A stretch of DNA of 64,000 nt from Flammeovirga sp. SJP92 (GTDB lineage: Bacteria > Bacteroidota > Bacteroidia > Cytophagales > Flammeovirgaceae), in assembly GCF_001583495.1 (NCBI RefSeq), contig NZ_LQAQ01000098.1:62001-126000 (forward strand), written 5' to 3'. The number at the start of each line of letters is the position of its first letter. The stretch's first letter is position 1. Positions 1 to 64,000 of the stretch are shown here, piece after piece. The notes below the pieces were generated by a model. The model was not told the origin of the DNA and did no database searches. It worked only from the letters and a program-made list of their open reading frames with translations. A program made the translations under genes and the position numbers.

Positions 1-1208
1 GTAAAAACTGGGAGGACTATTGGAAAAAAGCAGATACGAAATTAGTTCACTTTATTGGTAAGGATAACATCGTATTCCACTGTTTGATTTTCCCTATCTT
101 ATTGAAATCTCATGGTGAATTCATTTTACCGGACAACGTTCCTGCCAATGAATTCTTGAACCTTGAAGGTGCAAAGTTATCAACATCTCGTAACTGGGCT
201 GTTTGGTTGCATGAATATTTAGAGGATCTTCCAAATCGTGAGGATGAATTACGTTATGTATTGACATCAATTGCTCCTGAAAATAAGGATTCTGAGTTTA
301 CTTGGAAAGATTATCAAGAGCGTGTGAATAACGAGCTAGTTGCTATTTTAGGTAACTTTATCAACAGAGCGGTTGTACTTACTCACAAATATTTCAAAGG
401 AGAAGTGCCTGTAGCAGGTGAGTTCACTCCAATGGAAGAAGGTATTGTGGCAGAAATGAAAGCCATTCCTCTTCGTGTTGAAAAATTAATCGAGCAGTAC
501 AAATTCAAAGAGGCTTTAATTGAAGCAATGAAATTGGCTCGTTTAGGTAATAAATATTTAGCAGATACAGAACCTTGGAAATTGTTCAAGCAAGATCCAG
601 AGTTGGTGAAGACTATTTTGAATATGTCTTTACAGATTGCTGCCAACTTGGCCATTACTATTGATCCTTTCTTACCGAATACGGCGAAGAAAATCCAAAA
701 CATGTTGGGTATGGAATCATTGGATTGGAACCAAGTAGGAAACCCTGAGTTGATTACTGCTTATGATCGTTTAGCTCCAGCTGAGTTATTGTTCAGTAAA
801 GTGGAAGATAAAGTGATTGAGGCTCAAATTGAGAAATTAGAGAAAACTAAAATCTCTCAGGCTCCTGTGGAACCTCAAAAAGACGAAACTACTTTTGACG
901 ATTTCCAGAAAATGGATATTCGTGTAGGTACTATCGTTGAAGCAGAAAAAATGAAGAAGGCGAAAAAGCTTTTGAAATTAACTGTAGATACGGGTATTGA
1001 CAAGAGAACAGTAGTAAGTGGTATTGCGGAGTTCTTTGCTCCAGAAGATATCATCGGAAAGCAGGTTTCTATTTTAGTGAATTTAGCTCCAAGAAAAATC
1101 AGAGGTATTGAATCTCAAGGAATGATCTTGATGGCTGAAGATAAAGACGGAACATTATCGTTTGTTTCTCCTACCTCGCAAATTGCGGAAGGAGGTATCA
1201 TTCGTTAA
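1..1208 (+). CDS. metG: Methionyl-tRNA synthetase, C-terminal part (gene cut by window edge)
   Basis: Charges tRNA-Met with methionine in the cytoplasm. The reading frame is open from base 3, so the true start lies left of the window and about 400 codons are visible. The first residues read FIGKDNIVFHC, typical of the catalytic domain. A KMSKS-type loop follows, here KLSTS, then the helical anticodon-binding domain. The last ~105 residues form an EMAP/Trbp111-like tRNA-binding domain that starts at FDDFQKMDIRVGTIVEAE. This is the long dimerising MetRS form common in Bacteroidota. A strong intrinsic terminator lies 15 bases after the stop codon. Nothing suggests damage apart from the cut 5' end. 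Confidence 0.97.
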   Translation, partial: KNWEDYWKKADTKLVHFIGKDNIVFHCLIFPILLKSHGEFILPDNVPANEFLNLEGAKLSTSRNWAVWLHEYLEDLPNREDELRYVLTSIAPENKDSEFTWKDYQERVNNELVAILGNFINRAVVLTHKYFKGEVPVAGEFTPMEEGIVAEMKAIPLRVEKLIEQYKFKEALIEAMKLARLGNKYLADTEPWKLFKQDPELVKTILNMSLQIAANLAITIDPFLPNTAKKIQNMLGMESLDWNQVGNPELITAYDRLAPAELLFSKVEDKVIEAQIEKLEKTKISQAPVEPQKDETTFDDFQKMDIRVGTIVEAEKMKKAKKLLKLTVDTGIDKRTVVSGIAEFFAPEDIIGKQVSILVNLAPRKIRGIESQGMILMAEDKDGTLSFVSPTSQIAEGGIIR

Positions 1209-1222
1209 TTATAAATACACTG

Positions 1223-1257
1223 AAAGCCCACGATTTCACCTAGTCGTGGGCTTTTTA
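1223..1257 (+). terminator. Intrinsic terminator of metG
   Basis: Perfect 11-bp stem AAAGCCCACGA / TCGTGGGCTTT with a 10-nt loop, followed by a short T run, just after the metG stop. Confidence 0.85.
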
Positions 1258-1278
1258 CACAATTAACTACTAAACTTT

Positions 1279-1497
1279 ATGAGCAAAGGATTCGGAAACA
1301 TCGTCAATATCATTTTCGCTATTACATCAGTCTCTCTATTTATTCTTGCCTATTATGCCTATGATAGAGGTGAAGAATATATGGAAAACCTTCAATTGGC
1401 AGGTTTAACGACATTACTTTTAGTATTAAGAGTATTTATGTCAAAACAAGCCGCTAAAAGAGATCGTAATAGAAAAAACGGTAAATTCGGAAAATAA
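1279..1497 (+). CDS. Small membrane protein, unknown function
   Basis: 72-residue protein with two predicted membrane segments (about residues 8-27 and 39-54) and a strongly basic C-terminal tail rich in Arg, Lys and Asn. I recognise no family. The ATG at 1279 is the first start after the metG terminator. The stop is 5 bases before the next ATG, so the two genes are probably co-transcribed and translationally coupled. The fold suggests an inner-membrane hairpin with both ends on one side and a positively charged cytoplasmic tail, but no role can be assigned. Confidence 0.7.
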   Translation: MSKGFGNIVNIIFAITSVSLFILAYYAYDRGEEYMENLQLAGLTTLLLVLRVFMSKQAAKRDRNRKNGKFGK

Positions 1498-1502
1498 GCT
1501 TT

Positions 1503-2165
1503 ATGTATTCAGTTCGTGAAATCTATACTTTAAGAGAAGAGGGAAAATATCAGGAGGCTTTTCTAACTGCTAGAGGTCTTTTGGAATTATCTCCTAATGA
1601 TGAAGAGATTCATGCCGCTATGGCCTGGGTGCTTTATGATATGCTTAAAGTGGCTCATCAAGAGAAAGAACACGAACAGTTTTTAGAGCTTTATGCTACT
1701 TTTGTAGAATACATTCCAGAAGAAGCTGATCGATTACAATACTGTGCTTGCTTGTCATTTTATGATGAGTTAAGATTATTGTTAGAGCAGGAAAAATATG
1801 AATTGGCAGATCAGCTTTTACTTTTATTTGCTCCCCTCACCTTTCATCCACAGAAAGAAAAACCAAAACCTTTCTATCAGATATTGGAACTCGTAATGCA
1901 TTTCAACCAATATCTTCCCAATTTTTTATCCTTTATCCGCAGTTGGAGACTGACCAACCTCCTCCCGCAGCACTATCAGACGAATGGACAGAATATGTCG
2001 ATTGCTGAAAGAGTGCATTGGCTAGTAGGACAACATCTTTATGAAAGAAATAGATCTAACCATGATCTTATTCAAGCATATGTAAAGCAATTAGACTTGC
2101 TTTTAGATAGATGTCCACAATTCCATCACGTCAAAAAAATCAGAGAAAAACTTCTAGATCTATAA
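1503..2165 (+). CDS. TPR-like helical repeat protein
   Basis: 220-residue cytoplasmic protein without signal peptide or membrane segment. The N-terminus (REIYTLREEGKYQEAFLTAR, then LLELSPNDEEIHAAMAWVLYD) looks like one and a half tetratricopeptide repeats of the kind found at the start of many Bacteroidota TPR proteins. The remaining two-thirds is helical with Leu, Tyr and Phe spaced as in degenerate repeats. A scaffold or adaptor role is an inference. It starts 5 bases after the small membrane protein gene and the pair may work together. A conserved GTAAC-type regulatory block begins at the stop codon. Confidence 0.75.
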   Translation: MYSVREIYTLREEGKYQEAFLTARGLLELSPNDEEIHAAMAWVLYDMLKVAHQEKEHEQFLELYATFVEYIPEEADRLQYCACLSFYDELRLLLEQEKYELADQLLLLFAPLTFHPQKEKPKPFYQILELVMHFNQYLPNFLSFIRSWRLTNLLPQHYQTNGQNMSIAERVHWLVGQHLYERNRSNHDLIQAYVKQLDLLLDRCPQFHHVKKIREKLLDL

Positions 2166-2218
2166 GTAACACTGTATGAAATGGTTACATAATATCTGTT
2201 AACTACTTAAATGGTAAC
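2166..2218 (+). promoter_or_regulatory. Composite GTAAC/GTTAC/GTAAC motif, copy 1
   Basis: GTAAC (2166-2170), 13 bases, GTTAC (2184-2188), 25 bases, GTAAC (2214-2218). The core GGTTACATAATATCTGTTAA is identical in the second copy at 3898-3949, which has the same box order and almost the same spacing (13 and 24). The third box sits where a -33 element would be, 18 bases before the TATATTTG at 2237. It looks like a binding site for a dimeric activator. Confidence 0.6.
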
Positions 2219-2236
2219 ACTGTTTCTTAAGTGTCG

Positions 2237-2244
2237 TATATTTG
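2237..2244 (+). promoter_or_regulatory. Promoter -7 element TATATTTG
   Basis: Perfect match to the Bacteroidota -7 consensus TAnnTTTG. No TTTG is found at the usual -33 distance; a GTAAC box of the composite motif occupies that place, which suggests activator dependence. Transcription would start near 2252. Confidence 0.6.
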
Positions 2245-2251
2245 TATCATA

Positions 2252-2478
2252 CAAACGGAAGGAAAATAAAGATAGTAGTAGTTGAGCAAACAAGTGATTA
2301 CAATGATTCTTTACCCAATTTTTTTAATTAAGGCAAGTTTAAGAGCATGCTTCATACATGCTATAATACAGCACTTATTTATTTGAACGAATCAATTAGC
2401 AGTTTACAAGCTAAATAATCTTGCAAGCTATTGATCTATACGGCTCTCGCGAATAGAATATTTGTGAGAGCTTTTTAT
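2252..2478 (+). ncRNA. Candidate ~230-nt small RNA or short-peptide transcript
   Basis: A promoter (TATATTTG at 2237) and a very strong terminator (2443-2477) bracket a region without a normal gene, between the TPR protein and a LuxR regulator. The interior holds a small hairpin, AGCATG-7 nt-CATGCT at 2344-2362, and short inverted pieces around CAAG/CTTG at 2408-2434. It also holds one 27-codon open frame starting at ATG 2303, whose product would be hydrophobic with Cys and His residues (starts MILYPIFLIKA). It could be a regulatory RNA, a short membrane peptide, or a long leader with premature termination for the downstream luxR. I cannot match it to a known RNA family. Confidence 0.4.
2443..2477 (+). 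terminator. Strong intrinsic terminator upstream of luxR
   Basis: 13-bp stem (GCTCTCGCGAATA / TATTTGTGAGAGC, two G-T pairs) with a GAA loop and a T5 tail. It ends a transcript that contains no conventional gene. Confidence 0.85.
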
Positions 2479-2602
2479 ATATAAAGAAAAAAGTGGATTT
2501 TAAATAGATTAGATAATGTAAATCAATTAGTTAAGTTGTTCATAATCATCTAAAATACATTTGATAACTACTAATTTGAAACAAACTAATCTTATAAAAC
2601 TA

Positions 2603-3286
2603 ATGCTACTTTACTCCAGTAATTTTTTACAAGTCTATTACGAACAACAATATGAAAGGTGTGTTTTGCATTGGATCAAATCTCCAAATACAGTTGAACT
2701 CTTTAAAGAAGATATAAAAAGATACACCGAAATAGTCATAACCTTTAAAAGTAAACAAGCACTTTGGCTACAGCAGAACCTCAATATTTACATGGATAAT
2801 GATCTTATTTTGTGGTTGGAAGAAAATATGAACAGACCCATCATAAGTAGTTTATTAGAAGATAATTTTTATCCATTAGATGATAATAATAACTATCCTG
2901 TAGCACTAGTTTTAGGCCGGAAAGAGTTCAATTTATTACAAATTTCAAAATTAACAGATGGTAGTTCTAATAGAACATCGGTTACTGAAAAAGTACCTAG
3001 ATTTTTTTGTGAGGAAAAAGAGGCTAGAGCATGGCTGGACCAGTGGAAATCATCTCAAGAGTTAGATAAAGGAAATCCCCGTCCGAAAGTAAAACCTTCC
3101 CCATATCAGGGAATTCGAATGTTGACCAAAAGAGAAAGAGAAATAGTGGATTGTAAACTTCATGGAAAAACACCCAGAGAGATTGCAGAAACATTAAATA
3201 TCTCTGTCAATACAGTGAGAACTCATTGGAAAAACATTAAGAAAAAAATCTCTGTAAGAGCAACTATTGATCTAACTCTTGATTGA
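2603..3286 (+). CDS. LuxR-type HTH transcriptional regulator
   Basis: About 227 residues from the first ATG. A TTG start at 2561 would add 14 residues, but ATG 2603 is preferred because the earlier stretch is Asn/Thr-rich and unlike the family. The N-terminal ~160 residues (starting MLLYSSNFLQVYYEQQYERC) form a small alpha/beta domain of the kind fused to HTH domains in Bacteroidota; its ligand is unknown. The C-terminal ~55 residues are a clear LuxR/GerE helix-turn-helix (LTKREREIVDCKLHGKTPREIAETL, then SVNTVRTHWKNIKKKI). There is no receiver domain, so it is not an ordinary response regulator. It lies between the two copies of the GTAAC composite motif, which makes it a candidate to bind them; this is inference. 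Confidence 0.85.
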   Translation: MLLYSSNFLQVYYEQQYERCVLHWIKSPNTVELFKEDIKRYTEIVITFKSKQALWLQQNLNIYMDNDLILWLEENMNRPIISSLLEDNFYPLDDNNNYPVALVLGRKEFNLLQISKLTDGSSNRTSVTEKVPRFFCEEKEARAWLDQWKSSQELDKGNPRPKVKPSPYQGIRMLTKREREIVDCKLHGKTPREIAETLNISVNTVRTHWKNIKKKISVRATIDLTLD

Positions 3287-3290
3287 TATC

Positions 3291-3317
3291 TACCCAAAAT
3301 TGGGTATTTCTTTTTTC
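3291..3317 (+). terminator. Weak intrinsic terminator after luxR
   Basis: TACCCA-AAAT-TGGGTA hairpin followed by a T-rich run, a few bases after the luxR stop. Confidence 0.5.
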
Positions 3318-3359
3318 TATTTATTCCTTCATTTTTATTTTTATAAACAATAAAAAGTA

Positions 3360-3776
3360 ATGATGAAAGACTTTAAAATCCCCTATTTTCTTTACCTGCT
3401 TGTCATTTTATTTTTATTGGGATGTGAAGATGAAGAAGTAACTCCTAATGACCTGGAAAAATACAATGGTGAGTATTTTGGGCAAACTTACAATAGTTCA
3501 ATGGCGCACATCGGCGATTGGTATATTAAAGTTGAAAATGGAAAAGTATTTGGAAAATTTCATGCATCACATGAGTATGAAGAATACGATGGAAGTGTGG
3601 ATCAAAATGGAATTTTAACCGCTGTAGCTACTTTTGATGAATCTAGAATGCGACAATTAGAAATACTTGTTGTTACCATGAAAGGAACTATTTCATTAGA
3701 GGACAAAACATTATCAGGACATTGGATTAATCATAAAGAAGAAACAGGAACGTTTGAAGGTGAGAAAATAAAATAA
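3360..3776 (+). CDS. Small lipoprotein, unknown function
   Basis: 138 residues. A signal peptide II ends in the lipobox LLGC (Cys at residue 22), followed by acidic residues (EDEE), the pattern that sends Bacteroidota lipoproteins to the outer membrane or cell surface. The mature part is rich in beta strands with repeated Gly-Thr/Gly-Ser turns (KYNGEYFGQTY, NGKVFGKFHAS, GTISLEDKTLSGHW), resembling small beta-barrel domains in which a molecule's own mass is scored (DUF-type lipocalin-like). No family is assigned. Starts at either of two adjacent ATG codons. A terminator follows about 60 bases after the stop. Confidence 0.75.
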   Translation: MMKDFKIPYFLYLLVILFLLGCEDEEVTPNDLEKYNGEYFGQTYNSSMAHIGDWYIKVENGKVFGKFHASHEYEEYDGSVDQNGILTAVATFDESRMRQLEILVVTMKGTISLEDKTLSGHWINHKEETGTFEGEKIK

Positions 3777-3835
3777 TTGAACGCTTTAAAAGGTGAATTG
3801 GAACTTTTAAAATATACCCGATTATTTCTTTTTAA

Positions 3836-3876
3836 AAATGGACATCTCTAATTACCGGAGATTGTCCATTTTTTAT
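3836..3876 (+). terminator. Intrinsic terminator after lipoprotein gene
   Basis: AAATGGACA / TGTCCATTT 9-bp stem with a further inner TCTC/GAGA pairing and a T6 tail. Confidence 0.8.
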
Positions 3877-3897
3877 GAATTCTTTCTCTTAAAGAAG

Positions 3898-3949
3898 GTA
3901 ACATAGTACAAATTGGTTACATAATATCTGTTAACTATTAAAGAGTAAC
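3898..3949 (+). promoter_or_regulatory. Composite GTAAC/GTTAC/GTAAC motif, copy 2
   Basis: GTAAC (3898-3902), 13 bases, GTTAC (3916-3920), 24 bases, GTAAC (3945-3949). Shares the 20-base core GGTTACATAATATCTGTTAA with copy 1 at 2166-2218. A -7-like TACGTTTA lies at 3964-3971, 14 bases after the last box, so the motif is placed to control the small exported protein that starts at 4017. Confidence 0.6.
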
Positions 3950-4016
3950 AATGTTTTACGTGCTACGTTTATTTTTCTATATCTCATTTAATCTAACATT
4001 TAAAACCATACTAAAG

Positions 4017-4379
4017 ATGAAAAATATATTATTCTCTATTGTACTTTTTACTTTATCTTTTATCTCATTTGCTGAAGAAAAAGAACCTAAAAATGTAAAT
4101 TTAAATGATGGAAGAGTGGAAGCTTATTTGGATAAAATGGGCATTCTTTCAAAAATTGATCCTGACCTTTCTTTTAGTGATCAATATCAAAATAAAACAA
4201 GATATGTATTGGTACAGTATTGTGGAGCTGTAGCTGTATTTGATTTATACAATTCAGGATCTTTAAATATCATTCATAAGAATGATTGTATTTCAGCTGA
4301 AGAACAAGCTAAAATCTTCACTAAAGAAATGAATGATAAACCTAAAGAGACATTTGCAAGAACAAAATTCTTAAAATAG
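4017..4379 (+). CDS. Small exported protein, unknown function
   Basis: The ATG at 4017 gives a 120-residue protein with a clean Sec signal peptide (MKNILFSIVLFTLSFISFAEE, cleavage after SFA). An in-frame ATG at 3951 would put 22 extra residues in front of that signal and overlap the likely promoter at 3964, so it is rejected. The mature protein is about 100 residues, mixed charge, with two Cys (YCGAVAVF and NDCIS) about 23 residues apart that could form a disulfide in the periplasm. No family is recognised. Its promoter carries copy 2 of the composite GTAAC motif, and a strong terminator follows about 100 bases after the stop. Confidence 0.7.
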   Translation: MKNILFSIVLFTLSFISFAEEKEPKNVNLNDGRVEAYLDKMGILSKIDPDLSFSDQYQNKTRYVLVQYCGAVAVFDLYNSGSLNIIHKNDCISAEEQAKIFTKEMNDKPKETFARTKFLK

Positions 4380-4477
4380 GATTTTATGGTGAAAATTAGC
4401 TTTTGATAAAAGAGTGAAAAATTAATGTTTATGTTATAGATGATAAAGGTTCAATACGACCTTTATCCTGTTAGCCA

Positions 4478-4514
4478 CCCTAGCGTTTATTACAAATGCT
4501 AGGGTATTTTTTTA
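4478..4514 (+). terminator. Intrinsic terminator
   Basis: 11-bp stem CCCTAGCGTTT / AAATGCTAGGG with loop ATTAC and a T8 tail. A second hairpin, ATAAAGGT / ACCTTTAT, lies just upstream at about 4443-4466. Confidence 0.85.
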
Positions 4515-4555
4515 TTGTAATAATCTACATCATCAACAATTTTTAGTGTATTTTT

Positions 4556-4563
4556 TACCTTTG
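4556..4563 (+). promoter_or_regulatory. Promoter -7 element TACCTTTG of the DUF418 gene
   Basis: Perfect TAnnTTTG, 36 bases before the ATG at 4600. The short leader ends in CTACAATTTTT directly before the start codon, a string also found before the starts at 7760 and 23391. Confidence 0.65.
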
Positions 4564-4599
4564 AAGGAATAGCAATTTTACTATACTACTACAATTTTT

Positions 4600-5790
4600 A
4601 TGGAAACTATAACAACCAACCGAGCCACCTCTACTTCAAGGATAGATGTGGTGGATGTGTTACGTGGGTATGCGGTGGCCGCCATTATGCTGATTCACAA
4701 TATTGAGCATTTCAACTATTACCATTATCCTGACAAAGCATTAAATCCTGATTGGTTAAATACTTTGAACACAAATGTATTTGACCTCACTTTTTTTCTT
4801 TTTGGAGGAAAGACGTATTCCATCTTCGCCATTTTATTTGGGTTCACCTTCTTTTTAATGAATGACAAACAGAATAAAAAAGGAAAAGACTTTGGTCGTA
4901 GGTATATATGGCGTCTTATGACATTGTCTTTATTTGCACTGATTAATGCAGCCTTTTTCCCCGGAGAAGTATTAATGCTCTATGCAATTACAGGAGCTGT
5001 TTTGTTTTATGTAAGAAAATGGAATAATACAGCACTATTCTTAGGAGCTATCTTTTTCTTATTACAACCTACTGATTTATGGCATTATGTTTATGTTCTT
5101 TATAACCCAGAATACATTCCTGAAGCAAGAGCGTTTGTACTTCCCTGGAAAGCAACAATGGATATTATAAAAGAAGGAAACTTCTTGGCTACTTTAAAGG
5201 GAAATCTCACCTATGGACAACAGTTCTCTTTATTATGGGCCATTGAATGTGGCAGGGCGGTTCAGACTATGGGCTTGTTTATTTTTGGTTTCTGGTTGGG
5301 AAAAGTGGGTGCTTTCAAACCGGAATATTATAATAGATGGAAGAACGTATTGGTAGTATCATTTGCGGTGATGATTCCATTGTATTTCTTGAAAACACAT
5401 TTTCTAGGTGCTGAACAAACAGAAGCAATTAAAAGATCTATTGGAACTGTTTTCGATATGTGGTGGAAATTCAGTTTTACATTGATATGGATTTCTTTGA
5501 TTATTCTTCTCTATAAATTTGACAGAATGAAAAAACTCTGCCGTCCGTTACAGACCTATGGCAAGATGAGTATGACCAACTATATAGTGCAGTCAATCAT
5601 TGGAGGTATTTTATATTTTGGATACGGTTTCCACTTGGCTGATACCTGTGGTGTGGCTTTTAGCCTATTGATTGGTTTTGTCTTTTTATTTGCTCAGATA
5701 TGGATGTGCAAGCTTTGGCTGAAGTACAATAAACAAGGGCCATTTGAAATGATGTGGCATAAATTGACTTGGATCTTTTCGAAAGCATAA
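4600..5790 (+). CDS. DUF418 family polytopic membrane protein
   Basis: 396 residues with about eight to ten membrane segments. The N-terminal signature RIDVVDVLRGYAVAAIMLIHNI, the loop FGGKTYSIFAILFGFTF, the C-terminal YGKMSMTNYIVQS and the final KQGPFEMMWHKLTW are hallmarks of the DUF418/YeiB family. The family resembles acyltransferase-3 membrane enzymes and is suspected to act in transport or modification at the inner membrane; the substrate is unknown. Length matches the family norm. It is monocistronic, with its own promoter and a terminator that overlaps the 3' end of the convergent luxR gene. Confidence 0.88.
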   Translation: METITTNRATSTSRIDVVDVLRGYAVAAIMLIHNIEHFNYYHYPDKALNPDWLNTLNTNVFDLTFFLFGGKTYSIFAILFGFTFFLMNDKQNKKGKDFGRRYIWRLMTLSLFALINAAFFPGEVLMLYAITGAVLFYVRKWNNTALFLGAIFFLLQPTDLWHYVYVLYNPEYIPEARAFVLPWKATMDIIKEGNFLATLKGNLTYGQQFSLLWAIECGRAVQTMGLFIFGFWLGKVGAFKPEYYNRWKNVLVVSFAVMIPLYFLKTHFLGAEQTEAIKRSIGTVFDMWWKFSFTLIWISLIILLYKFDRMKKLCRPLQTYGKMSMTNYIVQSIIGGILYFGYGFHLADTCGVAFSLLIGFVFLFAQIWMCKLWLKYNKQGPFEMMWHKLTWIFSKA

Positions 5791-5805
5791 GGACTTTATA
5801 TCAGG

Positions 5806-5842
5806 CGCTGCATTTTTTTAGATTATGTAGCGTTTTGATTTT
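5806..5842 (+). terminator. Intrinsic terminator of the DUF418 gene
   Basis: CGCTGCAT / ATGTAGCG 8-bp stem (one G-T pair) followed by TTTTGATTTT. It overlaps the 3' end of the convergent luxR gene. Confidence 0.6.
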
Positions 5843-6380
5843 CTAATTGAAAGAAAATATGGAATGGGTACAGATAATTTGTATTTAATTTTTTGATGAT
5901 ACTTTTTCTGTGATTTTCCACAGTGTACTTACTGATATTTAAAATAACGCTTATTTCATTGTTGGTTTTTCCCTCACAAATAAGCTCTAGAATATCACTT
6001 TCCCTTTTCGATAAAGCATTAAACTTCTTGATATTCTCTTCAATAAAATATTGGTCTTGTATTGTTTTAGATATGAATTTAGAGAAGGAATTATCAATCA
6101 ATAAGCATTTGAATTGAATATATTCCTCTATTTTCAGTAGATGAAACAAGAATGTTTTTTTATCAGATTTATTGATTTCAATCTCAATAATATAAGAATA
6201 ATGTTCTTTATCAGATGTTATAAAGTCGATGACTTTAGCTTCCGTGGAAGCAATTTGCAAACTGTTATTTTGATAATCTTCAATTATATCAGAAATGCAT
6301 TGTTCTGTAATTTCTATTAACTTCTGAGAGTCTAAACGTTTGTTCCTATTCCATAAAAAAGTTGAAAATTTTGTTTGCAT
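5823..6380 (-). CDS. LuxR-type HTH transcriptional regulator
   Basis: 185 residues. The N-terminal ~125 residues form an unassigned alpha/beta domain (LDSQKLIEITEQCISDIIEDYQ and on). The C-terminal ~55 residues are a LuxR/GerE helix-turn-helix (LSKRESDILELICEGKTNNEI, then SKYTVENHRKSIIKKL). No receiver domain, membrane segment or signal peptide is present. It has the same layout as the regulator at 2603 and could read an intracellular signal. An inverted repeat ATGACTA-N4-TAGTCAT lies about 180 bases upstream of its start and recurs in the promoter at 7636-7687, so it may regulate itself and that secreted-protein gene (inference). Confidence 0.85.
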   Translation of the reverse strand: MQTKFSTFLWNRNKRLDSQKLIEITEQCISDIIEDYQNNSLQIASTEAKVIDFITSDKEHYSYIIEIEINKSDKKTFLFHLLKIEEYIQFKCLLIDNSFSKFISKTIQDQYFIEENIKKFNALSKRESDILELICEGKTNNEISVILNISKYTVENHRKSIIKKLNTNYLYPFHIFFQLENQNAT

Positions 6381-6524
6381 GATAATTCAGTCATTACGGT
6401 AAGCCATTGCTAAAAATCTTAAAAAAATATTTAACAAGTCACATGTATTTAATCCTTTTTTTGAAAAGCAAAAAAGTGAATATTGTTATTGATTTTTTTT
6501 AGTATTTATACACCTGTTTGTTTA

Positions 6525-6532
6525 AACAAAAC
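6525..6532 (-). promoter_or_regulatory. Possible -7 element CAGTTTTG for the leftward luxR
   Basis: On the minus strand CAGTTTTG differs from TAnnTTTG by one base. It lies 21 bases after the GTCATT half of the ATGACTA motif, exactly the spacing seen at 7636-7687. The position is approximate to a few bases. Confidence 0.4.
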
Positions 6533-6555
6533 TGACCATATTTCATTGTAATATC

Positions 6556-6575
6556 AATGACTACAACTAGTCATT
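6556..6575. promoter_or_regulatory. Inverted repeat ATGACTA-N4-TAGTCAT, copy 1
   Basis: Perfect 8-bp palindromic arms AATGACTA-CAAC-TAGTCATT. The related sequence AAAATGACTACAAGTGGTCA occurs at 7637-7656. Both lie 21 bases before a -7-like element, measured from the same end of the motif. Confidence 0.6.
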
Positions 6576-6648
6576 TTTATGACTTAATCAATCAAGATAT
6601 GTTTTTTCTTACTAGAAGTTGTACTGTTTTGATCGGTTATAAAAGGTA

Positions 6649-6867
6649 TTATTCTTTTTTCCATTTACCGCCGGCTTCTTGACAATCCTTTTTGGCCATA
6701 CTGATTTGTTTGTTATTGGCTGCGTTATCACAAATGGACTCTGCAGAAGTAGCTATTATTCTTGAGGTAGACGCTGTGTCAATTTCGCATTTGTAACAAG
6801 ATGATTCACAGCTTGTAGCTATGATTATAATCATTGATGCAATAAGGGGTTGTATTATAGTTTTCAT
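6649..6867 (-). CDS. Small Cys-rich lipoprotein
   Basis: 72 residues. A signal peptide II has the lipobox IIIATSC, Cys at residue 20. The mature ~52 residues contain four more Cys (SSCYKC, SICDN, KDCQEAG), suggesting two disulfides or a metal site in the periplasm or at the surface. It ends in a GGKWKKE tail. The pattern of C-x4-C-x2-C followed by spaced Cys is shared with small secreted Bacteroidota peptides, but I assign no family. It lies between two genes that carry the ATGACTA motif and its own promoter is not evident. Confidence 0.65.
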   Translation of the reverse strand: MKTIIQPLIASMIIIIATSCESSCYKCEIDTASTSRIIATSAESICDNAANNKQISMAKKDCQEAGGKWKKE

Positions 6868-7030
6868 AGGTTTTGAGATATAGTGTGGTTTCTAGTAGTA
6901 GCTATACTGGTTGAGCTAAAATCATTTATATGAAATTACAATTTACAATAAAGTCACAATATTTTATATAAGAATTAAATGTTTTGAGATAAATAATTTG
7001 ATTTAAATGGCTGATAAACAATTTTTTGTA

Positions 7031-7073
7031 TAAAAAAAGCACCATCAATATTAAATAAGAATAGTGATGATGC
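7031..7073 (-). terminator. Intrinsic terminator (leftward)
   Basis: On the minus strand GCATCATCA / TTGATGGTGC forms a ~9-bp stem followed by T7. It lies 56 bases past the stop of the lipoprotein gene at 7129-7422. Confidence 0.75.
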
Positions 7074-7128
7074 AATTTGAAAAGGGCTACCATAATTGTA
7101 TTATGATAGCTCACCTCTTAAAATGAAA

Positions 7129-7422
7129 TTAGTTGCAATAAAGTAATTTCATAGCCTCTTCTCCTTGTAGGATCAAATCAATATCACTTTCAGAGAGTGC
7201 GCCATTTGAGCTTTCAATAACACAGCTTTTGTTTTCCTTCAAGAAAGAATAGTACTCTGTATACACTGTACAAAGATCCTCATCTTGAGCAAGTTTCTTT
7301 ACAAATTCTGTGTAGTTGGTGAAGCAGTTTGCTTCTGGAGTCACATCGTCATCATCAGAACATCCTGTGAATGCAAAAAGTGATACAATCAGTAAGCTAA
7401 TAGATAAAAGAAAATTTTTCAT
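7129..7422 (-). CDS. Small surface lipoprotein, unknown function
   Basis: 97 residues. Signal peptide II with lipobox FTGC (Cys at residue 21) followed directly by SDDDDV, the known Bacteroidota lipoprotein export signal (acidic residues at +2 to +5), so surface display is expected. The mature ~75 residues are helical with four Cys (NCFTNY, DLCTVY, KSCVIE, LYCN at the C-terminus), probably two disulfides. No family is recognised. Monocistronic and leftward, with its own terminator at 7031-7073. Confidence 0.75.
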   Translation of the reverse strand: MKNFLLSISLLIVSLFAFTGCSDDDDVTPEANCFTNYTEFVKKLAQDEDLCTVYTEYYSFLKENKSCVIESSNGALSESDIDLILQGEEAMKLLYCN

Positions 7423-7635
7423 CGTTTAAAAAAAATATAAAATAATACAAAAAATTAGTTTGCGTTAAAGGACGTAATATTAAAAAATATTTTAAATATT
7501 AACAATATACAACTTTAAGTTAGATCTAGTCTAATTAAAAATATTTAACATTCAAAAAATCAGTATGGTAATAGCGATTGAAAAGCTGTTTTTATGTAAC
7601 AAAGTACATTTTTTGAATATTCATTTTGGACTATT
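7423..7635. other. AT-rich intergenic region
   Basis: Very AT-rich stretch between divergent genes. The only structure I see is TTAGA-TCTAG-TCTAA near 7517-7531. No gene is supported. Confidence 0.5.
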
Positions 7636-7661
7636 GAAAATGACTACAAGTGGTCATTTTC
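7636..7661. promoter_or_regulatory. Inverted repeat GAAAATGAC-N8-GTCATTTTC, copy 2 of the ATGACTA motif
   Basis: Perfect 9-bp arms with spacer TACAAGTG. Its GTCATT half is 21 bases from the TAACTTTG at 7680, the same spacing as in copy 1 near 6556. Confidence 0.65.
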
Positions 7662-7679
7662 AGTATATTGTAAATCACC

Positions 7680-7687
7680 TAACTTTG
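7680..7687 (+). promoter_or_regulatory. Promoter -7 element TAACTTTG
   Basis: Perfect TAnnTTTG, 73 bases before the ATG at 7760. No TTTG lies at -33; the ATGACTA palindrome overlaps that area, consistent with an activator-dependent promoter. Confidence 0.65.
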
Positions 7688-7759
7688 CATTATATACATG
7701 TATTTTTTTATCTGACTAAAGTGAATTAGCTAATCACTATTAACTACAATTTTTTTATA

Positions 7760-8119
7760 ATGAAGAAAATAATTTTTTTAGCGTTATCAATCTTTACCAT
7801 TCATCAAGCTTCAGCTAAAATTTGGCGAGTAAACAACTTTGAAGAGTTGAAAGCTGACTTTACCGATGCTCAAGCCGCAATTGATGCCGCTTCGATAGGA
7901 GATACAATTCTTTTTGAGCAATCTCCTATCTCTTATGGGAGTATTACTATAGAGAAACAACTTGTATTGTTGGGGGCAGGATACTTTTTGAGTGATAATT
8001 ACCCTAAAGGCAATTCTTTTACTGCTCAACTAGATTATATTAATGTGGGTAATATATATAAGCCAGCAACAGGTGGAGTGTCTACCGTTAGGAATGTATT
8101 TTATATGGTTAATTTCTGA
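7760..8119 (+). CDS. Short secreted beta-helix protein, probably truncated
   Basis: 119 residues with a Sec signal peptide (MKKIIFLALSIFTIHQASA). The mature N-terminus (KIWRVNNFEELKADFTDAQAAI, IGDTILFEQSPISYGSITIEK, LVLLGAGYFLSDN) matches the first coils of large right-handed parallel beta-helix proteins, which in Bacteroidota usually run to several hundred residues and end in a type IX secretion domain. Here the frame stops at 8119 and a strong terminator follows, so most of the helix and any sorting domain are absent. It is either a decayed fragment or a short functional version. A good promoter and the ATGACTA motif show that expression may persist. Confidence 0.6.
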   Translation: MKKIIFLALSIFTIHQASAKIWRVNNFEELKADFTDAQAAIDAASIGDTILFEQSPISYGSITIEKQLVLLGAGYFLSDNYPKGNSFTAQLDYINVGNIYKPATGGVSTVRNVFYMVNF

Positions 8120-8178
8120 TGAAGGAGAATTGAGTATTCATAAGCTTCAAATTCAATAACCAATTCCTAATTGGTAAG

Positions 8179-8224
8179 AAAAATGAGTCATCCTGTTCTT
8201 ATTGAAAAGGATGACTCATTTTTT
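8179..8224. terminator. Bidirectional terminator
   Basis: 15-bp stem AAAAATGAGTCATCC / GGATGACTCATTTTT with T/A runs on both sides. It serves the beta-helix gene (+) and the convergent aldehyde dehydrogenase gene (-). Confidence 0.88.
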
Positions 8225-9659
8225 AAAAATACTTTACAATAAAGTTGATTAATTTATTGGCCAAATTACCATATGGTGGGTAAATAGGTTTGATTCCTGT
8301 CATCCCCACTCTATTTTTTAGTACGGCACGCAGGTTAGAGAAACCATCAAAACCGTATTTTCCATGAGATTTTCCAATACCGCTGTTATTGACGCCTCCA
8401 AAAGGAAGTTCAGGGTTGTTGATATGTAAAATAGTATCATTAATACACGTGCCCCCTGCCGTTGTGTTATTCAACACCTTTTTGATCAGCTTTTTCTTCT
8501 TTCCAAAAATATAAAGAGCTAATGGTTTTTCTTTTTCTTCAATAACACTAAATGCTTCTTCTAAAGCATTATATTCCATCACGGGCAGAATTGGCCCGAA
8601 GATTTCCTCCTGCATAATTCTCATGTCATTGGTGACATTGGTGACAATGGTTGGAGGAATAAATTTAGTGTTTTCATCCATTTCACCATTCATAATAATA
8701 GTGGCTCCCTTATCAGCGGCATCTTCAATAATGCTCTTCAAACGGTTAAAATGATTGTGATTGATGATTCTACAAAAGTCTTCTGACACACTTACCACTT
8801 CTCCGTTGGGAGAGTAAAACTCATTGATGGTATTAGACATTTGTTCCACAAATTCATTTTTTCTTTTTTCTGGAACTAATATATAATCAGGGGCGATACA
8901 TGTTTGTCCGGCATTGATAAATTTTCCCCAAGTAAGCTTATCTGTTGCATCTTTCAGGTCAGCATCTTCACAGATTACAGCAGGAGATTTACCTCCAAGT
9001 TCTAAAGTAACAGACGTAAGGTTTTCTACCGCTGCTCTCATTACTATTTTTCCTACTTGTGGACTTCCAGTAAAGAAAATATGATTGAATTTCAGTTTTA
9101 AAAGAGCCGTTGATACCTCTACACCACCTTGTACCACTTTTACCTCATTGGCAGGGAAAAGTTCTTCTATCATGGACTGGATAAATGCTGAAGTATTACT
9201 AGAAATCTCACTAGGTTTCATCGCTACTGTATTTCCAGCGGCAATAGCATAAATCAGTGGTCCCATAGCCAAGTAGAAAGGGTAATTCCAAGGAGCAATA
9301 ATCAAACAGACACCTTTAGGTTCAGGAAGAACATAAGAAGAGGTGCCCAGCATACTCAATGGTGTTCCTACTTTACGAATTTTCATCCATTTCTTTAAGT
9401 TTCTCCTAGCATGACGCAACAAACCTAATGTACTCAATATCTCAGTGGTATCAGTCTCAGTAGGATTCTTTTTGAAATCAGCATAAATAGCTTTCTGAAT
9501 TCCATCGCGGTGATTGAGGATATATTGCTCTAATTTTTCAAGCTTCTGGATACGTGGTTTAGCACTTGTATCCTTTATATTTTTAGTATTATTTTTAAGT
9601 TGAATGAATATATCTTCAATTTTCAATTCCGAAGGAGAAAGGTCTATTATAGTGTCCAT
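8223..9659 (-). CDS. Class 3-type aldehyde dehydrogenase
   Basis: 478 residues. Oxidises aldehydes to acids with NAD(P)+. The sequence shows the ALDH active site: Glu220 in LELGGKSP, Cys254 in INAGQTCIAPDY, the Asn/Trp of APWNYPF near residue 123-127, Lys148 in AMKPSE and the cofactor loop FFTGSPQVGK. The short N-terminus and the APDYILV sequence after the Cys place it with the ALDH3 (fatty/medium-chain aldehyde) group rather than class 1/2. The C-terminus ends in a hydrophobic patch (LINFIVKYF) that could associate with membrane. It is divergent from fumarylacetoacetase; whether its substrate belongs to aromatic breakdown cannot be told. Confidence 0.93.
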   Translation of the reverse strand: MDTIIDLSPSELKIEDIFIQLKNNTKNIKDTSAKPRIQKLEKLEQYILNHRDGIQKAIYADFKKNPTETDTTEILSTLGLLRHARRNLKKWMKIRKVGTPLSMLGTSSYVLPEPKGVCLIIAPWNYPFYLAMGPLIYAIAAGNTVAMKPSEISSNTSAFIQSMIEELFPANEVKVVQGGVEVSTALLKLKFNHIFFTGSPQVGKIVMRAAVENLTSVTLELGGKSPAVICEDADLKDATDKLTWGKFINAGQTCIAPDYILVPEKRKNEFVEQMSNTINEFYSPNGEVVSVSEDFCRIINHNHFNRLKSIIEDAADKGATIIMNGEMDENTKFIPPTIVTNVTNDMRIMQEEIFGPILPVMEYNALEEAFSVIEEKEKPLALYIFGKKKKLIKKVLNNTTAGGTCINDTILHINNPELPFGGVNNSGIGKSHGKYGFDGFSNLRAVLKNRVGMTGIKPIYPPYGNLANKLINFIVKYF

Positions 9660-9834
9660 GATAAGGTATGATAAGATTTTGATGAAAATTTAATAGCCAA
9701 ACACTATTTTTAAATGTGAGAATTACGTTAATTACACTAATATCTTTATAACATGCAAATTAAATAAGTGTTTGAAGAAATTAAACTCAAATCATATTTG
9801 TCATGTACTAACCAAATAATAAACACAATAAACT

Positions 9835-11091
9835 ATGGCTATTGATCATACTAATGATCCTTCGATAAAATCATGGGTAAATGTACCCAACAACTCTCAG
9901 TTTCCGATTCAAAACTTACCTTATGGCATTTTCAGTACTTCAACCAAAAGTAAAAGAGCTGGGATTGCAATAGGAGAACAGATTTTGGATTTGGTAGAAG
10001 TTGCCCAGTTAGGACACTTTGATGCTTTTATAGATGAAGCAGTCACACTTTTTTCAAATGCTATTTTGAATCCATTTATGAGTTTAGGAAAAGAGGTACA
10101 TAAAAAAGTACGTTCTACTGTATTTGAATTACTGAAAGAAGGAAATACCTCTTTAGAAGGGAAAAATGTATTAGTGGCTCAAAATGAAGCTTCATTGCAC
10201 TTGCCTGTTCAAATTGGTGATTACACCGACTTCTATTCTTCAGAAGAACATGCAGTGAATGTAGGAACAATGTTCCGTGGAAAAGACAATGCATTAATGC
10301 CAAATTGGAAACACCTTCCGGTAGGTTATCACGGACGTTCTTCTTCTATAGTAGTTTCTGGAACACCCATCATCAGACCTAATGGACAGAAAATGCCTCC
10401 GGGAGCTGAAGCTCCTGTTTTTGGAAAATCCAACCGAATGGACATTGAATTGGAGATGGGTTTTGTGGTAGGAAAATCAACTGCATTAGGAGAAAGTGTA
10501 CCTGTAGACAAAGCAGAGGATTATATTTTTGGCTTAATGCTTTTCAATGATTGGTCAGCCCGTGACATTCAGAAATGGGAATATGTTCCATTAGGTCCTT
10601 TCTTGGGAAAAAACTTTGGGTCTACCGTTTCTCCATGGATTGTGACATTGGATGCTCTAGAGCCTTTCCGTACCAAAGGACCGGATCAGTTTCCTACGCC
10701 ATTACCATATCTTCAATCGGACAAATCTTCTACTTTTGATATTCAATTGGAAGTACATCTGAAAACAGAGAACGGAAATGAAGCTAAAATTGCTACTTCC
10801 AATTTCAAGTATTTGTATTGGAGTATGGCACAACAACTGGCCCATCAGACGGTCAATGGTTGTAATTTGAATGTAGGTGATATGTGTGCTTCAGGTACCA
10901 TCTCTGGTCCTACAAAAGATTCTTTCGGCTCATTATTGGAGCTTACTTGGAATGGAAAAGAACCCCTTCAAATTGGTGAAGAAACACGTACTTTCCTCGA
11001 AGACAATGATACCATTACCTTAAAAGGTTTTTGTGATAATGGTGAATTGAGAATAGGCTTCGGTGAAGCAGTAGGAAAAATCCTGAAATAA
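9835..11091 (+). CDS. fahA: Fumarylacetoacetase
   Basis: 418 residues, normal length. Hydrolyses 4-fumarylacetoacetate to fumarate and acetoacetate, the last step of tyrosine breakdown. Recognisable family motifs are the N-terminal FAA domain (SWVNVPNNSQFPIQNLPYGIF), YTDFYSSEEHAVNVGTMFR, LPVGYHGRSSSIV, the metal-ligand acids in MDIELEMGFVVG and FNDWSARDIQKWEY, and GKNFGSTVSPW. The upstream tyrosine-pathway genes are not in this window, so the gene stands alone here. A terminator hairpin follows directly. Confidence 0.96.
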   Translation: MAIDHTNDPSIKSWVNVPNNSQFPIQNLPYGIFSTSTKSKRAGIAIGEQILDLVEVAQLGHFDAFIDEAVTLFSNAILNPFMSLGKEVHKKVRSTVFELLKEGNTSLEGKNVLVAQNEASLHLPVQIGDYTDFYSSEEHAVNVGTMFRGKDNALMPNWKHLPVGYHGRSSSIVVSGTPIIRPNGQKMPPGAEAPVFGKSNRMDIELEMGFVVGKSTALGESVPVDKAEDYIFGLMLFNDWSARDIQKWEYVPLGPFLGKNFGSTVSPWIVTLDALEPFRTKGPDQFPTPLPYLQSDKSSTFDIQLEVHLKTENGNEAKIATSNFKYLYWSMAQQLAHQTVNGCNLNVGDMCASGTISGPTKDSFGSLLELTWNGKEPLQIGEETRTFLEDNDTITLKGFCDNGELRIGFGEAVGKILK

Positions 11092-11102
11092 TAATTGAAG
11101 TG

Positions 11103-11143
11103 ATGGAGAGTCAAAATGAAGTTTTTGGCTCTTCATTATTTTA
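11103..11143 (+). terminator. Intrinsic terminator of fahA
   Basis: 11-bp stem (ATGGAGAGTCA / TGGCTCTTCAT with two G-T pairs) followed by TATTTTAT. Confidence 0.65.
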
Positions 11144-11192
11144 TCAAATGCATTAGATATTGTACTTTGCGAAAAAGTCAAATTAGTCAAAT

Positions 11193-11723
11193 ATGCTAAA
11201 CAAACTAACCTTACTTCTTCTTTTCACTTTCATCTCATCACTAAGTAGAGCCTCTTCTTCAGATACCTTACAAGTGAAAGAAAATACATCCCAGTTGAAA
11301 GAGGTAATTCAGAGATTAGACGCTGAAAGCTTACAAGATTCTATTCATTTAATACAACTAAACGATAAAAAATATACAATAATTGAAGGTGATACCTCTT
11401 TTCAGGTTTTTCGTTTTGAGATGTATGAAATACTGAGTGTAGTGATCATTGGAATTGCCTTAATTGGCACTTTTATTTATCTCCTTCTTTTTTGGAAAAA
11501 ACAACAACAACAGCATCAATCTAAAATAGAACTTTTATCAGAAAGAGAACTCTTGGTTGCTCAATTGATTCAATCAGGAAAAATGAATAAAGAGATTGCT
11601 GATGAGCTCAATATTTCCATTAGTACAGTAAAAACACATATCAATAATCTGTATAAAAAATTAGAATTAACAGATCGGACTCAACTCAAAAAGCTTGATT
11701 TAGATATCCTCAGAGGGGTATGA
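11193..11723 (+). CDS. Membrane-anchored LuxR-type HTH protein
   Basis: 176 residues. Order: signal peptide (residues ~1-20), a ~50-residue periplasmic segment, one membrane helix (about 75-98, ILSVVIIGIALIGTFIYLLLF), a basic Gln-rich linker, then a cytoplasmic LuxR/GerE helix-turn-helix (LSERELLVAQLIQSGKMNKEI, then SISTVKTHINNLYKKL). A one-component regulator that could carry an outside signal to DNA. It resembles the C-terminal part of longer Bacteroidota TPR-TM-LuxR proteins but lacks the TPR sensor, so it may need a partner. It precedes the retropepsin-like gene by 105 bases. Confidence 0.82.
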   Translation: MLNKLTLLLLFTFISSLSRASSSDTLQVKENTSQLKEVIQRLDAESLQDSIHLIQLNDKKYTIIEGDTSFQVFRFEMYEILSVVIIGIALIGTFIYLLLFWKKQQQQHQSKIELLSERELLVAQLIQSGKMNKEIADELNISISTVKTHINNLYKKLELTDRTQLKKLDLDILRGV

Positions 11724-11828
11724 GTCTAAAATCCACCCCATTCTCCACCCCTTTTCAACCTTACATTTCATAGAGAAACATTGTTTGTCTTCTACTTTTG
11801 ATTTATCACATCAAAAACAAAAAAACAG

Positions 11829-13109
11829 ATGAAGAATGTATTAAAACTCTTATGGATTTCTCTTTTATTAGAAAGTGTAACACTTCAAGTTTATGCTCAA
11901 GAACAGGAGAAATGCAAACTATTTTCGGAGCAGTTAGTGACCGCTATTAATCAAAAAAATGTAGAAAATTTGACAGAATGGTTGTCGGATGATTTTACTA
12001 TTTTAAACCAAAAAGGAGTGATTGCCCAGAAAGTATTGGACATGTTGATTACGCAAAGTATCAATGATACCGTTTTGAATTATTCAGAAAAGGATGCTCA
12101 AAAAAATGGAAACACTTTGACCTTGAAATATGATTTTGAATACGAACAGAAAGGAAATCAAGAAATAACCATTGTGTTTGATGCATCAAATAAGGTGAGC
12201 AGTTTATCACTGATCAAGGCTGAAGTGAAAGTGATGATGGCCGAAGATAAAATGCAGGTGAAAAATAATTCATCAGAAAGTTATCAACAGATTCCTTTTG
12301 AGCTTAAGGGTAATCTGATCATAGTAAATGCTGTTGTGAATAATGAAAAGCAACAGTTTATTTTTGACAGTGGTTCTTCAAGGACAATATTAAACTCAGC
12401 CTATCAAAACAGTAAAGTCAATTCTGTTTCCAGTGCAAAAGGCATCAATTCTAATATCAACAATCAAGACATTATTGAGATACCTAAAATTGAATTTGGA
12501 AAATTGTTGGTTGAAAATGAAAGAGTGTTAGTTTCGGACCTTTCTCATTTGGAAAAAGAAACAAAAACTAAAATCTATGGTATTATAGGTACTGATTTCA
12601 TCAATCAGTTGGATATAATGTATGATTATGCTCAAAAGCAATTGATGCTAATAACTCCAGACCAATTTGAGACTCTTCAAACTACTCACTTATCTGAAAC
12701 GGAATTTCAAACTTTTCCTATGACCACTTTACTGGGACATTTACCAATTGTGACCTTATCCATCAATGGTCGAAAATATAATGTTGCCATAGACAGTGGT
12801 GCAGGTGCCAATGCGTTTTCGACTTCTCTCTTTGAAGAATTGAAACCAGTTCTGAGGGGTGTCAAAACAACAGAATTGCAAGGTCTATCAGGAAAGGTAA
12901 AAGAGGTGCAGAAGGGTAAAATGAAAAAGTGTATGCTTGGTGATGTCATGTATAAATCCACCCCCACTGTTTTTACAGATCTTGGACATTTAGATGCTTT
13001 TAAAGAAGTCAATATAAGCGGTATTATAGGTTATGAAATTTTATCTAAACAGAAGTTCATTATTTCTTACCAGCGAAAAGAGATTCTTATAGAACAGCAA
13101 AATCTATAG
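11829..13109 (+). CDS. Exported protein with two retropepsin-like aspartic protease domains
   Basis: 426 residues with a Sec signal peptide (cleavage near residue 23, VYAQ). Residues ~28-135 look like a SnoaL/NTF2-type alpha+beta domain (SEQLVTAINQKNVENLTEWL, FTILNQKG). Two retropepsin-type domains follow, each with an Asp-Ser-Gly active-site triad: FIFDSGSSRTIL (Asp180) and VAIDSGAGANAF (Asp322), with matching IYGIIGTDFI and ISGIIGYEIL flap-side motifs. Retropepsins need two Asp-containing lobes, so the two halves may form one intramolecular active site. Substrate unknown; the location is periplasm or outside. Monocistronic between the LuxR gene and the PorP pair. Confidence 0.82.
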   Translation: MKNVLKLLWISLLLESVTLQVYAQEQEKCKLFSEQLVTAINQKNVENLTEWLSDDFTILNQKGVIAQKVLDMLITQSINDTVLNYSEKDAQKNGNTLTLKYDFEYEQKGNQEITIVFDASNKVSSLSLIKAEVKVMMAEDKMQVKNNSSESYQQIPFELKGNLIIVNAVVNNEKQQFIFDSGSSRTILNSAYQNSKVNSVSSAKGINSNINNQDIIEIPKIEFGKLLVENERVLVSDLSHLEKETKTKIYGIIGTDFINQLDIMYDYAQKQLMLITPDQFETLQTTHLSETEFQTFPMTTLLGHLPIVTLSINGRKYNVAIDSGAGANAFSTSLFEELKPVLRGVKTTELQGLSGKVKEVQKGKMKKCMLGDVMYKSTPTVFTDLGHLDAFKEVNISGIIGYEILSKQKFIISYQRKEILIEQQNL

Positions 13110-13253
13110 ATGTTCTTTCTGCAACAAAATGTGACAGCAGTACTGAAGATATCATTATTTTCAGTGCTCATTTTTCATTCAAGAAATTTCCATTTAAATT
13201 GAGCAAATTAAATCAAAAGTTACTCTTTATTCATTTTTTATTGACACTATGTT

Positions 13254-14504
13254 ATGATACGTAGTTTTTGGATATTTCTACTACAAACACTTCTTCTCTT
13301 CTCCCCTTTATATGCTTTTGAAGTGAAAGTAAGTCAATCAGAGTTTTGTATTGATAACAAACCTAACACCCTGATTTTTACTTTGACACATAGCAAGGAG
13401 GAGGAATTCCAAAATATAGATGGAATTGAGAACCTAGGTGTATTGACCAATACTATCGAATCTTCAGAAACTGAAACCATTTTAGTTGTAGCAATTGATA
13501 ACAATGCTATCAGAGCAGATTTACATCAGGTGAAAATAGAGATGATAAATACTTCTACTACTTCAGTGACTTCTCAGACATTGGTTATTGATGTTTTTGA
13601 TAAACTTCAACGTACTGTTAATTTCAACAGATTTTCGGATTTAGTATATCATTGTGATTATGTATCTATCAATTTTACTACAGAAGGAGATACGTTGACA
13701 GACGAATTAGTATTAGTGTATATCAATGATCGTTTTTACAAAGAACAGAAACTTACTGTTGATGGAAAAGTAGGAAAACTAGAAGACTTGAGAATTGAAA
13801 GACCTTTGGAAGACTCTTTGCAAATTGAGATTTTTTTGGAGTCATCAAGAGATAATCAATGCTTGAATAGGGTACAAATTCAAGAAGAAGGGTTGGAATT
13901 TATTGCTCCAGTATCACAAGGTATCATTAATGAAAACTACACTGTTTCTACTACTGATTACGGCGTGACCACCTTTGCATCTAATTCACTCAATAGCGAT
14001 AGACAGCGATGGGAAGTATATGAAAATGGCAATTTGATTGGGGTTAATATGCTTTTTGATAATGAGGATTTTGTATATATTTTTCCTACTTCAAATTTTG
14101 AGAAGAATGCTCAAACACCTTTTAAGCAATATGATGTTATCATTATTGCCACTGATGCATCAGGAGCAGGAGGATGTCTTGAAGGTATCAATAGAGATAC
14201 TTTAAAGAATGTTGAAATTCCTTATTTTCCAAGAGTAAAAGTACCCACGGCTGTTTCTAAAAGAAGTAGTTTTAATGAAGATGGAAGCTATCGATTATTG
14301 ATCAGAAATCAAGTTGATATTCAATCTTTTGAGATTGAGATTTTTGATGCCTCCAATTATCTAGTATTTCAATCAGAGGATTATAACTTTGTTTTCGGTG
14401 ATGATGAAACTTTCAATTCTTCCCTTTACAATGCTAAGATATTGATCCATTATTCCGATGGTTTAATTGAGCGTTTAAATACCTCCTTTATTGTTACTCC
14501 ATAA
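13254..14504 (+). CDS. Secreted beta-rich protein linked to PorP/SprF
   Basis: 416 residues with a signal peptide (MIRSFWIFLLQTLLLFSPLYA). The rest is beta-rich with Ig-like pacing and no domain I can name. In Bacteroidota genomes PorP/SprF-family genes usually follow a gene for a large type IX-secreted adhesin. Here the PorP/SprF gene starts 11 bases after this stop, so this short protein takes the adhesin's place. It lacks a recognisable C-terminal sorting domain of the usual kind, although its last ~80 residues (RVKVPTAVSKRSSF to the end) are beta-rich. It may be the cargo or a periplasmic partner of its neighbour. Confidence 0.65.
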   Translation: MIRSFWIFLLQTLLLFSPLYAFEVKVSQSEFCIDNKPNTLIFTLTHSKEEEFQNIDGIENLGVLTNTIESSETETILVVAIDNNAIRADLHQVKIEMINTSTTSVTSQTLVIDVFDKLQRTVNFNRFSDLVYHCDYVSINFTTEGDTLTDELVLVYINDRFYKEQKLTVDGKVGKLEDLRIERPLEDSLQIEIFLESSRDNQCLNRVQIQEEGLEFIAPVSQGIINENYTVSTTDYGVTTFASNSLNSDRQRWEVYENGNLIGVNMLFDNEDFVYIFPTSNFEKNAQTPFKQYDVIIIATDASGAGGCLEGINRDTLKNVEIPYFPRVKVPTAVSKRSSFNEDGSYRLLIRNQVDIQSFEIEIFDASNYLVFQSEDYNFVFGDDETFNSSLYNAKILIHYSDGLIERLNTSFIVTP

Positions 14505-14515
14505 CTATCAAAAAA

Positions 14516-15571
14516 ATGCTACGAAAAATATTCATTCTTTTCATCTCTCTTTTACCAATATATACTTTCGGTCAAGATATTATCACTGCTAATCCACTTT
14601 GGCTACCTTCCTCTCATAACCCAGCATTGGCAGGTTCAACCTTCAATAAAAACAATGTAGGATTGAGGTATGCTTCTCAAAAAGAAGGAATGGAATATGT
14701 AAGTGCAGGAGGTAGTTTGGGTATTTATAGAAAATCAAGAATGCGTAATGGTTTTGGAATTGGAGCACTATTTCAGCAGATACATACACCGATCAAAGAC
14801 GGAGATACAGAAATCACAACTTTAAATGCTCAGACGTTCAGTATACCACTTTCTATGTCTTACAGAGATAGAGATAAGACGTTTAGTTTCGGAATTTCAC
14901 TGGGATTTTTGATGTATTCCTTCGGTGAAAGCCCAGGTGTGTATTATAGTCAACTGGATCCCAATTCTGATTTTATAGGAGGTACTCCTTCCTATGCATT
15001 ATCCAAACGTCAAGAAGGTTCTGTAGATATTGGTGGTGGAATAAGTTTTTATACGCATGAAAACTTATTTTTGAGCCTCTCAGCAAAGCACCTTCAAAGC
15101 TTTATGTCGTTCAATAATGATGAGGTAAGTTTATTCCAAGACTTATCACCACGCTTTGAGTTGATGGGAAGATATATTTTTTTCAACCCAATGAATTACA
15201 CAGGTATTGAAACCACTTTCGGTTATTTCAACCAAGGTGATAACAACGAACTATATCTATCAGCAGAAGCAAGAATATCAGTCATCAAAATTGGTGGTGG
15301 ATGGATTCCTTCGATCAATAATTTTTCCAATTCCTCCTTAGTATTTATTACTTCATCTGTAAAAATTCCTTTCGGAGAAAAAGCCAACTATTCTAAAATA
15401 GGACGAATTAATAAAGAAAGTGATCATATTGAACTAAGAGTTTCTTATTATCCTGAAATCTCAAGTACAGCTTTTTTACAGCCCTCTATTGAATTCACCT
15501 TATCGGCAGGGTTTTCTAGTGATAAATATAAAGAGCAGATGAAGCGTTTGAGTACATTGCCGGTGTTGTAA
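14516..15571 (+). CDS. Type IX secretion PorP/SprF family outer-membrane protein
   Basis: 351 residues: signal peptide (cleavage near FGQ at residue 20), then a beta-barrel typical of the PorP/SprF family. The early motif NPLWLPSSHNPALAGSTF (NPALAG box), then LRYASQKEGMEYVSAGGSLG and the IGGGI/IKIGGGW strands support this. Family members bind one particular secreted partner at the outer membrane and help its export or attachment through the type IX system. Co-transcribed with the upstream 416-residue protein. No PorKLMN core genes are in the window. Confidence 0.88.
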   Translation: MLRKIFILFISLLPIYTFGQDIITANPLWLPSSHNPALAGSTFNKNNVGLRYASQKEGMEYVSAGGSLGIYRKSRMRNGFGIGALFQQIHTPIKDGDTEITTLNAQTFSIPLSMSYRDRDKTFSFGISLGFLMYSFGESPGVYYSQLDPNSDFIGGTPSYALSKRQEGSVDIGGGISFYTHENLFLSLSAKHLQSFMSFNNDEVSLFQDLSPRFELMGRYIFFNPMNYTGIETTFGYFNQGDNNELYLSAEARISVIKIGGGWIPSINNFSNSSLVFITSSVKIPFGEKANYSKIGRINKESDHIELRVSYYPEISSTAFLQPSIEFTLSAGFSSDKYKEQMKRLSTLPVL

Positions 15572-15632
15572 AAATCATTTAGGCGAAAGGAATGGAATTT
15601 AGCTTTTGACTTCAAAGCCTAGATTTTTCACT
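15570..15632. repeat. Dispersed intergenic repeat, copy 1
   Basis: About 50 bases from AAAATCATTTAGGCGAAAGG to TTGACTTCAAAGCC, one mismatch from 27530-27580. Similarity fades beyond that point. It begins at the PorP stop codon. Confidence 0.7.
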
Positions 15633-15671
15633 TCATTTTTCATCAATGGAAGAAAGCTGACCGTACGCTAG

Positions 15672-16193
15672 CTATTTACTTTTCATCAGCGACAAAAATT
15701 CCTCACTTCCCTGCATTTTTGCATGATCAATGGCAGACATTCCTCTAGCATCTTTTAAATGAGGATCCGCTTTCCATTGCATTAAAATTTGAATGGTTTC
15801 TTTGGTACCGAAAGTGGAAGCAAATGTAAGTGCAGTGGCTCCATTGTAATTTTGAAGATTCACATCAGCTCCCTTTTCTAAAAGTAATTCCATTAAAGGG
15901 ATATATCTTTTGAAAGTAGCCCCTATTAAAGCAGTATTTCCAGAGTTGTCTTGAAGGTCAATTTCTGCACCTTTTTCAATTAAAAACATTACCGTTTCGG
16001 GTTGATTATTATATACAGCCAAGATCAATCCGGTGTAACCTTTATAGTCTTTTGAATTGAGTAATGATGGGTCAGACTTCAATAACTCTTGGATGATTTT
16101 GTTGTCACCATTTCTACATGCTTGAAAAAAGTGTTCTTGTGCAAAAGAGAATGTGGAGAAGAAGAATAGTAAGGTCGTGATAAGTATTTTCAT
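15672..16193 (-). CDS. Exported ankyrin-repeat protein next to catalase
   Basis: 173 residues: signal peptide (MKILITTLLFFFSTFSFA) and four to five ankyrin repeats from residue ~20 (KDYKGYTGLILAVYNNQPETV, DNSGNTALIGATFKR, NYNGATALTFASTFG, DARGMSAIDHAKMQG). The layout of an exported catalase followed by an exported ankyrin protein is known from Pseudomonas katB-ankB, where AnkB supports the catalase. The same function is inferred here. A hairpin with a T tail lies between the two genes, so expression may be partly uncoupled. Confidence 0.88.
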   Translation of the reverse strand: MKILITTLLFFFSTFSFAQEHFFQACRNGDNKIIQELLKSDPSLLNSKDYKGYTGLILAVYNNQPETVMFLIEKGAEIDLQDNSGNTALIGATFKRYIPLMELLLEKGADVNLQNYNGATALTFASTFGTKETIQILMQWKADPHLKDARGMSAIDHAKMQGSEEFLSLMKSK

Positions 16194-16200
16194 TGTATTA

Positions 16201-16239
16201 AAAATTAAAAGAGTACAGACCTCTTTAAGATCTGTACTC
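16201..16239 (-). terminator. Terminator or attenuator between catalase and ankyrin genes
   Basis: On the minus strand GAGTACAGA-N11-TCTGTACTC (16239-16211) is followed by TTTTAATTTTT. It lies 28 bases past the catalase stop and before the ankyrin start. Confidence 0.7.
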
Positions 16240-16266
16240 AGTGAGAGATAATAATGGGAAAATTGA

Positions 16267-17779
16267 TTAAAAAATAAAGTCGGTCATACCAAAGCCTAAA
16301 GCTTTTGCTACATCCATTCCGAATTGCTTATCGGCTCTATAAAAGTATTTGATCATGGTTTTTTGTGTTTCCTTGTCACGTACTTGACCAAGATCACCGA
16401 CCAGATTAGAGACTAAATGTTCCTTGTCTTTTTTAGATAAAGATCTATAGAACTCTCCTGCTTGAGCATAGTCGTTGGTTTTTGAAATCTTCTGTTGAGT
16501 AGTGCTTACGCCATCTAATTTTGCTCTGGAATACGTGTACTTTGCATCATCTTTTACCGCTACTCTTGCACTTGGCTGATAGTTGACATCAGCATTTCCA
16601 TAATCTGAATTTCTTGTGCTTGCGTAGCTATCAGAATTATAATTGACTACTTTATTTTTTGGCTGATTTACTTTTACCTGAAGATAATTTGGTCCCAAAC
16701 GGTGTCTGTGTGTATCGAAATAAGAAAACAATCTTCCTTGTAACAAACGGTCTTCAGAAGGTTCAACACCAGGAATTAACGATCCCGGAGAGAAAGCTAT
16801 AGATTCCACTTCTTCAAAGTAATTGACAGGGTTTCTATTCAATGTCATCGTACCAATTTTTATCTTTTCGATTTTATCTTCAGGCCAGTCTTTTGTAGCA
16901 TCCAAAGGCCAAAAATCAAAAGAGTGCATATCTTCTACTTTGATCAATTGAACATATAAATCCCACTGTGGAAAATTTTTCTCTTCGATAGCATTTCGTA
17001 ACGACACCGTAGCATGTTGCCAGTCCATACCTTGTTGTTTCATGGCTTCATCTACTGTTAAGTTCTTTTCCCCTTGTTTAGAAACCCAGCTGTATTTTAC
17101 ATAGATCACTTCTCCTTTGCTATTTACCCATTTGAAACCGTGTACAGAACTTCCATTCATATATTGATATCCTTTCGGAATACCCAAATCTGTATATAGA
17201 CGAGTCAGCATATGTGTAGCTTCAGGCACATGAGAAAAGAAATCAAAGAAGCGGTTGGGATCTTGTTTGTTCGTTTCAGGAGATGGTTTTAAAGAATGAA
17301 CCATATCAGGAAATTTGATAGCATCTCTGATAAAGAAAACCGGAAGGTTGTTGCCTACTATATCATAATTTCCTTGTTCAGTATAGAATTTTACAGCAAA
17401 TCCCCTTGGATCTCTTGCCGTCTCAGGTGATCCTTTACCGTGAATTACTGTTGAAAAACGAACGGCAACTTCTGTTTTTTTGCCTACAGTTTGGAATGGT
17501 GCTACCATAGTAAATTCACTCATTTCTTTTGAGGCCTCAAAATAACCAAATGCCCCCTGCTCCTCTTGCATGTACTACTCTTTCAGGAATTCTTTCCCGA
17601 TCAAACGCGGCAAGTTTTTCTATTAAGTGAATGTCCTCTAAAAGTACAGGACCGTATTCTCCTGCTGTTTTTGAATTTTGATTGTCTCCAATCGGTGCTC
17701 CAAAATTCGTAGTCATTTGCTGCCCGAAAATGATTCCACTGAATAGGAACTGTATAATAAAAAAGGTAAGTTTTTTCAT
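16267..17779 (-). pseudogene. Exported heme catalase split by a one-base frameshift
   Basis: Two overlapping frames together make a complete clade-3-type catalase of ~504 residues. The first (17779-17537) holds a signal peptide ([20 protein letters not shown]), the arm [22 protein letters not shown] and the active-site His in [14 protein letters not shown], then runs out of frame as GIWLF. The second (from 17571 or earlier to 16267) resumes at [12 protein letters not shown] and carries VGNNLPVFFIRD and the heme-ligand Tyr in RLFSYFDTHRHRLGPNY. The break is at a run of five G on the coding strand (C at 17553-17557); four would give the family sequence RGAGAFGYF. It may be a real inactivating or phase-variable insertion, or a sequencing error. 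oxyR is divergent. Confidence 0.88.
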
Positions 17780-17864
17780 CTTGTGATTTGTTTTGGTATG
17801 TCACAAAGATGAGTGGAATAGTCAGGGTAAATCAAATAGATAATATGGTGGAGTATATTCATAA

Positions 17865-17890
17865 AATCTATAAGTCCTTAATTATAGATT
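17865..17890. promoter_or_regulatory. Perfect inverted repeat, candidate OxyR site
   Basis: AATCTATAA-N8-TTATAGATT (17865-17873 and 17882-17890). It resembles the ATAG/CTAT half-sites of OxyR operators and sits between the divergent catalase and oxyR genes, about 55 bases upstream of a -7-like CATCTTTG (minus strand, 17811-17804) for the catalase. Confidence 0.6.
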
Positions 17891-17918
17891 CAACTTATCG
17901 AAGCATAGAAATAATAGA

Positions 17919-17950
17919 TTGTACAACGAAAACAATTTTCAATACTTTTG
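17919..17950 (+). promoter_or_regulatory. Promoter of oxyR
   Basis: TTG at 17919-17921, 21 bases, then TACTTTTG at 17943-17950, a full match to TAnnTTTG. The ATG follows 25 bases later. Confidence 0.6.
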
Positions 17951-17975
17951 ATGGAGAACTATCCTGAGAAATAGA

Positions 17976-18908
17976 ATGACCATCCAACAATTAAATTACG
18001 TTGTCGCTCTAGACATTCATAGACATTTTGTGAAAGCAGCCGAAAGTTGTGCTGTTTCCCAACCTACATTAACCAACCAAGTCAAGAAATTAGAAGATCA
18101 AATTAACCTTACTCTTTTTGATCGAAAAACACAGCCTTTGAAACCTACTCCAATGGGTGAGGTATTCATTGCGAAAGCAAGGAAAATACTAAGAGAAATA
18201 GATCAGCTCAAAGCACTTGTCAATGAAGAACAGTCACAAGTGAAAGGAAAATTTAAACTCGGAATCATACCTTCTTTGTCACAATATATACTGCCGAAGT
18301 TTTTACACCATTTTTCAAAGGCATATCCTAATACTCATTTAGAGATAAAAGAATGGCGAAGTGAACAGATCATGAAAGGATTGGATAATGGGGATTTAAA
18401 TGTAGGATTGATGGTAACACCTTTGTATGAAAATACGTTGAGGGAGATTCCTATTTTCTATGAGCCATTTCTGTTATATGCTCAAGAAGGTCATACCTTA
18501 TTAAAGAAGGAACAGATTATTGCTGATGAATTGAAATCAAAAGACCTATGGTTGTTGGAAGAAGGGCACTGTTTTAGAAATCAGATTTTGAATTTTTGTC
18601 AGTTTAAAAAAGAAAAAGAGCAGGATAAAAATATTGTCTTTGAAAGTGCATCTATAGAAACTTTGAAACTGATGATACAGCAAACTGGAGGTTATACTTT
18701 GATTCCAGAATTAGCTTACAATCAATTTATAGATCAAGATAAAACGAAAAGATTTTCAACACCAGAACCTGTAAGAGAAGTGAGTTTGGTAGTGCATAAA
18801 TCATTTACAAAAGAATTACTGCTAACTCACCTTCATGAAAGCATTCAAAAAAATATACCAATGTCATTTCGTAAAAAAGGAAGAAATATAATGGTGGATT
18901 GGAGATGA
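17976..18908 (+). CDS. oxyR: OxyR-type LysR family peroxide sensor
   Basis: 310 residues. Residues 1-60 form the LysR winged helix-turn-helix (MTIQQLNYVVALDIHRHFVK, then SQPTLTNQVKKLE). Residues 90-300 are the substrate-binding-like regulatory domain. The motif EEGHCFRNQILNFC puts Cys at 199 and 208, the same numbers as the peroxide-sensing Cys pair of E. coli OxyR (EDGHCLRDQAMGFC). It should sense hydrogen peroxide by forming this disulfide and then activate the divergent catalase. A perfect 9-bp inverted repeat lies between the two genes. Confidence 0.92.
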   Translation: MTIQQLNYVVALDIHRHFVKAAESCAVSQPTLTNQVKKLEDQINLTLFDRKTQPLKPTPMGEVFIAKARKILREIDQLKALVNEEQSQVKGKFKLGIIPSLSQYILPKFLHHFSKAYPNTHLEIKEWRSEQIMKGLDNGDLNVGLMVTPLYENTLREIPIFYEPFLLYAQEGHTLLKKEQIIADELKSKDLWLLEEGHCFRNQILNFCQFKKEKEQDKNIVFESASIETLKLMIQQTGGYTLIPELAYNQFIDQDKTKRFSTPEPVREVSLVVHKSFTKELLLTHLHESIQKNIPMSFRKKGRNIMVDWR

Positions 18909-19264
18909 TGATAAATATAAAAAACTGAATTTATCTTAAAATACTTTAATTTTATTTGGTTTATTAACTTAATGTAAATTTTATATTTCGTTTGTTGCGT
19001 TGTTTATGAAATAGTAATTTTAAATAAATTAAGATAAGTGTCAAAACTACTGTTAATCAATGCAAATTATATTCTATTCCTTGTTAAGTTGGTTAAATCG
19101 TTAATGTTCCCACATATATAATCGTACCTTAAAATTACCGAAGAGGCCTCTTCTTTAATCTATCTGTTCATAAGGCTATAGTGTAACAACTATGCCTGAG
19201 AGTAACTGTGATTGTCCGTTTTTAACGCTTAAAGCCAGACTTTTAGTGCTGAGACTGTATTGTC
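18909..19264. other. Intergenic region before tonB
   Basis: No gene seen. Holds a perfect 14-bp palindrome GAAGAGGCCTCTTC (19140-19153) and a hairpin AGGC-T-ATAGT / ACTAT-GCCT (19173-19197) that would sit in the tonB leader. Function unknown. Confidence 0.5.
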
Positions 19265-20110
19265 ATGCCTGCTCTAAAAATTAGTATAACTATGATTGAT
19301 ATTTTAAAATTTATGGGTCCTGAAGGACTTTTCATCTCCTTTTTAGTCGTATTAGTAGCTATTGTCCAACTCTTCAGAGTTATTATCAGCAAACAAAGCA
19401 ACCCTTCTCCATTAACACAAAGCAATCCTCTTGTCAAAAAGTATGATGATGTAAACCTAGACAAATACACTAATTTCTTTCGAATGCTGGGACTGAGCAT
19501 TGGATTGACAATTGTCTTGGCGGCATTTGAATACCCGACTCCTGCGAATGTATTGATGACGCTCACCGATACTAATCTTTACATTGATGAGGAACTTGAT
19601 TCAGCAGTTGTGTTACCTAAACCAAAATTGCCTCAGCCAAAGAAAGTTCCTGTGGTAAAAATCATCGAAGTCACTGAAGATAAAGATGTCACCAAAGACA
19701 TTGAAATTGACATTCCAGAGTTTATTGATCCTGATGAGGTCATAGAAGAGTATATTCCTGATGATGAACCAGATGATGAGGTAATCGAAAATGAGGTCCA
19801 TATTATTGTTGAAAAAACAGCCGCTTTTAAAGGTGGAATGGGTAAGTTTTATAGATGGCTGGGTAAAAAACTCAAATATCCTTCACATGCGAAACGCTTA
19901 GGTGTAGAGGGGAAAGTATTTGTAGAATTTGTCATTGAAAAAGATGGTTCACTAAGTAACTTGAAAGTAGTAAGAGGTATTGGTGCTGGATGTGATGAAG
20001 AAGCCATCAGAATTTTAAAAATGTGTCCAAAATGGTCCCCTGGAGAACAAAGAGGGAGGCCTGTCAGACAAAAAATGGTATTACCAATCTCTTTTCGTCT
20101 ACAAAATTAA
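19265..20110 (+). CDS. TonB-type energy transducer
   Basis: 281 residues. A first membrane segment (about 13-40) and a second (~75-92) are followed by a Pro-rich and acidic periplasmic linker (PKPKLPQPKKVPVVKIIEV, then repeated Asp/Glu-Pro stretches). The TonB C-terminal domain covers ~195-281 (KYPSHAKRLGVEGKVFVEFV, GSLSNLKVVRGIGAGCDEEA, CPKWSPGEQRGRPVRQKMVL). It passes inner-membrane proton energy to outer-membrane receptors. Two membrane segments and a long acidic linker are common in Bacteroidota TonB. The ATG at 19292 (MIDILKF) is an equally possible start. No ExbB/ExbD genes nearby. Confidence 0.9.
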   Translation: MPALKISITMIDILKFMGPEGLFISFLVVLVAIVQLFRVIISKQSNPSPLTQSNPLVKKYDDVNLDKYTNFFRMLGLSIGLTIVLAAFEYPTPANVLMTLTDTNLYIDEELDSAVVLPKPKLPQPKKVPVVKIIEVTEDKDVTKDIEIDIPEFIDPDEVIEEYIPDDEPDDEVIENEVHIIVEKTAAFKGGMGKFYRWLGKKLKYPSHAKRLGVEGKVFVEFVIEKDGSLSNLKVVRGIGAGCDEEAIRILKMCPKWSPGEQRGRPVRQKMVLPISFRLQN

Positions 20111-20193
20111 TCTGATGTTTAATGCAGTAACGAAGCATCACTTAAAATGATCACCTTCGTCTGTCACAGAAAACTATCATAATCGTAATCAAG

Positions 20194-20228
20194 ACCTACA
20201 ATAGTAAAGCTATTTTACTGTTGTAGGT
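20194..20228. terminator. Bidirectional terminator
   Basis: ACCTACAATAGTAAA / TTTTACTGTTGTAGGT, about 15-bp stem with a short loop, between convergent genes. It overlaps the last codons of the minus-strand gene. Confidence 0.8.
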
Positions 20229-20692
20229 TTATCATTTTTAATCTTATACCATTTTATTCGAATAGTGATATCAGTGGCATTATCAGAAACAGTTAATTCT
20301 CCTTCATCTTTATTATCGGGATTATTGATTGTAAAAGAATAATTTTTTGAGTATTCATCTGATTCAATAATTTTTTCTGGCGTATAATTACAAGGGCAAT
20401 TATCGCATATTTGCCATACACCATTAACAAATTCCCAGTTTCCACCTTGTAGGTTTTGTTGATTGATTGATACTGATGAGTTTATCTGTTGTAGGTTTGA
20501 ATTGCTAGTTTGAATATATTTACTAGGTAAACTTCCAACATGCCTTATTCTTAAACAACTGCTTCCTTCTTTATGACTAAAACTGATAACTTTGATATAG
20601 TAATTTCCATTTTTCAGCGTATACTGAGCAAAGCTATTGTTTGATAAAAAAAATATGAAAATTGAAAAGAATAAATAAAATAGGTTCTTCAT
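20210..20692 (-). CDS. Secreted protein, unknown function
   Basis: 160 residues with a signal peptide (MKNLFYLFFSIFIFFLSNNSFA). The mature part starts YTLKNGNYYIKVISFSHKEG, contains a Cys pair motif CDNCPC near residue 96-101 and is otherwise rich in Asn, Ser and Lys. The CxxCxC cluster could bind metal or form disulfides. I recognise no family. Monocistronic and convergent with tonB. Confidence 0.7.
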   Translation of the reverse strand: MKNLFYLFFSIFIFFLSNNSFAQYTLKNGNYYIKVISFSHKEGSSCLRIRHVGSLPSKYIQTSNSNLQQINSSVSINQQNLQGGNWEFVNGVWQICDNCPCNYTPEKIIESDEYSKNYSFTINNPDNKDEGELTVSDNATDITIRIKWYKIKNDKPTTVK

Positions 20693-20838
20693 AAGGTACA
20701 GACTTAAGCATAGATTTAACCTTTCAAAGGTAACTTTTTTTGATTTTACATTCCAATTTTTACCATTATTCTCCTCTTTTTCACCTTTAGAACCTGTTAA
20801 AAAATAAAGTCCTTTGTAGTGTTAAAAATATAAACGCT

Positions 20839-22245
20839 ATGAAAACATTATTCGATATTCTTGCTATTGCTTTCGGTCTTCTCATTGGTTTTGCAATACA
20901 TAGTCACGCTCAAGTAAGAGCAATACAAGATCTCAGATACAATGACGACTTTACTTATCTGTTGTCCGATTCGGTTCAGAAGAAAGGAACGGATCATTTG
21001 AAATTTATGCCGATTGGTAAAAGTGGAAAATCAAATTTATCGCTCGGAGGAGAAATCAGACAATGGTACGAGTACCGTGAAAATTCGAACTTTGGCGACT
21101 TGCCTCCGGGAACCATCACAGATTATAATGGTAGTTTACAACACCGCCTGATGGTACATGCTGATCTACAAATCAATTCAAGAATAAGAGTTTTCGGACA
21201 ACTGAATAATACATTGGAGTTTGGTAATCCAAACCCGTCCGTACCTGAAATAATCGTAGATGGACTTGGCATACATCAATTGTTTGTGGATTTGAATGTA
21301 GGCAAGAAAGGAAGTGAAAAAGCACAAATTATTCGATTAGGTCGTCAGGAATTTGATTTTGGAAATGGTCTATTGATTTCATCAAGAGAAGGTCCCAATA
21401 ATAGACAAGCATTTGATGGTATTTCTTATATTACTAAAAATAAAAACTTCGACCTTCATACCCTTTTTGCTACTCCTGTAATTATCAATCCTGATGTATT
21501 TGATAACTCACACATCAATGAATATATATGGGGTGCGTATGCGAATTTCAGAAAATCTAAAGCACTTAAATTGGACCTCTACTATTTTGGGTTTCATACA
21601 GAGCGAAGACAGTTCAACTACGTTCCCGGTAAGCAAACAAGACATACCCTTGGTGGTAGATTATGGCAAAGAGGAAGAAGACTTTGGGTGGATATGGACA
21701 TGATGTATCAAACGGGAAAATTCAATGATTTAACTGTCAATGCAGTGAACGCAACAGCAGAGGTACATTATTTCTTTCCTGATGTATTTCTAAAGCCCAT
21801 GGTTGGAATGGGAGCTAGTTATGTTTCCGGTGATTATGATCCGAACGATAAGCAACTGAATACTTTTGACCCCTTGTATCCAAAACCTGTTTATGGATTG
21901 GCAATGGCACAAGGTCCAAGTAATATTGCTCATATCAAACCTACTTTTGGTTTACAGCCTTTGGAAAGACTATACATAAATTTCAGCTGGTATTATTTAG
22001 CAAGAGCGAGTAATAAAGATGGTTCTTATGCACCAAGTATGGTACAAGTACGTCCTTCTTCAGAAACAGAAAGCGAAAAATATGGTGTGGGTGTTCAATA
22101 CGGCTTAGATATATTTTATATCATCAATCAGCATTTTACATTGATGTCTTTCAATTCTTATGTGACCCCGGGAGATTATGTCAAAGAAACTGGAGCAGGG
22201 AAAGCGATTACTTTTTCGGCGGTGGCATTGCAGTATAAGTTTTGA
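20839..22245 (+). CDS. Alginate export (AlgE-type) outer-membrane porin
   Basis: 468 residues: signal peptide (cleavage near HSHAQ at residue ~24), then an 18-strand-type beta-barrel. The motifs LGGEIRQWYEYRENSNFG, LQHRLMVHADLQINSRIRVFGQL, RLGRQEFDFGNGLLISSREGPNNRQAFDG and the C-terminal aromatic strand FSAVALQYKF match the alginate export family (Pfam Alginate_exp). In Bacteroidota such proteins act as selective outer-membrane channels for anionic or small organic solutes, and an alginate role here is not shown. Monocistronic. No alginate synthesis genes nearby. Confidence 0.85.
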   Translation: MKTLFDILAIAFGLLIGFAIHSHAQVRAIQDLRYNDDFTYLLSDSVQKKGTDHLKFMPIGKSGKSNLSLGGEIRQWYEYRENSNFGDLPPGTITDYNGSLQHRLMVHADLQINSRIRVFGQLNNTLEFGNPNPSVPEIIVDGLGIHQLFVDLNVGKKGSEKAQIIRLGRQEFDFGNGLLISSREGPNNRQAFDGISYITKNKNFDLHTLFATPVIINPDVFDNSHINEYIWGAYANFRKSKALKLDLYYFGFHTERRQFNYVPGKQTRHTLGGRLWQRGRRLWVDMDMMYQTGKFNDLTVNAVNATAEVHYFFPDVFLKPMVGMGASYVSGDYDPNDKQLNTFDPLYPKPVYGLAMAQGPSNIAHIKPTFGLQPLERLYINFSWYYLARASNKDGSYAPSMVQVRPSSETESEKYGVGVQYGLDIFYIINQHFTLMSFNSYVTPGDYVKETGAGKAITFSAVALQYKF

Positions 22246-22359
22246 TTTTTGTGTTATAAAAAATATTGAATGCTTAAATTGGTATTTTAAATTTTAAGTA
22301 CTAAGTCAAAATTAGATAATTTTAAATTTGTACTTACTAAAGCTAACTTCAATTTAATC

Positions 22360-22998
22360 ATGCAATACTTCAAAGTGAACGATATAACATCACTTGATAA
22401 AAGTGTAAGTATATTCTTAATAATCAAATCTATTTTTCTGTTCTCTTTGATCTCATTACTATATGGAATTGTTGACTATTTATTTATTCATTCATCAAGT
22501 GATATTGTATTATATTCTGAGATGTCTTATTGGGAAAAACTACTTCTAGGTTCTCTATGGGCTCCTATTGTTGAGGAATTTGCTTATAGGTACTTTTTAG
22601 ATTTTAAGGTAAGATCTACAAAAATATCAATCAGTCTTCTGTTATCCTTTTTACTGATCCACACCGTAGGTTTCTTTTTCTCCTTCGGAAATTACAATTA
22701 TCTATTATTTGTAGGTTATTTTTTATGTATATTTTTAATAGTTGATAAACTGATCAAACAGTCGTTTGTAGATAAGTGGAAAGATCTTTTCATTTATATT
22801 TCTGTTTTCGGATTTGGAATATCACATATCACAAACTTTAGTCTGGATCAACTATCTATTGATAAGATTCCCTATGTGACTTGTTATGTTTTGACTATTT
22901 CAATTATTGGTTATATCATGACTGTAATAAGACTAAAGTTTGGGATGAGGTATAATATTGCATTGCATTTTGTATTGAACTTTTTATTGTTTGTCTGA
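22360..22998 (+). CDS. CPBP family intramembrane metalloprotease
   Basis: 212 residues with about six membrane helices. The CPBP (Abi) signature is present: the EExxxR motif in PIVEEFAYRYFLDF (Glu72, Glu73, Arg77), the second motif FGISHITNF with a His, and the third NIALHFVLNF with a His near the C-terminus. These residues form the presumed catalytic site of Rce1-like proteases. Bacterial members act in peptide immunity, signal processing or unknown roles. It stands alone, without a bacteriocin gene beside it. Confidence 0.85.
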   Translation: MQYFKVNDITSLDKSVSIFLIIKSIFLFSLISLLYGIVDYLFIHSSSDIVLYSEMSYWEKLLLGSLWAPIVEEFAYRYFLDFKVRSTKISISLLLSFLLIHTVGFFFSFGNYNYLLFVGYFLCIFLIVDKLIKQSFVDKWKDLFIYISVFGFGISHITNFSLDQLSIDKIPYVTCYVLTISIIGYIMTVIRLKFGMRYNIALHFVLNFLLFV

Positions 22999-23390
22999 TA
23001 GTTCTTTCTAGTTTCTTATCACGGTTTAATTTGTTGTTTATGAAATTTGACTCTCAAATTATTTATTTCTGTAGTAACTAACATCAACCAATGTCGAATT
23101 TCGTCAGCTCTTATTTTAGGCCTAAAAATCAGATTTTGAATATTCCATAATTACTTTTCACGTTACTGTTTTTGAGTGTGTATTATGTTAAATGAATATA
23201 GTAATGGTATTTAAAAATATTAACTAATCCAACTTTGATCAGAAACCTTGAAACAATCATATTGTACTGAAAATAAACTTAAAGCCTAACTGTATGCTCT
23301 AAAAAATGACTACAGTTAGATAAAACCAATGAAGGGTACTTTTCTGTACTCTCACTTTTTTAACTTTATTCATCTACAATTTTTTTAGTA
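22999..23390. other. Intergenic region with inverted repeat CTAACTGTA-N16-TACAGTTAG
   Basis: No gene found in ~390 bases. The inverted repeat (arms 23286-23294 and 23311-23319) lies ~70 bases before the lipoprotein ATG. Its right arm overlaps AAATGACTACA, a string also present in the 6556 and 7637 motifs. A CTACAATTTTTTTA leader precedes the ATG. Confidence 0.5.
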
Positions 23391-23888
23391 ATGAAAAAAC
23401 TAATTGCAAGCATTTTTCTGGCAGGCACTATCATGGGGTGTTCTGACAAAGTAGAAAATGATTTAACTCCCGCAGACAATTCTGGCTTTTACCAATGGAG
23501 TACTTCTTTTAATACAAACTTGATTGAAGGAGAAGACACAACAGCAGTTTCAACTGGTACTATCCCAACTGCTGAATTAAATGTTTCAGCACAAGGCGAT
23601 GTTGAGTTTAAAACATACAAATATGAATTGAAAGCTGATGCTGAAGGTGGCTTAGTGATCGTGGACGGTCAAGTTCAATATGATCTTTTCGTTGTTGAAA
23701 CTAAAACTGGAACTATTGCTCAGTCTTTAGCAGGAGAATTCTCAATTAATTATTCTACGTCATGCTTAGAAGGTAAAGATATCGTTCAAACTCCTTCTAT
23801 TAAGACCTATTTCATAAAGAACTATGCTCCAGCTAAGCAAGAAGAGGGAGGTTTCACAAAGGATGTTTGTTCTGAAGAAATCCCTTAA
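23391..23888 (+). CDS. Lipoprotein, unknown function
   Basis: 165 residues. Signal peptide II with lipobox IMGC (Cys at residue 17) followed by SDKVEND. The mature protein is beta-rich (NTNLIEGEDTTAVSTGTIPT, AELNVSAQGDVEFKTYKYEL) with two Cys (TSCLEG and DVCSEE) that may be bridged, and ends EEIP. No named domain. The leader CTACAATTTTTTTA and the inverted repeat upstream suggest regulated expression. Its terminator lies 70 bases after the stop. Confidence 0.72.
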   Translation: MKKLIASIFLAGTIMGCSDKVENDLTPADNSGFYQWSTSFNTNLIEGEDTTAVSTGTIPTAELNVSAQGDVEFKTYKYELKADAEGGLVIVDGQVQYDLFVVETKTGTIAQSLAGEFSINYSTSCLEGKDIVQTPSIKTYFIKNYAPAKQEEGGFTKDVCSEEIP

Positions 23889-23957
23889 ATACTTTTGTCT
23901 TAGTACTTAATAAGATATTTTATAACAAAAAGGTCAAACTGTCCTTTTTCTATAAGT

Positions 23958-24010
23958 AAGATTCTCCTTAAAACTCAATTGAAATGGATGAGCTTTGGAG
24001 AATCTTTTTC
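23958..24010 (+). terminator. Intrinsic terminator of lipoprotein gene
   Basis: AAGATTCTCC / GGAGAATCTT 10-bp stem with a 29-nt loop and a T5 tail. Confidence 0.65.
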
Positions 24011-24209
24011 GTATTAGATTATTTCTCATATTTCATTCCTCTAATTATCATTAAAAAGGACGATTAGAATTTGTGAAATTTTCGGGGTGTATTTATCCAA
24101 GAATCTTACAAATTGCTATAATAAAAATATCTCCCTCAGAAACCGCCTATTTATTACCATAATGTGAGGGGGCATTTTGTTATCATGCGTTCATACTGAA
24201 ATGAATTGA

Positions 24210-26153
24210 ATGAACATGAAACGAAGAGAATTTTTAAACATAGGAAGTAAAGCCGCTTTAATGCTTTTAGCTTCTAATGAAATTTTAGCAAACTCAACTT
24301 TAGTCAAAAAACTAGACGGTGATTTCTTATTTATTGAAGCCGAACAATTTTCAGATTTAGGTGGATGGGAAGTGGATCAGCAATCCATGGATCAAATGGG
24401 ATCTTCCTACCTATTAGCACACGGTTTGGGTATTCCTGTAAAAGATGCGAGTACGCAAGTGACATTTCCCAAAAAAGGAAAATACAGAGTTTGGGTAAGA
24501 ACTAGAGATTGGGTGGCACCTTGGAAAGTGGATGGAGCACCAGGTAAATTTCAATTACTTATCAATGATGCACCAGTAAAGGAGACGTTCGGAACCAAAG
24601 GTGCTGAATGGCATTGGCACGATGGAGGAATGGTAGAAGTCTCTAAAAAGACAAAGCTGACTTTGCATGATTTAACGGGCTTTGAAGGAAGATGTGATGC
24701 TATTTTGTTCTGTAAAGACAAAGATTTTACCCCGACAGATGATGTAAAAGCACTGACAAAATTCAGAAGAAAGTTATTGGGTTTTCCAGAAAAACCTGAA
24801 AATGGAGGAAGTTATGATTTGGTAGTTGCTGGTGGTGGTTTTGCAGGAACCTGTGCGGCAATTTCTGCTGCGCGTAAAGGATTAAAAGTAGCTTTGATTC
24901 AAGATCGACCTGTTTTGGGAGGCAATGGAAGTTCAGAAGTACGGGTTTGGCCTGAAGGTCATACTTCACAGCTACCTTATCCTCATGTGGGTGGAATTGT
25001 CAATGAGATTTCTCCAGATGTGATTGATAGAGGAAGATATGGAACGAGAAATGCTCGATTGGGAACTTCTTATGATGATCAAAGAAAAACGGAAGTGGTC
25101 AGTAAAGAAGAGAATATTACACTGTTTTTAGAGGAAAGAGTAATTGGAGTAGAACATGAAAACCAATCAATTTCAGCCGTCATTTCACAGCATACTAAAA
25201 CGGGCGTTCAGAAAAAGATAGAAGGAAAATTCTTTGCGGACTGTACAGGTGATGCCACTGTAGGTTACTTGGCTGGAGCTGATTATAAAATGTCTGAATC
25301 CACTTTTATGGGTTCTTCTAACATGTGGAGTGTATTAGATGCCGCCAATAAAGAGGAAGTACTAAAATGTGAGTGTAAAGATAAAGCGGCTTTAACCATC
25401 TCCTGTGATATTGGTGAGGTAGAACAGCCTTTCCCGAAGTGTTCTTGGGCATTGGATTTATCTGATAAACCATTCCCTGGAAGGGAAAACTATAAAGGGC
25501 AATGGGGAGCAAAAGATCCCTTGGGTAATCTTGGAGGGTGGTTCTGGGAAAGTGGCTTTGATAAGAATCCTATTACAGATGTGGAAAAAATTAGAGATCT
25601 CAACTTCAGAGCAATGTATGGCGCATGGGATGCTCTGAAGAATGTAGATAAACTTTACCCCAATCACCGTTTAGGTTGGTCTGCGTTTATTTCCGGAAAG
25701 AGGGAATCAAGACGTTTGGTAGGTGATATTAAATTGACGGCAGATCACTTTAGAGATAATGTAGAATTTGAAGATGGTGCTTACCCTTGTTCATGGGGAA
25801 TCGATGTGCACAGTGCTCATCAGGAGTTTGATAAAGGATTAGAAGGAGAAGAATTTATCTCTTTTGCAACTACCGGAAAAGGCTATGATTATGAAGGTCC
25901 TTACTGGGCTCCGTATCGTACATTATACAGTAAAAACATTAAGAATTTATTTATGGCAGGGCGAAATATCAGTGTCAGCAGAGATGGACTAGGCCCAGTA
26001 AGAGTGATGAAAACCTGTGGTATGATGGGTGAAATTGTAGGATTAGCTGCATCAATTTGTATTAAAGAAAAAGTAACCCCTAGAGGTGTTTATCAGCAAC
26101 ATTTAGGACAGCTGAAAAAACTAATGCAACAACCTTCTACTCAACGTTCTTAA
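24210..26153 (+). CDS. FAD-dependent oxidoreductase with N-terminal carbohydrate-binding-like domain
   Basis: 647 residues. The start RREFLNIGSKAALMLL has a twin-arginine-like feature (KRREF) and a hydrophobic stretch, so Tat-type export is possible. Residues ~35-175 form a beta-sandwich (FIEAEQFSDLGGW, YRVWVRTRDWVAPWKVDG) of the type found before carbohydrate enzymes. From ~205 an FAD-binding Rossmann fold follows (YDLVVAGGGFAGTCAAISAARKG, then QDRPVLGGNGSSEVRVWPEG). This is the FAD_oxidored family, members of which occur in polysaccharide loci and oxidise or reduce sugars. The C-terminus (LFMAGRNISVSRDGLGPVRV) is typical. It forms an operon with the next gene (12-base gap). Confidence 0.88.
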   Translation: MNMKRREFLNIGSKAALMLLASNEILANSTLVKKLDGDFLFIEAEQFSDLGGWEVDQQSMDQMGSSYLLAHGLGIPVKDASTQVTFPKKGKYRVWVRTRDWVAPWKVDGAPGKFQLLINDAPVKETFGTKGAEWHWHDGGMVEVSKKTKLTLHDLTGFEGRCDAILFCKDKDFTPTDDVKALTKFRRKLLGFPEKPENGGSYDLVVAGGGFAGTCAAISAARKGLKVALIQDRPVLGGNGSSEVRVWPEGHTSQLPYPHVGGIVNEISPDVIDRGRYGTRNARLGTSYDDQRKTEVVSKEENITLFLEERVIGVEHENQSISAVISQHTKTGVQKKIEGKFFADCTGDATVGYLAGADYKMSESTFMGSSNMWSVLDAANKEEVLKCECKDKAALTISCDIGEVEQPFPKCSWALDLSDKPFPGRENYKGQWGAKDPLGNLGGWFWESGFDKNPITDVEKIRDLNFRAMYGAWDALKNVDKLYPNHRLGWSAFISGKRESRRLVGDIKLTADHFRDNVEFEDGAYPCSWGIDVHSAHQEFDKGLEGEEFISFATTGKGYDYEGPYWAPYRTLYSKNIKNLFMAGRNISVSRDGLGPVRVMKTCGMMGEIVGLAASICIKEKVTPRGVYQQHLGQLKKLMQQPSTQRS

Positions 26154-26165
26154 TTATTCATCATT

Positions 26166-27278
26166 ATGCAGAAGTTATCAAAACTGATATTGAAGTTAAT
26201 TTTAGCCTCTTTATTCTTCATTATTTTTTTACAATTAAAACAAAAGAAAGATCCAGCAAATTATCACTTGAAACTAGGTGAAGCAGTCCCTCATTCTAAG
26301 TTTGAAGATAAAACGTGGAGTCATTGGGGAGGCTCTATTGTGAAGGACAAAGAAGGTATGTATCACTTGTTTTATTCCCGATGGAAGAAAGAATTAGGCT
26401 GGGCTTGGGTAACACATTCTGAAATTGCTCATGCGGTTGCAGATTCTCCTTACGGTCCTTTTGAGTTTAAAGATGTCACACTGGGCGTAAGAGGAGAAAA
26501 CTATTGGGATGGATTATGTACACACAATCCCACTGTACATGAATTTGATGGAAAATATTACCTCTATTATATGGGCAATACAGGAGACGGAAAAGTGATG
26601 GGTACACCTGAAAAAATCGTCTTGAACCCTGTTCACCGTAACAATCAAAGAATAGGCGTTGCAGTAGCTGATCACCCCAACGGGCCTTGGAAACGTTTGG
26701 ATACACCCTTAATAGATATTTCACCTGAGAAAGAAGCTTTAGATGCCTTGATGGTGAGCAATCCAAGTATCACCCAAAATGATAAAGGACAATTTCTGAT
26801 GGTGTATAAAGCTGTAGGTAAAAAAAGAAAAGGAATTTGGGGTGGTCCGGTAGTGCATTGTGTAGCCACTTCAGATTCACCAACAGGTCCCTTTAAAAAA
26901 CACCCTGATCCCATTTTTCAGGCAAAAGGATATGATTTCCCTGCCGAAGATCCTTTTATATGGTTTCAGGACGGACATTATTATGCGATTGTAAAAGATA
27001 TGCATGGTGCTTTTACAGAACATGGTCGCTCATTGGTATTATTTCATTCTTATGATGGATTGGATTGGCAACTTTCAAAAAATCCTTTGGTGAGTAAATT
27101 AGAAATCAAATGGAAAAATGGATCAACTCAATCTGTTTCCCATTTAGAGCGTCCTCAGTTGTATTTAGAAGATGGTAAACCTGTAGTTTTAGCGTGTGCT
27201 GCAGATATTGAAGATGAAAACGGGGTACTTCATTCTTTTAATGTACAACTGCCAATTGTGTCTTTTGATGATTTATAA
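26166..27278 (+). CDS. Five-bladed beta-propeller glycosidase (GH43/GH32-like)
   Basis: 370 residues with an N-terminal membrane/signal segment (residues ~5-22). The body has the repeated propeller blades of GH43-type enzymes: WSHWGGSIVKDKEGMYHLFYSRW, HNPTVHEFDGKYYLYYMGN, NPSITQNDKGQFLMVYKA, AEDPFIWFQDGHYYAIVKDMHG and LERPQLYLEDGKPVVLACA. The acidic residues in the blades at EDPF and ERPQL fit the clan's catalytic positions, but the exact family and substrate cannot be fixed by eye. Paired with the FAD oxidoreductase, suggesting processing of a modified marine sugar. Leaving the stop there is a repeat-rich intergenic region. Confidence 0.8.
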   Translation: MQKLSKLILKLILASLFFIIFLQLKQKKDPANYHLKLGEAVPHSKFEDKTWSHWGGSIVKDKEGMYHLFYSRWKKELGWAWVTHSEIAHAVADSPYGPFEFKDVTLGVRGENYWDGLCTHNPTVHEFDGKYYLYYMGNTGDGKVMGTPEKIVLNPVHRNNQRIGVAVADHPNGPWKRLDTPLIDISPEKEALDALMVSNPSITQNDKGQFLMVYKAVGKKRKGIWGGPVVHCVATSDSPTGPFKKHPDPIFQAKGYDFPAEDPFIWFQDGHYYAIVKDMHGAFTEHGRSLVLFHSYDGLDWQLSKNPLVSKLEIKWKNGSTQSVSHLERPQLYLEDGKPVVLACAADIEDENGVLHSFNVQLPIVSFDDL

Positions 27279-27345
27279 ATCCTTTTGAATAACTTGTGCA
27301 CATCTTCTGTCTTGAAAATTATGTTTTCGAATATTTATAGGATTT

Positions 27346-27409
27346 AGAAATCAGGAGATTTCTGCTGATTTGTAGGACACGAATGATGCTAACGCTTAAC
27401 ATTCGCGCC
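27346..27409 (-). repeat. REP-like hairpins: one B-type and one A-type copy
   Basis: B-type hairpin AGAAATC-AGGA-GATTTCT (27346-27363) and A-type hairpin 27375-27409 (minus-strand loop TTAAGCGTTAGCAT, stem CGAATG/CATTCG plus outer pairs). Same order and orientation as 34057-34119. Confidence 0.75.
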
Positions 27410-27527
27410 AGTGGACTTTCTACTTTTTTAGTTTGGTAGTGTTTCACCGGCCTTGAAGGGAAAAGCGTTAAGAATTTCATGGAGAGAGCCGTTAAAAATG
27501 ATTTTGTTGTTTGAGCTTTAGCGAGTT

Positions 27528-27605
27528 TAAAATCATTTAGGCGAGAGGAATGGAATTTAGCTTTTGACTTCAAAGCCTTGACTTTTTTGCTTCGTTTTTG
27601 TGTTA
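27528..27605. repeat. Dispersed intergenic repeat, copy 2
   Basis: Near-identical over ~50 bases to 15570-15620 (AAAATCATTTAGGCGAGAGG to TTGACTTCAAAGCC). The right end TTGCTTCGTTTTTGTGTTAA reads like similar repeats I know from related genomes. No gene is convincing between 27279 and 27700. Confidence 0.7.
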
Positions 27606-27700
27606 AGACAAAAATGAAGAAGAAGGAAGCTTGAAAGCAACGCATAGAAAACGTGTAGAAATGTCAATTGAAAGTTGACGATAATTTAGTTTACAACGTA

Positions 27701-28567
27701 ATGGATCACCAAAACATCTCTTATCATCAAAATAAAAAAATAGGAAAAGGGTTGCCTTTCGCAATAGTCCCTTCCTCTATCCTTTTGGAAGGAACAGATA
27801 TTTTCTCTCCTTCCAAAAGGGATTTTCATGTATTGTTTTGGTTCAAAAAAGGTTCAGGCACCTACTATATCGATTTTCAGAAATATACTTTTCAACCCAA
27901 TACCTTAATGCTCTTATCTAAAGATCAGATCAGTTATTTTGATGCTTTAGACCCCAAAGAAGTAGAAATTCAAAGCATTGTATTCACTCCAGAGTTTTTG
28001 TATCGCAATGATCATGACTTGCAACATATGTTTCAGTTTTCTTTAGCTTCTCATATTGAAGGAATGCAGTATTTATCCCTGTCGGAAAAAGAAAGCACCT
28101 TTTTTAAAATGCTCAGTGATCAAATGTTTGAGGTATATGATCATTGGGAATTGCCACAGCAAGAACATGCCTTTTACCATTGGCTGAGTTTGTTTTTAAT
28201 TCAAGTGGAAAGAATACAGCAACAGCATCAATCCATAAAAAAAATATCCCCTTCAGATCAATTACACTTGAAGTTTCAACAGTTGCTAGAAGAAAATTTC
28301 AAGAAGGAATACAAAGTAGAATTCTATCTCAATACCTTGAACATAAATATCAAAGCATTGAGTAAAATACTAAAAGAAAAATATGACCTGTCTCCCAAAG
28401 CAGTCATTGACGAACGAAGAGTTTTAGAAATAAAGCGTCTACTGAAAGGAACATCAATCCCCATTAAAGAAATCGCTTATGAAATGGGATTTGATGAACC
28501 AACGAATATGGTGAAGTATTTTAAGAAGAGGACTTCTTTTACGCCCAATTCATTCCGAAAATATTAA
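27701..28567 (+). CDS. AraC family transcriptional regulator
   Basis: About 288 residues from ATG 27701. A TTG start at 27668 is less likely. Residues ~1-180 form a cupin-like sensor (FHVLFWFKKGSGTYYIDFQK, FQPNTLMLLSKDQI). The C-terminal ~100 residues hold two helix-turn-helix units of AraC/XylS type (LNTLNINIKALSKILKEKY; GTSIPIKEIAYEMGFDEPTN, YFKKRTSFTPNSFRKY). It follows the FAD oxidoreductase-glycosidase pair and is a candidate regulator of that pair through a sugar ligand, but a 420-base repeat-rich gap separates them. Confidence 0.9.
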   Translation: MDHQNISYHQNKKIGKGLPFAIVPSSILLEGTDIFSPSKRDFHVLFWFKKGSGTYYIDFQKYTFQPNTLMLLSKDQISYFDALDPKEVEIQSIVFTPEFLYRNDHDLQHMFQFSLASHIEGMQYLSLSEKESTFFKMLSDQMFEVYDHWELPQQEHAFYHWLSLFLIQVERIQQQHQSIKKISPSDQLHLKFQQLLEENFKKEYKVEFYLNTLNINIKALSKILKEKYDLSPKAVIDERRVLEIKRLLKGTSIPIKEIAYEMGFDEPTNMVKYFKKRTSFTPNSFRKY

Positions 28568-28613
28568 AGAAATAGGATGAATTGATAAAACATGTTCTTC
28601 TTTCTTTCACATT

Positions 28614-30269
28614 TTAATCCCTCATCACCAATTCATACTTCTTCTTAATAAACTGACGTGATTGATGTGTGGCCACCTCGTTGTCCAATGCTTTCTGATA
28701 ATACGTTGCAGCTTTTTTACTTTGATGTGCTTTGATGAAATAATCACCTATTATTTCATACACATTGTAGCCTTTAGGATTGAGTGCTATGAACTCATCA
28801 ATAGCTTTCTGTGAAATTGGAGGCAGTTGATCATTCCAGTTTTTGAATTGAAAAGCCATTCCTTTGAACTGTTTATAATTGTGGTAATCATCCCAATGAT
28901 CAGGACCCGCTTCTGAAATTTGTTTTGAACTTGAGGCTAAAGTAGCTGGTGGTGGGTAATTCTGAGAGTTTGAGAATACAGAATCCAGATTATAACAGAT
29001 AAACTCTTCCATACCATGATGGCTTGTAGACAACCACATTTCTCTTGTTTCTGGTTTGAAAATTATAGAATGATGTAAATGGAGAGAGTTAATAGTTTTT
29101 GCATTGCCAAGACCGATAGGTTGATCTTCAAAACCATCCGTATCTCTTAAAACCGTGGCAATATCCTGCACCGTAAATTCATCATTTTGATTGATGAGTT
29201 CTTGTATTCTGATGGCTCTATAATAAGAAGCATAAGAAGGGTCATAGGCCATGGGTTTTCTAAGTTCATCGGTTTGTAGGTGCGAAGTACAAACCAATTC
29301 ATTGTTTCTCATTTGAATGGAATCAATACCATGAGGTGTTTTTTCAATAATGATTGCTGTATTATCAAAAGCTGAAGAAACAAGAATGGATTCATTGACA
29401 TAGGCTTCTTTGGTAAATGCAATATTGAAGGCCTCGTCAACAGTTTGTGCATATTGTAGAATCTCTCTTGAAATTAAAGACATTGGCATAGTGGCAGCCA
29501 ATGGAATTTGTGATTCTGCAGTGTTTATGGTTACTGTTAAGCCTGTTTCGTTCATTCCAGAAACTGCACCAACAAACCCTGCCCAGCTTACGGAGGCAAA
29601 CTTAAATCCTTCATAAGGTTTTACGAAATGTACAATTTTATCTGTACGGTGCTGGTCATGTAAAAAGAAGTCAAAATTTCTTCCCACTAATACATCGTGG
29701 TCCTTGGTTTTAGGTCCGTTGATTGCGAAAGCGGAATTGACCTTGACATCCATTTTTTCAAAAGAATGCTGTGTATCATAAATACCATGATAGTTAAGGA
29801 TTCTTTGGTAAGCTGATCCCATATTATCAAACTTAGGATTCATGTGGAATGATACCCCATACATCTCTTCACAATATTCTGGAAGAATCCGGTTGTCCAT
29901 ATGCCTGTTGTAATAGGCACTCAGAAGTCGGGCTAGATCAGGGTATTTTCCTGGTGCATGTTCCACCATTCTGTAAGCAAAAATAGCTTCTTGTTCTTGT
30001 AAGAAACTTTTGCTTAAGGCACCTGTACTATAACCGATTTCAAAAGGTGTACCTTCTGTATAAAGCTCCCAAATTTTATCTTGTTTTTTGATGATAAAAT
30101 TATTTTTGATCATGTAACGGTTATGGCCTAATGTATCAACTTTTTCATGGATAATTGAAGTGTTGTCAACTTTTGGAGTGGGGATAAATATCCAAGATTG
30201 TATCCATGTGATAGTGATCAGTAACAATAAAAAAAGAGCAAAACTGAGTTTTCTAGCTAAAGAATTCAT
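28614..30269 (-). CDS. C45/AAT-like Ntn-hydrolase family protein with C-terminal TPR
   Basis: 551 residues. N-terminal membrane anchor (residues ~8-28, FALFLLLLITITWIQSWIF). The central part resembles acyl-coenzyme A:6-aminopenicillanic acid acyltransferase/peptidase C45 proteins (DHDVLVGRNFDFFLHDQHRTD, GFVGAVSGMNETGLTVTINTA, LISREILQYAQTVDEAFNIA). Active members process themselves to expose an N-terminal Cys. Here the matching stretch reads VNSAFAINGPKTKD, with no Cys, so it may use Ser or be inactive. The last ~50 residues look like a TPR (YEIIGDYFIKAHQSKKAATYYQKA). Acts outside the inner membrane. Substrate unknown. Confidence 0.75.
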   Translation of the reverse strand: MNSLARKLSFALFLLLLITITWIQSWIFIPTPKVDNTSIIHEKVDTLGHNRYMIKNNFIIKKQDKIWELYTEGTPFEIGYSTGALSKSFLQEQEAIFAYRMVEHAPGKYPDLARLLSAYYNRHMDNRILPEYCEEMYGVSFHMNPKFDNMGSAYQRILNYHGIYDTQHSFEKMDVKVNSAFAINGPKTKDHDVLVGRNFDFFLHDQHRTDKIVHFVKPYEGFKFASVSWAGFVGAVSGMNETGLTVTINTAESQIPLAATMPMSLISREILQYAQTVDEAFNIAFTKEAYVNESILVSSAFDNTAIIIEKTPHGIDSIQMRNNELVCTSHLQTDELRKPMAYDPSYASYYRAIRIQELINQNDEFTVQDIATVLRDTDGFEDQPIGLGNAKTINSLHLHHSIIFKPETREMWLSTSHHGMEEFICYNLDSVFSNSQNYPPPATLASSSKQISEAGPDHWDDYHNYKQFKGMAFQFKNWNDQLPPISQKAIDEFIALNPKGYNVYEIIGDYFIKAHQSKKAATYYQKALDNEVATHQSRQFIKKKYELVMRD

Positions 30270-30428
30270 AGTAAGTAATGAGACGGATAAAGCGTTAATG
30301 AGTAATTGAATACCTTTTTGACCTCAAATAATGAGGTGGGAAACATACTCATAAATTCTGTTTTCAATCCTAAAACAAAAATTTCACAAAATAAGTTACA
30401 TAATTTTTTTTTGATCTTTTTTTTCAAA

Positions 30429-30444
30429 TGTGAAGCGCTTCACA
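30429..30444. promoter_or_regulatory. 16-bp palindrome TGTGAAGCGCTTCACA
   Basis: Perfect palindrome with the TGnAAnCGnTTnCA shape of LacI/GalR-family operators, in the 307-base gap between the C45-like gene and the divergent spondin lipoprotein gene. No LacI-type gene is in the window. Confidence 0.5.
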
Positions 30445-30576
30445 CTTTGTGGAAAAAAACAGATGTAAAATTGTAGAAACAAATAACGAAAAGGATACTC
30501 TAAAAAGTTCTTTTCGGCTTCTAAACTAAATTTAGTCGCTCACTCAAAAAACTCTAGAATTTAACCTATCAACAAA

Positions 30577-31839
30577 ATGAAAAACTCAATTTTAGCATTT
30601 ACTTTTTTATCTGCGCTGGCATTTACAAGTTGTTCTGATGATGAAAACAATAATGATCCAGTAGTATTACCAGAAACTAGTTTTACAGTTACCATTGAAA
30701 ACGCTTTCCAGCCTAAAGATTACTTTGCATATGGAGCCACTGAAGGTTTAATTACTCCAGGTAATTCACAAGATTTTAGCTTCAATGCAGGAAAAGGACA
30801 TTATTTAAGTTTTGCAACAATGTTTGTGCAGTCCAATGACTTGTTCTATGCTCCAATGGAAGGAGGAATAGCACTGTATGATGATGAGGGAAATGCTCTG
30901 ACAGGAGATATTACGTCTCAGTTTTACCTTTGGGATGCAGGTACAGAGGTAAATGAAGAACCGGGTGTAGGTGCCAACCAAGCTCCTCGCCAATCAGGTC
31001 CCAACACAGGAACTGCTGAAAACGGTGTGGTAAAATTAATCTCTGATGTAAATGATGGTTATACGTATCCTGCCACAAGTGATGTGATCAATGTGAGCAT
31101 CAAACATGATGGAGGTACAATGTTTACAGTAACTGTAGCAAACGTATCAGAAAATGCTTCAGTACCAACTCCATTTGCTCCGGGTAATTGGGTGGTACAT
31201 TCGAAAGGACAATATCCATTATTCCAAGAAGATAAAATAGCTTCAGAAGGATTAGAAGATTTAGCTGAAGATGGAGGAACAGATGTTTTATCTACTGCAA
31301 TTGCATCAATGACAGGTTTAGTGTCCCCTTTTGCTCCTGGTGCATATTCAGTAGGTAATGCCAATACAATTTTTACACTTGGCGCAGCTCCAACATCAGA
31401 ATTTGAATCTTTGACAGAAGACGGAGATCCTTCAGGTTTTGCTAATCACTTTAATACACCTCAAGGTGCTAGTGCTCCAGCTCCTATTTTCCCAGGTGAA
31501 AAATACTCATTTACATTTACTGCAATGGACGGTGATATGCTGTCAATGGCCACTATGTTGGTACAGTCAAATGATTGGGTATTAGGTTTTGATAATATCA
31601 AACTTTTCAACAACGGAACACCAATCAGCGGAGATATTTCAAGTCAGCTGATTTTAATAGACGGCGGATCTGAAGTAGATGAATACGCAGGAGCAGGTTC
31701 TTATCAAGCACCTCGTCAGCCAGGACCAAACTCTGGTATGGCAGAAGATGGAACAATTGAAGTAGAAGGCACTCCAAGTTCAAACCTATTGGCCAACTCG
31801 GAGATGTTGAAAGTTACAATTACTTCCTCTCAACAATAA
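30577..31839 (+). CDS. Lipoprotein with two spondin-N-like domains
   Basis: 420 residues. Lipobox FTSC (Cys at residue 20) followed by SDDENNND, the surface-export signal. Two tandem units of ~190 residues follow, each with FAPGNWV/FAPGAYS or FQPKDYF starts, an LEDLAEDGG or FESLTEDGD box, SFATMFVQSNDLF or SMATMLVQSNDWV, and WDAGTEVNEEPGVGANQAPR or IDGGSEVDEYAGAGSYQAPR. These are hallmarks of the spondin_N domain. The first domain appears to start mid-repeat. Spondin-N proteins are extracellular, so a surface adhesion or ligand-binding role is inferred. Ends directly before a strong terminator ~125 bases on. Confidence 0.85.
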   Translation: MKNSILAFTFLSALAFTSCSDDENNNDPVVLPETSFTVTIENAFQPKDYFAYGATEGLITPGNSQDFSFNAGKGHYLSFATMFVQSNDLFYAPMEGGIALYDDEGNALTGDITSQFYLWDAGTEVNEEPGVGANQAPRQSGPNTGTAENGVVKLISDVNDGYTYPATSDVINVSIKHDGGTMFTVTVANVSENASVPTPFAPGNWVVHSKGQYPLFQEDKIASEGLEDLAEDGGTDVLSTAIASMTGLVSPFAPGAYSVGNANTIFTLGAAPTSEFESLTEDGDPSGFANHFNTPQGASAPAPIFPGEKYSFTFTAMDGDMLSMATMLVQSNDWVLGFDNIKLFNNGTPISGDISSQLILIDGGSEVDEYAGAGSYQAPRQPGPNSGMAEDGTIEVEGTPSSNLLANSEMLKVTITSSQQ

Positions 31840-31963
31840 TAATAGTAGTAATAGATAATAATAATAGATTAACATTAGCCCACTATCACGGATAAACCAA
31901 CAGTCTTTAAAACACTGTAGAAAAGCAAGATTCATTGCTAATTGATTGAATAGAGAATACAAT

Positions 31964-31997
31964 AAGCCTTTCGCTTTTAGCGGAAGGCTTTTCTTTT
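31964..31997 (+). terminator. Intrinsic terminator after spondin lipoprotein
   Basis: 12-bp stem AAGCCTTTCGCT / AGCGGAAGGCTT with a TTT loop and a T-rich tail. Confidence 0.85.
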
Positions 31998-32109
31998 AGG
32001 TAAAAGTTGAGATCCTTTCTTTAAAATTTTATGTTTGTGATACATTTTAAGCAGACTTCTGTTTTCTATCAGAAGATTTGAACCAGATTAAACGACACAA
32101 ATAATATAA

Positions 32110-33186
32110 ATGAATAAAAACATCATCTTCACTTGGCTCAAAAGAGTTTTCCTGATTATTTTTTTAGGTGTATTGTGCTTTCTAGGATATTATCATCAAG
32201 AAACTATTTATGGTATCAGGCAGGGCCTAGGACAGATGAATATTTTATTGAATACCCAGCCAGTAGAACAATGTTTAACTGATACTTCATTTACCGAAAA
32301 GCAAAAAGCAAAAATCAGATTGATTCAGGAGATACGTCAGTTTACAGTGGATTCATTGGGACTGGATGAATCTGGAAGTTATACCCAGCTTTTTGATCAG
32401 AAAGGGAAACCTATTTTATGGATCGTAACAGGAAGTGAGCCTTTTGACTTAAAAGCCAAGAAATGGACTTTCCCCATTGCAGGTGCTTTTTCGTATAAAG
32501 GATTTTTTGTGAAAGAACTAGTAGAAGAAGAGAAAGAGAAACTAGTACAAGAAGGATGGGACGCCTCTATTGGTGAAGTATCAGCATGGTCTACTTTAGG
32601 TTTTCTCAACGACCCTATACTTTCGAGCATGCTAGAAAGAAACGAAGGAAGTCTAGCACATCTTATTATTCATGAATTGACACACGGTACTATCTACCTA
32701 AAGAATAGTGTTTCTTATAATGAAAACTTAGCCGATTTTGTAGGTGATGAAGGAGCTAAACGTTTTTTGATTTATAAATACGGAAAGCACTCTTCAGAAT
32801 ACGTCAAGTATATGTCACGAAAGCAAGACCGTAAAACCTTTTCTGAATATCTGCTTCAAAGTGCTAAATCTCTGGATTCACTCTATAAATCTTTTCCTGA
32901 GGAAATGACTTTAGAAGAAAAAACACTTTTGAAGGCTCAAAAAATCAAAGAAATCACAGACGGTATACAGCATCTCTCCTTTGCCAACAGCGGTTATTGC
33001 CGTTATTTTGATGATTTCACTCCCAACAACACCTTCTTTATGGGATATATCCGCTACAGAGGCAAACAAAACGAGTTTAAAGCCGAGTTTGAAAACGATT
33101 TCAACAGTAATTTTCATGCTTACTTTTCATACTTAAAACAAAAAGAACAATCTTTATTACATATTATTAAAAAAATAATAAACTGA
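32110..33186 (+). CDS. Putative zinc aminopeptidase (PF10023-type)
   Basis: 358 residues with an N-terminal membrane anchor (residues ~11-28) and a large outer domain. HELTHGTIYLKNSVSYNENLA holds the zinc site: His188 and His192 in HELTH, with Glu205 as third ligand. The surrounding LGFLNDPILSSMLERNEG and ADFVGDEGAKRFL match the family of predicted aminopeptidases. Likely acts in the periplasm on peptides; the substrate is unknown. Monocistronic. Confidence 0.87.
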   Translation: MNKNIIFTWLKRVFLIIFLGVLCFLGYYHQETIYGIRQGLGQMNILLNTQPVEQCLTDTSFTEKQKAKIRLIQEIRQFTVDSLGLDESGSYTQLFDQKGKPILWIVTGSEPFDLKAKKWTFPIAGAFSYKGFFVKELVEEEKEKLVQEGWDASIGEVSAWSTLGFLNDPILSSMLERNEGSLAHLIIHELTHGTIYLKNSVSYNENLADFVGDEGAKRFLIYKYGKHSSEYVKYMSRKQDRKTFSEYLLQSAKSLDSLYKSFPEEMTLEEKTLLKAQKIKEITDGIQHLSFANSGYCRYFDDFTPNNTFFMGYIRYRGKQNEFKAEFENDFNSNFHAYFSYLKQKEQSLLHIIKKIIN

Positions 33187-33233
33187 TAATCAATGTTTTA
33201 ATATTTCAAAGGATAAAAATTATTTATAATTTG

Positions 33234-33264
33234 TTTGAACAACTATTTCCTGTACATATATTTG
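33234..33264 (+). promoter_or_regulatory. Full Bacteroidota promoter of the YceI gene
   Basis: TTTG (33234-33237), exactly 19 bases, TATATTTG (33257-33264). Both elements match consensus. The start codon is 78 bases downstream of the -7 element. Confidence 0.75.
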
Positions 33265-33342
33265 TATCAACAAAAAAACAGAAAACAAGAGTTGTTTAAA
33301 AAACATACTCATAAAGCATTTAAACTCTTAATTTAAAATATT

Positions 33343-33909
33343 ATGAAAAGCATTACTTTAACACTAGTAGCAGTTTTATTCTCATTAGTTTCATTCGGAC
33401 AAAAAATCTCTGCTGACAACTCAAAAGTAGAGTGGACAGGTCACAAAGTAGTAGGTTCTACACACACAGGTACTGTAGCAGTAAAAGGTGGTGAGTTGAA
33501 AATCAAAAAAGGTGCTTTGAAAGGTGGTGAAATCGAAATCGACTTGACATCATTAAGCTCAACTGATTTAGAGGGTGAGTGGAAGCAAAAGCTTGATGGT
33601 CACTTAAAATCTGGAGATTTCTTTGATGTTGAAAAATATCCTACTGCAAAATTCGTTTTAAAATCAGCTACTAAAGATGGCGATAAGTTAAAACTAACTG
33701 GTGATATGACAATCAAAGGAGTATCTCAAGAAGTAGCTTTTGATGCGTCATTAAAAGAAGAAGGTAAAAAGTATGTTTTAGAAGGAGCAATCGAAATCGA
33801 CAGAACTAAATTCGGTTTAAAATACGGTTCTGATTCTTTCTTTGACAACTTAGGTGACAAAGCGATTTCAAATAACTTTGATATCAACTTCAAAGTAACA
33901 ACGCTTTAA
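33343..33909 (+). CDS. YceI family exported lipid-binding protein
   Basis: 188 residues: signal peptide (cleavage after SFG at residue 19), then the YceI beta-barrel (NSKVEWTGHKVVGSTHTGTV, IDLTSLSSTDLEGEWKQKLDGHLKSGDFFDVEKYPTAKFV, ITIKGVSQEVAFDASL-type block). Family members bind isoprenoid or quinone-like lipids in the periplasm. Full length, with a perfect promoter and a strong terminator, so it is a well expressed single gene. Codon use looks strongly biased (many AAA, GGT), fitting high expression. Confidence 0.93.
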   Translation: MKSITLTLVAVLFSLVSFGQKISADNSKVEWTGHKVVGSTHTGTVAVKGGELKIKKGALKGGEIEIDLTSLSSTDLEGEWKQKLDGHLKSGDFFDVEKYPTAKFVLKSATKDGDKLKLTGDMTIKGVSQEVAFDASLKEEGKKYVLEGAIEIDRTKFGLKYGSDSFFDNLGDKAISNNFDINFKVTTL

Positions 33910-33982
33910 GAAATTGATTTAGAAGAACTAAGATTGAGAAGCAAAACGGCATTAGTTTTTCTCTTAGTTGACTAAATATACA

Positions 33983-34014
33983 GGGAGTCGAGTATTGATA
34001 CTTGACTCCCTTTT
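33983..34014 (+). terminator. Intrinsic terminator of the YceI gene
   Basis: GGGAGTCGAGTAT / ATACTTGACTCCC 13-bp stem (one G-T pair) with TG loop and TTTTATTT tail. Confidence 0.88.
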
Positions 34015-34056
34015 ATTTGTAAAAGGCCCGTTCTGATTAACGTACACAATCTTATT

Positions 34057-34205
34057 AGAAATCAGGAGATTTCTAGTGATCATTAGGCACGGATGACGCT
34101 ATCGCTTAACATCCGCACCAGTGGTTCTGATTCTGTCTACCTAGCGCTAATGTTAAGCGACAGCGTCATTTGTGCTTGAAAGATCGTAAGAAGTCTCCGA
34201 CTTCT
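34057..34205. repeat. REPIN-like element: B'-A' ... A-B inverted hairpin pair
   Basis: Four hairpins in mirror order: AGAAATC-AGGA-GATTTCT (34057-34074), A' (34086-34119, stem GGATG/CATCC, loop TTAAGCGATAGCGT on the minus strand), A (34144-34175, stem TAATG/CATTT, loop TTAAGCGACAGCGT), AGAAGTC-TCC-GACTTCT (34189-34205). Also found at 27346, 56401 and 58113. Confidence 0.8.
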
Positions 34206-34262
34206 AGTTTATACACTAAATGTGTTAGTATCAGCTAAAGACTTGAACCAGTTGTAGAATAT

Positions 34263-34658
34263 CTATAGTTTTTTAAATGGAATAAAAGCCTTCCTGTCTA
34301 AAGAGACATAATAAATTCTTTGTTTTCGATGTACCAAAAATGCTTTGGTCACCCCACCTTCATTTACCGTAACGCTGTCTTTATCCATTACCAGTTTTGC
34401 ATTGACTTCACTGGTCAAATTAGAATAAAGAAAGGTTAGAAAAATAGAGTCTTCTTCGATTCTCACCTTGCCACTCGTATGTTCAGGAATGACATCTGTT
34501 TTGAGTATTTCAATAAATCTTACGGAATCTAGAATATAATTCCCTTGTAATTGCTCAAAGGTTTTTGGAGTTGAATTTTTTTTCTTTGTCTTCGTAGAAA
34601 TTTCACATGAAAATAATAGTACAGCCATAATGATCATGTAAGCAATTTGTTTTTTCAT
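34263..34658 (-). CDS. Small lipoprotein, unknown function
   Basis: 131 residues. Signal peptide II with lipobox LFSC (Cys at residue 18). The mature part begins EISTKTKKKNSTPKTFEQLQ, is basic for ~15 residues, then beta-rich (LQGNYILDSVRFIEIL, GKVRIEEDSIFLTFLYSNL, YYVSLDRKAFIPFKKL). It may be a small lipocalin-like or META-type domain, which I cannot confirm. It lies 36 bases after the pair of membrane genes and could be the last gene of that operon. Confidence 0.7.
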   Translation of the reverse strand: MKKQIAYMIIMAVLLFSCEISTKTKKKNSTPKTFEQLQGNYILDSVRFIEILKTDVIPEHTSGKVRIEEDSIFLTFLYSNLTSEVNAKLVMDKDSVTVNEGGVTKAFLVHRKQRIYYVSLDRKAFIPFKKL

Positions 34659-34694
34659 CTGTATACCTTTTGGTTGGTGGTATAACAGTTAGAT

Positions 34695-35795
34695 CTAATA
34701 GTTGTTTGCTACATCCTGTTTACTAATAATATTTTTAATAACCTTATGCTTTTTCATTGTTCCAAAATAAGCCTTTAAAATTTCCCCATACTTTGTTTCA
34801 AGGATCAATACATCGTCTGTTTTTTCATCAAAATAAAACATCAACCTCATTTCTTCTGTATGCATCATGTTGGAAGACATTTCAAACTTAGTGACATTTC
34901 TGAGTCTCGAAAGCTGAAATGTTTTGGAATCGTAATGCACCTTGTATAGTACTCTATAACCAATAGTTGTGTGATCGATTTCATTGATGATGAAAAGCTC
35001 ATTTAACTCATCATTGGCTACAAAAAACATGATATTCTGGTTGCCATCATTACTTGTGATATTACGGTAACTGATACCGCTTTCCTCTTCGTACTGAACT
35101 GCTTTTAATACTTCAAAATTGGATGCATCGTAATCAAAAAAATCTCCTTCCTTCAATTGATATATAGATTGACTCAGTACATCCTGATTAAAATCTCTCA
35201 TATGCAGGGGCAATTGAGAAAAATTGGGGAGAACTTCTTTTTGTTTAATAGTCACCTTAGGGGGCTTTATCTTCGGTTTTACCTTTTTGAGTTCAATTGA
35301 AATCTCAAGTTCTTTTTGGATTTCATAAAGTGCATTCTCAGAAAAACCAGTGCCCAGTGCTTCTGTATTGTTATAGGAACTGAGTAATGGAATGTGTTTG
35401 TGATAATGATCGATATACACTAAGTCATATAACATTTTTTCGGTTTCATATTTTTCTTCGATAATCAACTTACGTATGTTATTGATATCAATATTTTCAT
35501 TACTATAAAATGAAGAAAACGGAGAGGTATGGATACTAATACTATTCCCCTTCACCTGAATGATCATTTCAGTATTGTTGGTGATATGAAGCGTGAAAAA
35601 TAGCCAAACAATACCCCAGAATGCAAAACTGAAAATAAGTATAGAAAGGTTATAACTTTGAATAAGAAGAGTAAGGATTAACAATACAGTTATGATAACA
35701 TTACCGAAATGATAAATGATTTTTTTTGCTTTATCATATTTAATATTGATGGATAAATCACTAGTACTGTGATGCTGAAATTGAGGTTCTTTCAT
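34695..35795 (-). CDS. Membrane protein with PH-like and DUF4178-like domains (paralog A)
   Basis: 366 residues. Two membrane segments (about 29-49 and 50-70), then a ~110-residue strand-rich domain (TEMIIQVKGNSISIHTSPF, INNIRKLIIEEKYETEKMLYDLVYID) similar in pacing to bacterial PH domains. The C-terminal ~150 residues (LKEGDFFDYDASNFEVLKAV to the end) follow the pattern of DUF4178 repeats. It shares this layout with the gene starting two bases upstream. The domain calls rest on pattern only. Function unknown; the pair may form a complex at the inner membrane. Confidence 0.6.
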   Translation of the reverse strand: MKEPQFQHHSTSDLSINIKYDKAKKIIYHFGNVIITVLLILTLLIQSYNLSILIFSFAFWGIVWLFFTLHITNNTEMIIQVKGNSISIHTSPFSSFYSNENIDINNIRKLIIEEKYETEKMLYDLVYIDHYHKHIPLLSSYNNTEALGTGFSENALYEIQKELEISIELKKVKPKIKPPKVTIKQKEVLPNFSQLPLHMRDFNQDVLSQSIYQLKEGDFFDYDASNFEVLKAVQYEEESGISYRNITSNDGNQNIMFFVANDELNELFIINEIDHTTIGYRVLYKVHYDSKTFQLSRLRNVTKFEMSSNMMHTEEMRLMFYFDEKTDDVLILETKYGEILKAYFGTMKKHKVIKNIISKQDVANNY

Positions 35796-35797
35796 TG

Positions 35798-36910
35798 TTA
35801 TATAGCCATGAAGTTATTGAATGATGAAATGTTTTCTTTTTCAAGTAAAAAAGCCTGAACTACGTCGCTGTCAAAAACTTCTACTCTTAATAAATAATCA
35901 TTGTCTTTGGATTGGAAATAAAACAACTGTACATCTTTCACAGGAGAAATGTTATTGTTCTCATAATGCTTTTTGACGGTCATTCGCTCCTTGTAGAAAA
36001 GTTCCTGGCCTTCTATTTCCACTGGTCTTTCTATATTATAAATAGCATTGATAGCCAAGTATAAATTAATTTCTTTGGCGATATATACTTCATCTTCAGC
36101 ATTATTGTATACACAAACAATAAGGTTCTCATTGACCATAGACCTACAGTGTATTTGTTTGACAGCTGTAGATTTATTTTTCTGAAAAACGGCCAATCTT
36201 GTAATCAGGAAACTATGAGTTCCATAATTGAAAAAATTACCTGCATTCAATTCAAATAGAGAATTATTAATACTGTGTGTTTTATAGTTGCCCCCTTTAT
36301 GATGGTCAACGTGAAAAGGCTTGTTTGTTGCTATCTTCTCATAGGATTTGAACTCATATTCTCCTGGTACTTTTTGATCAATAATACCCAGAAAATCCTC
36401 AATGACACTTTCCATTTGTTCCAGAATTTTATACGGAATGTTATGCCTTTTACTGACTAGAATTCGTTTTTTCAACTTCTCATCTATAAAGTAAAGCTGA
36501 TATCTATTGCCCAACTTCTGTATGTATAACTGTTTAATACTAGATACGCTGATCGTATAATCATGCAAATTTATTTTAAAAGGAAAGTTGAAATATGAGT
36601 GGCATTTCATTTCATAATGATTGATGATAATATCTTTATGAGGAGCCTTTCGGACATAATTATACCACAAAATAGTAAGGATTATATTAGGTGGTATGAG
36701 TACAGCGTACAGGTTAAATTCACCTAGAACTACAGAAGATATAAAGATGAATAATATGATACCGCAAGCTTCCCAAAGAATGCCTAGGAAAAGTAATGCG
36801 AATGGATTGGAATAATCCGCTTTACAGGAATAGGCTATTTCATCTTTTTCTTCATAAAACTGAACTTGTGGATGGAGAGACAAGTATGGAATATCTTGTT
36901 TAGTCTTCAT
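35798..36910 (-). CDS. Membrane protein with PH-like and DUF4178-like domains (paralog B)
   Basis: 370 residues and the first gene of the pair (two bases before paralog A). Two membrane segments (about 33-53 and 60-82), a beta-rich middle (IIINHYEMKCHSYFNFPFKI, VSSIKQLYIQKLGNRYQLYFI), then a C-terminal block starting LFELNAGNFFNYGTHSFLITR that matches the same motif in paralog A (LKEGDFFDYDASNFEVLK). Low overall identity between the two suggests an old duplication. No known role. Confidence 0.6.
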   Translation of the reverse strand: MKTKQDIPYLSLHPQVQFYEEKDEIAYSCKADYSNPFALLFLGILWEACGIILFIFISSVVLGEFNLYAVLIPPNIILTILWYNYVRKAPHKDIIINHYEMKCHSYFNFPFKINLHDYTISVSSIKQLYIQKLGNRYQLYFIDEKLKKRILVSKRHNIPYKILEQMESVIEDFLGIIDQKVPGEYEFKSYEKIATNKPFHVDHHKGGNYKTHSINNSLFELNAGNFFNYGTHSFLITRLAVFQKNKSTAVKQIHCRSMVNENLIVCVYNNAEDEVYIAKEINLYLAINAIYNIERPVEIEGQELFYKERMTVKKHYENNNISPVKDVQLFYFQSKDNDYLLRVEVFDSDVVQAFLLEKENISSFNNFMAI

Positions 36911-37226
36911 TATAATAATTGATGCTTTAAGTAAGAGCTTATGTTTAGTTTTGGAGCAAATTAACCACTCGAAGTTATAAATATATACGATATTATATAG
37001 AATAACAGTTTCTGTTTTTAGCTCTTTTTATGATTCTGAATAAAATGAAGAGGAGGTAATCTTGAAAGTAGTACCTAAAAAGGTAATAAAATATTTATCT
37101 ATAATTGAACTAAAATAAAAAAGGGATGAGAAGTAATTCGAAAACTACTCCCCACCCTTAAGTAAAAAATCTAAACCAGTTGTCTTTTTAGATCATGTTT
37201 AAAACATGCTCTAAGAAAAGTAAATC

Positions 37227-37991
37227 CTATTGCTTCACTCGAATCACTTCCCTGCTTTTCTTATCAATACCCCAAAGGTTTCCTTCAGGATCAATAGCAA
37301 TCCCTTGCCCTCTTACAGGTGAAGGAGTTGTTGTTTCCCAAATTAAAGTTGAACCCATTGTTGGGAATTTTAAGGTATACAATTCATTGAAGTGATGATG
37401 TGTACAAAGGATCGTATTATCTTCCAGAAGTACGCCTCCTGAAATGCTGTAAGGAGATACTTTTTCAATTAATGCTTTCGGCAGTACCCATGCTTCTTTT
37501 CTGTTCCAGTTCAAATCATATTTGATAAGCTGTGACCAAGAAACATCACGGTTTTTCTGCATTTTTCCTTCATTGGCATAATGTACAAACATCACGTACC
37601 AGTGGTTTTTCTGCTGCACAATCCATGTGCAAGATCCGATATCAATACCGAAACTGTGGTTCCCGATATGTTCCAATGTATTGATATCCCACATTTCAAT
37701 AGAAGAATGCATCGGGATTTCAGGGTAATTGGAATGGGCACAGAAAAGTGTATCATTTTGGATATAAGCACTGTTCAAATGCTTCAGACGATCATCCTGC
37801 CACCTTTTCACCTCTTCTCCATCAGAAATATTTCTTTTGACAATGGTATTATTATCTACCACAAAGAAGAATTCCTCCGTAGCAGCCACTGCTTGACGGG
37901 CATGTGGTGCTTTATATCTTTTTACTTCTTCTTGTGCTTTGACACTCAAGTAGGCAATGCACAAGAAGAAAAATATATAATATCTTTTCAT
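37227..37991 (-). CDS. Secreted beta-propeller protein coupled to TonB receptor
   Basis: 254 residues with a signal peptide (cleavage after VKA at residue ~19). WD-like repeats of strands (VVDNNTIVKRNISDGEEVKRW, SSIEMWDINTLEHIGNHSFG, QLIKYDLNWNRKEAWVLPK, AIDPEGNLWGIDKKSREVIRV) indicate a beta-propeller of the SMP-30/YncE kind. Its ATG overlaps the TonB receptor's stop codon by one base (TAATG), so translation is coupled and the two act together. It may bind or process the receptor's ligand. It lacks the residues of any enzyme I can name. Confidence 0.75.
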   Translation of the reverse strand: MKRYYIFFFLCIAYLSVKAQEEVKRYKAPHARQAVAATEEFFFVVDNNTIVKRNISDGEEVKRWQDDRLKHLNSAYIQNDTLFCAHSNYPEIPMHSSIEMWDINTLEHIGNHSFGIDIGSCTWIVQQKNHWYVMFVHYANEGKMQKNRDVSWSQLIKYDLNWNRKEAWVLPKALIEKVSPYSISGGVLLEDNTILCTHHHFNELYTLKFPTMGSTLIWETTTPSPVRGQGIAIDPEGNLWGIDKKSREVIRVKQ

Positions 37992-40675
37992 TATAGCTCA
38001 AACTTTAAACCTACTGTAACAGTCGGACCATATTGTTCTGTTTGATGCAACAAGTGATCATTGGCAGGGTTGCCGTAGGTTTCAATTTCCATTTGATTCG
38101 TTAAGTTGTTCATCTGCGTGAAAACGCTGAACTGATTGTTTACTTTATAACTTGCTGAAATGTCTAAATGGAACTGAGAAGTGAAGTAAACATCTCTATC
38201 TTGTCTGTCTGCCACATCAATTAATAATGGACCTCTGTAGTTACCCGCAACCGCAATCATAAGACCGTTTTTAGGGTTGTCGTAAGTCAAAATAAAGTTG
38301 GCCATATCTCTAGGGCTGTTACCCATTACTACTTTTCTACCGTCTTCTAATTCTTGCTCAGACAATGTATAAGTATAGTTGGCCATTAAGTTGATCCATT
38401 TCAACATAGGTACATTCAAGTCTCTTAAGTTTTTGCTGTACGCTACCTCGAAACCATATAAATGTGAGCTTTCACCGTTTTCAGGTCTTGTGATTTCCCA
38501 AATCTGACCGTTTTCTTCCACAAAGTTTTTAGAAGTATAAATCTGATTTTCTAAGAATTTTGCAAATACACCAAACGTAAAGTATCCCATATTGTCAGTG
38601 TATCTTTCAAAAATCAAATCAAAGTTGGTAGAGATGGCTGGCTGAAGATCAGGGTTTGATAAACGCTTTGTGAAGTTTTCATCATCAATCACTTCTCTTG
38701 GAATAAGTGCTGTAAAAGAAGGTCTACTTAAGCCTTGTGCTACCGCCGCTTTCAGCATGTTTTTCTCATTGAATCGATACACCGCATTGATGGATGGCAA
38801 TACATTGATATAAGAAGAATTGTCAGAAAGTGTTCTTACATAATCACCCGTATTTTCGTCATATTCATGGAATTTATAACTGTTTCTTGTGGCTTCAATA
38901 CGAGCTCCAATTAGTGTATTGAATTTCGAAGTCCATTGAATATCGCCCATCAAGTAACCAGAGTTGATAATCTCATCAGCTTGGTAGTTTTGATTTTTCA
39001 CTTCATAATTTTCTTTAGGACTGCCAAGCGGTAAATCACCAAATTCAGCATCCGTAAAACGAAGATCTCTTCTGTAGAATTGCCCAGGAGCAAGATAGAT
39101 CGGTTCAAGGTTGTCCATCGTCGCTCTTCTTGCATTATTGACTTTGTCTTTATGCCATAATTTGTAGCCTGCAGAAATGGTAGAAGTTTCTCCTAAGAAA
39201 CGGAAAGGCTGTGAAGCATTGATTGTAAAAGAGTGATCCAATTCTGTGTTTTCTTTCGTATCAATACGCACTGGCTTATTCATTTCCAACATATTGTCAG
39301 GTTCCAGAGCCATTGTTCCATCTAAATCCCAAGGACTCATATTGTCAAAGTGATGCGTTCCTAATGTTCTACTGAAGTAATACTGCGTTCCGTCAGGCTC
39401 ATCAATAACAGTTTTGATTCTAGTCGCTTTATAATCTAATTTCAAACCGCTTTTAAAACGGTGCTCACCACCTACACCAAACATATCTGTCATTGTTCTT
39501 TTGGCTCTAGTTTGTGTTTCTCTGTCTTCTGTAAAAGAAGCTACTGGAGCATCTGGAGTTTCTAGATCATATTTGTAGTTGAAGTTCGTTCTACCTCTTC
39601 TTCTGTCATCATTAAAGAAGTTGGAGTTGTAAGAAGCTCTGATAATGTTGTTGTCATCAAATTTATAATCCATACCCACGTTGTATCCATAACGTTCACG
39701 TCTCACATCATAATCATTCCATCTTTTTCTTGTCAGTTGATCATCGTCGTTCAGTGTGTATTCTTGTAAAACTGTACCTCTGTTGGTCAAGTAATAACTA
39801 CCTGTAGCATACACACCAAGTTTGTCTTTGAAGAAACGGTTACCTACATATAAACTGTGGTTTTGCTGTCCTAATCCCCAACCATCATTAAATGGATCTG
39901 CATGGAAGTTTTTACCGCCTGAAGTAATTGCTCTTAATGTAAATTCAGAAGGAGCATCTTTCAAAGTAAAGTTGACTGCACCACCAATAGCACCGCCGTC
40001 CATATCTGGTGTTAATGTTTTCTTGATTTCAATAGATTCCATGATGTCAGCCGACATAAAATCAAGTGCAGCACCACGGCTATCTTCACCACCCGGCATT
40101 GGTGTGCCGTTCATTTGTACTTGGTTGTACTCAGAAGCCATACCACGGATTTGAATATTCTGACCTTCACCTCTGTTTCTTACAATGGAGATACCTGGAA
40201 TACGCTGTAATGCTTCTGCACCATTTCTATCCGGCATTGTCGAGAACTGTTCTGAAGAAACGATATTTTTAATACTCACAGCATTCTTCTGCTCGTTCAA
40301 CGATTTCGCTTGTCCTTTCGTAAATTCACCATAAACCGTCACACCATCCAACTCTGTCACATCAGCATTCATGGTGATATTTAATTTGAAAGGCTCATCT
40401 CCCTCAAGCGTTATATTGATTACATCAGCATTGTATCCAAGGTAAGTAGCACTGATTTCATATTTTCCTGAAGGAATATTATTGATATGGAAATTACCAT
40501 CCATATCTGTAATGCTGGCAAAAGTGGTTTCCAATACGTTTACTTGAGCATAGGGAAGGGGATCGCCCGAAGGGCCTAAAATTTTTCCGTACAGGTCTGA
40601 AGTTTGACCCATACTATTTGATGAGAATAAGGAAATACATATCCCAGTTAAAATAAGGTAGAGATAATGTTTCAT
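37991..40675 (-). CDS. TonB-dependent outer-membrane receptor
   Basis: 894 residues. Signal peptide, then a carboxypeptidase-regulatory-like domain (residues ~25-110, DLYGKILGPSGDPLPYAQVNV), a plug domain (ADVTELDGVTVYGEFTKGQ, RIPGISIVRNRGEGQNIQIRG) and a beta-barrel ending in GPTVTVGLKFEL. The plug and barrel motifs (SIEIKKTLTPDMDGGAIGGAVNF) place it in the TIGR01782-like group of receptors, often linked to uptake of saccharides or iron chelates. There is no SusD partner, so it is not a classic SusCD pair. It is the first gene of a two-gene operon with the propeller protein. Confidence 0.93.
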   Translation of the reverse strand: MKHYLYLILTGICISLFSSNSMGQTSDLYGKILGPSGDPLPYAQVNVLETTFASITDMDGNFHINNIPSGKYEISATYLGYNADVINITLEGDEPFKLNITMNADVTELDGVTVYGEFTKGQAKSLNEQKNAVSIKNIVSSEQFSTMPDRNGAEALQRIPGISIVRNRGEGQNIQIRGMASEYNQVQMNGTPMPGGEDSRGAALDFMSADIMESIEIKKTLTPDMDGGAIGGAVNFTLKDAPSEFTLRAITSGGKNFHADPFNDGWGLGQQNHSLYVGNRFFKDKLGVYATGSYYLTNRGTVLQEYTLNDDDQLTRKRWNDYDVRRERYGYNVGMDYKFDDNNIIRASYNSNFFNDDRRRGRTNFNYKYDLETPDAPVASFTEDRETQTRAKRTMTDMFGVGGEHRFKSGLKLDYKATRIKTVIDEPDGTQYYFSRTLGTHHFDNMSPWDLDGTMALEPDNMLEMNKPVRIDTKENTELDHSFTINASQPFRFLGETSTISAGYKLWHKDKVNNARRATMDNLEPIYLAPGQFYRRDLRFTDAEFGDLPLGSPKENYEVKNQNYQADEIINSGYLMGDIQWTSKFNTLIGARIEATRNSYKFHEYDENTGDYVRTLSDNSSYINVLPSINAVYRFNEKNMLKAAVAQGLSRPSFTALIPREVIDDENFTKRLSNPDLQPAISTNFDLIFERYTDNMGYFTFGVFAKFLENQIYTSKNFVEENGQIWEITRPENGESSHLYGFEVAYSKNLRDLNVPMLKWINLMANYTYTLSEQELEDGRKVVMGNSPRDMANFILTYDNPKNGLMIAVAGNYRGPLLIDVADRQDRDVYFTSQFHLDISASYKVNNQFSVFTQMNNLTNQMEIETYGNPANDHLLHQTEQYGPTVTVGLKFEL

Positions 40676-41176
40676 TCTGGTTTTAGTTATGATAATACTA
40701 ATTGAAAGTTATGGGGGCAAAAGTAGGTTTTCGAATATTACTAGGCTGTGAATAATTAGGAGGACCTTATATTACAGAAATGTTACTTATTGGATATTTG
40801 AAACTAGTCTATTATTGGAGAATGAATGTCTATTCTTTTTTCATGCCCATAACAAAAAACCGAATGATTCACTTCGGTTGATTTTATATTTCCTAAACAA
40901 AGACATTCTATTACTACATTATGAAACCAATGTGAACGATCTTGTAACATCGTTTTTAGCAATTTGAAGAGTATACTTTGTTGTTTGTAATTGTTAAGAG
41001 TCTGCTTTTATATTTCTTGTGATCGATGTTAAGTGTAGATAAGTAATGAGAACAAAAGGGAAGGGATTTTTTAGAAAAAAGAGTGAAAAGATACCTCTAA
41101 TACCTCTTCACTCTTCCATCATATGTCTTACTTCAAAAAGTTTATGAATCAGCTCTTTTATATGATTCCGAAGGTT
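40676..41176. other. Intergenic region upstream of TonB receptor
   Basis: No gene found. On the minus strand TACTTTTG (40725-40718) is a possible receptor -7 element, about 43 bases before its ATG. A leftward terminator-like hairpin, AACCGAA-N8-TTCGGTT, lies at 40858-40879. Confidence 0.5.
41080..41114 (-). terminator. Terminator of the 41177 lipoprotein gene (repeat copy 1)
   Basis: AGAGTGAA / TTCACTCT hairpin with a T-rich tail on the minus strand. Nearly the same sequence, including flanks, ends the cbs gene at 41962-41997. Confidence 0.65.
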
Positions 41177-41890
41177 TTAATAAACTTCTCCTAAATAAAC
41201 AGTACTTGTCCCCTGCTCTTCATGAGCTCGAATACTATGTGCTGTTACATATCCAGAAACTGTAAAGTCTTCATCATAAACCATCACGGCACAATAAGCA
41301 GAGGTGATATTACTGCTTAAATATGAGAAACTACCATATCCGTCAATAGTCTTACTGTCAGCAGGTATATTCTCGATTATTATTTCATCATCATTCATTT
41401 TATCAGAAATAACCACAGCGTGATTGATAAAATTAGTCATATAATCTTTAGTCGTAGCATCACTAGGAAGGGTTGGAGTCTCTTCCACTATCACAGCAGC
41501 ATATAGTTTTTTATTGGAATAATTTCCCTGTACAAAAAGTTTTAATGACCCAACTTGATCTTGTGGAGACAGCGTAACAGCAATATTTTTTTGTTCATTG
41601 ATTTCAATAATATTAATATCACCGTACTTAGTGCCTTCAATATCAACTATTACTGATATCTGATAGGTACCATTCTCAGGAAGGTCGATCACTCCATCCT
41701 CCTTAAGCCAATTGCTTTCAGCTTCTAAAAAGAAGTGTCGATCATTGTCGACTTTTATAAAATTTAAATTTAGAATCTCACCTTCTTCAACAGTAAGATT
41801 CAATGTGGGGTGTTCTTCTATTTCTTCAGTATTATTACATGAAAAAAATAAGAAAAGAGACGTCAATATTAGACAAAGAGAAGTTTTCAT
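41177..41890 (-). CDS. Lipoprotein, unknown function
   Basis: 237 residues. Signal peptide II with lipobox FFSC (Cys at residue 18) followed by NNTEEIEE, acidic and likely to send it to the cell surface. The mature part has Ig-like beta segments (LNLTVEEGEILNLNFIKVD, GTYQISVIVDIEGTKYGDI, KNIAVTLSPQDQ) and a second domain (SSNITSAYCAVMVYDEDFTV). I do not recognise the family. Monocistronic and leftward. Confidence 0.7.
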   Translation of the reverse strand: MKTSLCLILTSLFLFFSCNNTEEIEEHPTLNLTVEEGEILNLNFIKVDNDRHFFLEAESNWLKEDGVIDLPENGTYQISVIVDIEGTKYGDINIIEINEQKNIAVTLSPQDQVGSLKLFVQGNYSNKKLYAAVIVEETPTLPSDATTKDYMTNFINHAVVISDKMNDDEIIIENIPADSKTIDGYGSFSYLSSNITSAYCAVMVYDEDFTVSGYVTAHSIRAHEEQGTSTVYLGEVY

Positions 41891-41961
41891 AAGTTCAGCT
41901 CAAGTTTGCTTTCTGTTTATAATTCACTTATCAAAATTATGGAAAAAGAGATAAAAAAGAA

Positions 41962-41997
41962 AGAGTGAAAAGACACTTTTCAGTACCTCTTCACTCT
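41962..41997 (-). terminator. Terminator of cbs (repeat copy 2)
   Basis: AGAGTGAA / TTCACTCT hairpin, the near-copy of the element at 41080-41114, 28 bases past the cbs stop. Confidence 0.65.
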
Positions 41998-42025
41998 TCC
42001 ATCAAACCTCTTACATCAGAAAGTT

Positions 42026-43411
42026 TTATCCCTTTCCTTTATCAGTAGCAGTTTGCTGTCTCAAGTGATTCAAGACATCAATCTTTGTGATCAGACCTAC
42101 AAACTTGCCTTCATTGACTAAGATCGCCACCATGCCATCTCTGAAGATTTCCATTAATCTGTCAATGCTGTCAGAAGACTCAATCACCACAAGATTACTT
42201 GTCATGTATTCAGCTACGAAACGCTCAAAAGCAGATTCATCATCATAAACACTAAATAATATATCTGACTCGTCAATGATACCCAATATCTCGTCTCCGT
42301 CCATGATTGGAAGCTGAGAGATATCGTACATTTTCATCTTTTTATAAGCATCTAATAAAGTATCTTCAATGCTTGCAGTGACTACCTCACCTTTCTCATA
42401 ATAATTAGAGATCAAGTCACGAAGGTCACCGAAGGTTTCTTTTTCAATAAATCCTTTCTCTTTCATCCAATTATCATTGAATAACTTAGAGAAGTATTTG
42501 TTACCGCTGTCGCAAACGAATGTCACTACACGTTTAGGTTCCGTTTGCTCACGGCAGTATTCCAAAGCAGCCGCAATCAATGTACCTGATGAAGAACCTG
42601 CCAAAATACCTTCTTTCAGTAATACCTCACGAGCCGTATTGAAGCTGTCTTTATCAGAAATAGAATAGGCCTTCTTTGTTAAAGAGAAGTCAGCAATTTC
42701 AGGAATAAAATCCTCTCCGATTCCTTCTACATACCAAGAACCCGCTTCACCGTATTCACCTTTATCAATGTAATCCTTCAAGATAGACCCTTCAGGATCG
42801 GCTAATACTAGCTCTGTAGATGGATTCGCTTTTTTGAAGTAAGCCGCCATACCAGAAATTGTCCCCGAAGAACCAACACCTGCTACTACAGCGTCTACAT
42901 CGCCGTTCATTTGTGATAAAATCTCAGGACCAGTTGTCAGCTCATGGGCCAACGAGTTGTCAGGATTTGAGAATTGATCTATATAATAGTATCCCTTTTC
43001 TTCTGATAGGCGTTTTGCCATATCTTGGTAGTATTCAGGATGACCTTTACCAACATCTGATCTAGTTTGAAGTACCTCTACTCCCATTGCCTTCAAATGA
43101 GCTACTTTTTCTTTACTCATTTTGTCAGGCATCACCAATATCAATTTATATCCTTTAAGAATAGCGATCAAAGCTAAACCTAAACCTGTATTTCCAGCTG
43201 TTGCTTCAATTAAGGTATCACCCGGCTTGATTTTTCCTGCTTTTTCAGCATTCTCAATCATACTCAAAGCAATTCTGTCTTTGATTGATCCACCAGGATT
43301 TTGGTTTTCTAATTTTAAATAAAGCTCACAGTTGCCTGTATCTATATTTCTAACCTTTACGAGAGGCGTATTTCCAATAAGAGAAATAAGGTCATTTTGT
43401 GTCTTACTCAT
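42026..43411 (-). CDS. Cystathionine beta-synthase with two CBS domains
   Basis: 461 residues. Pyridoxal-phosphate enzyme joining serine (or a related substrate) with homocysteine. PLP Lys44 lies in NPGGSIKDRIA, the phosphate loop in GVGSSGTISGM and LIEATAGNTGLG is conserved. Residues ~340-460 form two CBS modules (VTASIEDTLLDAYKKMKMYDI, TSNLVVIESSDSIDRLMEIF) that in relatives bind AdoMet or adenosyl compounds. The CBS domains and the lack of a heme-binding N-terminus place it with bacterial CBS rather than CysK. A hairpin leader upstream may regulate it. Confidence 0.92.
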   Translation of the reverse strand: MSKTQNDLISLIGNTPLVKVRNIDTGNCELYLKLENQNPGGSIKDRIALSMIENAEKAGKIKPGDTLIEATAGNTGLGLALIAILKGYKLILVMPDKMSKEKVAHLKAMGVEVLQTRSDVGKGHPEYYQDMAKRLSEEKGYYYIDQFSNPDNSLAHELTTGPEILSQMNGDVDAVVAGVGSSGTISGMAAYFKKANPSTELVLADPEGSILKDYIDKGEYGEAGSWYVEGIGEDFIPEIADFSLTKKAYSISDKDSFNTAREVLLKEGILAGSSSGTLIAAALEYCREQTEPKRVVTFVCDSGNKYFSKLFNDNWMKEKGFIEKETFGDLRDLISNYYEKGEVVTASIEDTLLDAYKKMKMYDISQLPIMDGDEILGIIDESDILFSVYDDESAFERFVAEYMTSNLVVIESSDSIDRLMEIFRDGMVAILVNEGKFVGLITKIDVLNHLRQQTATDKGKG

Positions 43412-43440
43412 GTGTGTATCTGCCTTTTTAAGTACTAGGA

Positions 43441-43479
43441 TTAAAAAGAAAAGGTAAAAACTCCGATTGCATTTACCTT
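43441..43479 (-). promoter_or_regulatory. Terminator-like hairpin in the cbs leader
   Basis: On the minus strand AAGGTAAA (43479-43472), 13-nt loop, TTTACCTT (43458-43451), then TTCTTTTT, about 30 bases before the cbs ATG. An AAGTAC / GTACTT pair (near 43485 and 43432) could form an enclosing or alternative stem. This is the layout of an attenuator. Confidence 0.5.
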
Positions 43480-43512
43480 GGTACTTGTGCTGTACAATGC
43501 TACAAATTTCTT

Positions 43513-43542
43513 CAAAGTTACATAAGTGCCTGTTTGAAACAA
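43513..43542 (-). promoter_or_regulatory. Promoter of cbs
   Basis: Minus strand: TTG (43542-43540), exactly 19 bases, TAACTTTG (43520-43513). Both match the Bacteroidota promoter. It gives a leader of roughly 90 nt carrying the hairpin above. Confidence 0.7.
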
Positions 43543-43904
43543 TTATTTATTCCACAAATCCGCTGATTTAGAACGTGATTTTTTAAAATTTATCATTATG
43601 GTCAATCTTTCTTCATTGCAAACAAATTCTACGTCTGTTTTTATGTTCCCTGTTTCCTTTTATAAATGAAAAATAGTAGGGCAAAAAGTACTTATTAGAT
43701 TAATTCTTAATCATTACCACTTATATTTTGCTAATATTTAAATCATTGATTAATTAAATGTCAATTTATTGGTAATATATTGATCTTTAATAGTTTTTAT
43801 AAAATCTAAATTTTATATTTGTTTAAATATTTATCTATAATAGTTTCAAAAATAAAACATTTGATGAATATTGAAGAAAATGTTGAAAAAAACTGACATT
43901 TTTT
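43543..43904. other. AT-rich intergenic region between cbs and recA
   Basis: About 360 bases with no gene and no structure I trust. Very A/T-rich with runs such as ATTTAAATC and TTAATTAAA. Confidence 0.5.
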
Positions 43905-43930
43905 AGAAGTACGTATTTATGTTACGTTCT
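43905..43930. promoter_or_regulatory. SOS-like imperfect inverted repeat at the recA promoter
   Basis: AGAAGTACGTA (43905-43915) and TACGTTCT (43923-43930) form an imperfect palindrome AGAA...CGTA-7 nt-TACGTTCT. It lies between the expected -33 area and the -7 element at 43938, where a repressor would block transcription. Confidence 0.45.
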
Positions 43931-43937
43931 TACCCCC

Positions 43938-43945
43938 TAGATTTG
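43938..43945 (+). promoter_or_regulatory. Promoter -7 element TAGATTTG of recA
   Basis: Perfect TAnnTTTG, 74 bases before the recA ATG. A weak -33 TTATG lies about 20 bases upstream. Confidence 0.65.
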
Positions 43946-44018
43946 TAGTATCAATAAGGAGAAAAGGTTTCTACTGTTGATCATTGAAAAGAACTTACAC
44001 ACTTAAATTATAATCATC

Positions 44019-45080
44019 ATGGCTGCGGATAAAGGTCAAAACACAGAAAAATTAAAAGCACTAGAAACTACTATTGCTAAGTTGGAAAAGCAGTTCGGTA
44101 AAGGAGCTGTAATGAAAATGACAGATGACAATGTTGTAGATGTACCGGTTATCTCTACAGGTTCATTAGGTCTTGACTTGGCATTGGGTGTAGGTGGTGT
44201 ACCAAAAGGTCGTATCATTGAGATTTATGGTCCTGAATCTTCTGGTAAAACAACACTTACATTACACATCATTGCAGAAGCTCAAAAGCAAGGTGGTATG
44301 GCGGCCTTTATCGATGCGGAACATGCTTTCGATAAAATCTATGCTGAGAAATTAGGCATTGACATGGAGCGTCTTCTTGTAGCACAGCCTGACCATGGTG
44401 AACAAGCATTAGAAATTGCAGAACAATTAGTACGTTCAGGTGCTATTGATGTAATGGTAGTCGATTCAGTTGCAGCCTTAGTACCAAAAGCGGAATTAGA
44501 AGGTGATATGGGTGACAGTAAAATGGGTCTTCACGCTCGTTTGATGTCTCAAGCACTTCGTAAAATCACTGGTGCTATCAGTAAAACAAACTGTTCGGCC
44601 ATCTTCATTAACCAATTGCGTGAAAAAATTGGTGTAATGTTCGGTAACCCTGAAACAACTACAGGTGGTAACGCCTTGAAATATTATGCTTCTGTACGTT
44701 TGGATATCCGTCGTATCGGTGCGATCAAAGAATCTGCTGACAACGTAACAGGTAACCGTACAAGAGTGAAAGTACAAAAGAACAAAGTAGCGCCTCCTTT
44801 CAAACAAACTGAGTTTGATATCCTTTATGGTGAAGGTATCTCTCGTGCAGGTGAGGTATTAGATATGGCTGTTGAGTTTGAAATCGTGAACAAAGCAGGT
44901 TCTTGGTTCTCATACAGCGGTTCTAAATTAGGTCAAGGTAGAGAAACTGTAAAAGAGTTGATCAAAAATAATCCTGAACTAATGGAAGAATTAGAAGAGA
45001 AGATCAAAGTACAAGTATTTGGTCAAGCTCCTGCAGAAGAAGAGGCAGCTCCAGCTCCTGCGGCAGAAGAGAAAAAATAG
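44019..45080 (+). CDS. recA: RecA recombinase
   Basis: 353 residues, full length. Drives strand exchange and the SOS response. Walker [10 protein letters not shown], Walker B region [23 protein letters not shown]1/L2 DNA loops ([43 protein letters not shown]) and the KxxK core are intact. The C-terminal tail is acidic and Ala/Pro-rich ([14 protein letters not shown]), as in other RecA. Own promoter and terminator; an operator-like repeat precedes it. Confidence 0.98.
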
Positions 45081-45131
45081 TGCTTTTAAAGAGATAGAAA
45101 ATTTCTCTTTTCTAACCTAACTTTTTGATAT

Positions 45132-45170
45132 ATACCCTATGTAAATCAGTTACATAGGGTATTTTTTTTA
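45132..45170 (+). terminator. Intrinsic terminator of recA
   Basis: ATACCCTATGTAA / TTACATAGGGTAT perfect 13-bp stem, loop ATCAG, T8 tail. Confidence 0.9.
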
Positions 45171-45297
45171 TAAAAAATATGATTAGAAAATGAAAAATTA
45201 ATTTAGATAGATCCCTTTTAAGAAAAATTAAAGAATACGCTCTTTTTTTTGTTACTTCACAAGGAAGTAATCTAAAAACTCAAATACTTTATTTCTT

Positions 45298-46479
45298 ATG
45301 AGAAAAAATCTAATCTATTTTTTAGCCCTACTATTCTTAGGGTTTATGACCTCATGTTCAGATGATGAAGATCCGGCTGCAAGTACACCAACTATTGATG
45401 TATCTGGGGTTCCTACAGGCGATATCGTAATTGGCCAATTTACAGACTCATTGATTATGAATGTAAATGCAGAGGAAAAAATTGAGTCACTGTTATTAAC
45501 TCTACCATGGGATGATGGTCAGTTGACAACAGACTTGGCAATGGATCCTGAAGAGCAAGGTAAGCCAGATAATACTCAGGATCATATTGATGTTCATCAG
45601 TTTATCTTTGCTAGTTCTGATGCAGATGATTACAAAGACGTAGAAAATGAGAAGCAAGTGAGATTGATCTTAACTCCAGCAATCTTAAACTTGATTGATG
45701 AAGCAGGCGTATTGACAATTACTTTAAAAGTGACAGACAAGAAAGAGATGTCAACTACGGGTTCAGCAACTATTACAATCATTGAGCAGGCAGTAACAGT
45801 AGGATTTTCTTTAGGTAATGGTATAATCACTGAAGATACACTTACTACAGATTATGGTACTGTACTGACAATTAACCCTACTTCAAATGCAGGAACTGCA
45901 ATTGAAACAGTTACTGTCAATGGTACAGAAGTGACAGCTACAGATGGTAATTATAATTACACTCTTGTCAATTCTGATACATTAAAAGTTGTGGCTACTG
46001 ATGCTAACGGCGTTGCAAGTGAAGAAACGATGCTTGCTGTAAGCTTGAACTTAAAAGCTGCTGAAGCATTTACTTGGCAAAGAGTAGGAAGTGCTGATGG
46101 AACAGGTTTGGATAAATATGGTCTGACTTGGACAAGCAACTCAGCTACTAATGCAATTGTAAAATCTGCATCAACGACCAAGCTAGTTCAGTTGGCAGAA
46201 GCTGATTGGACAGGTATTACTACTCAATCTCAATTAGCTGCGGCAGTAATGGCTGCTACAGAAATTGATCAGTACGAAGGTGTATCTGTAACTGCATCTG
46301 GAACATACAACGATGTGCTTGCTACTGAAGTAACTGCAGACGGTGGTGCAAAAACATATTACTTGATTAATGTTACAAATGGTACTGTTACTACAAGTGA
46401 GCAAACAGGAACTACAGTAACAATTATGGGTGAATCAAGAGATGACCTTTACGCTACAATATCTGAAGAAGCAAAATAA
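45298..46479 (+). CDS. Surface lipoprotein with Ig-like domains (paralog of next)
   Basis: 393 residues. Lipobox MTSC (Cys at residue 20) followed by SDDEDPAAS, the surface export signal. The mature protein has a first unit (PTIDVSGVPTGDIVIGQFTDSLIMNVNAEEKIESLLLTLP) and later Ig/bacterial-immunoglobulin-like repeats (VTVGFSLGNGIITEDTLTTDYGTV, IETVTVNGTEVTATDGNYNYTL). The gene 250 bases downstream shares the first unit. Cell-surface binding or structural role inferred. No enzyme motif. Confidence 0.78.
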   Translation: MRKNLIYFLALLFLGFMTSCSDDEDPAASTPTIDVSGVPTGDIVIGQFTDSLIMNVNAEEKIESLLLTLPWDDGQLTTDLAMDPEEQGKPDNTQDHIDVHQFIFASSDADDYKDVENEKQVRLILTPAILNLIDEAGVLTITLKVTDKKEMSTTGSATITIIEQAVTVGFSLGNGIITEDTLTTDYGTVLTINPTSNAGTAIETVTVNGTEVTATDGNYNYTLVNSDTLKVVATDANGVASEETMLAVSLNLKAAEAFTWQRVGSADGTGLDKYGLTWTSNSATNAIVKSASTTKLVQLAEADWTGITTQSQLAAAVMAATEIDQYEGVSVTASGTYNDVLATEVTADGGAKTYYLINVTNGTVTTSEQTGTTVTIMGESRDDLYATISEEAK

Positions 46480-46503
46480 TCTGTAAATCAGAGTTATAAT
46501 TTT

Positions 46504-46543
46504 AGGGCTGACCTTTATTAAAATAAGTCAGCCCTATTTTTAT
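46504..46543 (+). terminator. Intrinsic terminator
   Basis: AGGGCTGAC / GTCAGCCCT 9-bp stem and a TTTTTAT tail. Confidence 0.8.
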
Positions 46544-46731
46544 GTTCAATTTGTTTTGTGTTATGAGCATTAGAATAAAATTATAATCATTTTGCTCTTT
46601 AAAAATTCACCCAAAATAAGGGTGAGTTTTATTGATAATCGACCTCTAAAGTATTAGATTCAATTTTTAATAATTTCAATTTTTAACTCGAGAATAAGTA
46701 TTTTATTCTCATTTTTTATACTTAGTTAATT

Positions 46732-47181
46732 ATGAAAAAAGTCTTAGTATACTTATTAGCACTTCTATTGGTTGGCTCTTTCTCTTCATGTTCTTCATCA
46801 GATGAAGTAGAAGATCTATTATCAGATATAGGTTTAGATAATCCGCCATCGATTGCTGTATCAGGTGTTGCAGATGGTGTATTGACAGCTTCTACTGTTT
46901 CAATTAATGTAACGGCTCTTAAGAAAATTAAAAGCTTCAAAGTAACAATTCCTGAACTTGGTGAAATGGATTTTGCACAAGCTCCAACAGCCGAACAACT
47001 TCCTGTATATCTTGCATTGGGTATAGATTATGAAGAAGTTTATGGAGCTGAAAGTTATGCAGTAAGAATAGGTTCTGCTCTTTTAGATAATTTATCGGCA
47101 GGTGAACATTCTATTCCTATTATGGTAACAGATATGTTGGATCAGAGTATTGATACGACTGTAACATTTACAAAAGAGTAA
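46732..47181 (+). CDS. Short surface lipoprotein, paralog of the preceding gene
   Basis: 149 residues. Lipobox FSSC (Cys at residue 20) followed by SSSDEVED. The mature part starts PPSIAVSGVADGVLTASTVSINVTALKKIKSFKVTIP, aligning with PTIDVSGVPTGDIVIGQFTDSLIMNVNAEEKIESLLLTLP of the upstream lipoprotein, and ends with an Ig-type MVTDMLDQSIDTTVTF, so it corresponds to its first domain only. Own terminator follows. Confidence 0.75.
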   Translation: MKKVLVYLLALLLVGSFSSCSSSDEVEDLLSDIGLDNPPSIAVSGVADGVLTASTVSINVTALKKIKSFKVTIPELGEMDFAQAPTAEQLPVYLALGIDYEEVYGAESYAVRIGSALLDNLSAGEHSIPIMVTDMLDQSIDTTVTFTKE

Positions 47182-47219
47182 TCTTTGATGTAAGCAAACT
47201 ACCTTTAAGGTAAATCAGA

Positions 47220-47260
47220 AAGTGTTGCCCTATTGATCAAATAAGGCAACACTTTTTTCT
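47220..47260. terminator. Terminator between convergent genes
   Basis: AAGTGTTGCCCTATT / AATAAGGCAACACTT ~14-bp stem with T6 on the plus strand. The minus-strand side abuts the last permease gene. Confidence 0.8.
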
Positions 47261-47275
47261 TGTCTAAGAATACAA

Positions 47276-49630
47276 TTACAGATCCCTTAAAATCTCAGAT
47301 GGGTTTGTATTCACAACCTTCCAGCAGATAGACGTAATTGTAATTACAGAAATCAAACAAACTCCTACACCAAGTAGTAACCAATCGATAAATTGAATCT
47401 GTATTCTATTCGGGAAACTGGAAAGCCATTCAACGCTATAATAATGAGCCAAAGGCATAGCGATAAAGAAGGAGATAAATATCCATAGCAAGTAATCTTT
47501 ATTGAATAAGAATAATACTTGTTGCACAGATGCTCCATTCACTCTGCGGATACTGATCTCTTTCGTTCTTTGTAAAACGGAATAACGTGTGATTCCCCAG
47601 AGTCCACTCACCGCGATAAATAAAGTGATTGCACCAAAGAATAAACTAGCTTGATTTTGCCCTTCCGTTTCTTTATAAACACGATGAATACTTTGATCAT
47701 AGAACATTGCATCCGTCAGAAAATAATCAGGGTTATCTTCTAACCATCTGTTCCTTACTTTTTGAGCTAATTCCAATGGGTTTGAGGTAGAGTATTTCAC
47801 ATAGATATAAGAGAACTCCAACATTCTTGTTGTAATGATCATTAAAGGTTCATTGGGCTGAGTTAATCCTCTGATGGCAAGGTTGTCTATAATACCTATT
47901 ACCTTATAATTCGTGTCATTATATTTTACAATTGACCCTACTTGCGTCTCATTGTTTTTCTTAACGAACTCTTTATTCACAATACATTCAGTACTACGGA
48001 GTTTTTGATTAGCATCAAAGTCTTTTCCTTCAGTTAAGTGAATATCGAAGAAAGACATATAATTATCAGCAACATGTAAAGTAGAAACCATATGCCATTT
48101 ATCGGAACCTTCCAATTGAACACTTTCAATACTAATATTACTACCAATACCTATAAACTCACGAGAAGAAGTCACTTCCTTTACTCCCACCATTTTTTTA
48201 ATTTCTTCCTTATAGGTATCTCTTTTTTCAAAACTAGAATAGATAGGGAGAATGAAAATATTTTCATAGCTGAATCCATGATCTGCTTTGAGTAGATGTT
48301 GGTATTGCTGATGAACAATGAACCCGACTGAGAGCAAGATAAACACGGTAGAGAATTGTAATACCAAAAGTATTTTGTCTCCGTATCGATAAGACGAAAA
48401 TAATTGTGTTTGCCCACTTAAACTTTCTGCAAGAGAAAAGGATTTTACACCTCTCAATGATAGATAACTTAATACTAATATGAGTATTGATCCTATGCTT
48501 AGGTAAAAGAATAGTACTTCTAAAGGATAGTCTTTTAGATAAACTACTGAGTTTAATTTTTCATTGATAAAAGAAAGTACAAAGTGAAAAGGCAATAATG
48601 AAAAACCAATAGAAATTAAAATCAAAAGCCCTATTTCAATACAGGTCGAAATAAGAATTTCTTTGTGATGTGCCCCATAGATTTTCATTAAAGATAGCGT
48701 TTGAATTTCCTCATCTTTCTGAGCGGTATAAAGTACCACAAAGTTGACTAGAGATAATATTAAGATGATGACACCAGTAGAAATAATAACCAAGAAGCTT
48801 TCATAAGATCTTAGTTTAGGCATATCATAAAGAAGGTGATGCGAATGGAAATGTATATCTTTTATAGGTTGTAAAGTAACGGACATTCCAACCCCAAAAG
48901 GAGCATACTCTTTTTCAAAAAGGCTATTTATTTTCTCTAGATTATTAGGGATTTCGTCCTTGTTTTTTACGGTGAGATAAAGAAAGAATGGATTTGAGCC
49001 TAACCACTTGTAAAGGTTTTGGTCATTGGCTTTATAGCGTTCCATCGAACATAAAATATCATACTGCAGGCTACTATTACTGGGAAGATTTTTAAATACG
49101 CCCTTAATTTTTCGAGTAGAACCAGGAATCTCAATTTCTTTATTCAAAGGGCTTTCATCTTTAAAGAATGTGTTGGCGAACGATTCAGAAATTAAGACAT
49201 CATCTTGATCATTAAGTGCTGTTTCTTTATCCCCAAGAATCAGTTCTACATCAAAAAAGTCAAGGAAGTGATTTTCAACAGCACTGATACTATACTCTCC
49301 TACTGATTGTTTATTGATCAATATGTCATTTCGATAAGGGACTTCGATAAAAGTATAATCATCCACATTATCAATCTTCTCTTTTATAGTTTGTCCATGA
49401 ATATAGAATGCTCTTGCCATATTTAGGTCTCCATTTGGCGTTGACAACTTGTAGTTTGTTCTATAAATGTCCTTATCATAGAAGTTGTCATAACCGCTTT
49501 CCGAAAGAAAAAATAGAAAAATAAATAAAGCACTGCTTAGACCCAAAGTGAGTCCAAGCAGGTTGATTGTAGTATTTTGATAGTTTTTCAGTAAGTTCTG
49601 AAAAGCTAATTTGAAATAGATTTTATACAT
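47276..49630 (-). CDS. MacB/FtsX-type ABC transporter permease, third of three
   Basis: 784 residues. Layout: N-terminal helix (FKLAFQNLLKNYQNTTINLL), a periplasmic MacB-type domain, three transmembrane helices, a second periplasmic domain, and a final helix cluster ending SEILRDL. The motif RTKEISIRRVNGASVQQVLFLF is the FtsX/MacB cytoplasmic coupling helix. All three permeases start with near-identical sequence (FxxAxxNLxKNYQNTxINLLGLxLGL) and end SEILRDL or SKILRDL, so they arose by tandem duplication. It is the distal gene of the operon, two bases after its neighbour. Exports a peptide or toxic compound with the ATPase and adaptor upstream (inferred). Confidence 0.9.
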   Translation of the reverse strand: MYKIYFKLAFQNLLKNYQNTTINLLGLTLGLSSALFIFLFFLSESGYDNFYDKDIYRTNYKLSTPNGDLNMARAFYIHGQTIKEKIDNVDDYTFIEVPYRNDILINKQSVGEYSISAVENHFLDFFDVELILGDKETALNDQDDVLISESFANTFFKDESPLNKEIEIPGSTRKIKGVFKNLPSNSSLQYDILCSMERYKANDQNLYKWLGSNPFFLYLTVKNKDEIPNNLEKINSLFEKEYAPFGVGMSVTLQPIKDIHFHSHHLLYDMPKLRSYESFLVIISTGVIILILSLVNFVVLYTAQKDEEIQTLSLMKIYGAHHKEILISTCIEIGLLILISIGFSLLPFHFVLSFINEKLNSVVYLKDYPLEVLFFYLSIGSILILVLSYLSLRGVKSFSLAESLSGQTQLFSSYRYGDKILLVLQFSTVFILLSVGFIVHQQYQHLLKADHGFSYENIFILPIYSSFEKRDTYKEEIKKMVGVKEVTSSREFIGIGSNISIESVQLEGSDKWHMVSTLHVADNYMSFFDIHLTEGKDFDANQKLRSTECIVNKEFVKKNNETQVGSIVKYNDTNYKVIGIIDNLAIRGLTQPNEPLMIITTRMLEFSYIYVKYSTSNPLELAQKVRNRWLEDNPDYFLTDAMFYDQSIHRVYKETEGQNQASLFFGAITLFIAVSGLWGITRYSVLQRTKEISIRRVNGASVQQVLFLFNKDYLLWIFISFFIAMPLAHYYSVEWLSSFPNRIQIQFIDWLLLGVGVCLISVITITSICWKVVNTNPSEILRDL

Positions 49631-49632
49631 AC

Positions 49633-52017
49633 TTATAAGTCTCTTAAAATCTTAGATGGATTGATGTTAATTACTTTCCAACAAATCATAGTAATAGTGG
49701 AAATGGACATCAATAGAATTCCAAATGCAAGTGTGCCCCATATCCCAAAATTAATTTCAATTCTATTTGGGAAATTCATTAACCAAAGGGAGCAGAAATG
49801 ATGCGATATGGGTAGTGAAATAATAAAAGCAAGAAGGATCCATTGTAAATAATCTTTATTGAATAGCATCAGGATATCTAGTCTTGAAGCACCATTTACT
49901 TTCCTGATACTCATCTCCTGTTTTCTTTGAAGAACAGAAAAACGAGTAATTCCCCAAAGCCCACTAATGGCAATGAGTAGGGAAATTATTCCGAAAAAAC
50001 TACCTGCTTTTTGTTGTCCTTGTACGGCAGTATAGTTTCGTTGAAGTTCAAGATCATAAAACAAAATTTCAGAGTGTGTTTCAGGAAAAGATTGATCCCA
50101 TATGTTTTTCACTTTGTCAATTATTTCAATTGGATTTTGAGAATTGTACTTGATATTCAAAAAGTTTCTATCCCAACCATTTTCAGCATTAGTAGCTAAT
50201 AAAATAGGTCCTGTTTCTTCAATCAAACCATTAATAGATAATGATTGAATAATACCCACTACTTCAAGTTTTTCATCACCTAGTTCTACTATACTACCAA
50301 TTCCTTCCCATCCATCAAACCTTTTAAAATCATCGTTGACAATACATTGCTTTTTTGCTTTGTGATTATTTTCGTCAAAAGTATTACCCTCTTTGAGTTT
50401 GATATCCAAGAAGTCCAAATAGTTGTCATCAGCATGTAAAATATAGGCTAATTCATCTTTCTCTGACTCACCCACTTTTACCATAATTAAACTCGAACCA
50501 TTTTTCCCTTTTCCTTTCCCAATCATTTCATTAGAAAGCATGATATCTTCTACTCCAGTGATCTTATTGATATCCTCTTTCAGTAGTTCTAACTTTTGAT
50601 GAGGTATCTGTTTCTTAGTATTCAGTTTTAAAACCAATGTATTATTATAATCAAATCCATAATCTGATATCAATAGATACTGATATTGTTGGTAGATGGT
50701 AACACCAATTGAAACAATAGAAAAAACTATTAAAAACTGGATAAGAAGTAACCCTTTCTCAGTTTTATTTTTAGATGAAAAAAGTTGTGTTTGACCGCTT
50801 AAACTCTTGGCGAGTGAAACAGTGTTTACCCTTCTCAATGAAAGAAAGCTAAGTAGTATACTCAATGTGGCTCCTATGATTAAATAAAAGAAAACAATTG
50901 AATAAATATAGTCACCAATGTGAACCACTGCATTTAATTGTTCATTGAGAAAAGGGAGTATGAAATAAAGAAAAATGAAAGAAACACCTGTAGCTACCAT
51001 GATCATCAAACTTACTTCCAAGCAAGTAGATTTTATGATATCATTTTGATGAGCACCAAAAATTTTCATTAAAGTTAAAGAGGTAATTTCATTGTCTTTC
51101 TGAACACTGTAAAGGACTATAAAATTAAAAAGTGCTAGCGAAAGAATAATGATACCTACTGTAATAACAATCAGGAAACTCTCATAAGAACGGGTATTGA
51201 CAAAATCATGACTCAAGTCTTTTGAATTAAAATGAATAGCACTGATATGTTGCAGTGATGCTTCATTTGTAATTCTAAAAGGGGAGAATTTCTCCACTAA
51301 TAAATCGTTGATTTTTTCTAATGTAGAAGGAATTTCATGATCATGTTTGAACTTCAAATAGAGGTTGAAAATATTGGCTCCTTCCCATAAGTCAAAAGTA
51401 TTATATCTTGGTCGAAGATATTCGACAGAATAAATAATATCATATTGTATATGACTGTTGGAAGGCAAATCTTTAAAAACTCCATTGATGATAAATGTAT
51501 CATTTTTAAACTCTACCCTTTTCCCTATTGGATTCTCTTTTTGAAAATACTTTTTCGAAAATGATTCAGAAATGAGAATATCATCTTTATTCTTCAATAC
51601 CTTTTTTTTGTCTCCTTTTACTAATGGAATATCAAAAAAATGGAGATAATTATTTTCAGCTGCAATTGCCTTTACACCTTCAATACTTTCTTTCTGAAGA
51701 GAAAGGTATGGAATTAAATGTTGATGGTAGACCGTTGCATGGTCCACAACATTATCAATACGCTCTTGATAAGCAGTTCCATGAGGAAATGAACAGAGTG
51801 GCATTGAAAGTGCATTTCCTCCAGATACAGACATTTTATAATTCATTCTATAGATGTCATCCTTGTAGAAACTATCAAAGCTGCTTTCTGATAAATAAAA
51901 AAGAAAAACAAACAATGTACTCGCCAGCCCAAGACTCAATCCCAAAAGATTGATCATCGTATTCTGATAATTTTTGATCAGATTTCTAATCGCTAGAGAA
52001 AGGTATATTTTATACAT
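49633..52017 (-). CDS. MacB/FtsX-type ABC transporter permease, second of three
   Basis: 794 residues with the same architecture as its two neighbours: LSLAIRNLIKNYQNTMINLL at the start, RKQEMSIRKVNGASRLDILMLF near the C-terminus, ending SKILRDL. About 40-50% identity to the other two by eye, so the copies are old rather than recent. Starts two bases after the first permease and needs the same ATPase. A homodimer or a mixed dimer of permeases is possible; the three copies suggest different partners or cargo. Confidence 0.9.
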   Translation of the reverse strand: MYKIYLSLAIRNLIKNYQNTMINLLGLSLGLASTLFVFLFYLSESSFDSFYKDDIYRMNYKMSVSGGNALSMPLCSFPHGTAYQERIDNVVDHATVYHQHLIPYLSLQKESIEGVKAIAAENNYLHFFDIPLVKGDKKKVLKNKDDILISESFSKKYFQKENPIGKRVEFKNDTFIINGVFKDLPSNSHIQYDIIYSVEYLRPRYNTFDLWEGANIFNLYLKFKHDHEIPSTLEKINDLLVEKFSPFRITNEASLQHISAIHFNSKDLSHDFVNTRSYESFLIVITVGIIILSLALFNFIVLYSVQKDNEITSLTLMKIFGAHQNDIIKSTCLEVSLMIMVATGVSFIFLYFILPFLNEQLNAVVHIGDYIYSIVFFYLIIGATLSILLSFLSLRRVNTVSLAKSLSGQTQLFSSKNKTEKGLLLIQFLIVFSIVSIGVTIYQQYQYLLISDYGFDYNNTLVLKLNTKKQIPHQKLELLKEDINKITGVEDIMLSNEMIGKGKGKNGSSLIMVKVGESEKDELAYILHADDNYLDFLDIKLKEGNTFDENNHKAKKQCIVNDDFKRFDGWEGIGSIVELGDEKLEVVGIIQSLSINGLIEETGPILLATNAENGWDRNFLNIKYNSQNPIEIIDKVKNIWDQSFPETHSEILFYDLELQRNYTAVQGQQKAGSFFGIISLLIAISGLWGITRFSVLQRKQEMSIRKVNGASRLDILMLFNKDYLQWILLAFIISLPISHHFCSLWLMNFPNRIEINFGIWGTLAFGILLMSISTITMICWKVININPSKILRDL

Positions 52018-52019
52018 CG

Positions 52020-54377
52020 CTACAGATCTCTTAATATTTCAGATGGATTCATATTCACAATCTTCCAGCAGATCATTGTAATAGTGATGATGGATATGAT
52101 AGCTACGACTACGCCCATCATTACCCATGAAATATATTCAATACCGATGCGATCTGGGAATGCAGACAGCCAATCATTGCCAAAATAATTGGCTATAGGC
52201 ATTGCAAGAAGGAACGATAGTGATATCCATTGTAAATAATCTCTATTGAATAATTTTAGAATATCTAACCTTGAGGCTCCATTGACTCTTCGGATACTCA
52301 TTTCTTTGGTACGTTTTAATACCGAAAATCTAGTGATTCCCCATAGTCCAGAAATAGCAATCAATATGGCTATACATCCAAAGAAGAAACTCGCTTGTTG
52401 CTGACTTTTGATGTAATTGTAGTTGTATGCGATTTCATCATTATAGAAGGTGATAAATGCACGAACATCAGGATAGTCTTTTTGGAATTCATCCAAGACT
52501 TCATTCGCTAATTGATAAGGGTTTTTAGAAGAAGTTTTAATGTTGATATAATCAAAATTCCATCCATCAATCCTCGCTGAGGTACCAATAATCAATGGGC
52601 CACTTTGGTAAGCCAATGAATTAAAACTGATAGATGGTATTACGCCTACGACTTCATAATCTCTATCACCTCGATGTACTATTGTACCCAAACCGTTCCA
52701 TCCCTCTAACTTTTTAAAGGCTTCATTGACCAATATTTGACGGTCACTAATAGTTTTATTGGTGTGAAGATTCTCCCCTTCTAACAGAGGAATATCAAAG
52801 CATTCTAAAAAGTCATTACTGACATATAAAGCATTAATGATTTCTGATCTTTCACTTTCACCAATTGAATATCCATTTTTGGTCAACCCAACACCGATCA
52901 TTTGAGAAGACATACTGACCGTTTCGATGCCAGGTTTCTTAAGAATCTTTTCTTTGAAACTCTGTTGTGCTTCTAAAGGCATTACTGTAGAAAGGTCAAG
53001 CGTAAATACATTTTGATGTTGGAAACCAAGATCTTTATGAATAAGATGATAATGTTGTTGGTAAACCGTGATTCCAACACATGATAAAACAAAGACGGTA
53101 GAAAATTGAAAAACCAATAACGCTTTTTCACTCCATCCTTTTGAAGCATAAATACTCGTCTGTCCATTCAAGCTTTTTGATAAAGAAGACCTCTTGATAC
53201 CTCTCAAAGAAAGACTGCTTAAGACCATGGTCAATACAACTCCGATGATGGCATAAAACCCTAAAATATATGGAATATAATTGCTTAAAAATACCCTTGT
53301 GACTAACTGATCATTTAAGAAAGGTAATGCTATATTTAATGTGAAAATCGAAATAAGAGTTGCTATACCTACCATCAGAAAGACCTCCATGCAAGTTGAA
53401 ATCCATAAATCACGATGATGGGCACCGTAGATTTTCATAAGCGTAAGCGAGTGGATTTCTTCATCTTTTTGGGCAGTATACAATACCACGAAATTCAATA
53501 ATGCTAACGATAGAATAATACATCCGGCGGCAATGATAATCCATAAACTTTCATTACTTCTTGGGTTGCCGGTATCGTAACTGAGACCTTTATTAAGGTG
53601 AATGGATTCTATAGTCTGAAGTGATGCCTCAACAGAAAAATCATCATTGGGATATACTTCATCCAATATCTTATTCATAGCAGTAATAGTTGCCTCTTTT
53701 TGGTCTTCATGAAGTAATTTGATGTAGACATTAAAGTTCCAACCTCCATTCCATCCCAGATAAGCACCATTTTGTTCAGAGACCCATTTCTCAGGGAATA
53801 AAACATCAAATTGTAAATGAGAATTGACGGGTCTATCGGGAATAATACCTTCTATAAACAACTTCGTTCCATACAATTCTATTTCCTGACCAATAGGGTC
53901 AGCCTTGCCAAATATTTTCTCTGCCATCGATGCTGTAATTACTGCACTGTTGTTGGCTTGAAGTACTTTTTCTGCATCACCTCTTAGGAGTTCAATTCCG
54001 AAGAAAGAAAAATAATTAGCACTACCTACCGACATTCTTATATCAGCATAACGTTGATTATGAATATAAATAGGCGATGGATTAGGGTTGCTGATCAAGA
54101 ACATCTCATTGATGTTTTCAATTTTTTCCAAAAAGGTACCACCCTCCGGATAAAACGCTTGTGCGGTATGATCAACATCTCCGTAAATAAACCTTTTATG
54201 TGTAATTCTGTAAATGTCGTCTTTATAGAAATTATCAAAATTCGTTTCCAGATGAAAGAACAAAAAGATAAACAGAGCACTTGCCAACCCAAGACTCAAT
54301 CCCAGCAGATTAATAAGGGTATTTTGGTAGTTCTTGATCAGGTTTCTAACCGCTAAATTAAAATAAATCTTATACAT
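52020..54377 (-). CDS. MacB/FtsX-type ABC transporter permease, first of three
   Basis: 785 residues. The first permease after the ATPase gene (16-base gap). Starts FNLAVRNLIKNYQNTLINLL, has the coupling helix RTKEMSIRRVNGASRLDILKLF and ends SEILRDL. Four membrane segments flank two MacB-like periplasmic domains of ~220 and ~180 residues. The family pulls substrate from the periplasm and passes it to TolC (mechanotransmission in MacB). Confidence 0.9.
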   Translation of the reverse strand: MYKIYFNLAVRNLIKNYQNTLINLLGLSLGLASALFIFLFFHLETNFDNFYKDDIYRITHKRFIYGDVDHTAQAFYPEGGTFLEKIENINEMFLISNPNPSPIYIHNQRYADIRMSVGSANYFSFFGIELLRGDAEKVLQANNSAVITASMAEKIFGKADPIGQEIELYGTKLFIEGIIPDRPVNSHLQFDVLFPEKWVSEQNGAYLGWNGGWNFNVYIKLLHEDQKEATITAMNKILDEVYPNDDFSVEASLQTIESIHLNKGLSYDTGNPRSNESLWIIIAAGCIILSLALLNFVVLYTAQKDEEIHSLTLMKIYGAHHRDLWISTCMEVFLMVGIATLISIFTLNIALPFLNDQLVTRVFLSNYIPYILGFYAIIGVVLTMVLSSLSLRGIKRSSLSKSLNGQTSIYASKGWSEKALLVFQFSTVFVLSCVGITVYQQHYHLIHKDLGFQHQNVFTLDLSTVMPLEAQQSFKEKILKKPGIETVSMSSQMIGVGLTKNGYSIGESERSEIINALYVSNDFLECFDIPLLEGENLHTNKTISDRQILVNEAFKKLEGWNGLGTIVHRGDRDYEVVGVIPSISFNSLAYQSGPLIIGTSARIDGWNFDYINIKTSSKNPYQLANEVLDEFQKDYPDVRAFITFYNDEIAYNYNYIKSQQQASFFFGCIAILIAISGLWGITRFSVLKRTKEMSIRRVNGASRLDILKLFNRDYLQWISLSFLLAMPIANYFGNDWLSAFPDRIGIEYISWVMMGVVVAIISIITITMICWKIVNMNPSEILRDL

Positions 54378-54393
54378 GGTTATTTAGCTTTAG

Positions 54394-55083
54394 TTAGAAC
54401 AACTCAATATCATTTTCTACCTCCGTAACGATTTCACCATCCAACAATGAAATCACTCTATGTGCATAATTTGCGTCTCTTTGGGAGTGCGTTACCATTA
54501 CAATTGTCGCTCCTTGTTTGTTGAGTTCCGTGAGTAATTCCATCACTTCTTTACCGTTTTTAGAATCCAAATTACCTGTTGGTTCATCGGCTAAAATCAG
54601 TTTAGGATTGGAAACTACCGCTCTGCAGATACCCACACGTTGTTGTTGACCACCCGAAAGCTGTTGCGGATAATGCCCTCTTCTATGGCTGATTTTCAAA
54701 CGGTCCAATACTTCCTCAATTCTCTTTTTTCGCTCGCTTTTACTCATCTCCAAATACGCTAATGGCAGGGCAATATTTTCAGCAACGGTAAGCTGATTGA
54801 TCAAGTGGAAGTTTTGAAATACGAACCCAATATTTCCTTTTCGAAGGTTGGTTCTTTGTGACTCTTTGAAGTTGGCTACTTCTTCTCCATCCAGCTTATA
54901 ATTACCAGAAGACGGACTTTCCAATAAGCCAATAACATTTAGAAGAGTAGATTTACCGCATCCCGAAGGACCCATGATAGCAATAAATTCTCCTTCTTGA
55001 ACTTCAAGATTGATATTATTTAAAGCTTGAGTTTGTACCTCTTCCGTTTCGAAGTACTTGTTGATATTTTCTAATTTGATCAT
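54394..55083 (-). CDS. MacB/LolD-type ABC transporter ATPase
   Basis: 229 residues. Cytoplasmic motor of the efflux pump. Walker A GPSGCGKST, Q-loop FVFQNFHLIN, signature LSGGQQQRVGICRAV, Walker B LILADEPTGNLDS, then the H-loop VTHSQRD. Full length for this family. Stands between the adaptor gene (34-base gap) and the permeases. One ATPase serves three permeases, so it is shared. Confidence 0.95.
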   Translation of the reverse strand: MIKLENINKYFETEEVQTQALNNINLEVQEGEFIAIMGPSGCGKSTLLNVIGLLESPSSGNYKLDGEEVANFKESQRTNLRKGNIGFVFQNFHLINQLTVAENIALPLAYLEMSKSERKKRIEEVLDRLKISHRRGHYPQQLSGGQQQRVGICRAVVSNPKLILADEPTGNLDSKNGKEVMELLTELNKQGATIVMVTHSQRDANYAHRVISLLDGEIVTEVENDIELF

Positions 55084-55116
55084 TGTATAAGATTTATAAT
55101 TTGAATTTATATTTTT

Positions 55117-56403
55117 TTACTCAAAAACTATCTGATCATAATCACCTAGTAAGTTATACTGAGAGATGACCACTTTTTCGCCAGCTTTCAGACCGTCGAG
55201 TATTTCGTATTTTTGAATGTTTTGATCGCCGATTTTGATCTTTCTTTTTTGTGCGGTTTTACCATCTTCACTCAATACATACACCCATTGACCGGCAGTT
55301 TCAGAATAGAAATTGCCTTTATTGAGAAGGAGTGATTTCTTAGGATTCCCAAGACTTAATCGAGCATTAGTCGTTTGTCCAGAATGAAGGTTTTCGGGTT
55401 TTTCCTTTTCAAAAATCAATTCTACTTTGAATAGACTTTCCTTTACTTCAGGGTAAATTCTTTGGAGTACCAAATCATAATTTTGATTTTGAAATTGATA
55501 CGAAGCCTTCAATCCTTTTTTGACCTTAGTGATATAGCGTTCATCTATTTCAGCGATCACTTTCACTTCTGATAAGTCATAAAGCACTCCCAGATGTTGT
55601 CCTTGTTGGATGGATTGTCCGATTTCTGCTTCAATATTTCCTAAGTAAGCCGATGATGGAGCCTTGATTTCAAGATGTTCCAATCTACTCTGCACCAATT
55701 CCAAAGTTGCTCTCATTTTCACAAGATCTTCTTCTAAAGTCTGCATAGTTGTTTCCTGTAAAAGCTTGTCATTTTCAGCTTTCATTTTATTGATCTTGAG
55801 CATTTCCTTTTGAAAAAGATAGTCCTCTTTGGCTTTGATATATTCTTCTTCAGCCACTAATCCTTTTTCCAGAAGACGTTCTTGTTGCTTATAGTTTCTT
55901 TCCGTTCGCTTCAGTTGATATTCACTTTCCACTAGATTTTTCTGCGATTGAATCAGGTCGTTTCTAAAATTGATTTTCGTATTTCTGAGGTAATTTTCCT
56001 TTTCAGCCAATGCTACCTCACTATTCAAAATCTGTTGGTAAAGTTCATTATTTTCTAACGCAATAATGATATCTCCCTCATTGATAAAACTTCCCTCTTG
56101 AGCTACAATTTCCTTTACTCTCCCTCTTTCTACAGCATCCAAATAAATGGTTTGATGCGGTTGAATTTTCCCTTTGATATTGATATAATCATGAAATAAT
56201 CCATTCGTTACTTCAGCGATTTGAAGCTTATTTTTTGAAATACTGATTTCAGAAGGAGCATTAAATGCACTGATTCCATAAAGGATAATAGTAAGGATAA
56301 AAATACCTGTTGAAATGTATCCTATGTATTTATGAAAGGTCGATTTCTTCTTTTTTATAATAGTGTCCATGTGTGCCTTTTTAATGTTTAGATACTGGTT
56401 CAA
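55117..56403 (-). CDS. HlyD/MacA-type periplasmic adaptor of efflux pump
   Basis: 428 residues. N-terminal membrane anchor (residues ~27-47), a barrel-sandwich part (IKGKIQPHQTIYLDAVERGRVKEIVAQEGSFINEGDII), a long coiled-coil hairpin (~115-235, many Leu, Lys, Glu), then beta-barrel parts (APSSAYLGNIEAEIGQSIQQGQ). It bridges the inner-membrane permease and TolC. Second gene of the operon after TolC. A hairpin-rich repeat lies between them, so the spacing to TolC is 173 bases. Confidence 0.9.
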   Translation of the reverse strand: MNQYLNIKKAHMDTIIKKKKSTFHKYIGYISTGIFILTIILYGISAFNAPSEISISKNKLQIAEVTNGLFHDYINIKGKIQPHQTIYLDAVERGRVKEIVAQEGSFINEGDIIIALENNELYQQILNSEVALAEKENYLRNTKINFRNDLIQSQKNLVESEYQLKRTERNYKQQERLLEKGLVAEEEYIKAKEDYLFQKEMLKINKMKAENDKLLQETTMQTLEEDLVKMRATLELVQSRLEHLEIKAPSSAYLGNIEAEIGQSIQQGQHLGVLYDLSEVKVIAEIDERYITKVKKGLKASYQFQNQNYDLVLQRIYPEVKESLFKVELIFEKEKPENLHSGQTTNARLSLGNPKKSLLLNKGNFYSETAGQWVYVLSEDGKTAQKRKIKIGDQNIQKYEILDGLKAGEKVVISQYNLLGDYDQIVFE

Positions 56404-56563
56404 GTCTTAAGCGATAGCGAGACTTGGACCTATTTTTTGTAAAAAGTCTGTAGACTTTTAAGTGATATTGGTATGGATCTATAAGTCTTCAGACTTACCT
56501 AGCGCAAGAGTTAAGCGATAGCGTCTCTTGTGCTTTGAAGATCTTTAGAAGTCTCTGACTTCT
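56401..56563 (+). repeat. REP-like element cluster between tolC-type and adaptor genes
   Basis: A1 CAAGTC-loop-GACTTG (56401-56426, loop TTAAGCGATAGCGA), B AAAAGTC-TGTA-GACTTTT (56442-56459), B TAAGTC-TTCA-GACTTA (56482-56497), A2 GCGCAAGAG-loop-CTCTTGTGC (56502-56533, loop TTAAGCGATAGCGT, full 9-bp stem), B AGAAGTC-TCT-GACTTCT (56547-56563). A1 begins within the last bases of the adaptor reading frame's 5' side. Confidence 0.8.
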
Positions 56564-56576
56564 AGTAAAACTGTCT

Positions 56577-57905
56577 TTAAATCCAGAATTGATTGCCTTG
56601 ATAAAACATCAATAGCTTTTCTTTCAATAAATAGTTTAATTCAGAAAGCAGAAGATCGACTTCAGCCTGCCCCAATTTTTGTTTTACAGTAAGTAAAGTG
56701 ACAATGTCGATCAGGCCTTCTTCATATTTTTGAAGTGCTATTTCATACGCCATATCATTGGCTTCGATCACTTTCTTTCCTTGCTCTATTTCCTTTTGAA
56801 ATGCCTTCCATTCTCTGTAATCATTCCCAACAGTTCTTCTCAATTCTTGCTGTTGTTGTTTTAATAAAGCATCTGATTCAGCGACTTGAATTTTCGCTCT
56901 TTGTACCGCTAAACGTTGTGTATTTTGATGAAAAATGGGAATGTATAAACGTACACCTACGGTCTGATTCATGTTGTTTTGCCATTGACTTCTAAAAGGA
57001 ATCACTTTACCACTTTCATCGATATTGGTTTCAAAATATCCGGTATTAATAGAAGCATATAAACCAAGTTCGGGAAGGTAACTTGCTTTCTCACTTTTAA
57101 GGTTTTGATGACTACTTTGAAGCGTAAGAAAATGTGTTTTTAGTAATGCTGAATGATTAAAGAAAGTGGTGTAGATGGATTCCTCCGTTCCAAAATCTTT
57201 AGTGAAAATAGAAGGCTGTTCGAATTGAAGTGACAAAGTATTTAATGGAGCATTGTAGTTCATGATATTGACCAATCTAGCTTTTGCCTCCATCATTTTA
57301 TTCTGAGCTTGTAAAGACAATAATCTTTCTTTTTCCAATTGAGCTCTCATTTCAGCCACATCAGCAGAAGCTTTTAAACCCAATTCTTGTTGAGAAACCG
57401 CTCTGTCCACAATTTTCTCAGATAGTTCAATTTGAGCTTTTGTGATTTCTAATAATTCATGGTTATACTCTACATCATAAAAAGCTTGAACTACTTCAAA
57501 CACCAATTGCTCCTTTGTATTCTGCATTTGGTATTGAGACGCCTGATGCTGGTATTCTTCAAACTTCAATTGATACTTCTTTTTGAATCCTTGAAACAAT
57601 GTCCAGTTCAAACTCAAGTCAGAAGTATTATTAAAAAACTGATGATCGATATAAGCATTCGTGCGAGGATCAATTGATCGACCTGCATTGAAAGTACCAT
57701 TAATACTACCACCAATCGAAGGAGCATATTGCCATTTCGCTTGCTTTACACCTAATGAAGCTTGATTGACTTTTAAGACTTCTTGATAGATCGACAAGTT
57801 ATTTTCAATAGCGTATTGAATACATTCTTTGAGCGTCAATGAATCATTTGCCTTTACAGATAAAGGGATAATTAGGAGGAGATATATGTAGATCAATTTT
57901 TTCAT
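56577..57905 (-). CDS. TolC-type outer-membrane efflux protein
   Basis: 442 residues. Signal peptide (cleavage after VKA at residue ~19), then the TolC helical-barrel repeats (LTLKECIQYAIENNLSIYQEVLKV, second unit LLALQSSHQNLKSEKASYLPELGLYASI-like at ~260-285), ending FYQGNQFWI. It forms the outer-membrane channel of the pump. First gene of the operon; its upstream block (57922-57987) is shared with the receptor gene at 60776. Confidence 0.92.
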   Translation of the reverse strand: MKKLIYIYLLLIIPLSVKANDSLTLKECIQYAIENNLSIYQEVLKVNQASLGVKQAKWQYAPSIGGSINGTFNAGRSIDPRTNAYIDHQFFNNTSDLSLNWTLFQGFKKKYQLKFEEYQHQASQYQMQNTKEQLVFEVVQAFYDVEYNHELLEITKAQIELSEKIVDRAVSQQELGLKASADVAEMRAQLEKERLLSLQAQNKMMEAKARLVNIMNYNAPLNTLSLQFEQPSIFTKDFGTEESIYTTFFNHSALLKTHFLTLQSSHQNLKSEKASYLPELGLYASINTGYFETNIDESGKVIPFRSQWQNNMNQTVGVRLYIPIFHQNTQRLAVQRAKIQVAESDALLKQQQQELRRTVGNDYREWKAFQKEIEQGKKVIEANDMAYEIALQKYEEGLIDIVTLLTVKQKLGQAEVDLLLSELNYLLKEKLLMFYQGNQFWI

Positions 57906-57921
57906 GCTAATTGTCTTTTGT

Positions 57922-57987
57922 TGTATGCCAATTAGTATCGAAAAAACAGACTAAAGTGGTTAAGTTATTGATAATTAGTGTTTTGTG
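57922..57987 (-). promoter_or_regulatory. Shared upstream block of the efflux operon
   Basis: Plus-strand text GTATGCCAA (57923), then GTTAAGTT at exactly 36 bases from the block start, TTGATA and TTTTGT. The same boxes with the same spacing lie at 60795-60860, before the receptor gene, each about 18-19 bases from its start codon. Confidence 0.6.
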
Positions 57988-58112
57988 TTTATTTTTGATA
58001 GTTGGAGTGTAAAATTTTTATACAGGGTGAGGTAAAATAATTTGACAGCTTAATTTAATTTATTGTGGTTCGTTTGGACGTTTTACTAAAATGTTCCTAC
58101 ATCTCCATGTTT

Positions 58113-58258
58113 CAAGTGTTAAGCGCTAGCGTCACTTGGAACTGTTTATTGGCGAAGTCTCCTGACTTCGAGATGAATAAGAGATGTTTTGTGTATCGAA
58201 GTCGGGAGACTTCGCCAAAGTTTAATCACAAGTGACGGCTTTCGCCTTAACACTTGCG
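58113..58258. repeat. REPIN-like element: A-B ... B'-A' hairpins
   Basis: A CAAGTG-loop-CACTTG (58113-58138, loop TTAAGCGCTAGCGT), B CGAAGTC-TCCT-GACTTCG (58153-58170), B' CGAAGTC-GGGA-GACTTCG (58197-58214), A' CACAAGTG-loop-CACTTGCG (58227-58258), whose minus-strand loop TTAAGGCGAAAGCCGT carries an extended inner stem. Mirror arrangement, opposite to 34057-34205. Confidence 0.8.
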
Positions 58259-58298
58259 ATATTGTCGAAATTCCTCAAAGAAATGATACGGCTTTGTA

Positions 58299-58320
58299 GA
58301 GCCACAATGCCTTGTGGCTC
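58299..58320. repeat. Perfect hairpin GAGCCACAA-TGCC-TTGTGGCTC
   Basis: 9-bp stem with a 4-nt loop, 41 bases after the REPIN-like element. Not a terminator (no T tail). Confidence 0.6.
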
Positions 58321-58352
58321 ACGAACCATCACAAACCACCATTTTTCCATAA

Positions 58353-58390
58353 CAAAAAAAACAGGTCCAAGCCCTTTCAGACTTGAACCT
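58353..58390 (-). terminator. Terminator of the receptor gene
   Basis: On the minus strand AGGTTCAAG-N10-CTTGGACCT followed by TGTTTTTTTTG, 32 bases past the receptor stop. Confidence 0.8.
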
Positions 58391-58421
58391 ATTAGTATAC
58401 TTAAAAATTGTAGGAAGGATT

Positions 58422-60776
58422 TTACATTCCGCCAGATGAATGAAGTTTTCTATTTTTTCTACCCTTGAACTGACCACCGAACATATAAGAGAAAGAAGCT
58501 CTATAGATTGGTGTTTCTTGTAAGTAGAAAGAGTTTTCAACGAAGTCTTTATTGTAGTTTGTGCTAGAATAGCCACTGTTGATGATATTGTCCACTTTCA
58601 ATGTTATTCTTCCTTTGTTTTTCAATACTGATTTTCTCACTGCCATATTCAAACCATAATTTGGATCTACAATTTGTTGAGCATCGTATCTCTGTCCAGC
58701 ATAACGAGCATTGATGGACATTGCGATACCGTGAGGTAACATTAAGTTGGAGTTTAATTTTGCAGAAACGTTGATTGGATTAGCTTCTTCAGGAATGGTG
58801 TGATTCTCATCTTCATCCGAGATTTCCAAGTAATACATATTGACATTCATATCCACAGACCACCAATCAGTGATGGCGTAGTTGGCAGAAACTGAAGCAC
58901 CACCAGTAAACGAAGATCCTAAGTTGACTGTTTTAGCGATATTCAAATCTCTTTCTTCATCATAATTCAATACCGATCTCATGATGTTTGTACTATGTCT
59001 TACATACACACTTGTATTCAAACCGAACTTATTTTTATTGTAGTTGTGATCCAAGCTGAATGAGTTCGTATATGAAGGTTGAAGATCAGGGTTACCGACT
59101 TCTACATAAGTAGAGTTGTATCTGTTTTCAACTGGAATCATTGATAAAATATTCGGACGGTTAATTCTTCTACTGTAACTCAATCCCAAACGGTTATTGT
59201 CATTGATTTGGTAAACCAAGTGTACTGAAGGGAACAAACTCGTGTAGTCTATATTGAATTTCTCACGTTCTTGATCTTGAAGTAAAGTACCATCAATTGT
59301 TGCACTTTCACCTCTTAAACCCGCTTTTAATGTAAATTTCTTTCCTAAAGATCTTTGATAAGAAGCGTAAATAGACTGAACATTCATTAAGTAGTGGTAA
59401 TTGTAATTGATATCACTCTCTTGGCTTGCATTTCTTTGTTCCGTATCCAAGTCGAATAATTCTCCTTTATACCCAACTTCGAATGAAGATTTATCGTCGA
59501 TTTGATGATTGTAATCCAATTTTAGAATTCCAAAATGACCATATAATCTCGATACGTTTTCAGAAACCATTTCATCTCCCATATTAAAAGTAGCATTCAT
59601 ATCCACCTCTGCATTACCATAGAAAAGATCTGTTTCCAAAGCACCTTTTTTGAAGTCTTTACGGTGATTTAAGCTAAATGCATTTTGAGTGGAAAGTGCA
59701 TCTTTTAAACCATTTTCAGAAATATTGTTGACTTCTTCTTCACCAAGGAAATATCTATTACTGTAATTGAAGTTTTCTTTATGTTGATAGCTTGAACCTT
59801 CATAATAGAAAGTAATCGTATTGGTAGAATCTAAGAAGTAATCAAACCCAACTTTATAGTTACCAAAGAATGTATTTTTGATAAGGTTTCCGCTTTGTGA
59901 AAGAGAGGGTGTTTCAGGGTTTTTGTAAGCCAAATCACGAGTAGTTTCTTCTTCCATTCTATTGTCGTAATAAGTACCCTGAGCAAAGAAGTTAAACTTT
60001 TTATGACGGTAGTTTAACCCTAAATACCCATCATACTTCTCTCTAGATCCAGCATTCAAACTAAGATTACCATTAAGCCCTTGCATTCTTTCTTTCTTTG
60101 TAATCACATTGATGATACCCGAAAGTCCATCAGGATCATACTTAGCAGAAGGGTTTGTGATCACTTCAATTTTTTCAATAGAACTTGCAGGAAGTGCTTG
60201 TAATACTTGTTCAGCACTCATTTGTGAAGGCTTTCCATCGATAAGGATTCTTACATTTGATTCACCTCTTAAGCTAATTTCGCCATTTGTACCCACACTA
60301 ATTTCAGGAACAGTATTCAACACTTCGGACACCGAATTACCATCGGCAATCATACCATCCGTGACATTGATAACGTTTTTATCGATGCCTCTTTCAATGT
60401 TTAGTCTTTGACCTTGAACCACTACTTCTTCTAATTCCTCAGCACTTGTCAGCATATAGAATGAAGGCAAGTCCATTGACCTTTTATTGACGTTGATCGA
60501 TTGATGGATTTTCTCATATCCGATAGATTGAACCTCGATAGTATACGTTCCGAAGTTGATGTTTTTGATTTTGAATTTTCCATTCTCATCAGAAATACCA
60601 CCACCCACAATTTTGTTTTCAGTGTTGAGTAATGCTACAGTTACATAAGCGATAGCCTGATTAGTTTGCTGATCTAATACTTCGCCAGAGATAGAAGATG
60701 TTGCAGTGTTTGCATTTGCAACAGTTGACACTAGTAGACCGATTACGGTAATAAGTTTTACAATTAAATTTTTCAT
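58422..60776 (-). CDS. Outer-membrane TonB-type receptor (OMP beta-barrel family)
   Basis: 784 residues: signal peptide (cleavage after ANA at residue ~23), carboxypeptidase-regulatory-like domain (ISGEVLDQQTNQAIAYVTVAL, residues 29-110), plug (EEVVVQGQRLNIERGIDKNVINV, VRILIDGKPSQMSAEQVLQALPASSIEKIEVITNPSAKYDPDG) and a barrel ending SFSYMFGGQFKGRKNRKLHSSGGM. It is of the outer-membrane receptor family with OMP_b-brl_3 barrel, often involved in stress or peptide-related responses rather than SusC uptake. Shares its upstream block with the efflux operon, so the two are probably induced together. Confidence 0.9.
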   Translation of the reverse strand: MKNLIVKLITVIGLLVSTVANANTATSSISGEVLDQQTNQAIAYVTVALLNTENKIVGGGISDENGKFKIKNINFGTYTIEVQSIGYEKIHQSINVNKRSMDLPSFYMLTSAEELEEVVVQGQRLNIERGIDKNVINVTDGMIADGNSVSEVLNTVPEISVGTNGEISLRGESNVRILIDGKPSQMSAEQVLQALPASSIEKIEVITNPSAKYDPDGLSGIINVITKKERMQGLNGNLSLNAGSREKYDGYLGLNYRHKKFNFFAQGTYYDNRMEEETTRDLAYKNPETPSLSQSGNLIKNTFFGNYKVGFDYFLDSTNTITFYYEGSSYQHKENFNYSNRYFLGEEEVNNISENGLKDALSTQNAFSLNHRKDFKKGALETDLFYGNAEVDMNATFNMGDEMVSENVSRLYGHFGILKLDYNHQIDDKSSFEVGYKGELFDLDTEQRNASQESDINYNYHYLMNVQSIYASYQRSLGKKFTLKAGLRGESATIDGTLLQDQEREKFNIDYTSLFPSVHLVYQINDNNRLGLSYSRRINRPNILSMIPVENRYNSTYVEVGNPDLQPSYTNSFSLDHNYNKNKFGLNTSVYVRHSTNIMRSVLNYDEERDLNIAKTVNLGSSFTGGASVSANYAITDWWSVDMNVNMYYLEISDEDENHTIPEEANPINVSAKLNSNLMLPHGIAMSINARYAGQRYDAQQIVDPNYGLNMAVRKSVLKNKGRITLKVDNIINSGYSSTNYNKDFVENSFYLQETPIYRASFSYMFGGQFKGRKNRKLHSSGGM

Positions 60777-60794
60777 CTGTTTTTATGTTTTTAA

Positions 60795-60860
60795 GTATGC
60801 CAAACAGAATAGAAAAAGTGATCTATTTTAGTTAAGTTGTTGATATTGAGTCTTTTGTTT
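60795..60860 (-). promoter_or_regulatory. Shared upstream block of the receptor gene
   Basis: Plus-strand GTATGCCAA (60795), GTTAAGTT 36 bases later (60831-60838), then TTGATA and TTTTGT: the same boxes at the same spacing as 57922-57987. Possible -7 TCTGTTTG (minus strand) lies inside. Confidence 0.6.
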
Positions 60861-61001
60861 TTGTGCCAGTTTTTCAAACTGTCAATTTTTTTTACAGTGT
60901 TTTGTAAAAGGTTTTTACAGATTGACACTAGATCACTCAAATCCCTATTCAATTTCTTTTCAAAAAAATTTGGAGATTCTAAAAAATTACCACACCTTTA
61001 C

Positions 61002-61025
61002 AGTGCACTATATAGGTAGTGCACT
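61002..61025 (+). promoter_or_regulatory. Tandem AGTGCACT operator of the GntR operon
   Basis: Two copies of the palindrome AGTGCACT (61002-61009 and 61018-61025) 8 bases apart around TATAGG, directly before the ATPase gene. Such repeats are bound by YtrA-type GntR repressors, which is the family of the gene at 62672. Confidence 0.7.
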
Positions 61026-61046
61026 TAAAAAACAACTATAAATAAT

Positions 61047-61865
61047 ATGGTGTCAATTAATAATCTTCAATTTAGTTATTCAAAAAAAGCAACTATCATT
61101 GATCAACTGGACTTGGAATTAGATCCTGGGAAAATTGTTGGTGTATTAGGAAAAAATGGTGCAGGTAAAAGTACTTTTTTTAAACTAATGAGTGGTTTAG
61201 TACAACCGAAAGGAGGAACGATTAATGTCTTGGATGAGACTCCTTTTCAAAGGCAACCTTCTTACCTATCGAAATTATTTTTAGTACCAGAAGAATTTGA
61301 ACTTCCACCTGTTACTATCAATGCATTTGTACAAAGTACTTCTCCATTTTATCCTCGATTCGATCATAGAATGATGGTAGAGTTGTTAGATAAGTTTGAA
61401 TTAAAAACAGACCTCAATTTGAAAGGATTGTCTTATGGTCAAAAGAAGAAAGTCATTATTGCTTTTGCATTGGCAACAAAAGCAGAGTTGATCCTCATGG
61501 ATGAACCTACCAATGGTTTGGATATTCCATCGAAAGCGATTTTCAGAAAAATCATGGCAGGGAATTTTGAAGACGATCAACTGATCATGATTTCCACGCA
61601 TCAAGTCAAAGACATCGATACGATTATCGACCATTTGATTGTATTGGATAACGGTGGTGTGATTTACAATGAATCTATTTTCGATTTAACTCAAAAGTAT
61701 GATTTCTTGAAAGTTCAACAGCTCAAAGTGGCTGAAACGCTGTATGCTGAACCGATTTTGGGTGGTTACAAAACGATTGCTCCAAAACAAGATCAGGAAG
61801 ATACTCAAGTAGACCTTGAACTTTTCTTCAATGCTTTAATCAATGACTACAAAAAATTTATCTAA
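61047..61865 (+). CDS. ABC transporter ATPase (YtrB-like)
   Basis: 272 residues. Walker A GKNGAGKST, Q-loop LFLVPEEFELPP, signature LSYGQKKKVIIAF, Walker B LILMDEPTNGLDIPS, H-loop STHQVKD. Short CcmA/YtrB-type ATPases such as this work with small membrane proteins. First gene of a four-gene operon regulated by the GntR protein downstream; the tandem AGTGCACT operator precedes it. The C-terminal ~60 residues (FLKVQQLKVAETLYAEPIL) are a dimerisation or regulatory tail. Confidence 0.92.
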   Translation: MVSINNLQFSYSKKATIIDQLDLELDPGKIVGVLGKNGAGKSTFFKLMSGLVQPKGGTINVLDETPFQRQPSYLSKLFLVPEEFELPPVTINAFVQSTSPFYPRFDHRMMVELLDKFELKTDLNLKGLSYGQKKKVIIAFALATKAELILMDEPTNGLDIPSKAIFRKIMAGNFEDDQLIMISTHQVKDIDTIIDHLIVLDNGGVIYNESIFDLTQKYDFLKVQQLKVAETLYAEPILGGYKTIAPKQDQEDTQVDLELFFNALINDYKKFI

Positions 61866-61866
61866 T

Positions 61867-62670
61867 ATGAATAATCTATTTAATGCACAGCGTTTTAGAC
61901 AATATTTAGCGTTGGAGTTCACCAATCAAAAACAACTTTTATATTATGGTGTAGGGGCCGTTGTTTCTTTCCTTATAGTGGTTTTGTATCTCATAAGAGC
62001 AACAAATAATACTCCTATTACTAATGATGATTTATTAGGTTTGTTCTTTTTTACCTATGCCGTAATTGCTACCGCTGTCGTAAACCGTTCATTTCTTTCT
62101 TTTAGATCTCAAAAGAAACTCATTACGTTTTTGACTTTTCCAGTTTCACAATTCGAAAAGTTTTTATTTGAATACCTGTCTACAGTTTTAGTGGGGGTTT
62201 TCATTGTACCAGCATTGATTCTTTTTGCTTATATGCTGGAAGGAGAAGTACATCAATTATTAGATAAGAATATTGGTTATACAGGACTTACATTTATTAC
62301 AGATGTGATCAATGATACATTGTCAAGTGGTCCAGAGAATAAACTTTACGTTAAAAAAGTAGGTATGGTGATCGTATTTCTTATGCCATGGAGCATGATG
62401 AATGTATTATTTACAGGTACTTCTGTTTTTAGTAAATGGCCACTGATTAAATCAGCTCTTTTTGTGGCAGTCTTCTTTATTTATCATGGTCTTTTAGTTT
62501 ACCTGATTTTCAATAAAATGGGAGTTAGTGACTATTTATCCAATGAGTATCCATTGTTTTTCTTTTCATCTGGAAATGCAGCAATCAATTTTGTACTATT
62601 TTCGATGATTGTGGCTAATGCAGTGTTTATATATAGTGCGTATTTGAAGTTGACAGAAAAAGAGTTGTAA
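61867..62670 (+). CDS. ABC transporter membrane subunit
   Basis: 267 residues from ATG 61867, which lies one base after the ATPase stop codon. An in-frame ATG at 61843 would overlap the ATPase gene and is less likely. Six membrane segments (about 19-41, 55-75, 95-118, 168-190, 195-215, 230-252). No sequence signature beyond hydrophobic helices. With the ATPase upstream it makes a YtrBC-type exporter that probably protects the cell envelope; the substrate is unknown. Confidence 0.85.
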   Translation: MNNLFNAQRFRQYLALEFTNQKQLLYYGVGAVVSFLIVVLYLIRATNNTPITNDDLLGLFFFTYAVIATAVVNRSFLSFRSQKKLITFLTFPVSQFEKFLFEYLSTVLVGVFIVPALILFAYMLEGEVHQLLDKNIGYTGLTFITDVINDTLSSGPENKLYVKKVGMVIVFLMPWSMMNVLFTGTSVFSKWPLIKSALFVAVFFIYHGLLVYLIFNKMGVSDYLSNEYPLFFFSSGNAAINFVLFSMIVANAVFIYSAYLKLTEKEL

Positions 62671-62671
62671 G

Positions 62672-63040
62672 ATGGAATTTAAAAATACAAAAAGCATTTT
62701 CACTCAGATCGGTGATGATGTAAAAGATAAAATTATGGAAGGAGAATACACTGAAGAAGGAAAAATTCCTTCCACGCGTGAGTTGGCAGGTATTGTGGGT
62801 GTGAATCCGAATACAACCATCAAAGCCTATGCGGTTTTACAACAGGAAGGGATCATTTATACTCAAAGAGGTAAAGGATATTTTGTAAGCCAAGGTGCCA
62901 AAGAAACAATTATCAAAGACAGAAAAGAAGAATTTCTAAATGAAGTTTTGCCCGAAACAGTGGAACAGGCCAACAAATTGGAAATCTCATTTGATGAACT
63001 TCAAAACTATCTAAAAGACTTATACCATGAAGAAAAGTAA
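62672..63040 (+). CDS. GntR family regulator, YtrA subfamily
   Basis: 122 residues: a GntR winged helix-turn-helix (IFTQIGDDVKDKIMEGEYTEEG, STRELAGIVGVNPNTTIKAYAVLQQEGIIYTQRGKGYFVS) followed by a short ~45-residue tail rather than a full effector domain, the hallmark of the YtrA subfamily. It likely represses its own operon at the tandem AGTGCACT operator until an envelope-acting agent appears. Starts one base after the upstream stop. Confidence 0.93.
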   Translation: MEFKNTKSIFTQIGDDVKDKIMEGEYTEEGKIPSTRELAGIVGVNPNTTIKAYAVLQQEGIIYTQRGKGYFVSQGAKETIIKDRKEEFLNEVLPETVEQANKLEISFDELQNYLKDLYHEEK

Positions 63041-63710
63041 TATATATTTAATCTCTCTTTTAAGTAGCGTAACGCTTTTTATCATTACTGGAGCTGTTGT
63101 TTCTGTGGCAAGAGGAAAACCAGAAAAAAATGAAAATAGTTTTACGCAGAAGGTGCCAGCTTATTCTTATATCTCTCTTCAGAATACCAATTACTATGTA
63201 TCAATTGCTACTGCTGATAGCTATGAGTTTAAAGTGTATTTGGAAAAAGATGTGGAACAGATAGAAATTCCTTATACAATAAAAGGAGATACATTGGTGT
63301 TGTCAGAATTACCAAAAGAGAGGGCAGAAGGAATGGAAAGTTTGCAGTTGAGTTTACCACTGGAGACTCTTAATATAATAGCAAAGTCATCTAATATTGG
63401 GTTTAATGAATTCAAGGGATCTTCTTTGAAGTTAGAGCTTGACGGAAGTGAAGGTTATATGCGTAACAGAGAAGGAAAAGGATTATCTAATCTTGAAATT
63501 TCAGGAACAAATAACTCCAATTTTGACTCTCATTTAGCTTGTGATTCCATCAGGTTAAATCTAGATAAATCTAATTTTAATAATTGGGGAGATACGCAGT
63601 TTATTGAAGGGAAATTGATAAATAAAGCTTCTGTAACTCAAAATAATCCTGGAGAAACTAACCTTTCAAAGGATGCTACTTCACAAATTCATTATTATTA
63701 TAATGATTAA
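63027..63710 (+). CDS. Exported beta-strand-rich protein (GIN/DUF2807-like)
   Basis: 227 residues. Starts 14 bases before the GntR stop, so it is coupled and belongs to the operon. N-terminal signal or anchor (residues ~6-27). The remainder has repeated short strands (YSYISLQNTNYYVSIATADSYEFKVYLEKD, LQLSLPLETLNIIAKSSNIGFNEF, LEISGTNNSNFDSHLACDSI) spaced as in parallel beta-helix GIN/DUF2807 proteins. It probably sits in the periplasm and works with the exporter; the function is unknown. The C-terminal residues TSQIHYYYND are unusual. Confidence 0.72.
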   Translation: MKKSNIYLISLLSSVTLFIITGAVVSVARGKPEKNENSFTQKVPAYSYISLQNTNYYVSIATADSYEFKVYLEKDVEQIEIPYTIKGDTLVLSELPKERAEGMESLQLSLPLETLNIIAKSSNIGFNEFKGSSLKLELDGSEGYMRNREGKGLSNLEISGTNNSNFDSHLACDSIRLNLDKSNFNNWGDTQFIEGKLINKASVTQNNPGETNLSKDATSQIHYYYND

Positions 63711-63734
63711 AAATACAATATTATAGATGAATAG

Positions 63735-63770
63735 AAGGTGAATTCAATAATTGAGTTCACCTTTTTTATT
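63735..63770 (+). terminator. Terminator of the GntR operon
   Basis: AAGGTGAATTCAAT / ATTGAGTTCACCTT ~14-bp stem and a T6 tail. Confidence 0.85.
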
Positions 63771-63783
63771 TGAGCAAATAGTT

Positions 63784-63818
63784 AAAAAAAGAGAGACAAG
63801 TAATCTACTTGTCCCTCT
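63784..63818 (-). terminator. Leftward terminator of a gene beyond the right edge
   Basis: GAGAGACAAGTA / TACTTGTCCCTC 12-bp stem, with T7 on the minus strand. It should end a leftward gene that starts to the right of this window. Confidence 0.75.
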
Positions 63819-64000
63819 TCCATTTTAGTATATGAATGTAAATCTTTAGCTTAAAAATGAATTACCAATAGCATTCAATATTTTGAATTGTGATTGGTTG
63901 ATGGTATTTAGGTTCCCAAAAATTGGCCAGTTATTCTAAGTGTTTTATTTAAAGGGAATTGTATTTTTAAAAGATTTAAAACTGTAAAAATATTATACAC
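63819..64000. other. Right-edge sequence without a callable gene
   Basis: I see no gene here. A 29-codon open stretch on the minus strand ends at 63846, but a stop at 63936 precedes it and no start codon is inside. Confidence 0.5.

What the first reader, a model, noticed from the sequence alone, without database searches (positions are those of the whole stretch)
27346..58258. Hairpin family with conserved loop TTAAGCGATAGCGT and covarying stems
At least seven hairpins in four intergenic regions (27375-27409, 34086-34119, 34144-34175, 56401-56426, 56502-56533, 58113-58138, 58227-58258) share a 14-base loop while outer stems change together: GGATG/CATCC, AAGAG/CTCTT, AAGTG/CACTT, AAGTC/GACTT. 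The loop centre pairs GC with GC around GATA, GACA, GCTA or GTTA, and one copy lengthens this to GGC-GAAA-GCC. They are combined with a second hairpin, AAGTC-loop-GACTT, in mirrored B'-A'-A-B and A-B-B'-A' arrays like REPINs. Compensating changes mean that the fold is selected.
Basis: seen in the sequence. Interest (0 to 1): 0.78.

Follow-up and report, generated by a model that had tools for sequence, protein, structure and literature searches.

The report
Twin-hairpin REP repeats with RAYT transposases
The seven hairpins belong to a large family of small mobile DNA repeats in a marine Bacteroidota genome; each repeat is a pair of hairpins kept folded by compensating mutations, and most likely it is copied around by its own single-strand-DNA-cutting transposase.

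Summary
All ten outer stem pairs change on both sides and 99.1% of cells pair. The "14-base loop" is best read as a TTAA/GT internal loop capped by a GC-GNNA-GC mini-hairpin; in 106 of 146 such caps the third base is T or C, against the RNA GNRA rule but fitting the DNA rule GN(N)A. A second hairpin follows, and units pair mostly as fixed heterodimers: A/B divergent, C/D and H/I convergent.

The elements frame RAYT genes. Four related RAYTs in this Flammeovirga genome, one decayed, each carry their own element type. Across Bacteroidota, RAYT divergence follows stem divergence, and twin hairpins flank 55 of 87 non-redundant RAYT loci against 0-3 in shuffles. The proteins fit TnpAREP subclass 2.6 (RAYT group 5), whose repeats the literature calls "atypical".

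Verdict: REP/REPIN-like elements dispersed by group-5 RAYTs, a GTAG-less twin-hairpin variant of a known kind. Mobility is inferred from presence/absence between species; cleavage is untested.

The parts
27346..27363 (-). second hairpin H2 of family A (AGAAATC-TCCT-GATTTCT on the minus strand)
   Evidence: read in sequence; folds as a hairpin
27372..27413 (-). H1 hairpin, family A, solo copy
   Evidence: R1 57.6 bits
27420..27439 (-). CTACC...GTAG arm pair of the solo-A element, upstream of H1 on the minus strand
   Evidence: solo-A flank consensus and sequence
34057..34074 (-). H2 hairpin of the family A half of the A/B pair
   Evidence: sequence; fold
34082..34123 (-). H1 hairpin, family A
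   Evidence: R1 60.7 bits
34139..34180 (+). H1 hairpin, family B
   Evidence: R1 57.2 bits
34189..34205 (+). H2 hairpin, family B (AGAAGTC-TCC-GACTTCT)
   Evidence: sequence; fold
34055..34206 (.). whole A/B divergent unit, the repeated stretch seen genome-wide
   Evidence: DNA matches mostly run from about query 1056 to 1207 of window:33000-35400
56393..56434 (+). H1 hairpin, family G
   Evidence: R1 56.4 bits
56442..56459 (+). H2 hairpin, family G (AAAAGTC-TGTA-GACTTTT)
   Evidence: sequence
56483..56496 (.). AAGTC-TTCA-GACTT hairpin, possibly the H2' remnant of the other G half
   Evidence: sequence; the assignment is inferred
56497..56538 (+). H1 hairpin, family B
   Evidence: R1 57.8 bits
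56547..56563 (+). H2 hairpin, family B
   Evidence: sequence
58105..58146 (+). H1 hairpin, family C
   Evidence: R1 59.5 bits
58153..58170 (+). H2 hairpin, family C (CGAAGTC-TCCT-GACTTCG)
   Evidence: sequence; fold
58197..58214 (-). H2 hairpin, family D
   Evidence: sequence; fold
58221..58264 (-). H1 hairpin, family D, apical GGC-GAAA-GCC
   Evidence: R1 48.2 bits; fold
58105..58262 (.). whole C/D convergent unit (about 158 nt), the repeated stretch seen genome-wide
   Evidence: DNA matches mostly run from about query 2106 to 2263 of window:56000-58900

Best explanation
These are REP/REPIN-like repeats of a twin-hairpin type. One unit is hairpin H1 (10-bp stem, usually a G.T wobble at the same place, TTAA/GT internal loop, GC-GN(N)A-GC cap) followed after a linker of about 6-16 nt by hairpin H2. 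Two unlike units (A+B, C+D, H+I) often form a REPIN-like element. Where a RAYT gene is present it carries its own element type; it is a HUH single-strand nuclease that fits TnpAREP subclass 2.6 / RAYT group 5. Likely mechanism: when a strand becomes single-stranded, at the lagging strand for instance, H1 and H2 fold; the cognate RAYT reads stem, internal loop and cap, cleaves beside the hairpin and joins the ends, so that units spread into intergenic DNA. Shown: fold conservation, twin architecture, heterotypic pairing, RAYT-element association and co-divergence, intergenic placement, presence/absence between species. Inferred: binding, cleavage, the strand used, the role of H2 and of the cap.
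For: Covariation. Intergenic: 203 of 204 copies outside ORFs of at least 150 aa, which cover 77% of that DNA; about 154 expected inside at random. RAYTs: four related genes in the genome, all matching NF047646 REP_Tyr_transpos, flanked by A and B, by D, by E and by G elements. R1 matches at 100 RAYT loci: 97 within 150 nt of the gene, 27 at 150-300, 10 at 300-450, 1-6 per 150-nt bin beyond, none inside. Orientation in the 41 loci left after 95% dedupe: nearest upstream + in 25 of 34, nearest downstream - in 31 of 37. Co-divergence of RAYT and stem: r=0.45 (n=37) and 0.43 (n=34), 0 of 9999 permutations each; stems on the two sides of one gene differ at 2.7 of 20 positions against 7.3 between genes (30 loci). 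Model-free: similar repeats on both flanks in 56 of 87 loci; twin hairpins in 55 of 87 against 0-3 in ten shuffled sets. Pairing: 18 C/D convergent and 11 A/B divergent among 53 neighbour pairs. Presence/absence: site 56383-56577 is empty in G004 and G001 and holds an A/B element in G003 and G005; the C/D element at 58.1 kb is missing in G003. Cap third base T or C in 106 of 146, fitting the DNA GNA/GNNA mini-hairpin rule (PMC4686876, passages).
Against: No cleavage or transposition shown. 31 of 87 RAYT loci gave no significant flank similarity; of the 56 that did, the inverted match was better in 34 but the direct one in 22. 32 of 87 loci have no twin hairpin. Only 20 of 30 deduped loci with elements on both sides have the +/- arrangement. 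Empty sites could be deletions: G004 is the closest match at the 56.4-kb site yet lacks the element. Families H and I have no RAYT found in the genome; the C61 RAYT is flanked by D units only. 8 of 53 neighbour pairs are like-with-like and one A/B pair is convergent. The far control (800-1100 nt away) still shows twin hairpins in 10 of 81 loci, perhaps dispersed copies. Related loci are not independent in the permutation tests. Outside Flammeovirga the cap is found in only part of the loci: 26 of 55 twin loci, some Flammeovirga included; 17 of 33 apices by a naive fold.
Confidence: 0.82

Rival explanations
1. The hairpins act as RNA: transcription terminators or mRNA 3'-end stabilisers, and compensating changes keep the RNA fold.
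For: Strong stems; intergenic placement; 39 of 185 copies lie between convergent genes.
Against: No enrichment between convergent genes: 39 of 185 copies against 45 of 252 gaps. Cap third base is T or C in 106 of 146, contrary to the RNA GNRA preference (recalled). Copies occur on both strands in mirrored pairs. No Rfam family reaches its gathering score in the window. RAYT genes sit among the elements.
Confidence: 0.08
2. They are ends or internally deleted (MITE) forms of true IS200/IS605-like transposons that move as a block with the RAYT gene inside, rather than domesticated REPtrons.
For: RAYT lies between convergent elements at many loci (20 of 30 with both sides); C/D and H/I pairs look like such an element with the gene deleted; the two halves differ as IS left and right ends do (recalled).
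Against: Y1_Tnp matches are few (7, two with internal stops) while hairpins exceed 200; the other three RAYTs are 50-61% identical to the first, so no recent amplification of the gene; for the one member printed in full, NF047646 is over its cut-off and the IS200 model far below its own.
Confidence: 0.2
3. Passive repeats: the association with RAYT is historical and the copies spread by recombination or slippage only, with the fold kept by replication or cruciform effects.
For: Some RAYTs are decayed (in-frame TAG in the C93:567 kb copy; a fragment in C99) while elements persist; G002 has elements but no RAYT match at E<=1e-15.
Against: Match of stem and RAYT, and stems agreeing across one gene but not between genes; full-length RAYT frames without stops in this genome and in 6 of 8 congeners.
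Confidence: 0.1

Closest known systems
TnpAREP subclass 2.6 / RAYT group 5 REPtrons (Quentin et al. 2018, PMC6006769; one section and passages read, supplements not available)
   Same: Mostly Bacteroidetes; about 179 aa; NH[LIV]H, WQ and YIH[QN]NP motifs; genes flanked by structures that lack GT[AG]G and have copies elsewhere in the genome.
   Different: The parts read say only 'atypical', weaker secondary structures found by manual inspection; twin hairpins, the GN(N)A cap, the wobble, heterotypic pairs and the subfamily match are not described there. They may be in its supplementary table, which could not be read.
REPINs / BIMEs of Pseudomonas and E. coli (PMC3116915, listing only; PMC8266576 and PMC6006769, passages)
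   Same: Inverted pairs of short imperfect palindromes, intergenic, tied to a RAYT; heterotypic pairs (E. coli y-z1, y-z2).
   Different: Canonical REPs carry GTAG at the 5' foot and one hairpin per unit; here GT[AG]G stands at the H1 5' foot in 0 of 200 copies and units have two hairpins.
GTAG- and CGTC-tagged REP families (Di Nocera et al. 2013, PMC3733652, passages)
   Same: Families, opposite-orientation dimers, heterodimers.
   Different: Neither tag is a general feature here; these families are not described in the passages read.
IS200/IS605 transposon ends (IS608, ISDra2; passages of PMC8266576, and recalled)
   Same: Hairpins with an irregularity in the stem, HUH/Y1 enzyme.
   Different: Units are dispersed without the gene; the proteins match the RAYT model over its cut-off, not the IS200 one (one member printed).
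d(GCGAAGC)-type DNA mini-hairpins (PMC4686876, passages)
   Same: GNA or GNNA loop closed by at least two G-C pairs.
   Different: There a short stable oligonucleotide; here a natural cap on a repeat.

Membership tests
REP-associated tyrosine transposase (RAYT) | Protein over the NCBIfam REP_Tyr_transpos cut-off | tested here: met
   Member 1: 111.1 bits against 80; 4 of 4 match the model at E<=0.001. Scores of the other three against the cut-off were not printed.
RAYT group 5 / TnpAREP subclass 2.6 | NH[LIV]H, WQ and YIH[QN]NP motifs, about 179 aa, Bacteroidetes | tested here: met
   The four Flammeovirga proteins have NH[LIV]H, FWQ and YIH[DQN]NP; two of the four have D in place of Q/N. 87 non-redundant loci, decayed ones included: NH[LIV]H 64, WQ 68, YIH.NP 62, YIH[QN]NP 44, median 179 aa. 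No tree with reference subclass members was built.
RAYT group 5 / TnpAREP subclass 2.6 | Genes flanked by atypical (non-GTAG) secondary structures with copies elsewhere | tested here: met
   (copies elsewhere tested in this genome).
REP (canonical, GTAG) | GT[AG]G at the 5' foot of the hairpin | tested here: not met
   0 of 200 on the H1 strand; on the other strand 27 of 200, of which 25 of 89 family-A copies; 0 and 2 of 104 RAYT-flanking H1s, the two being one locus held twice.
REPIN | Two REPs in inverted orientation at short fixed spacing | tested here: met
   18 C/D convergent (17 at 105-121 nt, one at 223), 11 A/B divergent (44-57 nt). But 100 of 204 copies are not in pairs, and family A is mostly solo (69 of 89).
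REPIN | Mobilised by the cognate RAYT | not testable with these tools
   Only presence/absence between species and co-divergence.
IS200/IS605 insertion sequence | Whole element including tnpA is multi-copy in the genome | tested here: not met
   Few, divergent gene copies against more than 200 hairpins.
Structured RNA family in Rfam | Match at gathering score | tested here: not met
   0 matches in the window.

The most novel reading that the evidence does not exclude
Group-5 RAYTs use a recognition code of their own: a two-hairpin single-stranded DNA substrate in which the second hairpin takes over the part that GTAG plays in canonical REPs, and the extra-stable GN(N)A mini-hairpin cap marks single-stranded DNA. 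Unlike halves (A/B, C/D) act as left and right ends, and several such orthogonal codes coexist in one genome.
Probability: 0.3. Interest if true: 0.68.

Novelty: new variant of a known kind. Interest (0 to 1): 0.52.

Why it matters
In the paper that defined them, the repeats of the Bacteroidetes RAYT group were set apart as 'atypical' because they lack GTAG (PMC6006769, parts read). Here they get a definite anatomy that can be searched for, and one genome offers four RAYTs, one of them decayed, each with its own element type: a natural specificity-swap experiment. If the second hairpin replaces GTAG, it would show a second way for a domesticated transposase to recognise its repeat, and bear on how REP families keep apart inside one genome.

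Tried and rejected
A role at mRNA 3' ends was tested by gene context and not supported. Rfam gave nothing in the window. GT[AG]G was sought on both strands and rejected as a general feature, though 25 of 89 family-A copies have it on the strand opposite to H1. Similarity between the inner arms of H1 and H2 of one unit is only slightly above permuted pairs (2.40 against 2.06 of 5, 28 of 9999) and may reflect clade composition, so it is not used. The regular-expression classification leaves 12 of 204 copies unassigned and files six copies with stem GGCGCAAGTG under D that look like H; so the five D/I pairs and one H/I pair are read here as about six H/I pairs, by inference. In one search the naive fold of the caps competes with other pairings: 17 of 33 score as G..A, against a shuffled mean of 1.9 and maximum of 10. 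Papers: PMC6006769 one section and passages; PMC3733652, PMC8266576, PMC4686876 and PMC12306157 passages; others only in search listings. The listings show no paper on twin-hairpin repeats in Bacteroidota by title or start of abstract; the supplementary table of PMC6006769 with the subclass 2.6 structures was not readable, so prior description there cannot be excluded. Bertels et al. 2017 was not among the listings.
Full report
What is there. The window lies in contig C98 of an 8.49-Mb, 123-contig genome. The A/B-associated RAYT of this genome is 99% identical to one of Flammeovirga aprica, so the host is taken to be a Flammeovirga species (Bacteroidota). The seven reported hairpins are real. 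A covariance model built from 40 rows (39 distinct) finds exactly those seven in the window with filters off. The core pattern occurs 100 times in the genome against 3 for the reversed control, and a second form with a 3-bp cap stem 47 times against 0. In the window and 95 fetched stretches (705 kb) the model finds 204 copies at E<=0.01. The whole-genome scan scores only 150 candidates, and pattern hits outside the fetched stretches exist, so the true number is higher.

Anatomy. H1 has a 10-bp outer stem. All ten pairs show double changes among 39 copies, 99.1% of cells pair, and no shuffle of 500 reaches the covariation score. Among the 200 copies long enough to read, the fourth pair from the foot is a G.T or T.G wobble in 176, and the base just 5' of the stem is T in 199. 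The 'loop' is best read as TTAA on one side and GT on the other around a mini-hairpin. Among 146 four-base caps G is first in 140 and A last in 144, while the two middle bases vary; 16 further caps have three bases, all ending in A and 13 starting with G; 42 of 204 did not parse (38 off-pattern, 4 too short). The search pattern behind the model fixed the first G but not the last A. The third base is T or C in 106 of 146, which the RNA GNRA rule would not favour (recalled), while GNA and GNNA loops on at least two G-C pairs are the known rule for extra-stable DNA mini-hairpins (PMC4686876, passages). H2 follows H1 after a short linker, for example AGAAATC-TCCT-GATTTCT in family A and CGAAGTC-TCCT-GACTTCG in C and D. 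Six window pieces were folded as single-stranded DNA: the H1 outer stem forms in all six, H2 in the five that contain it whole, z -2.3 to -5.0; but in two of the six the minimum-energy cap is GCG/CGT around NNAG rather than GC/GC around GNNA. The 3-bp caps (GCC/GGC, GGC/GCC) cannot form that alternative, which is why GNNA is preferred here.

Subfamilies and pairs. Stems and H2 define about nine families, A to I. Of 53 neighbouring pairs within 260 nt, 18 are C/D convergent and 11 A/B divergent, about six are H/I convergent, one A/B is convergent, and 8 are like-with-like; 104 of 204 copies are in pairs, and 69 of 89 A copies are solo. The solo A element has its own flanks with a CTACC...GGTAG arm pair. 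The repeated stretch for A/B is about 152 nt and for C/D about 158 nt, most matches ending there.

Placement and turnover. 203 of 204 copies lie outside ORFs of at least 150 aa although these cover 77% of the DNA; 200 random placements gave a mean of 154 inside. Of 185 copies with a neighbour on both sides, 131 lie between tandem, 39 between convergent and 15 between divergent genes; the 252 gaps of at least 100 nt in the same DNA are 164, 45 and 43. Orthologous sites in other Flammeovirga differ: the 56.4-kb site is empty in G004 and G001 and holds an A/B element in G003 and G005, where this genome has G plus B; the C/D element at 58.1 kb is missing in G003, which has an A/B element there.

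The transposase. The genome has seven Y1_Tnp matches. Four belong together, the other three 50-61% identical to the first, and all match REP_Tyr_transpos; the only solved relative found by sequence is 4er8, TnpArep, E 1.1e-4. Each is flanked by its own type: A and B at C93:113 kb, D at C61:66 kb, E at C62:50 kb, G at C93:567 kb. The G one has an in-frame TAG near its start, and a C-terminal fragment in C99 lies beside an F element. Families H and I have no RAYT found.

Across Bacteroidota. Relatives and named genomes gave 110 RAYT loci: 30 loci and the best 80 of 474 confirmed. In the 100 scanned with the model, some held twice, the 155 matches crowd at the gene ends: 97 within 150 nt and 27 at 150-300, none inside. 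Of 54 loci with a near match, 41 remain after removing proteins at least 95% identical; the nearest upstream element points toward the gene in 25 of 34 and the nearest downstream in 31 of 37; 20 of 30 loci with both have the converging arrangement. Stem and RAYT distances correlate (r 0.45 and 0.43, 0 of 9999 permutations), and stems on the two sides of one gene agree. Without the model, 56 of 87 non-redundant loci have similar repeats on the two flanks above the 99th percentile of mismatched pairs, the inverted match being better in 34 and the direct in 22, and 55 of 87 have a twin hairpin in the flanks against 0-3 in ten shuffled sets; 10 of 81 have one 800-1100 nt away. The cap is accessory: GC-GN(N)A-GC is present in 26 of these 55, and Fulvivirga imtechensis has the same GCGCAAG stem with a three-base loop instead. 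In 43 RAYT loci listed by hand, 415 of 430 outer-stem cells pair, every pair has at least two Watson-Crick types, and re-dealt arms reach 75.3% at most.

What it is. The proteins fit TnpAREP subclass 2.6, equal to RAYT group 5, which is mostly in Bacteroidetes and whose flanking structures lack GT[AG]G and were found by hand (PMC6006769, one section and passages). GT[AG]G stands at the H1 foot in 0 of 200 copies; on the other strand in 27 of 200, 25 of them family A. So these are REP/REPIN-like elements of a GTAG-less, twin-hairpin variety: not canonical REPs by the GTAG test, but alike in intergenic spread, inverted pairing and tie to a RAYT.

How it most likely works. By analogy with E. coli TnpAREP, which cleaves single-stranded REP at CT beside the hairpin and needs an irregular stem (PMC8266576, passages), the cognate RAYT would bind the folded strand, cleave near the foot and rejoin. 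The steady T at the foot, mostly after C or A, is compatible with such a site but proves nothing. The role of H2, the cap and the unlike halves is inference.

Weak points. Copies within families are related, so pair counts are not independent events; permutation tests share that weakness. Mobility is not shown. The supplementary table with the subclass 2.6 structures could not be read, so part of the anatomy may be drawn there.

Noticed in passing
L290 (G000:C46:6000-9500), about 1450-2270: A different RAYT-like gene (166 aa) in the same genome is flanked by GTAGGGGCAGACC...GTCTGCCC repeats, which looks like a canonical GTAG REP system beside the twin-hairpin ones.
   Followed up: partly
L287 (G000:C123:19500-28500): Six E/F-type hairpins, all on one strand and 0.3-2.3 kb apart, in a cluster of small genes, with a longer shared downstream flank.
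   Followed up: partly
window 27449-27481; also L018 and the downstream flank of L192 (Fulvivirga): A stretch like GGCCTTGAAGGGAAAAGCGTTAAGAATTTCATG recurs beside family-A copies and, in similar form, in another genus; nature unknown.
   Followed up: no
L036/L174 (G000:C93:567 kb) and G000:C99:202280-202459: Decayed RAYT genes: one with an in-frame TAG near the start, one a C-terminal fragment, both still beside elements.
   Followed up: partly
contigs C5, C44, C73, C92, C113, C117, C121 of G000: Elements lie within about 600 bases of these contig ends, so the repeats may break the assembly and copies be undercounted.
   Followed up: no
window 47276-54377 and 58422-60776 (-): Four ORFs of 784-794 aa, three of them end to end and one beside the C/D element; possible paralogues.
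   Followed up: no
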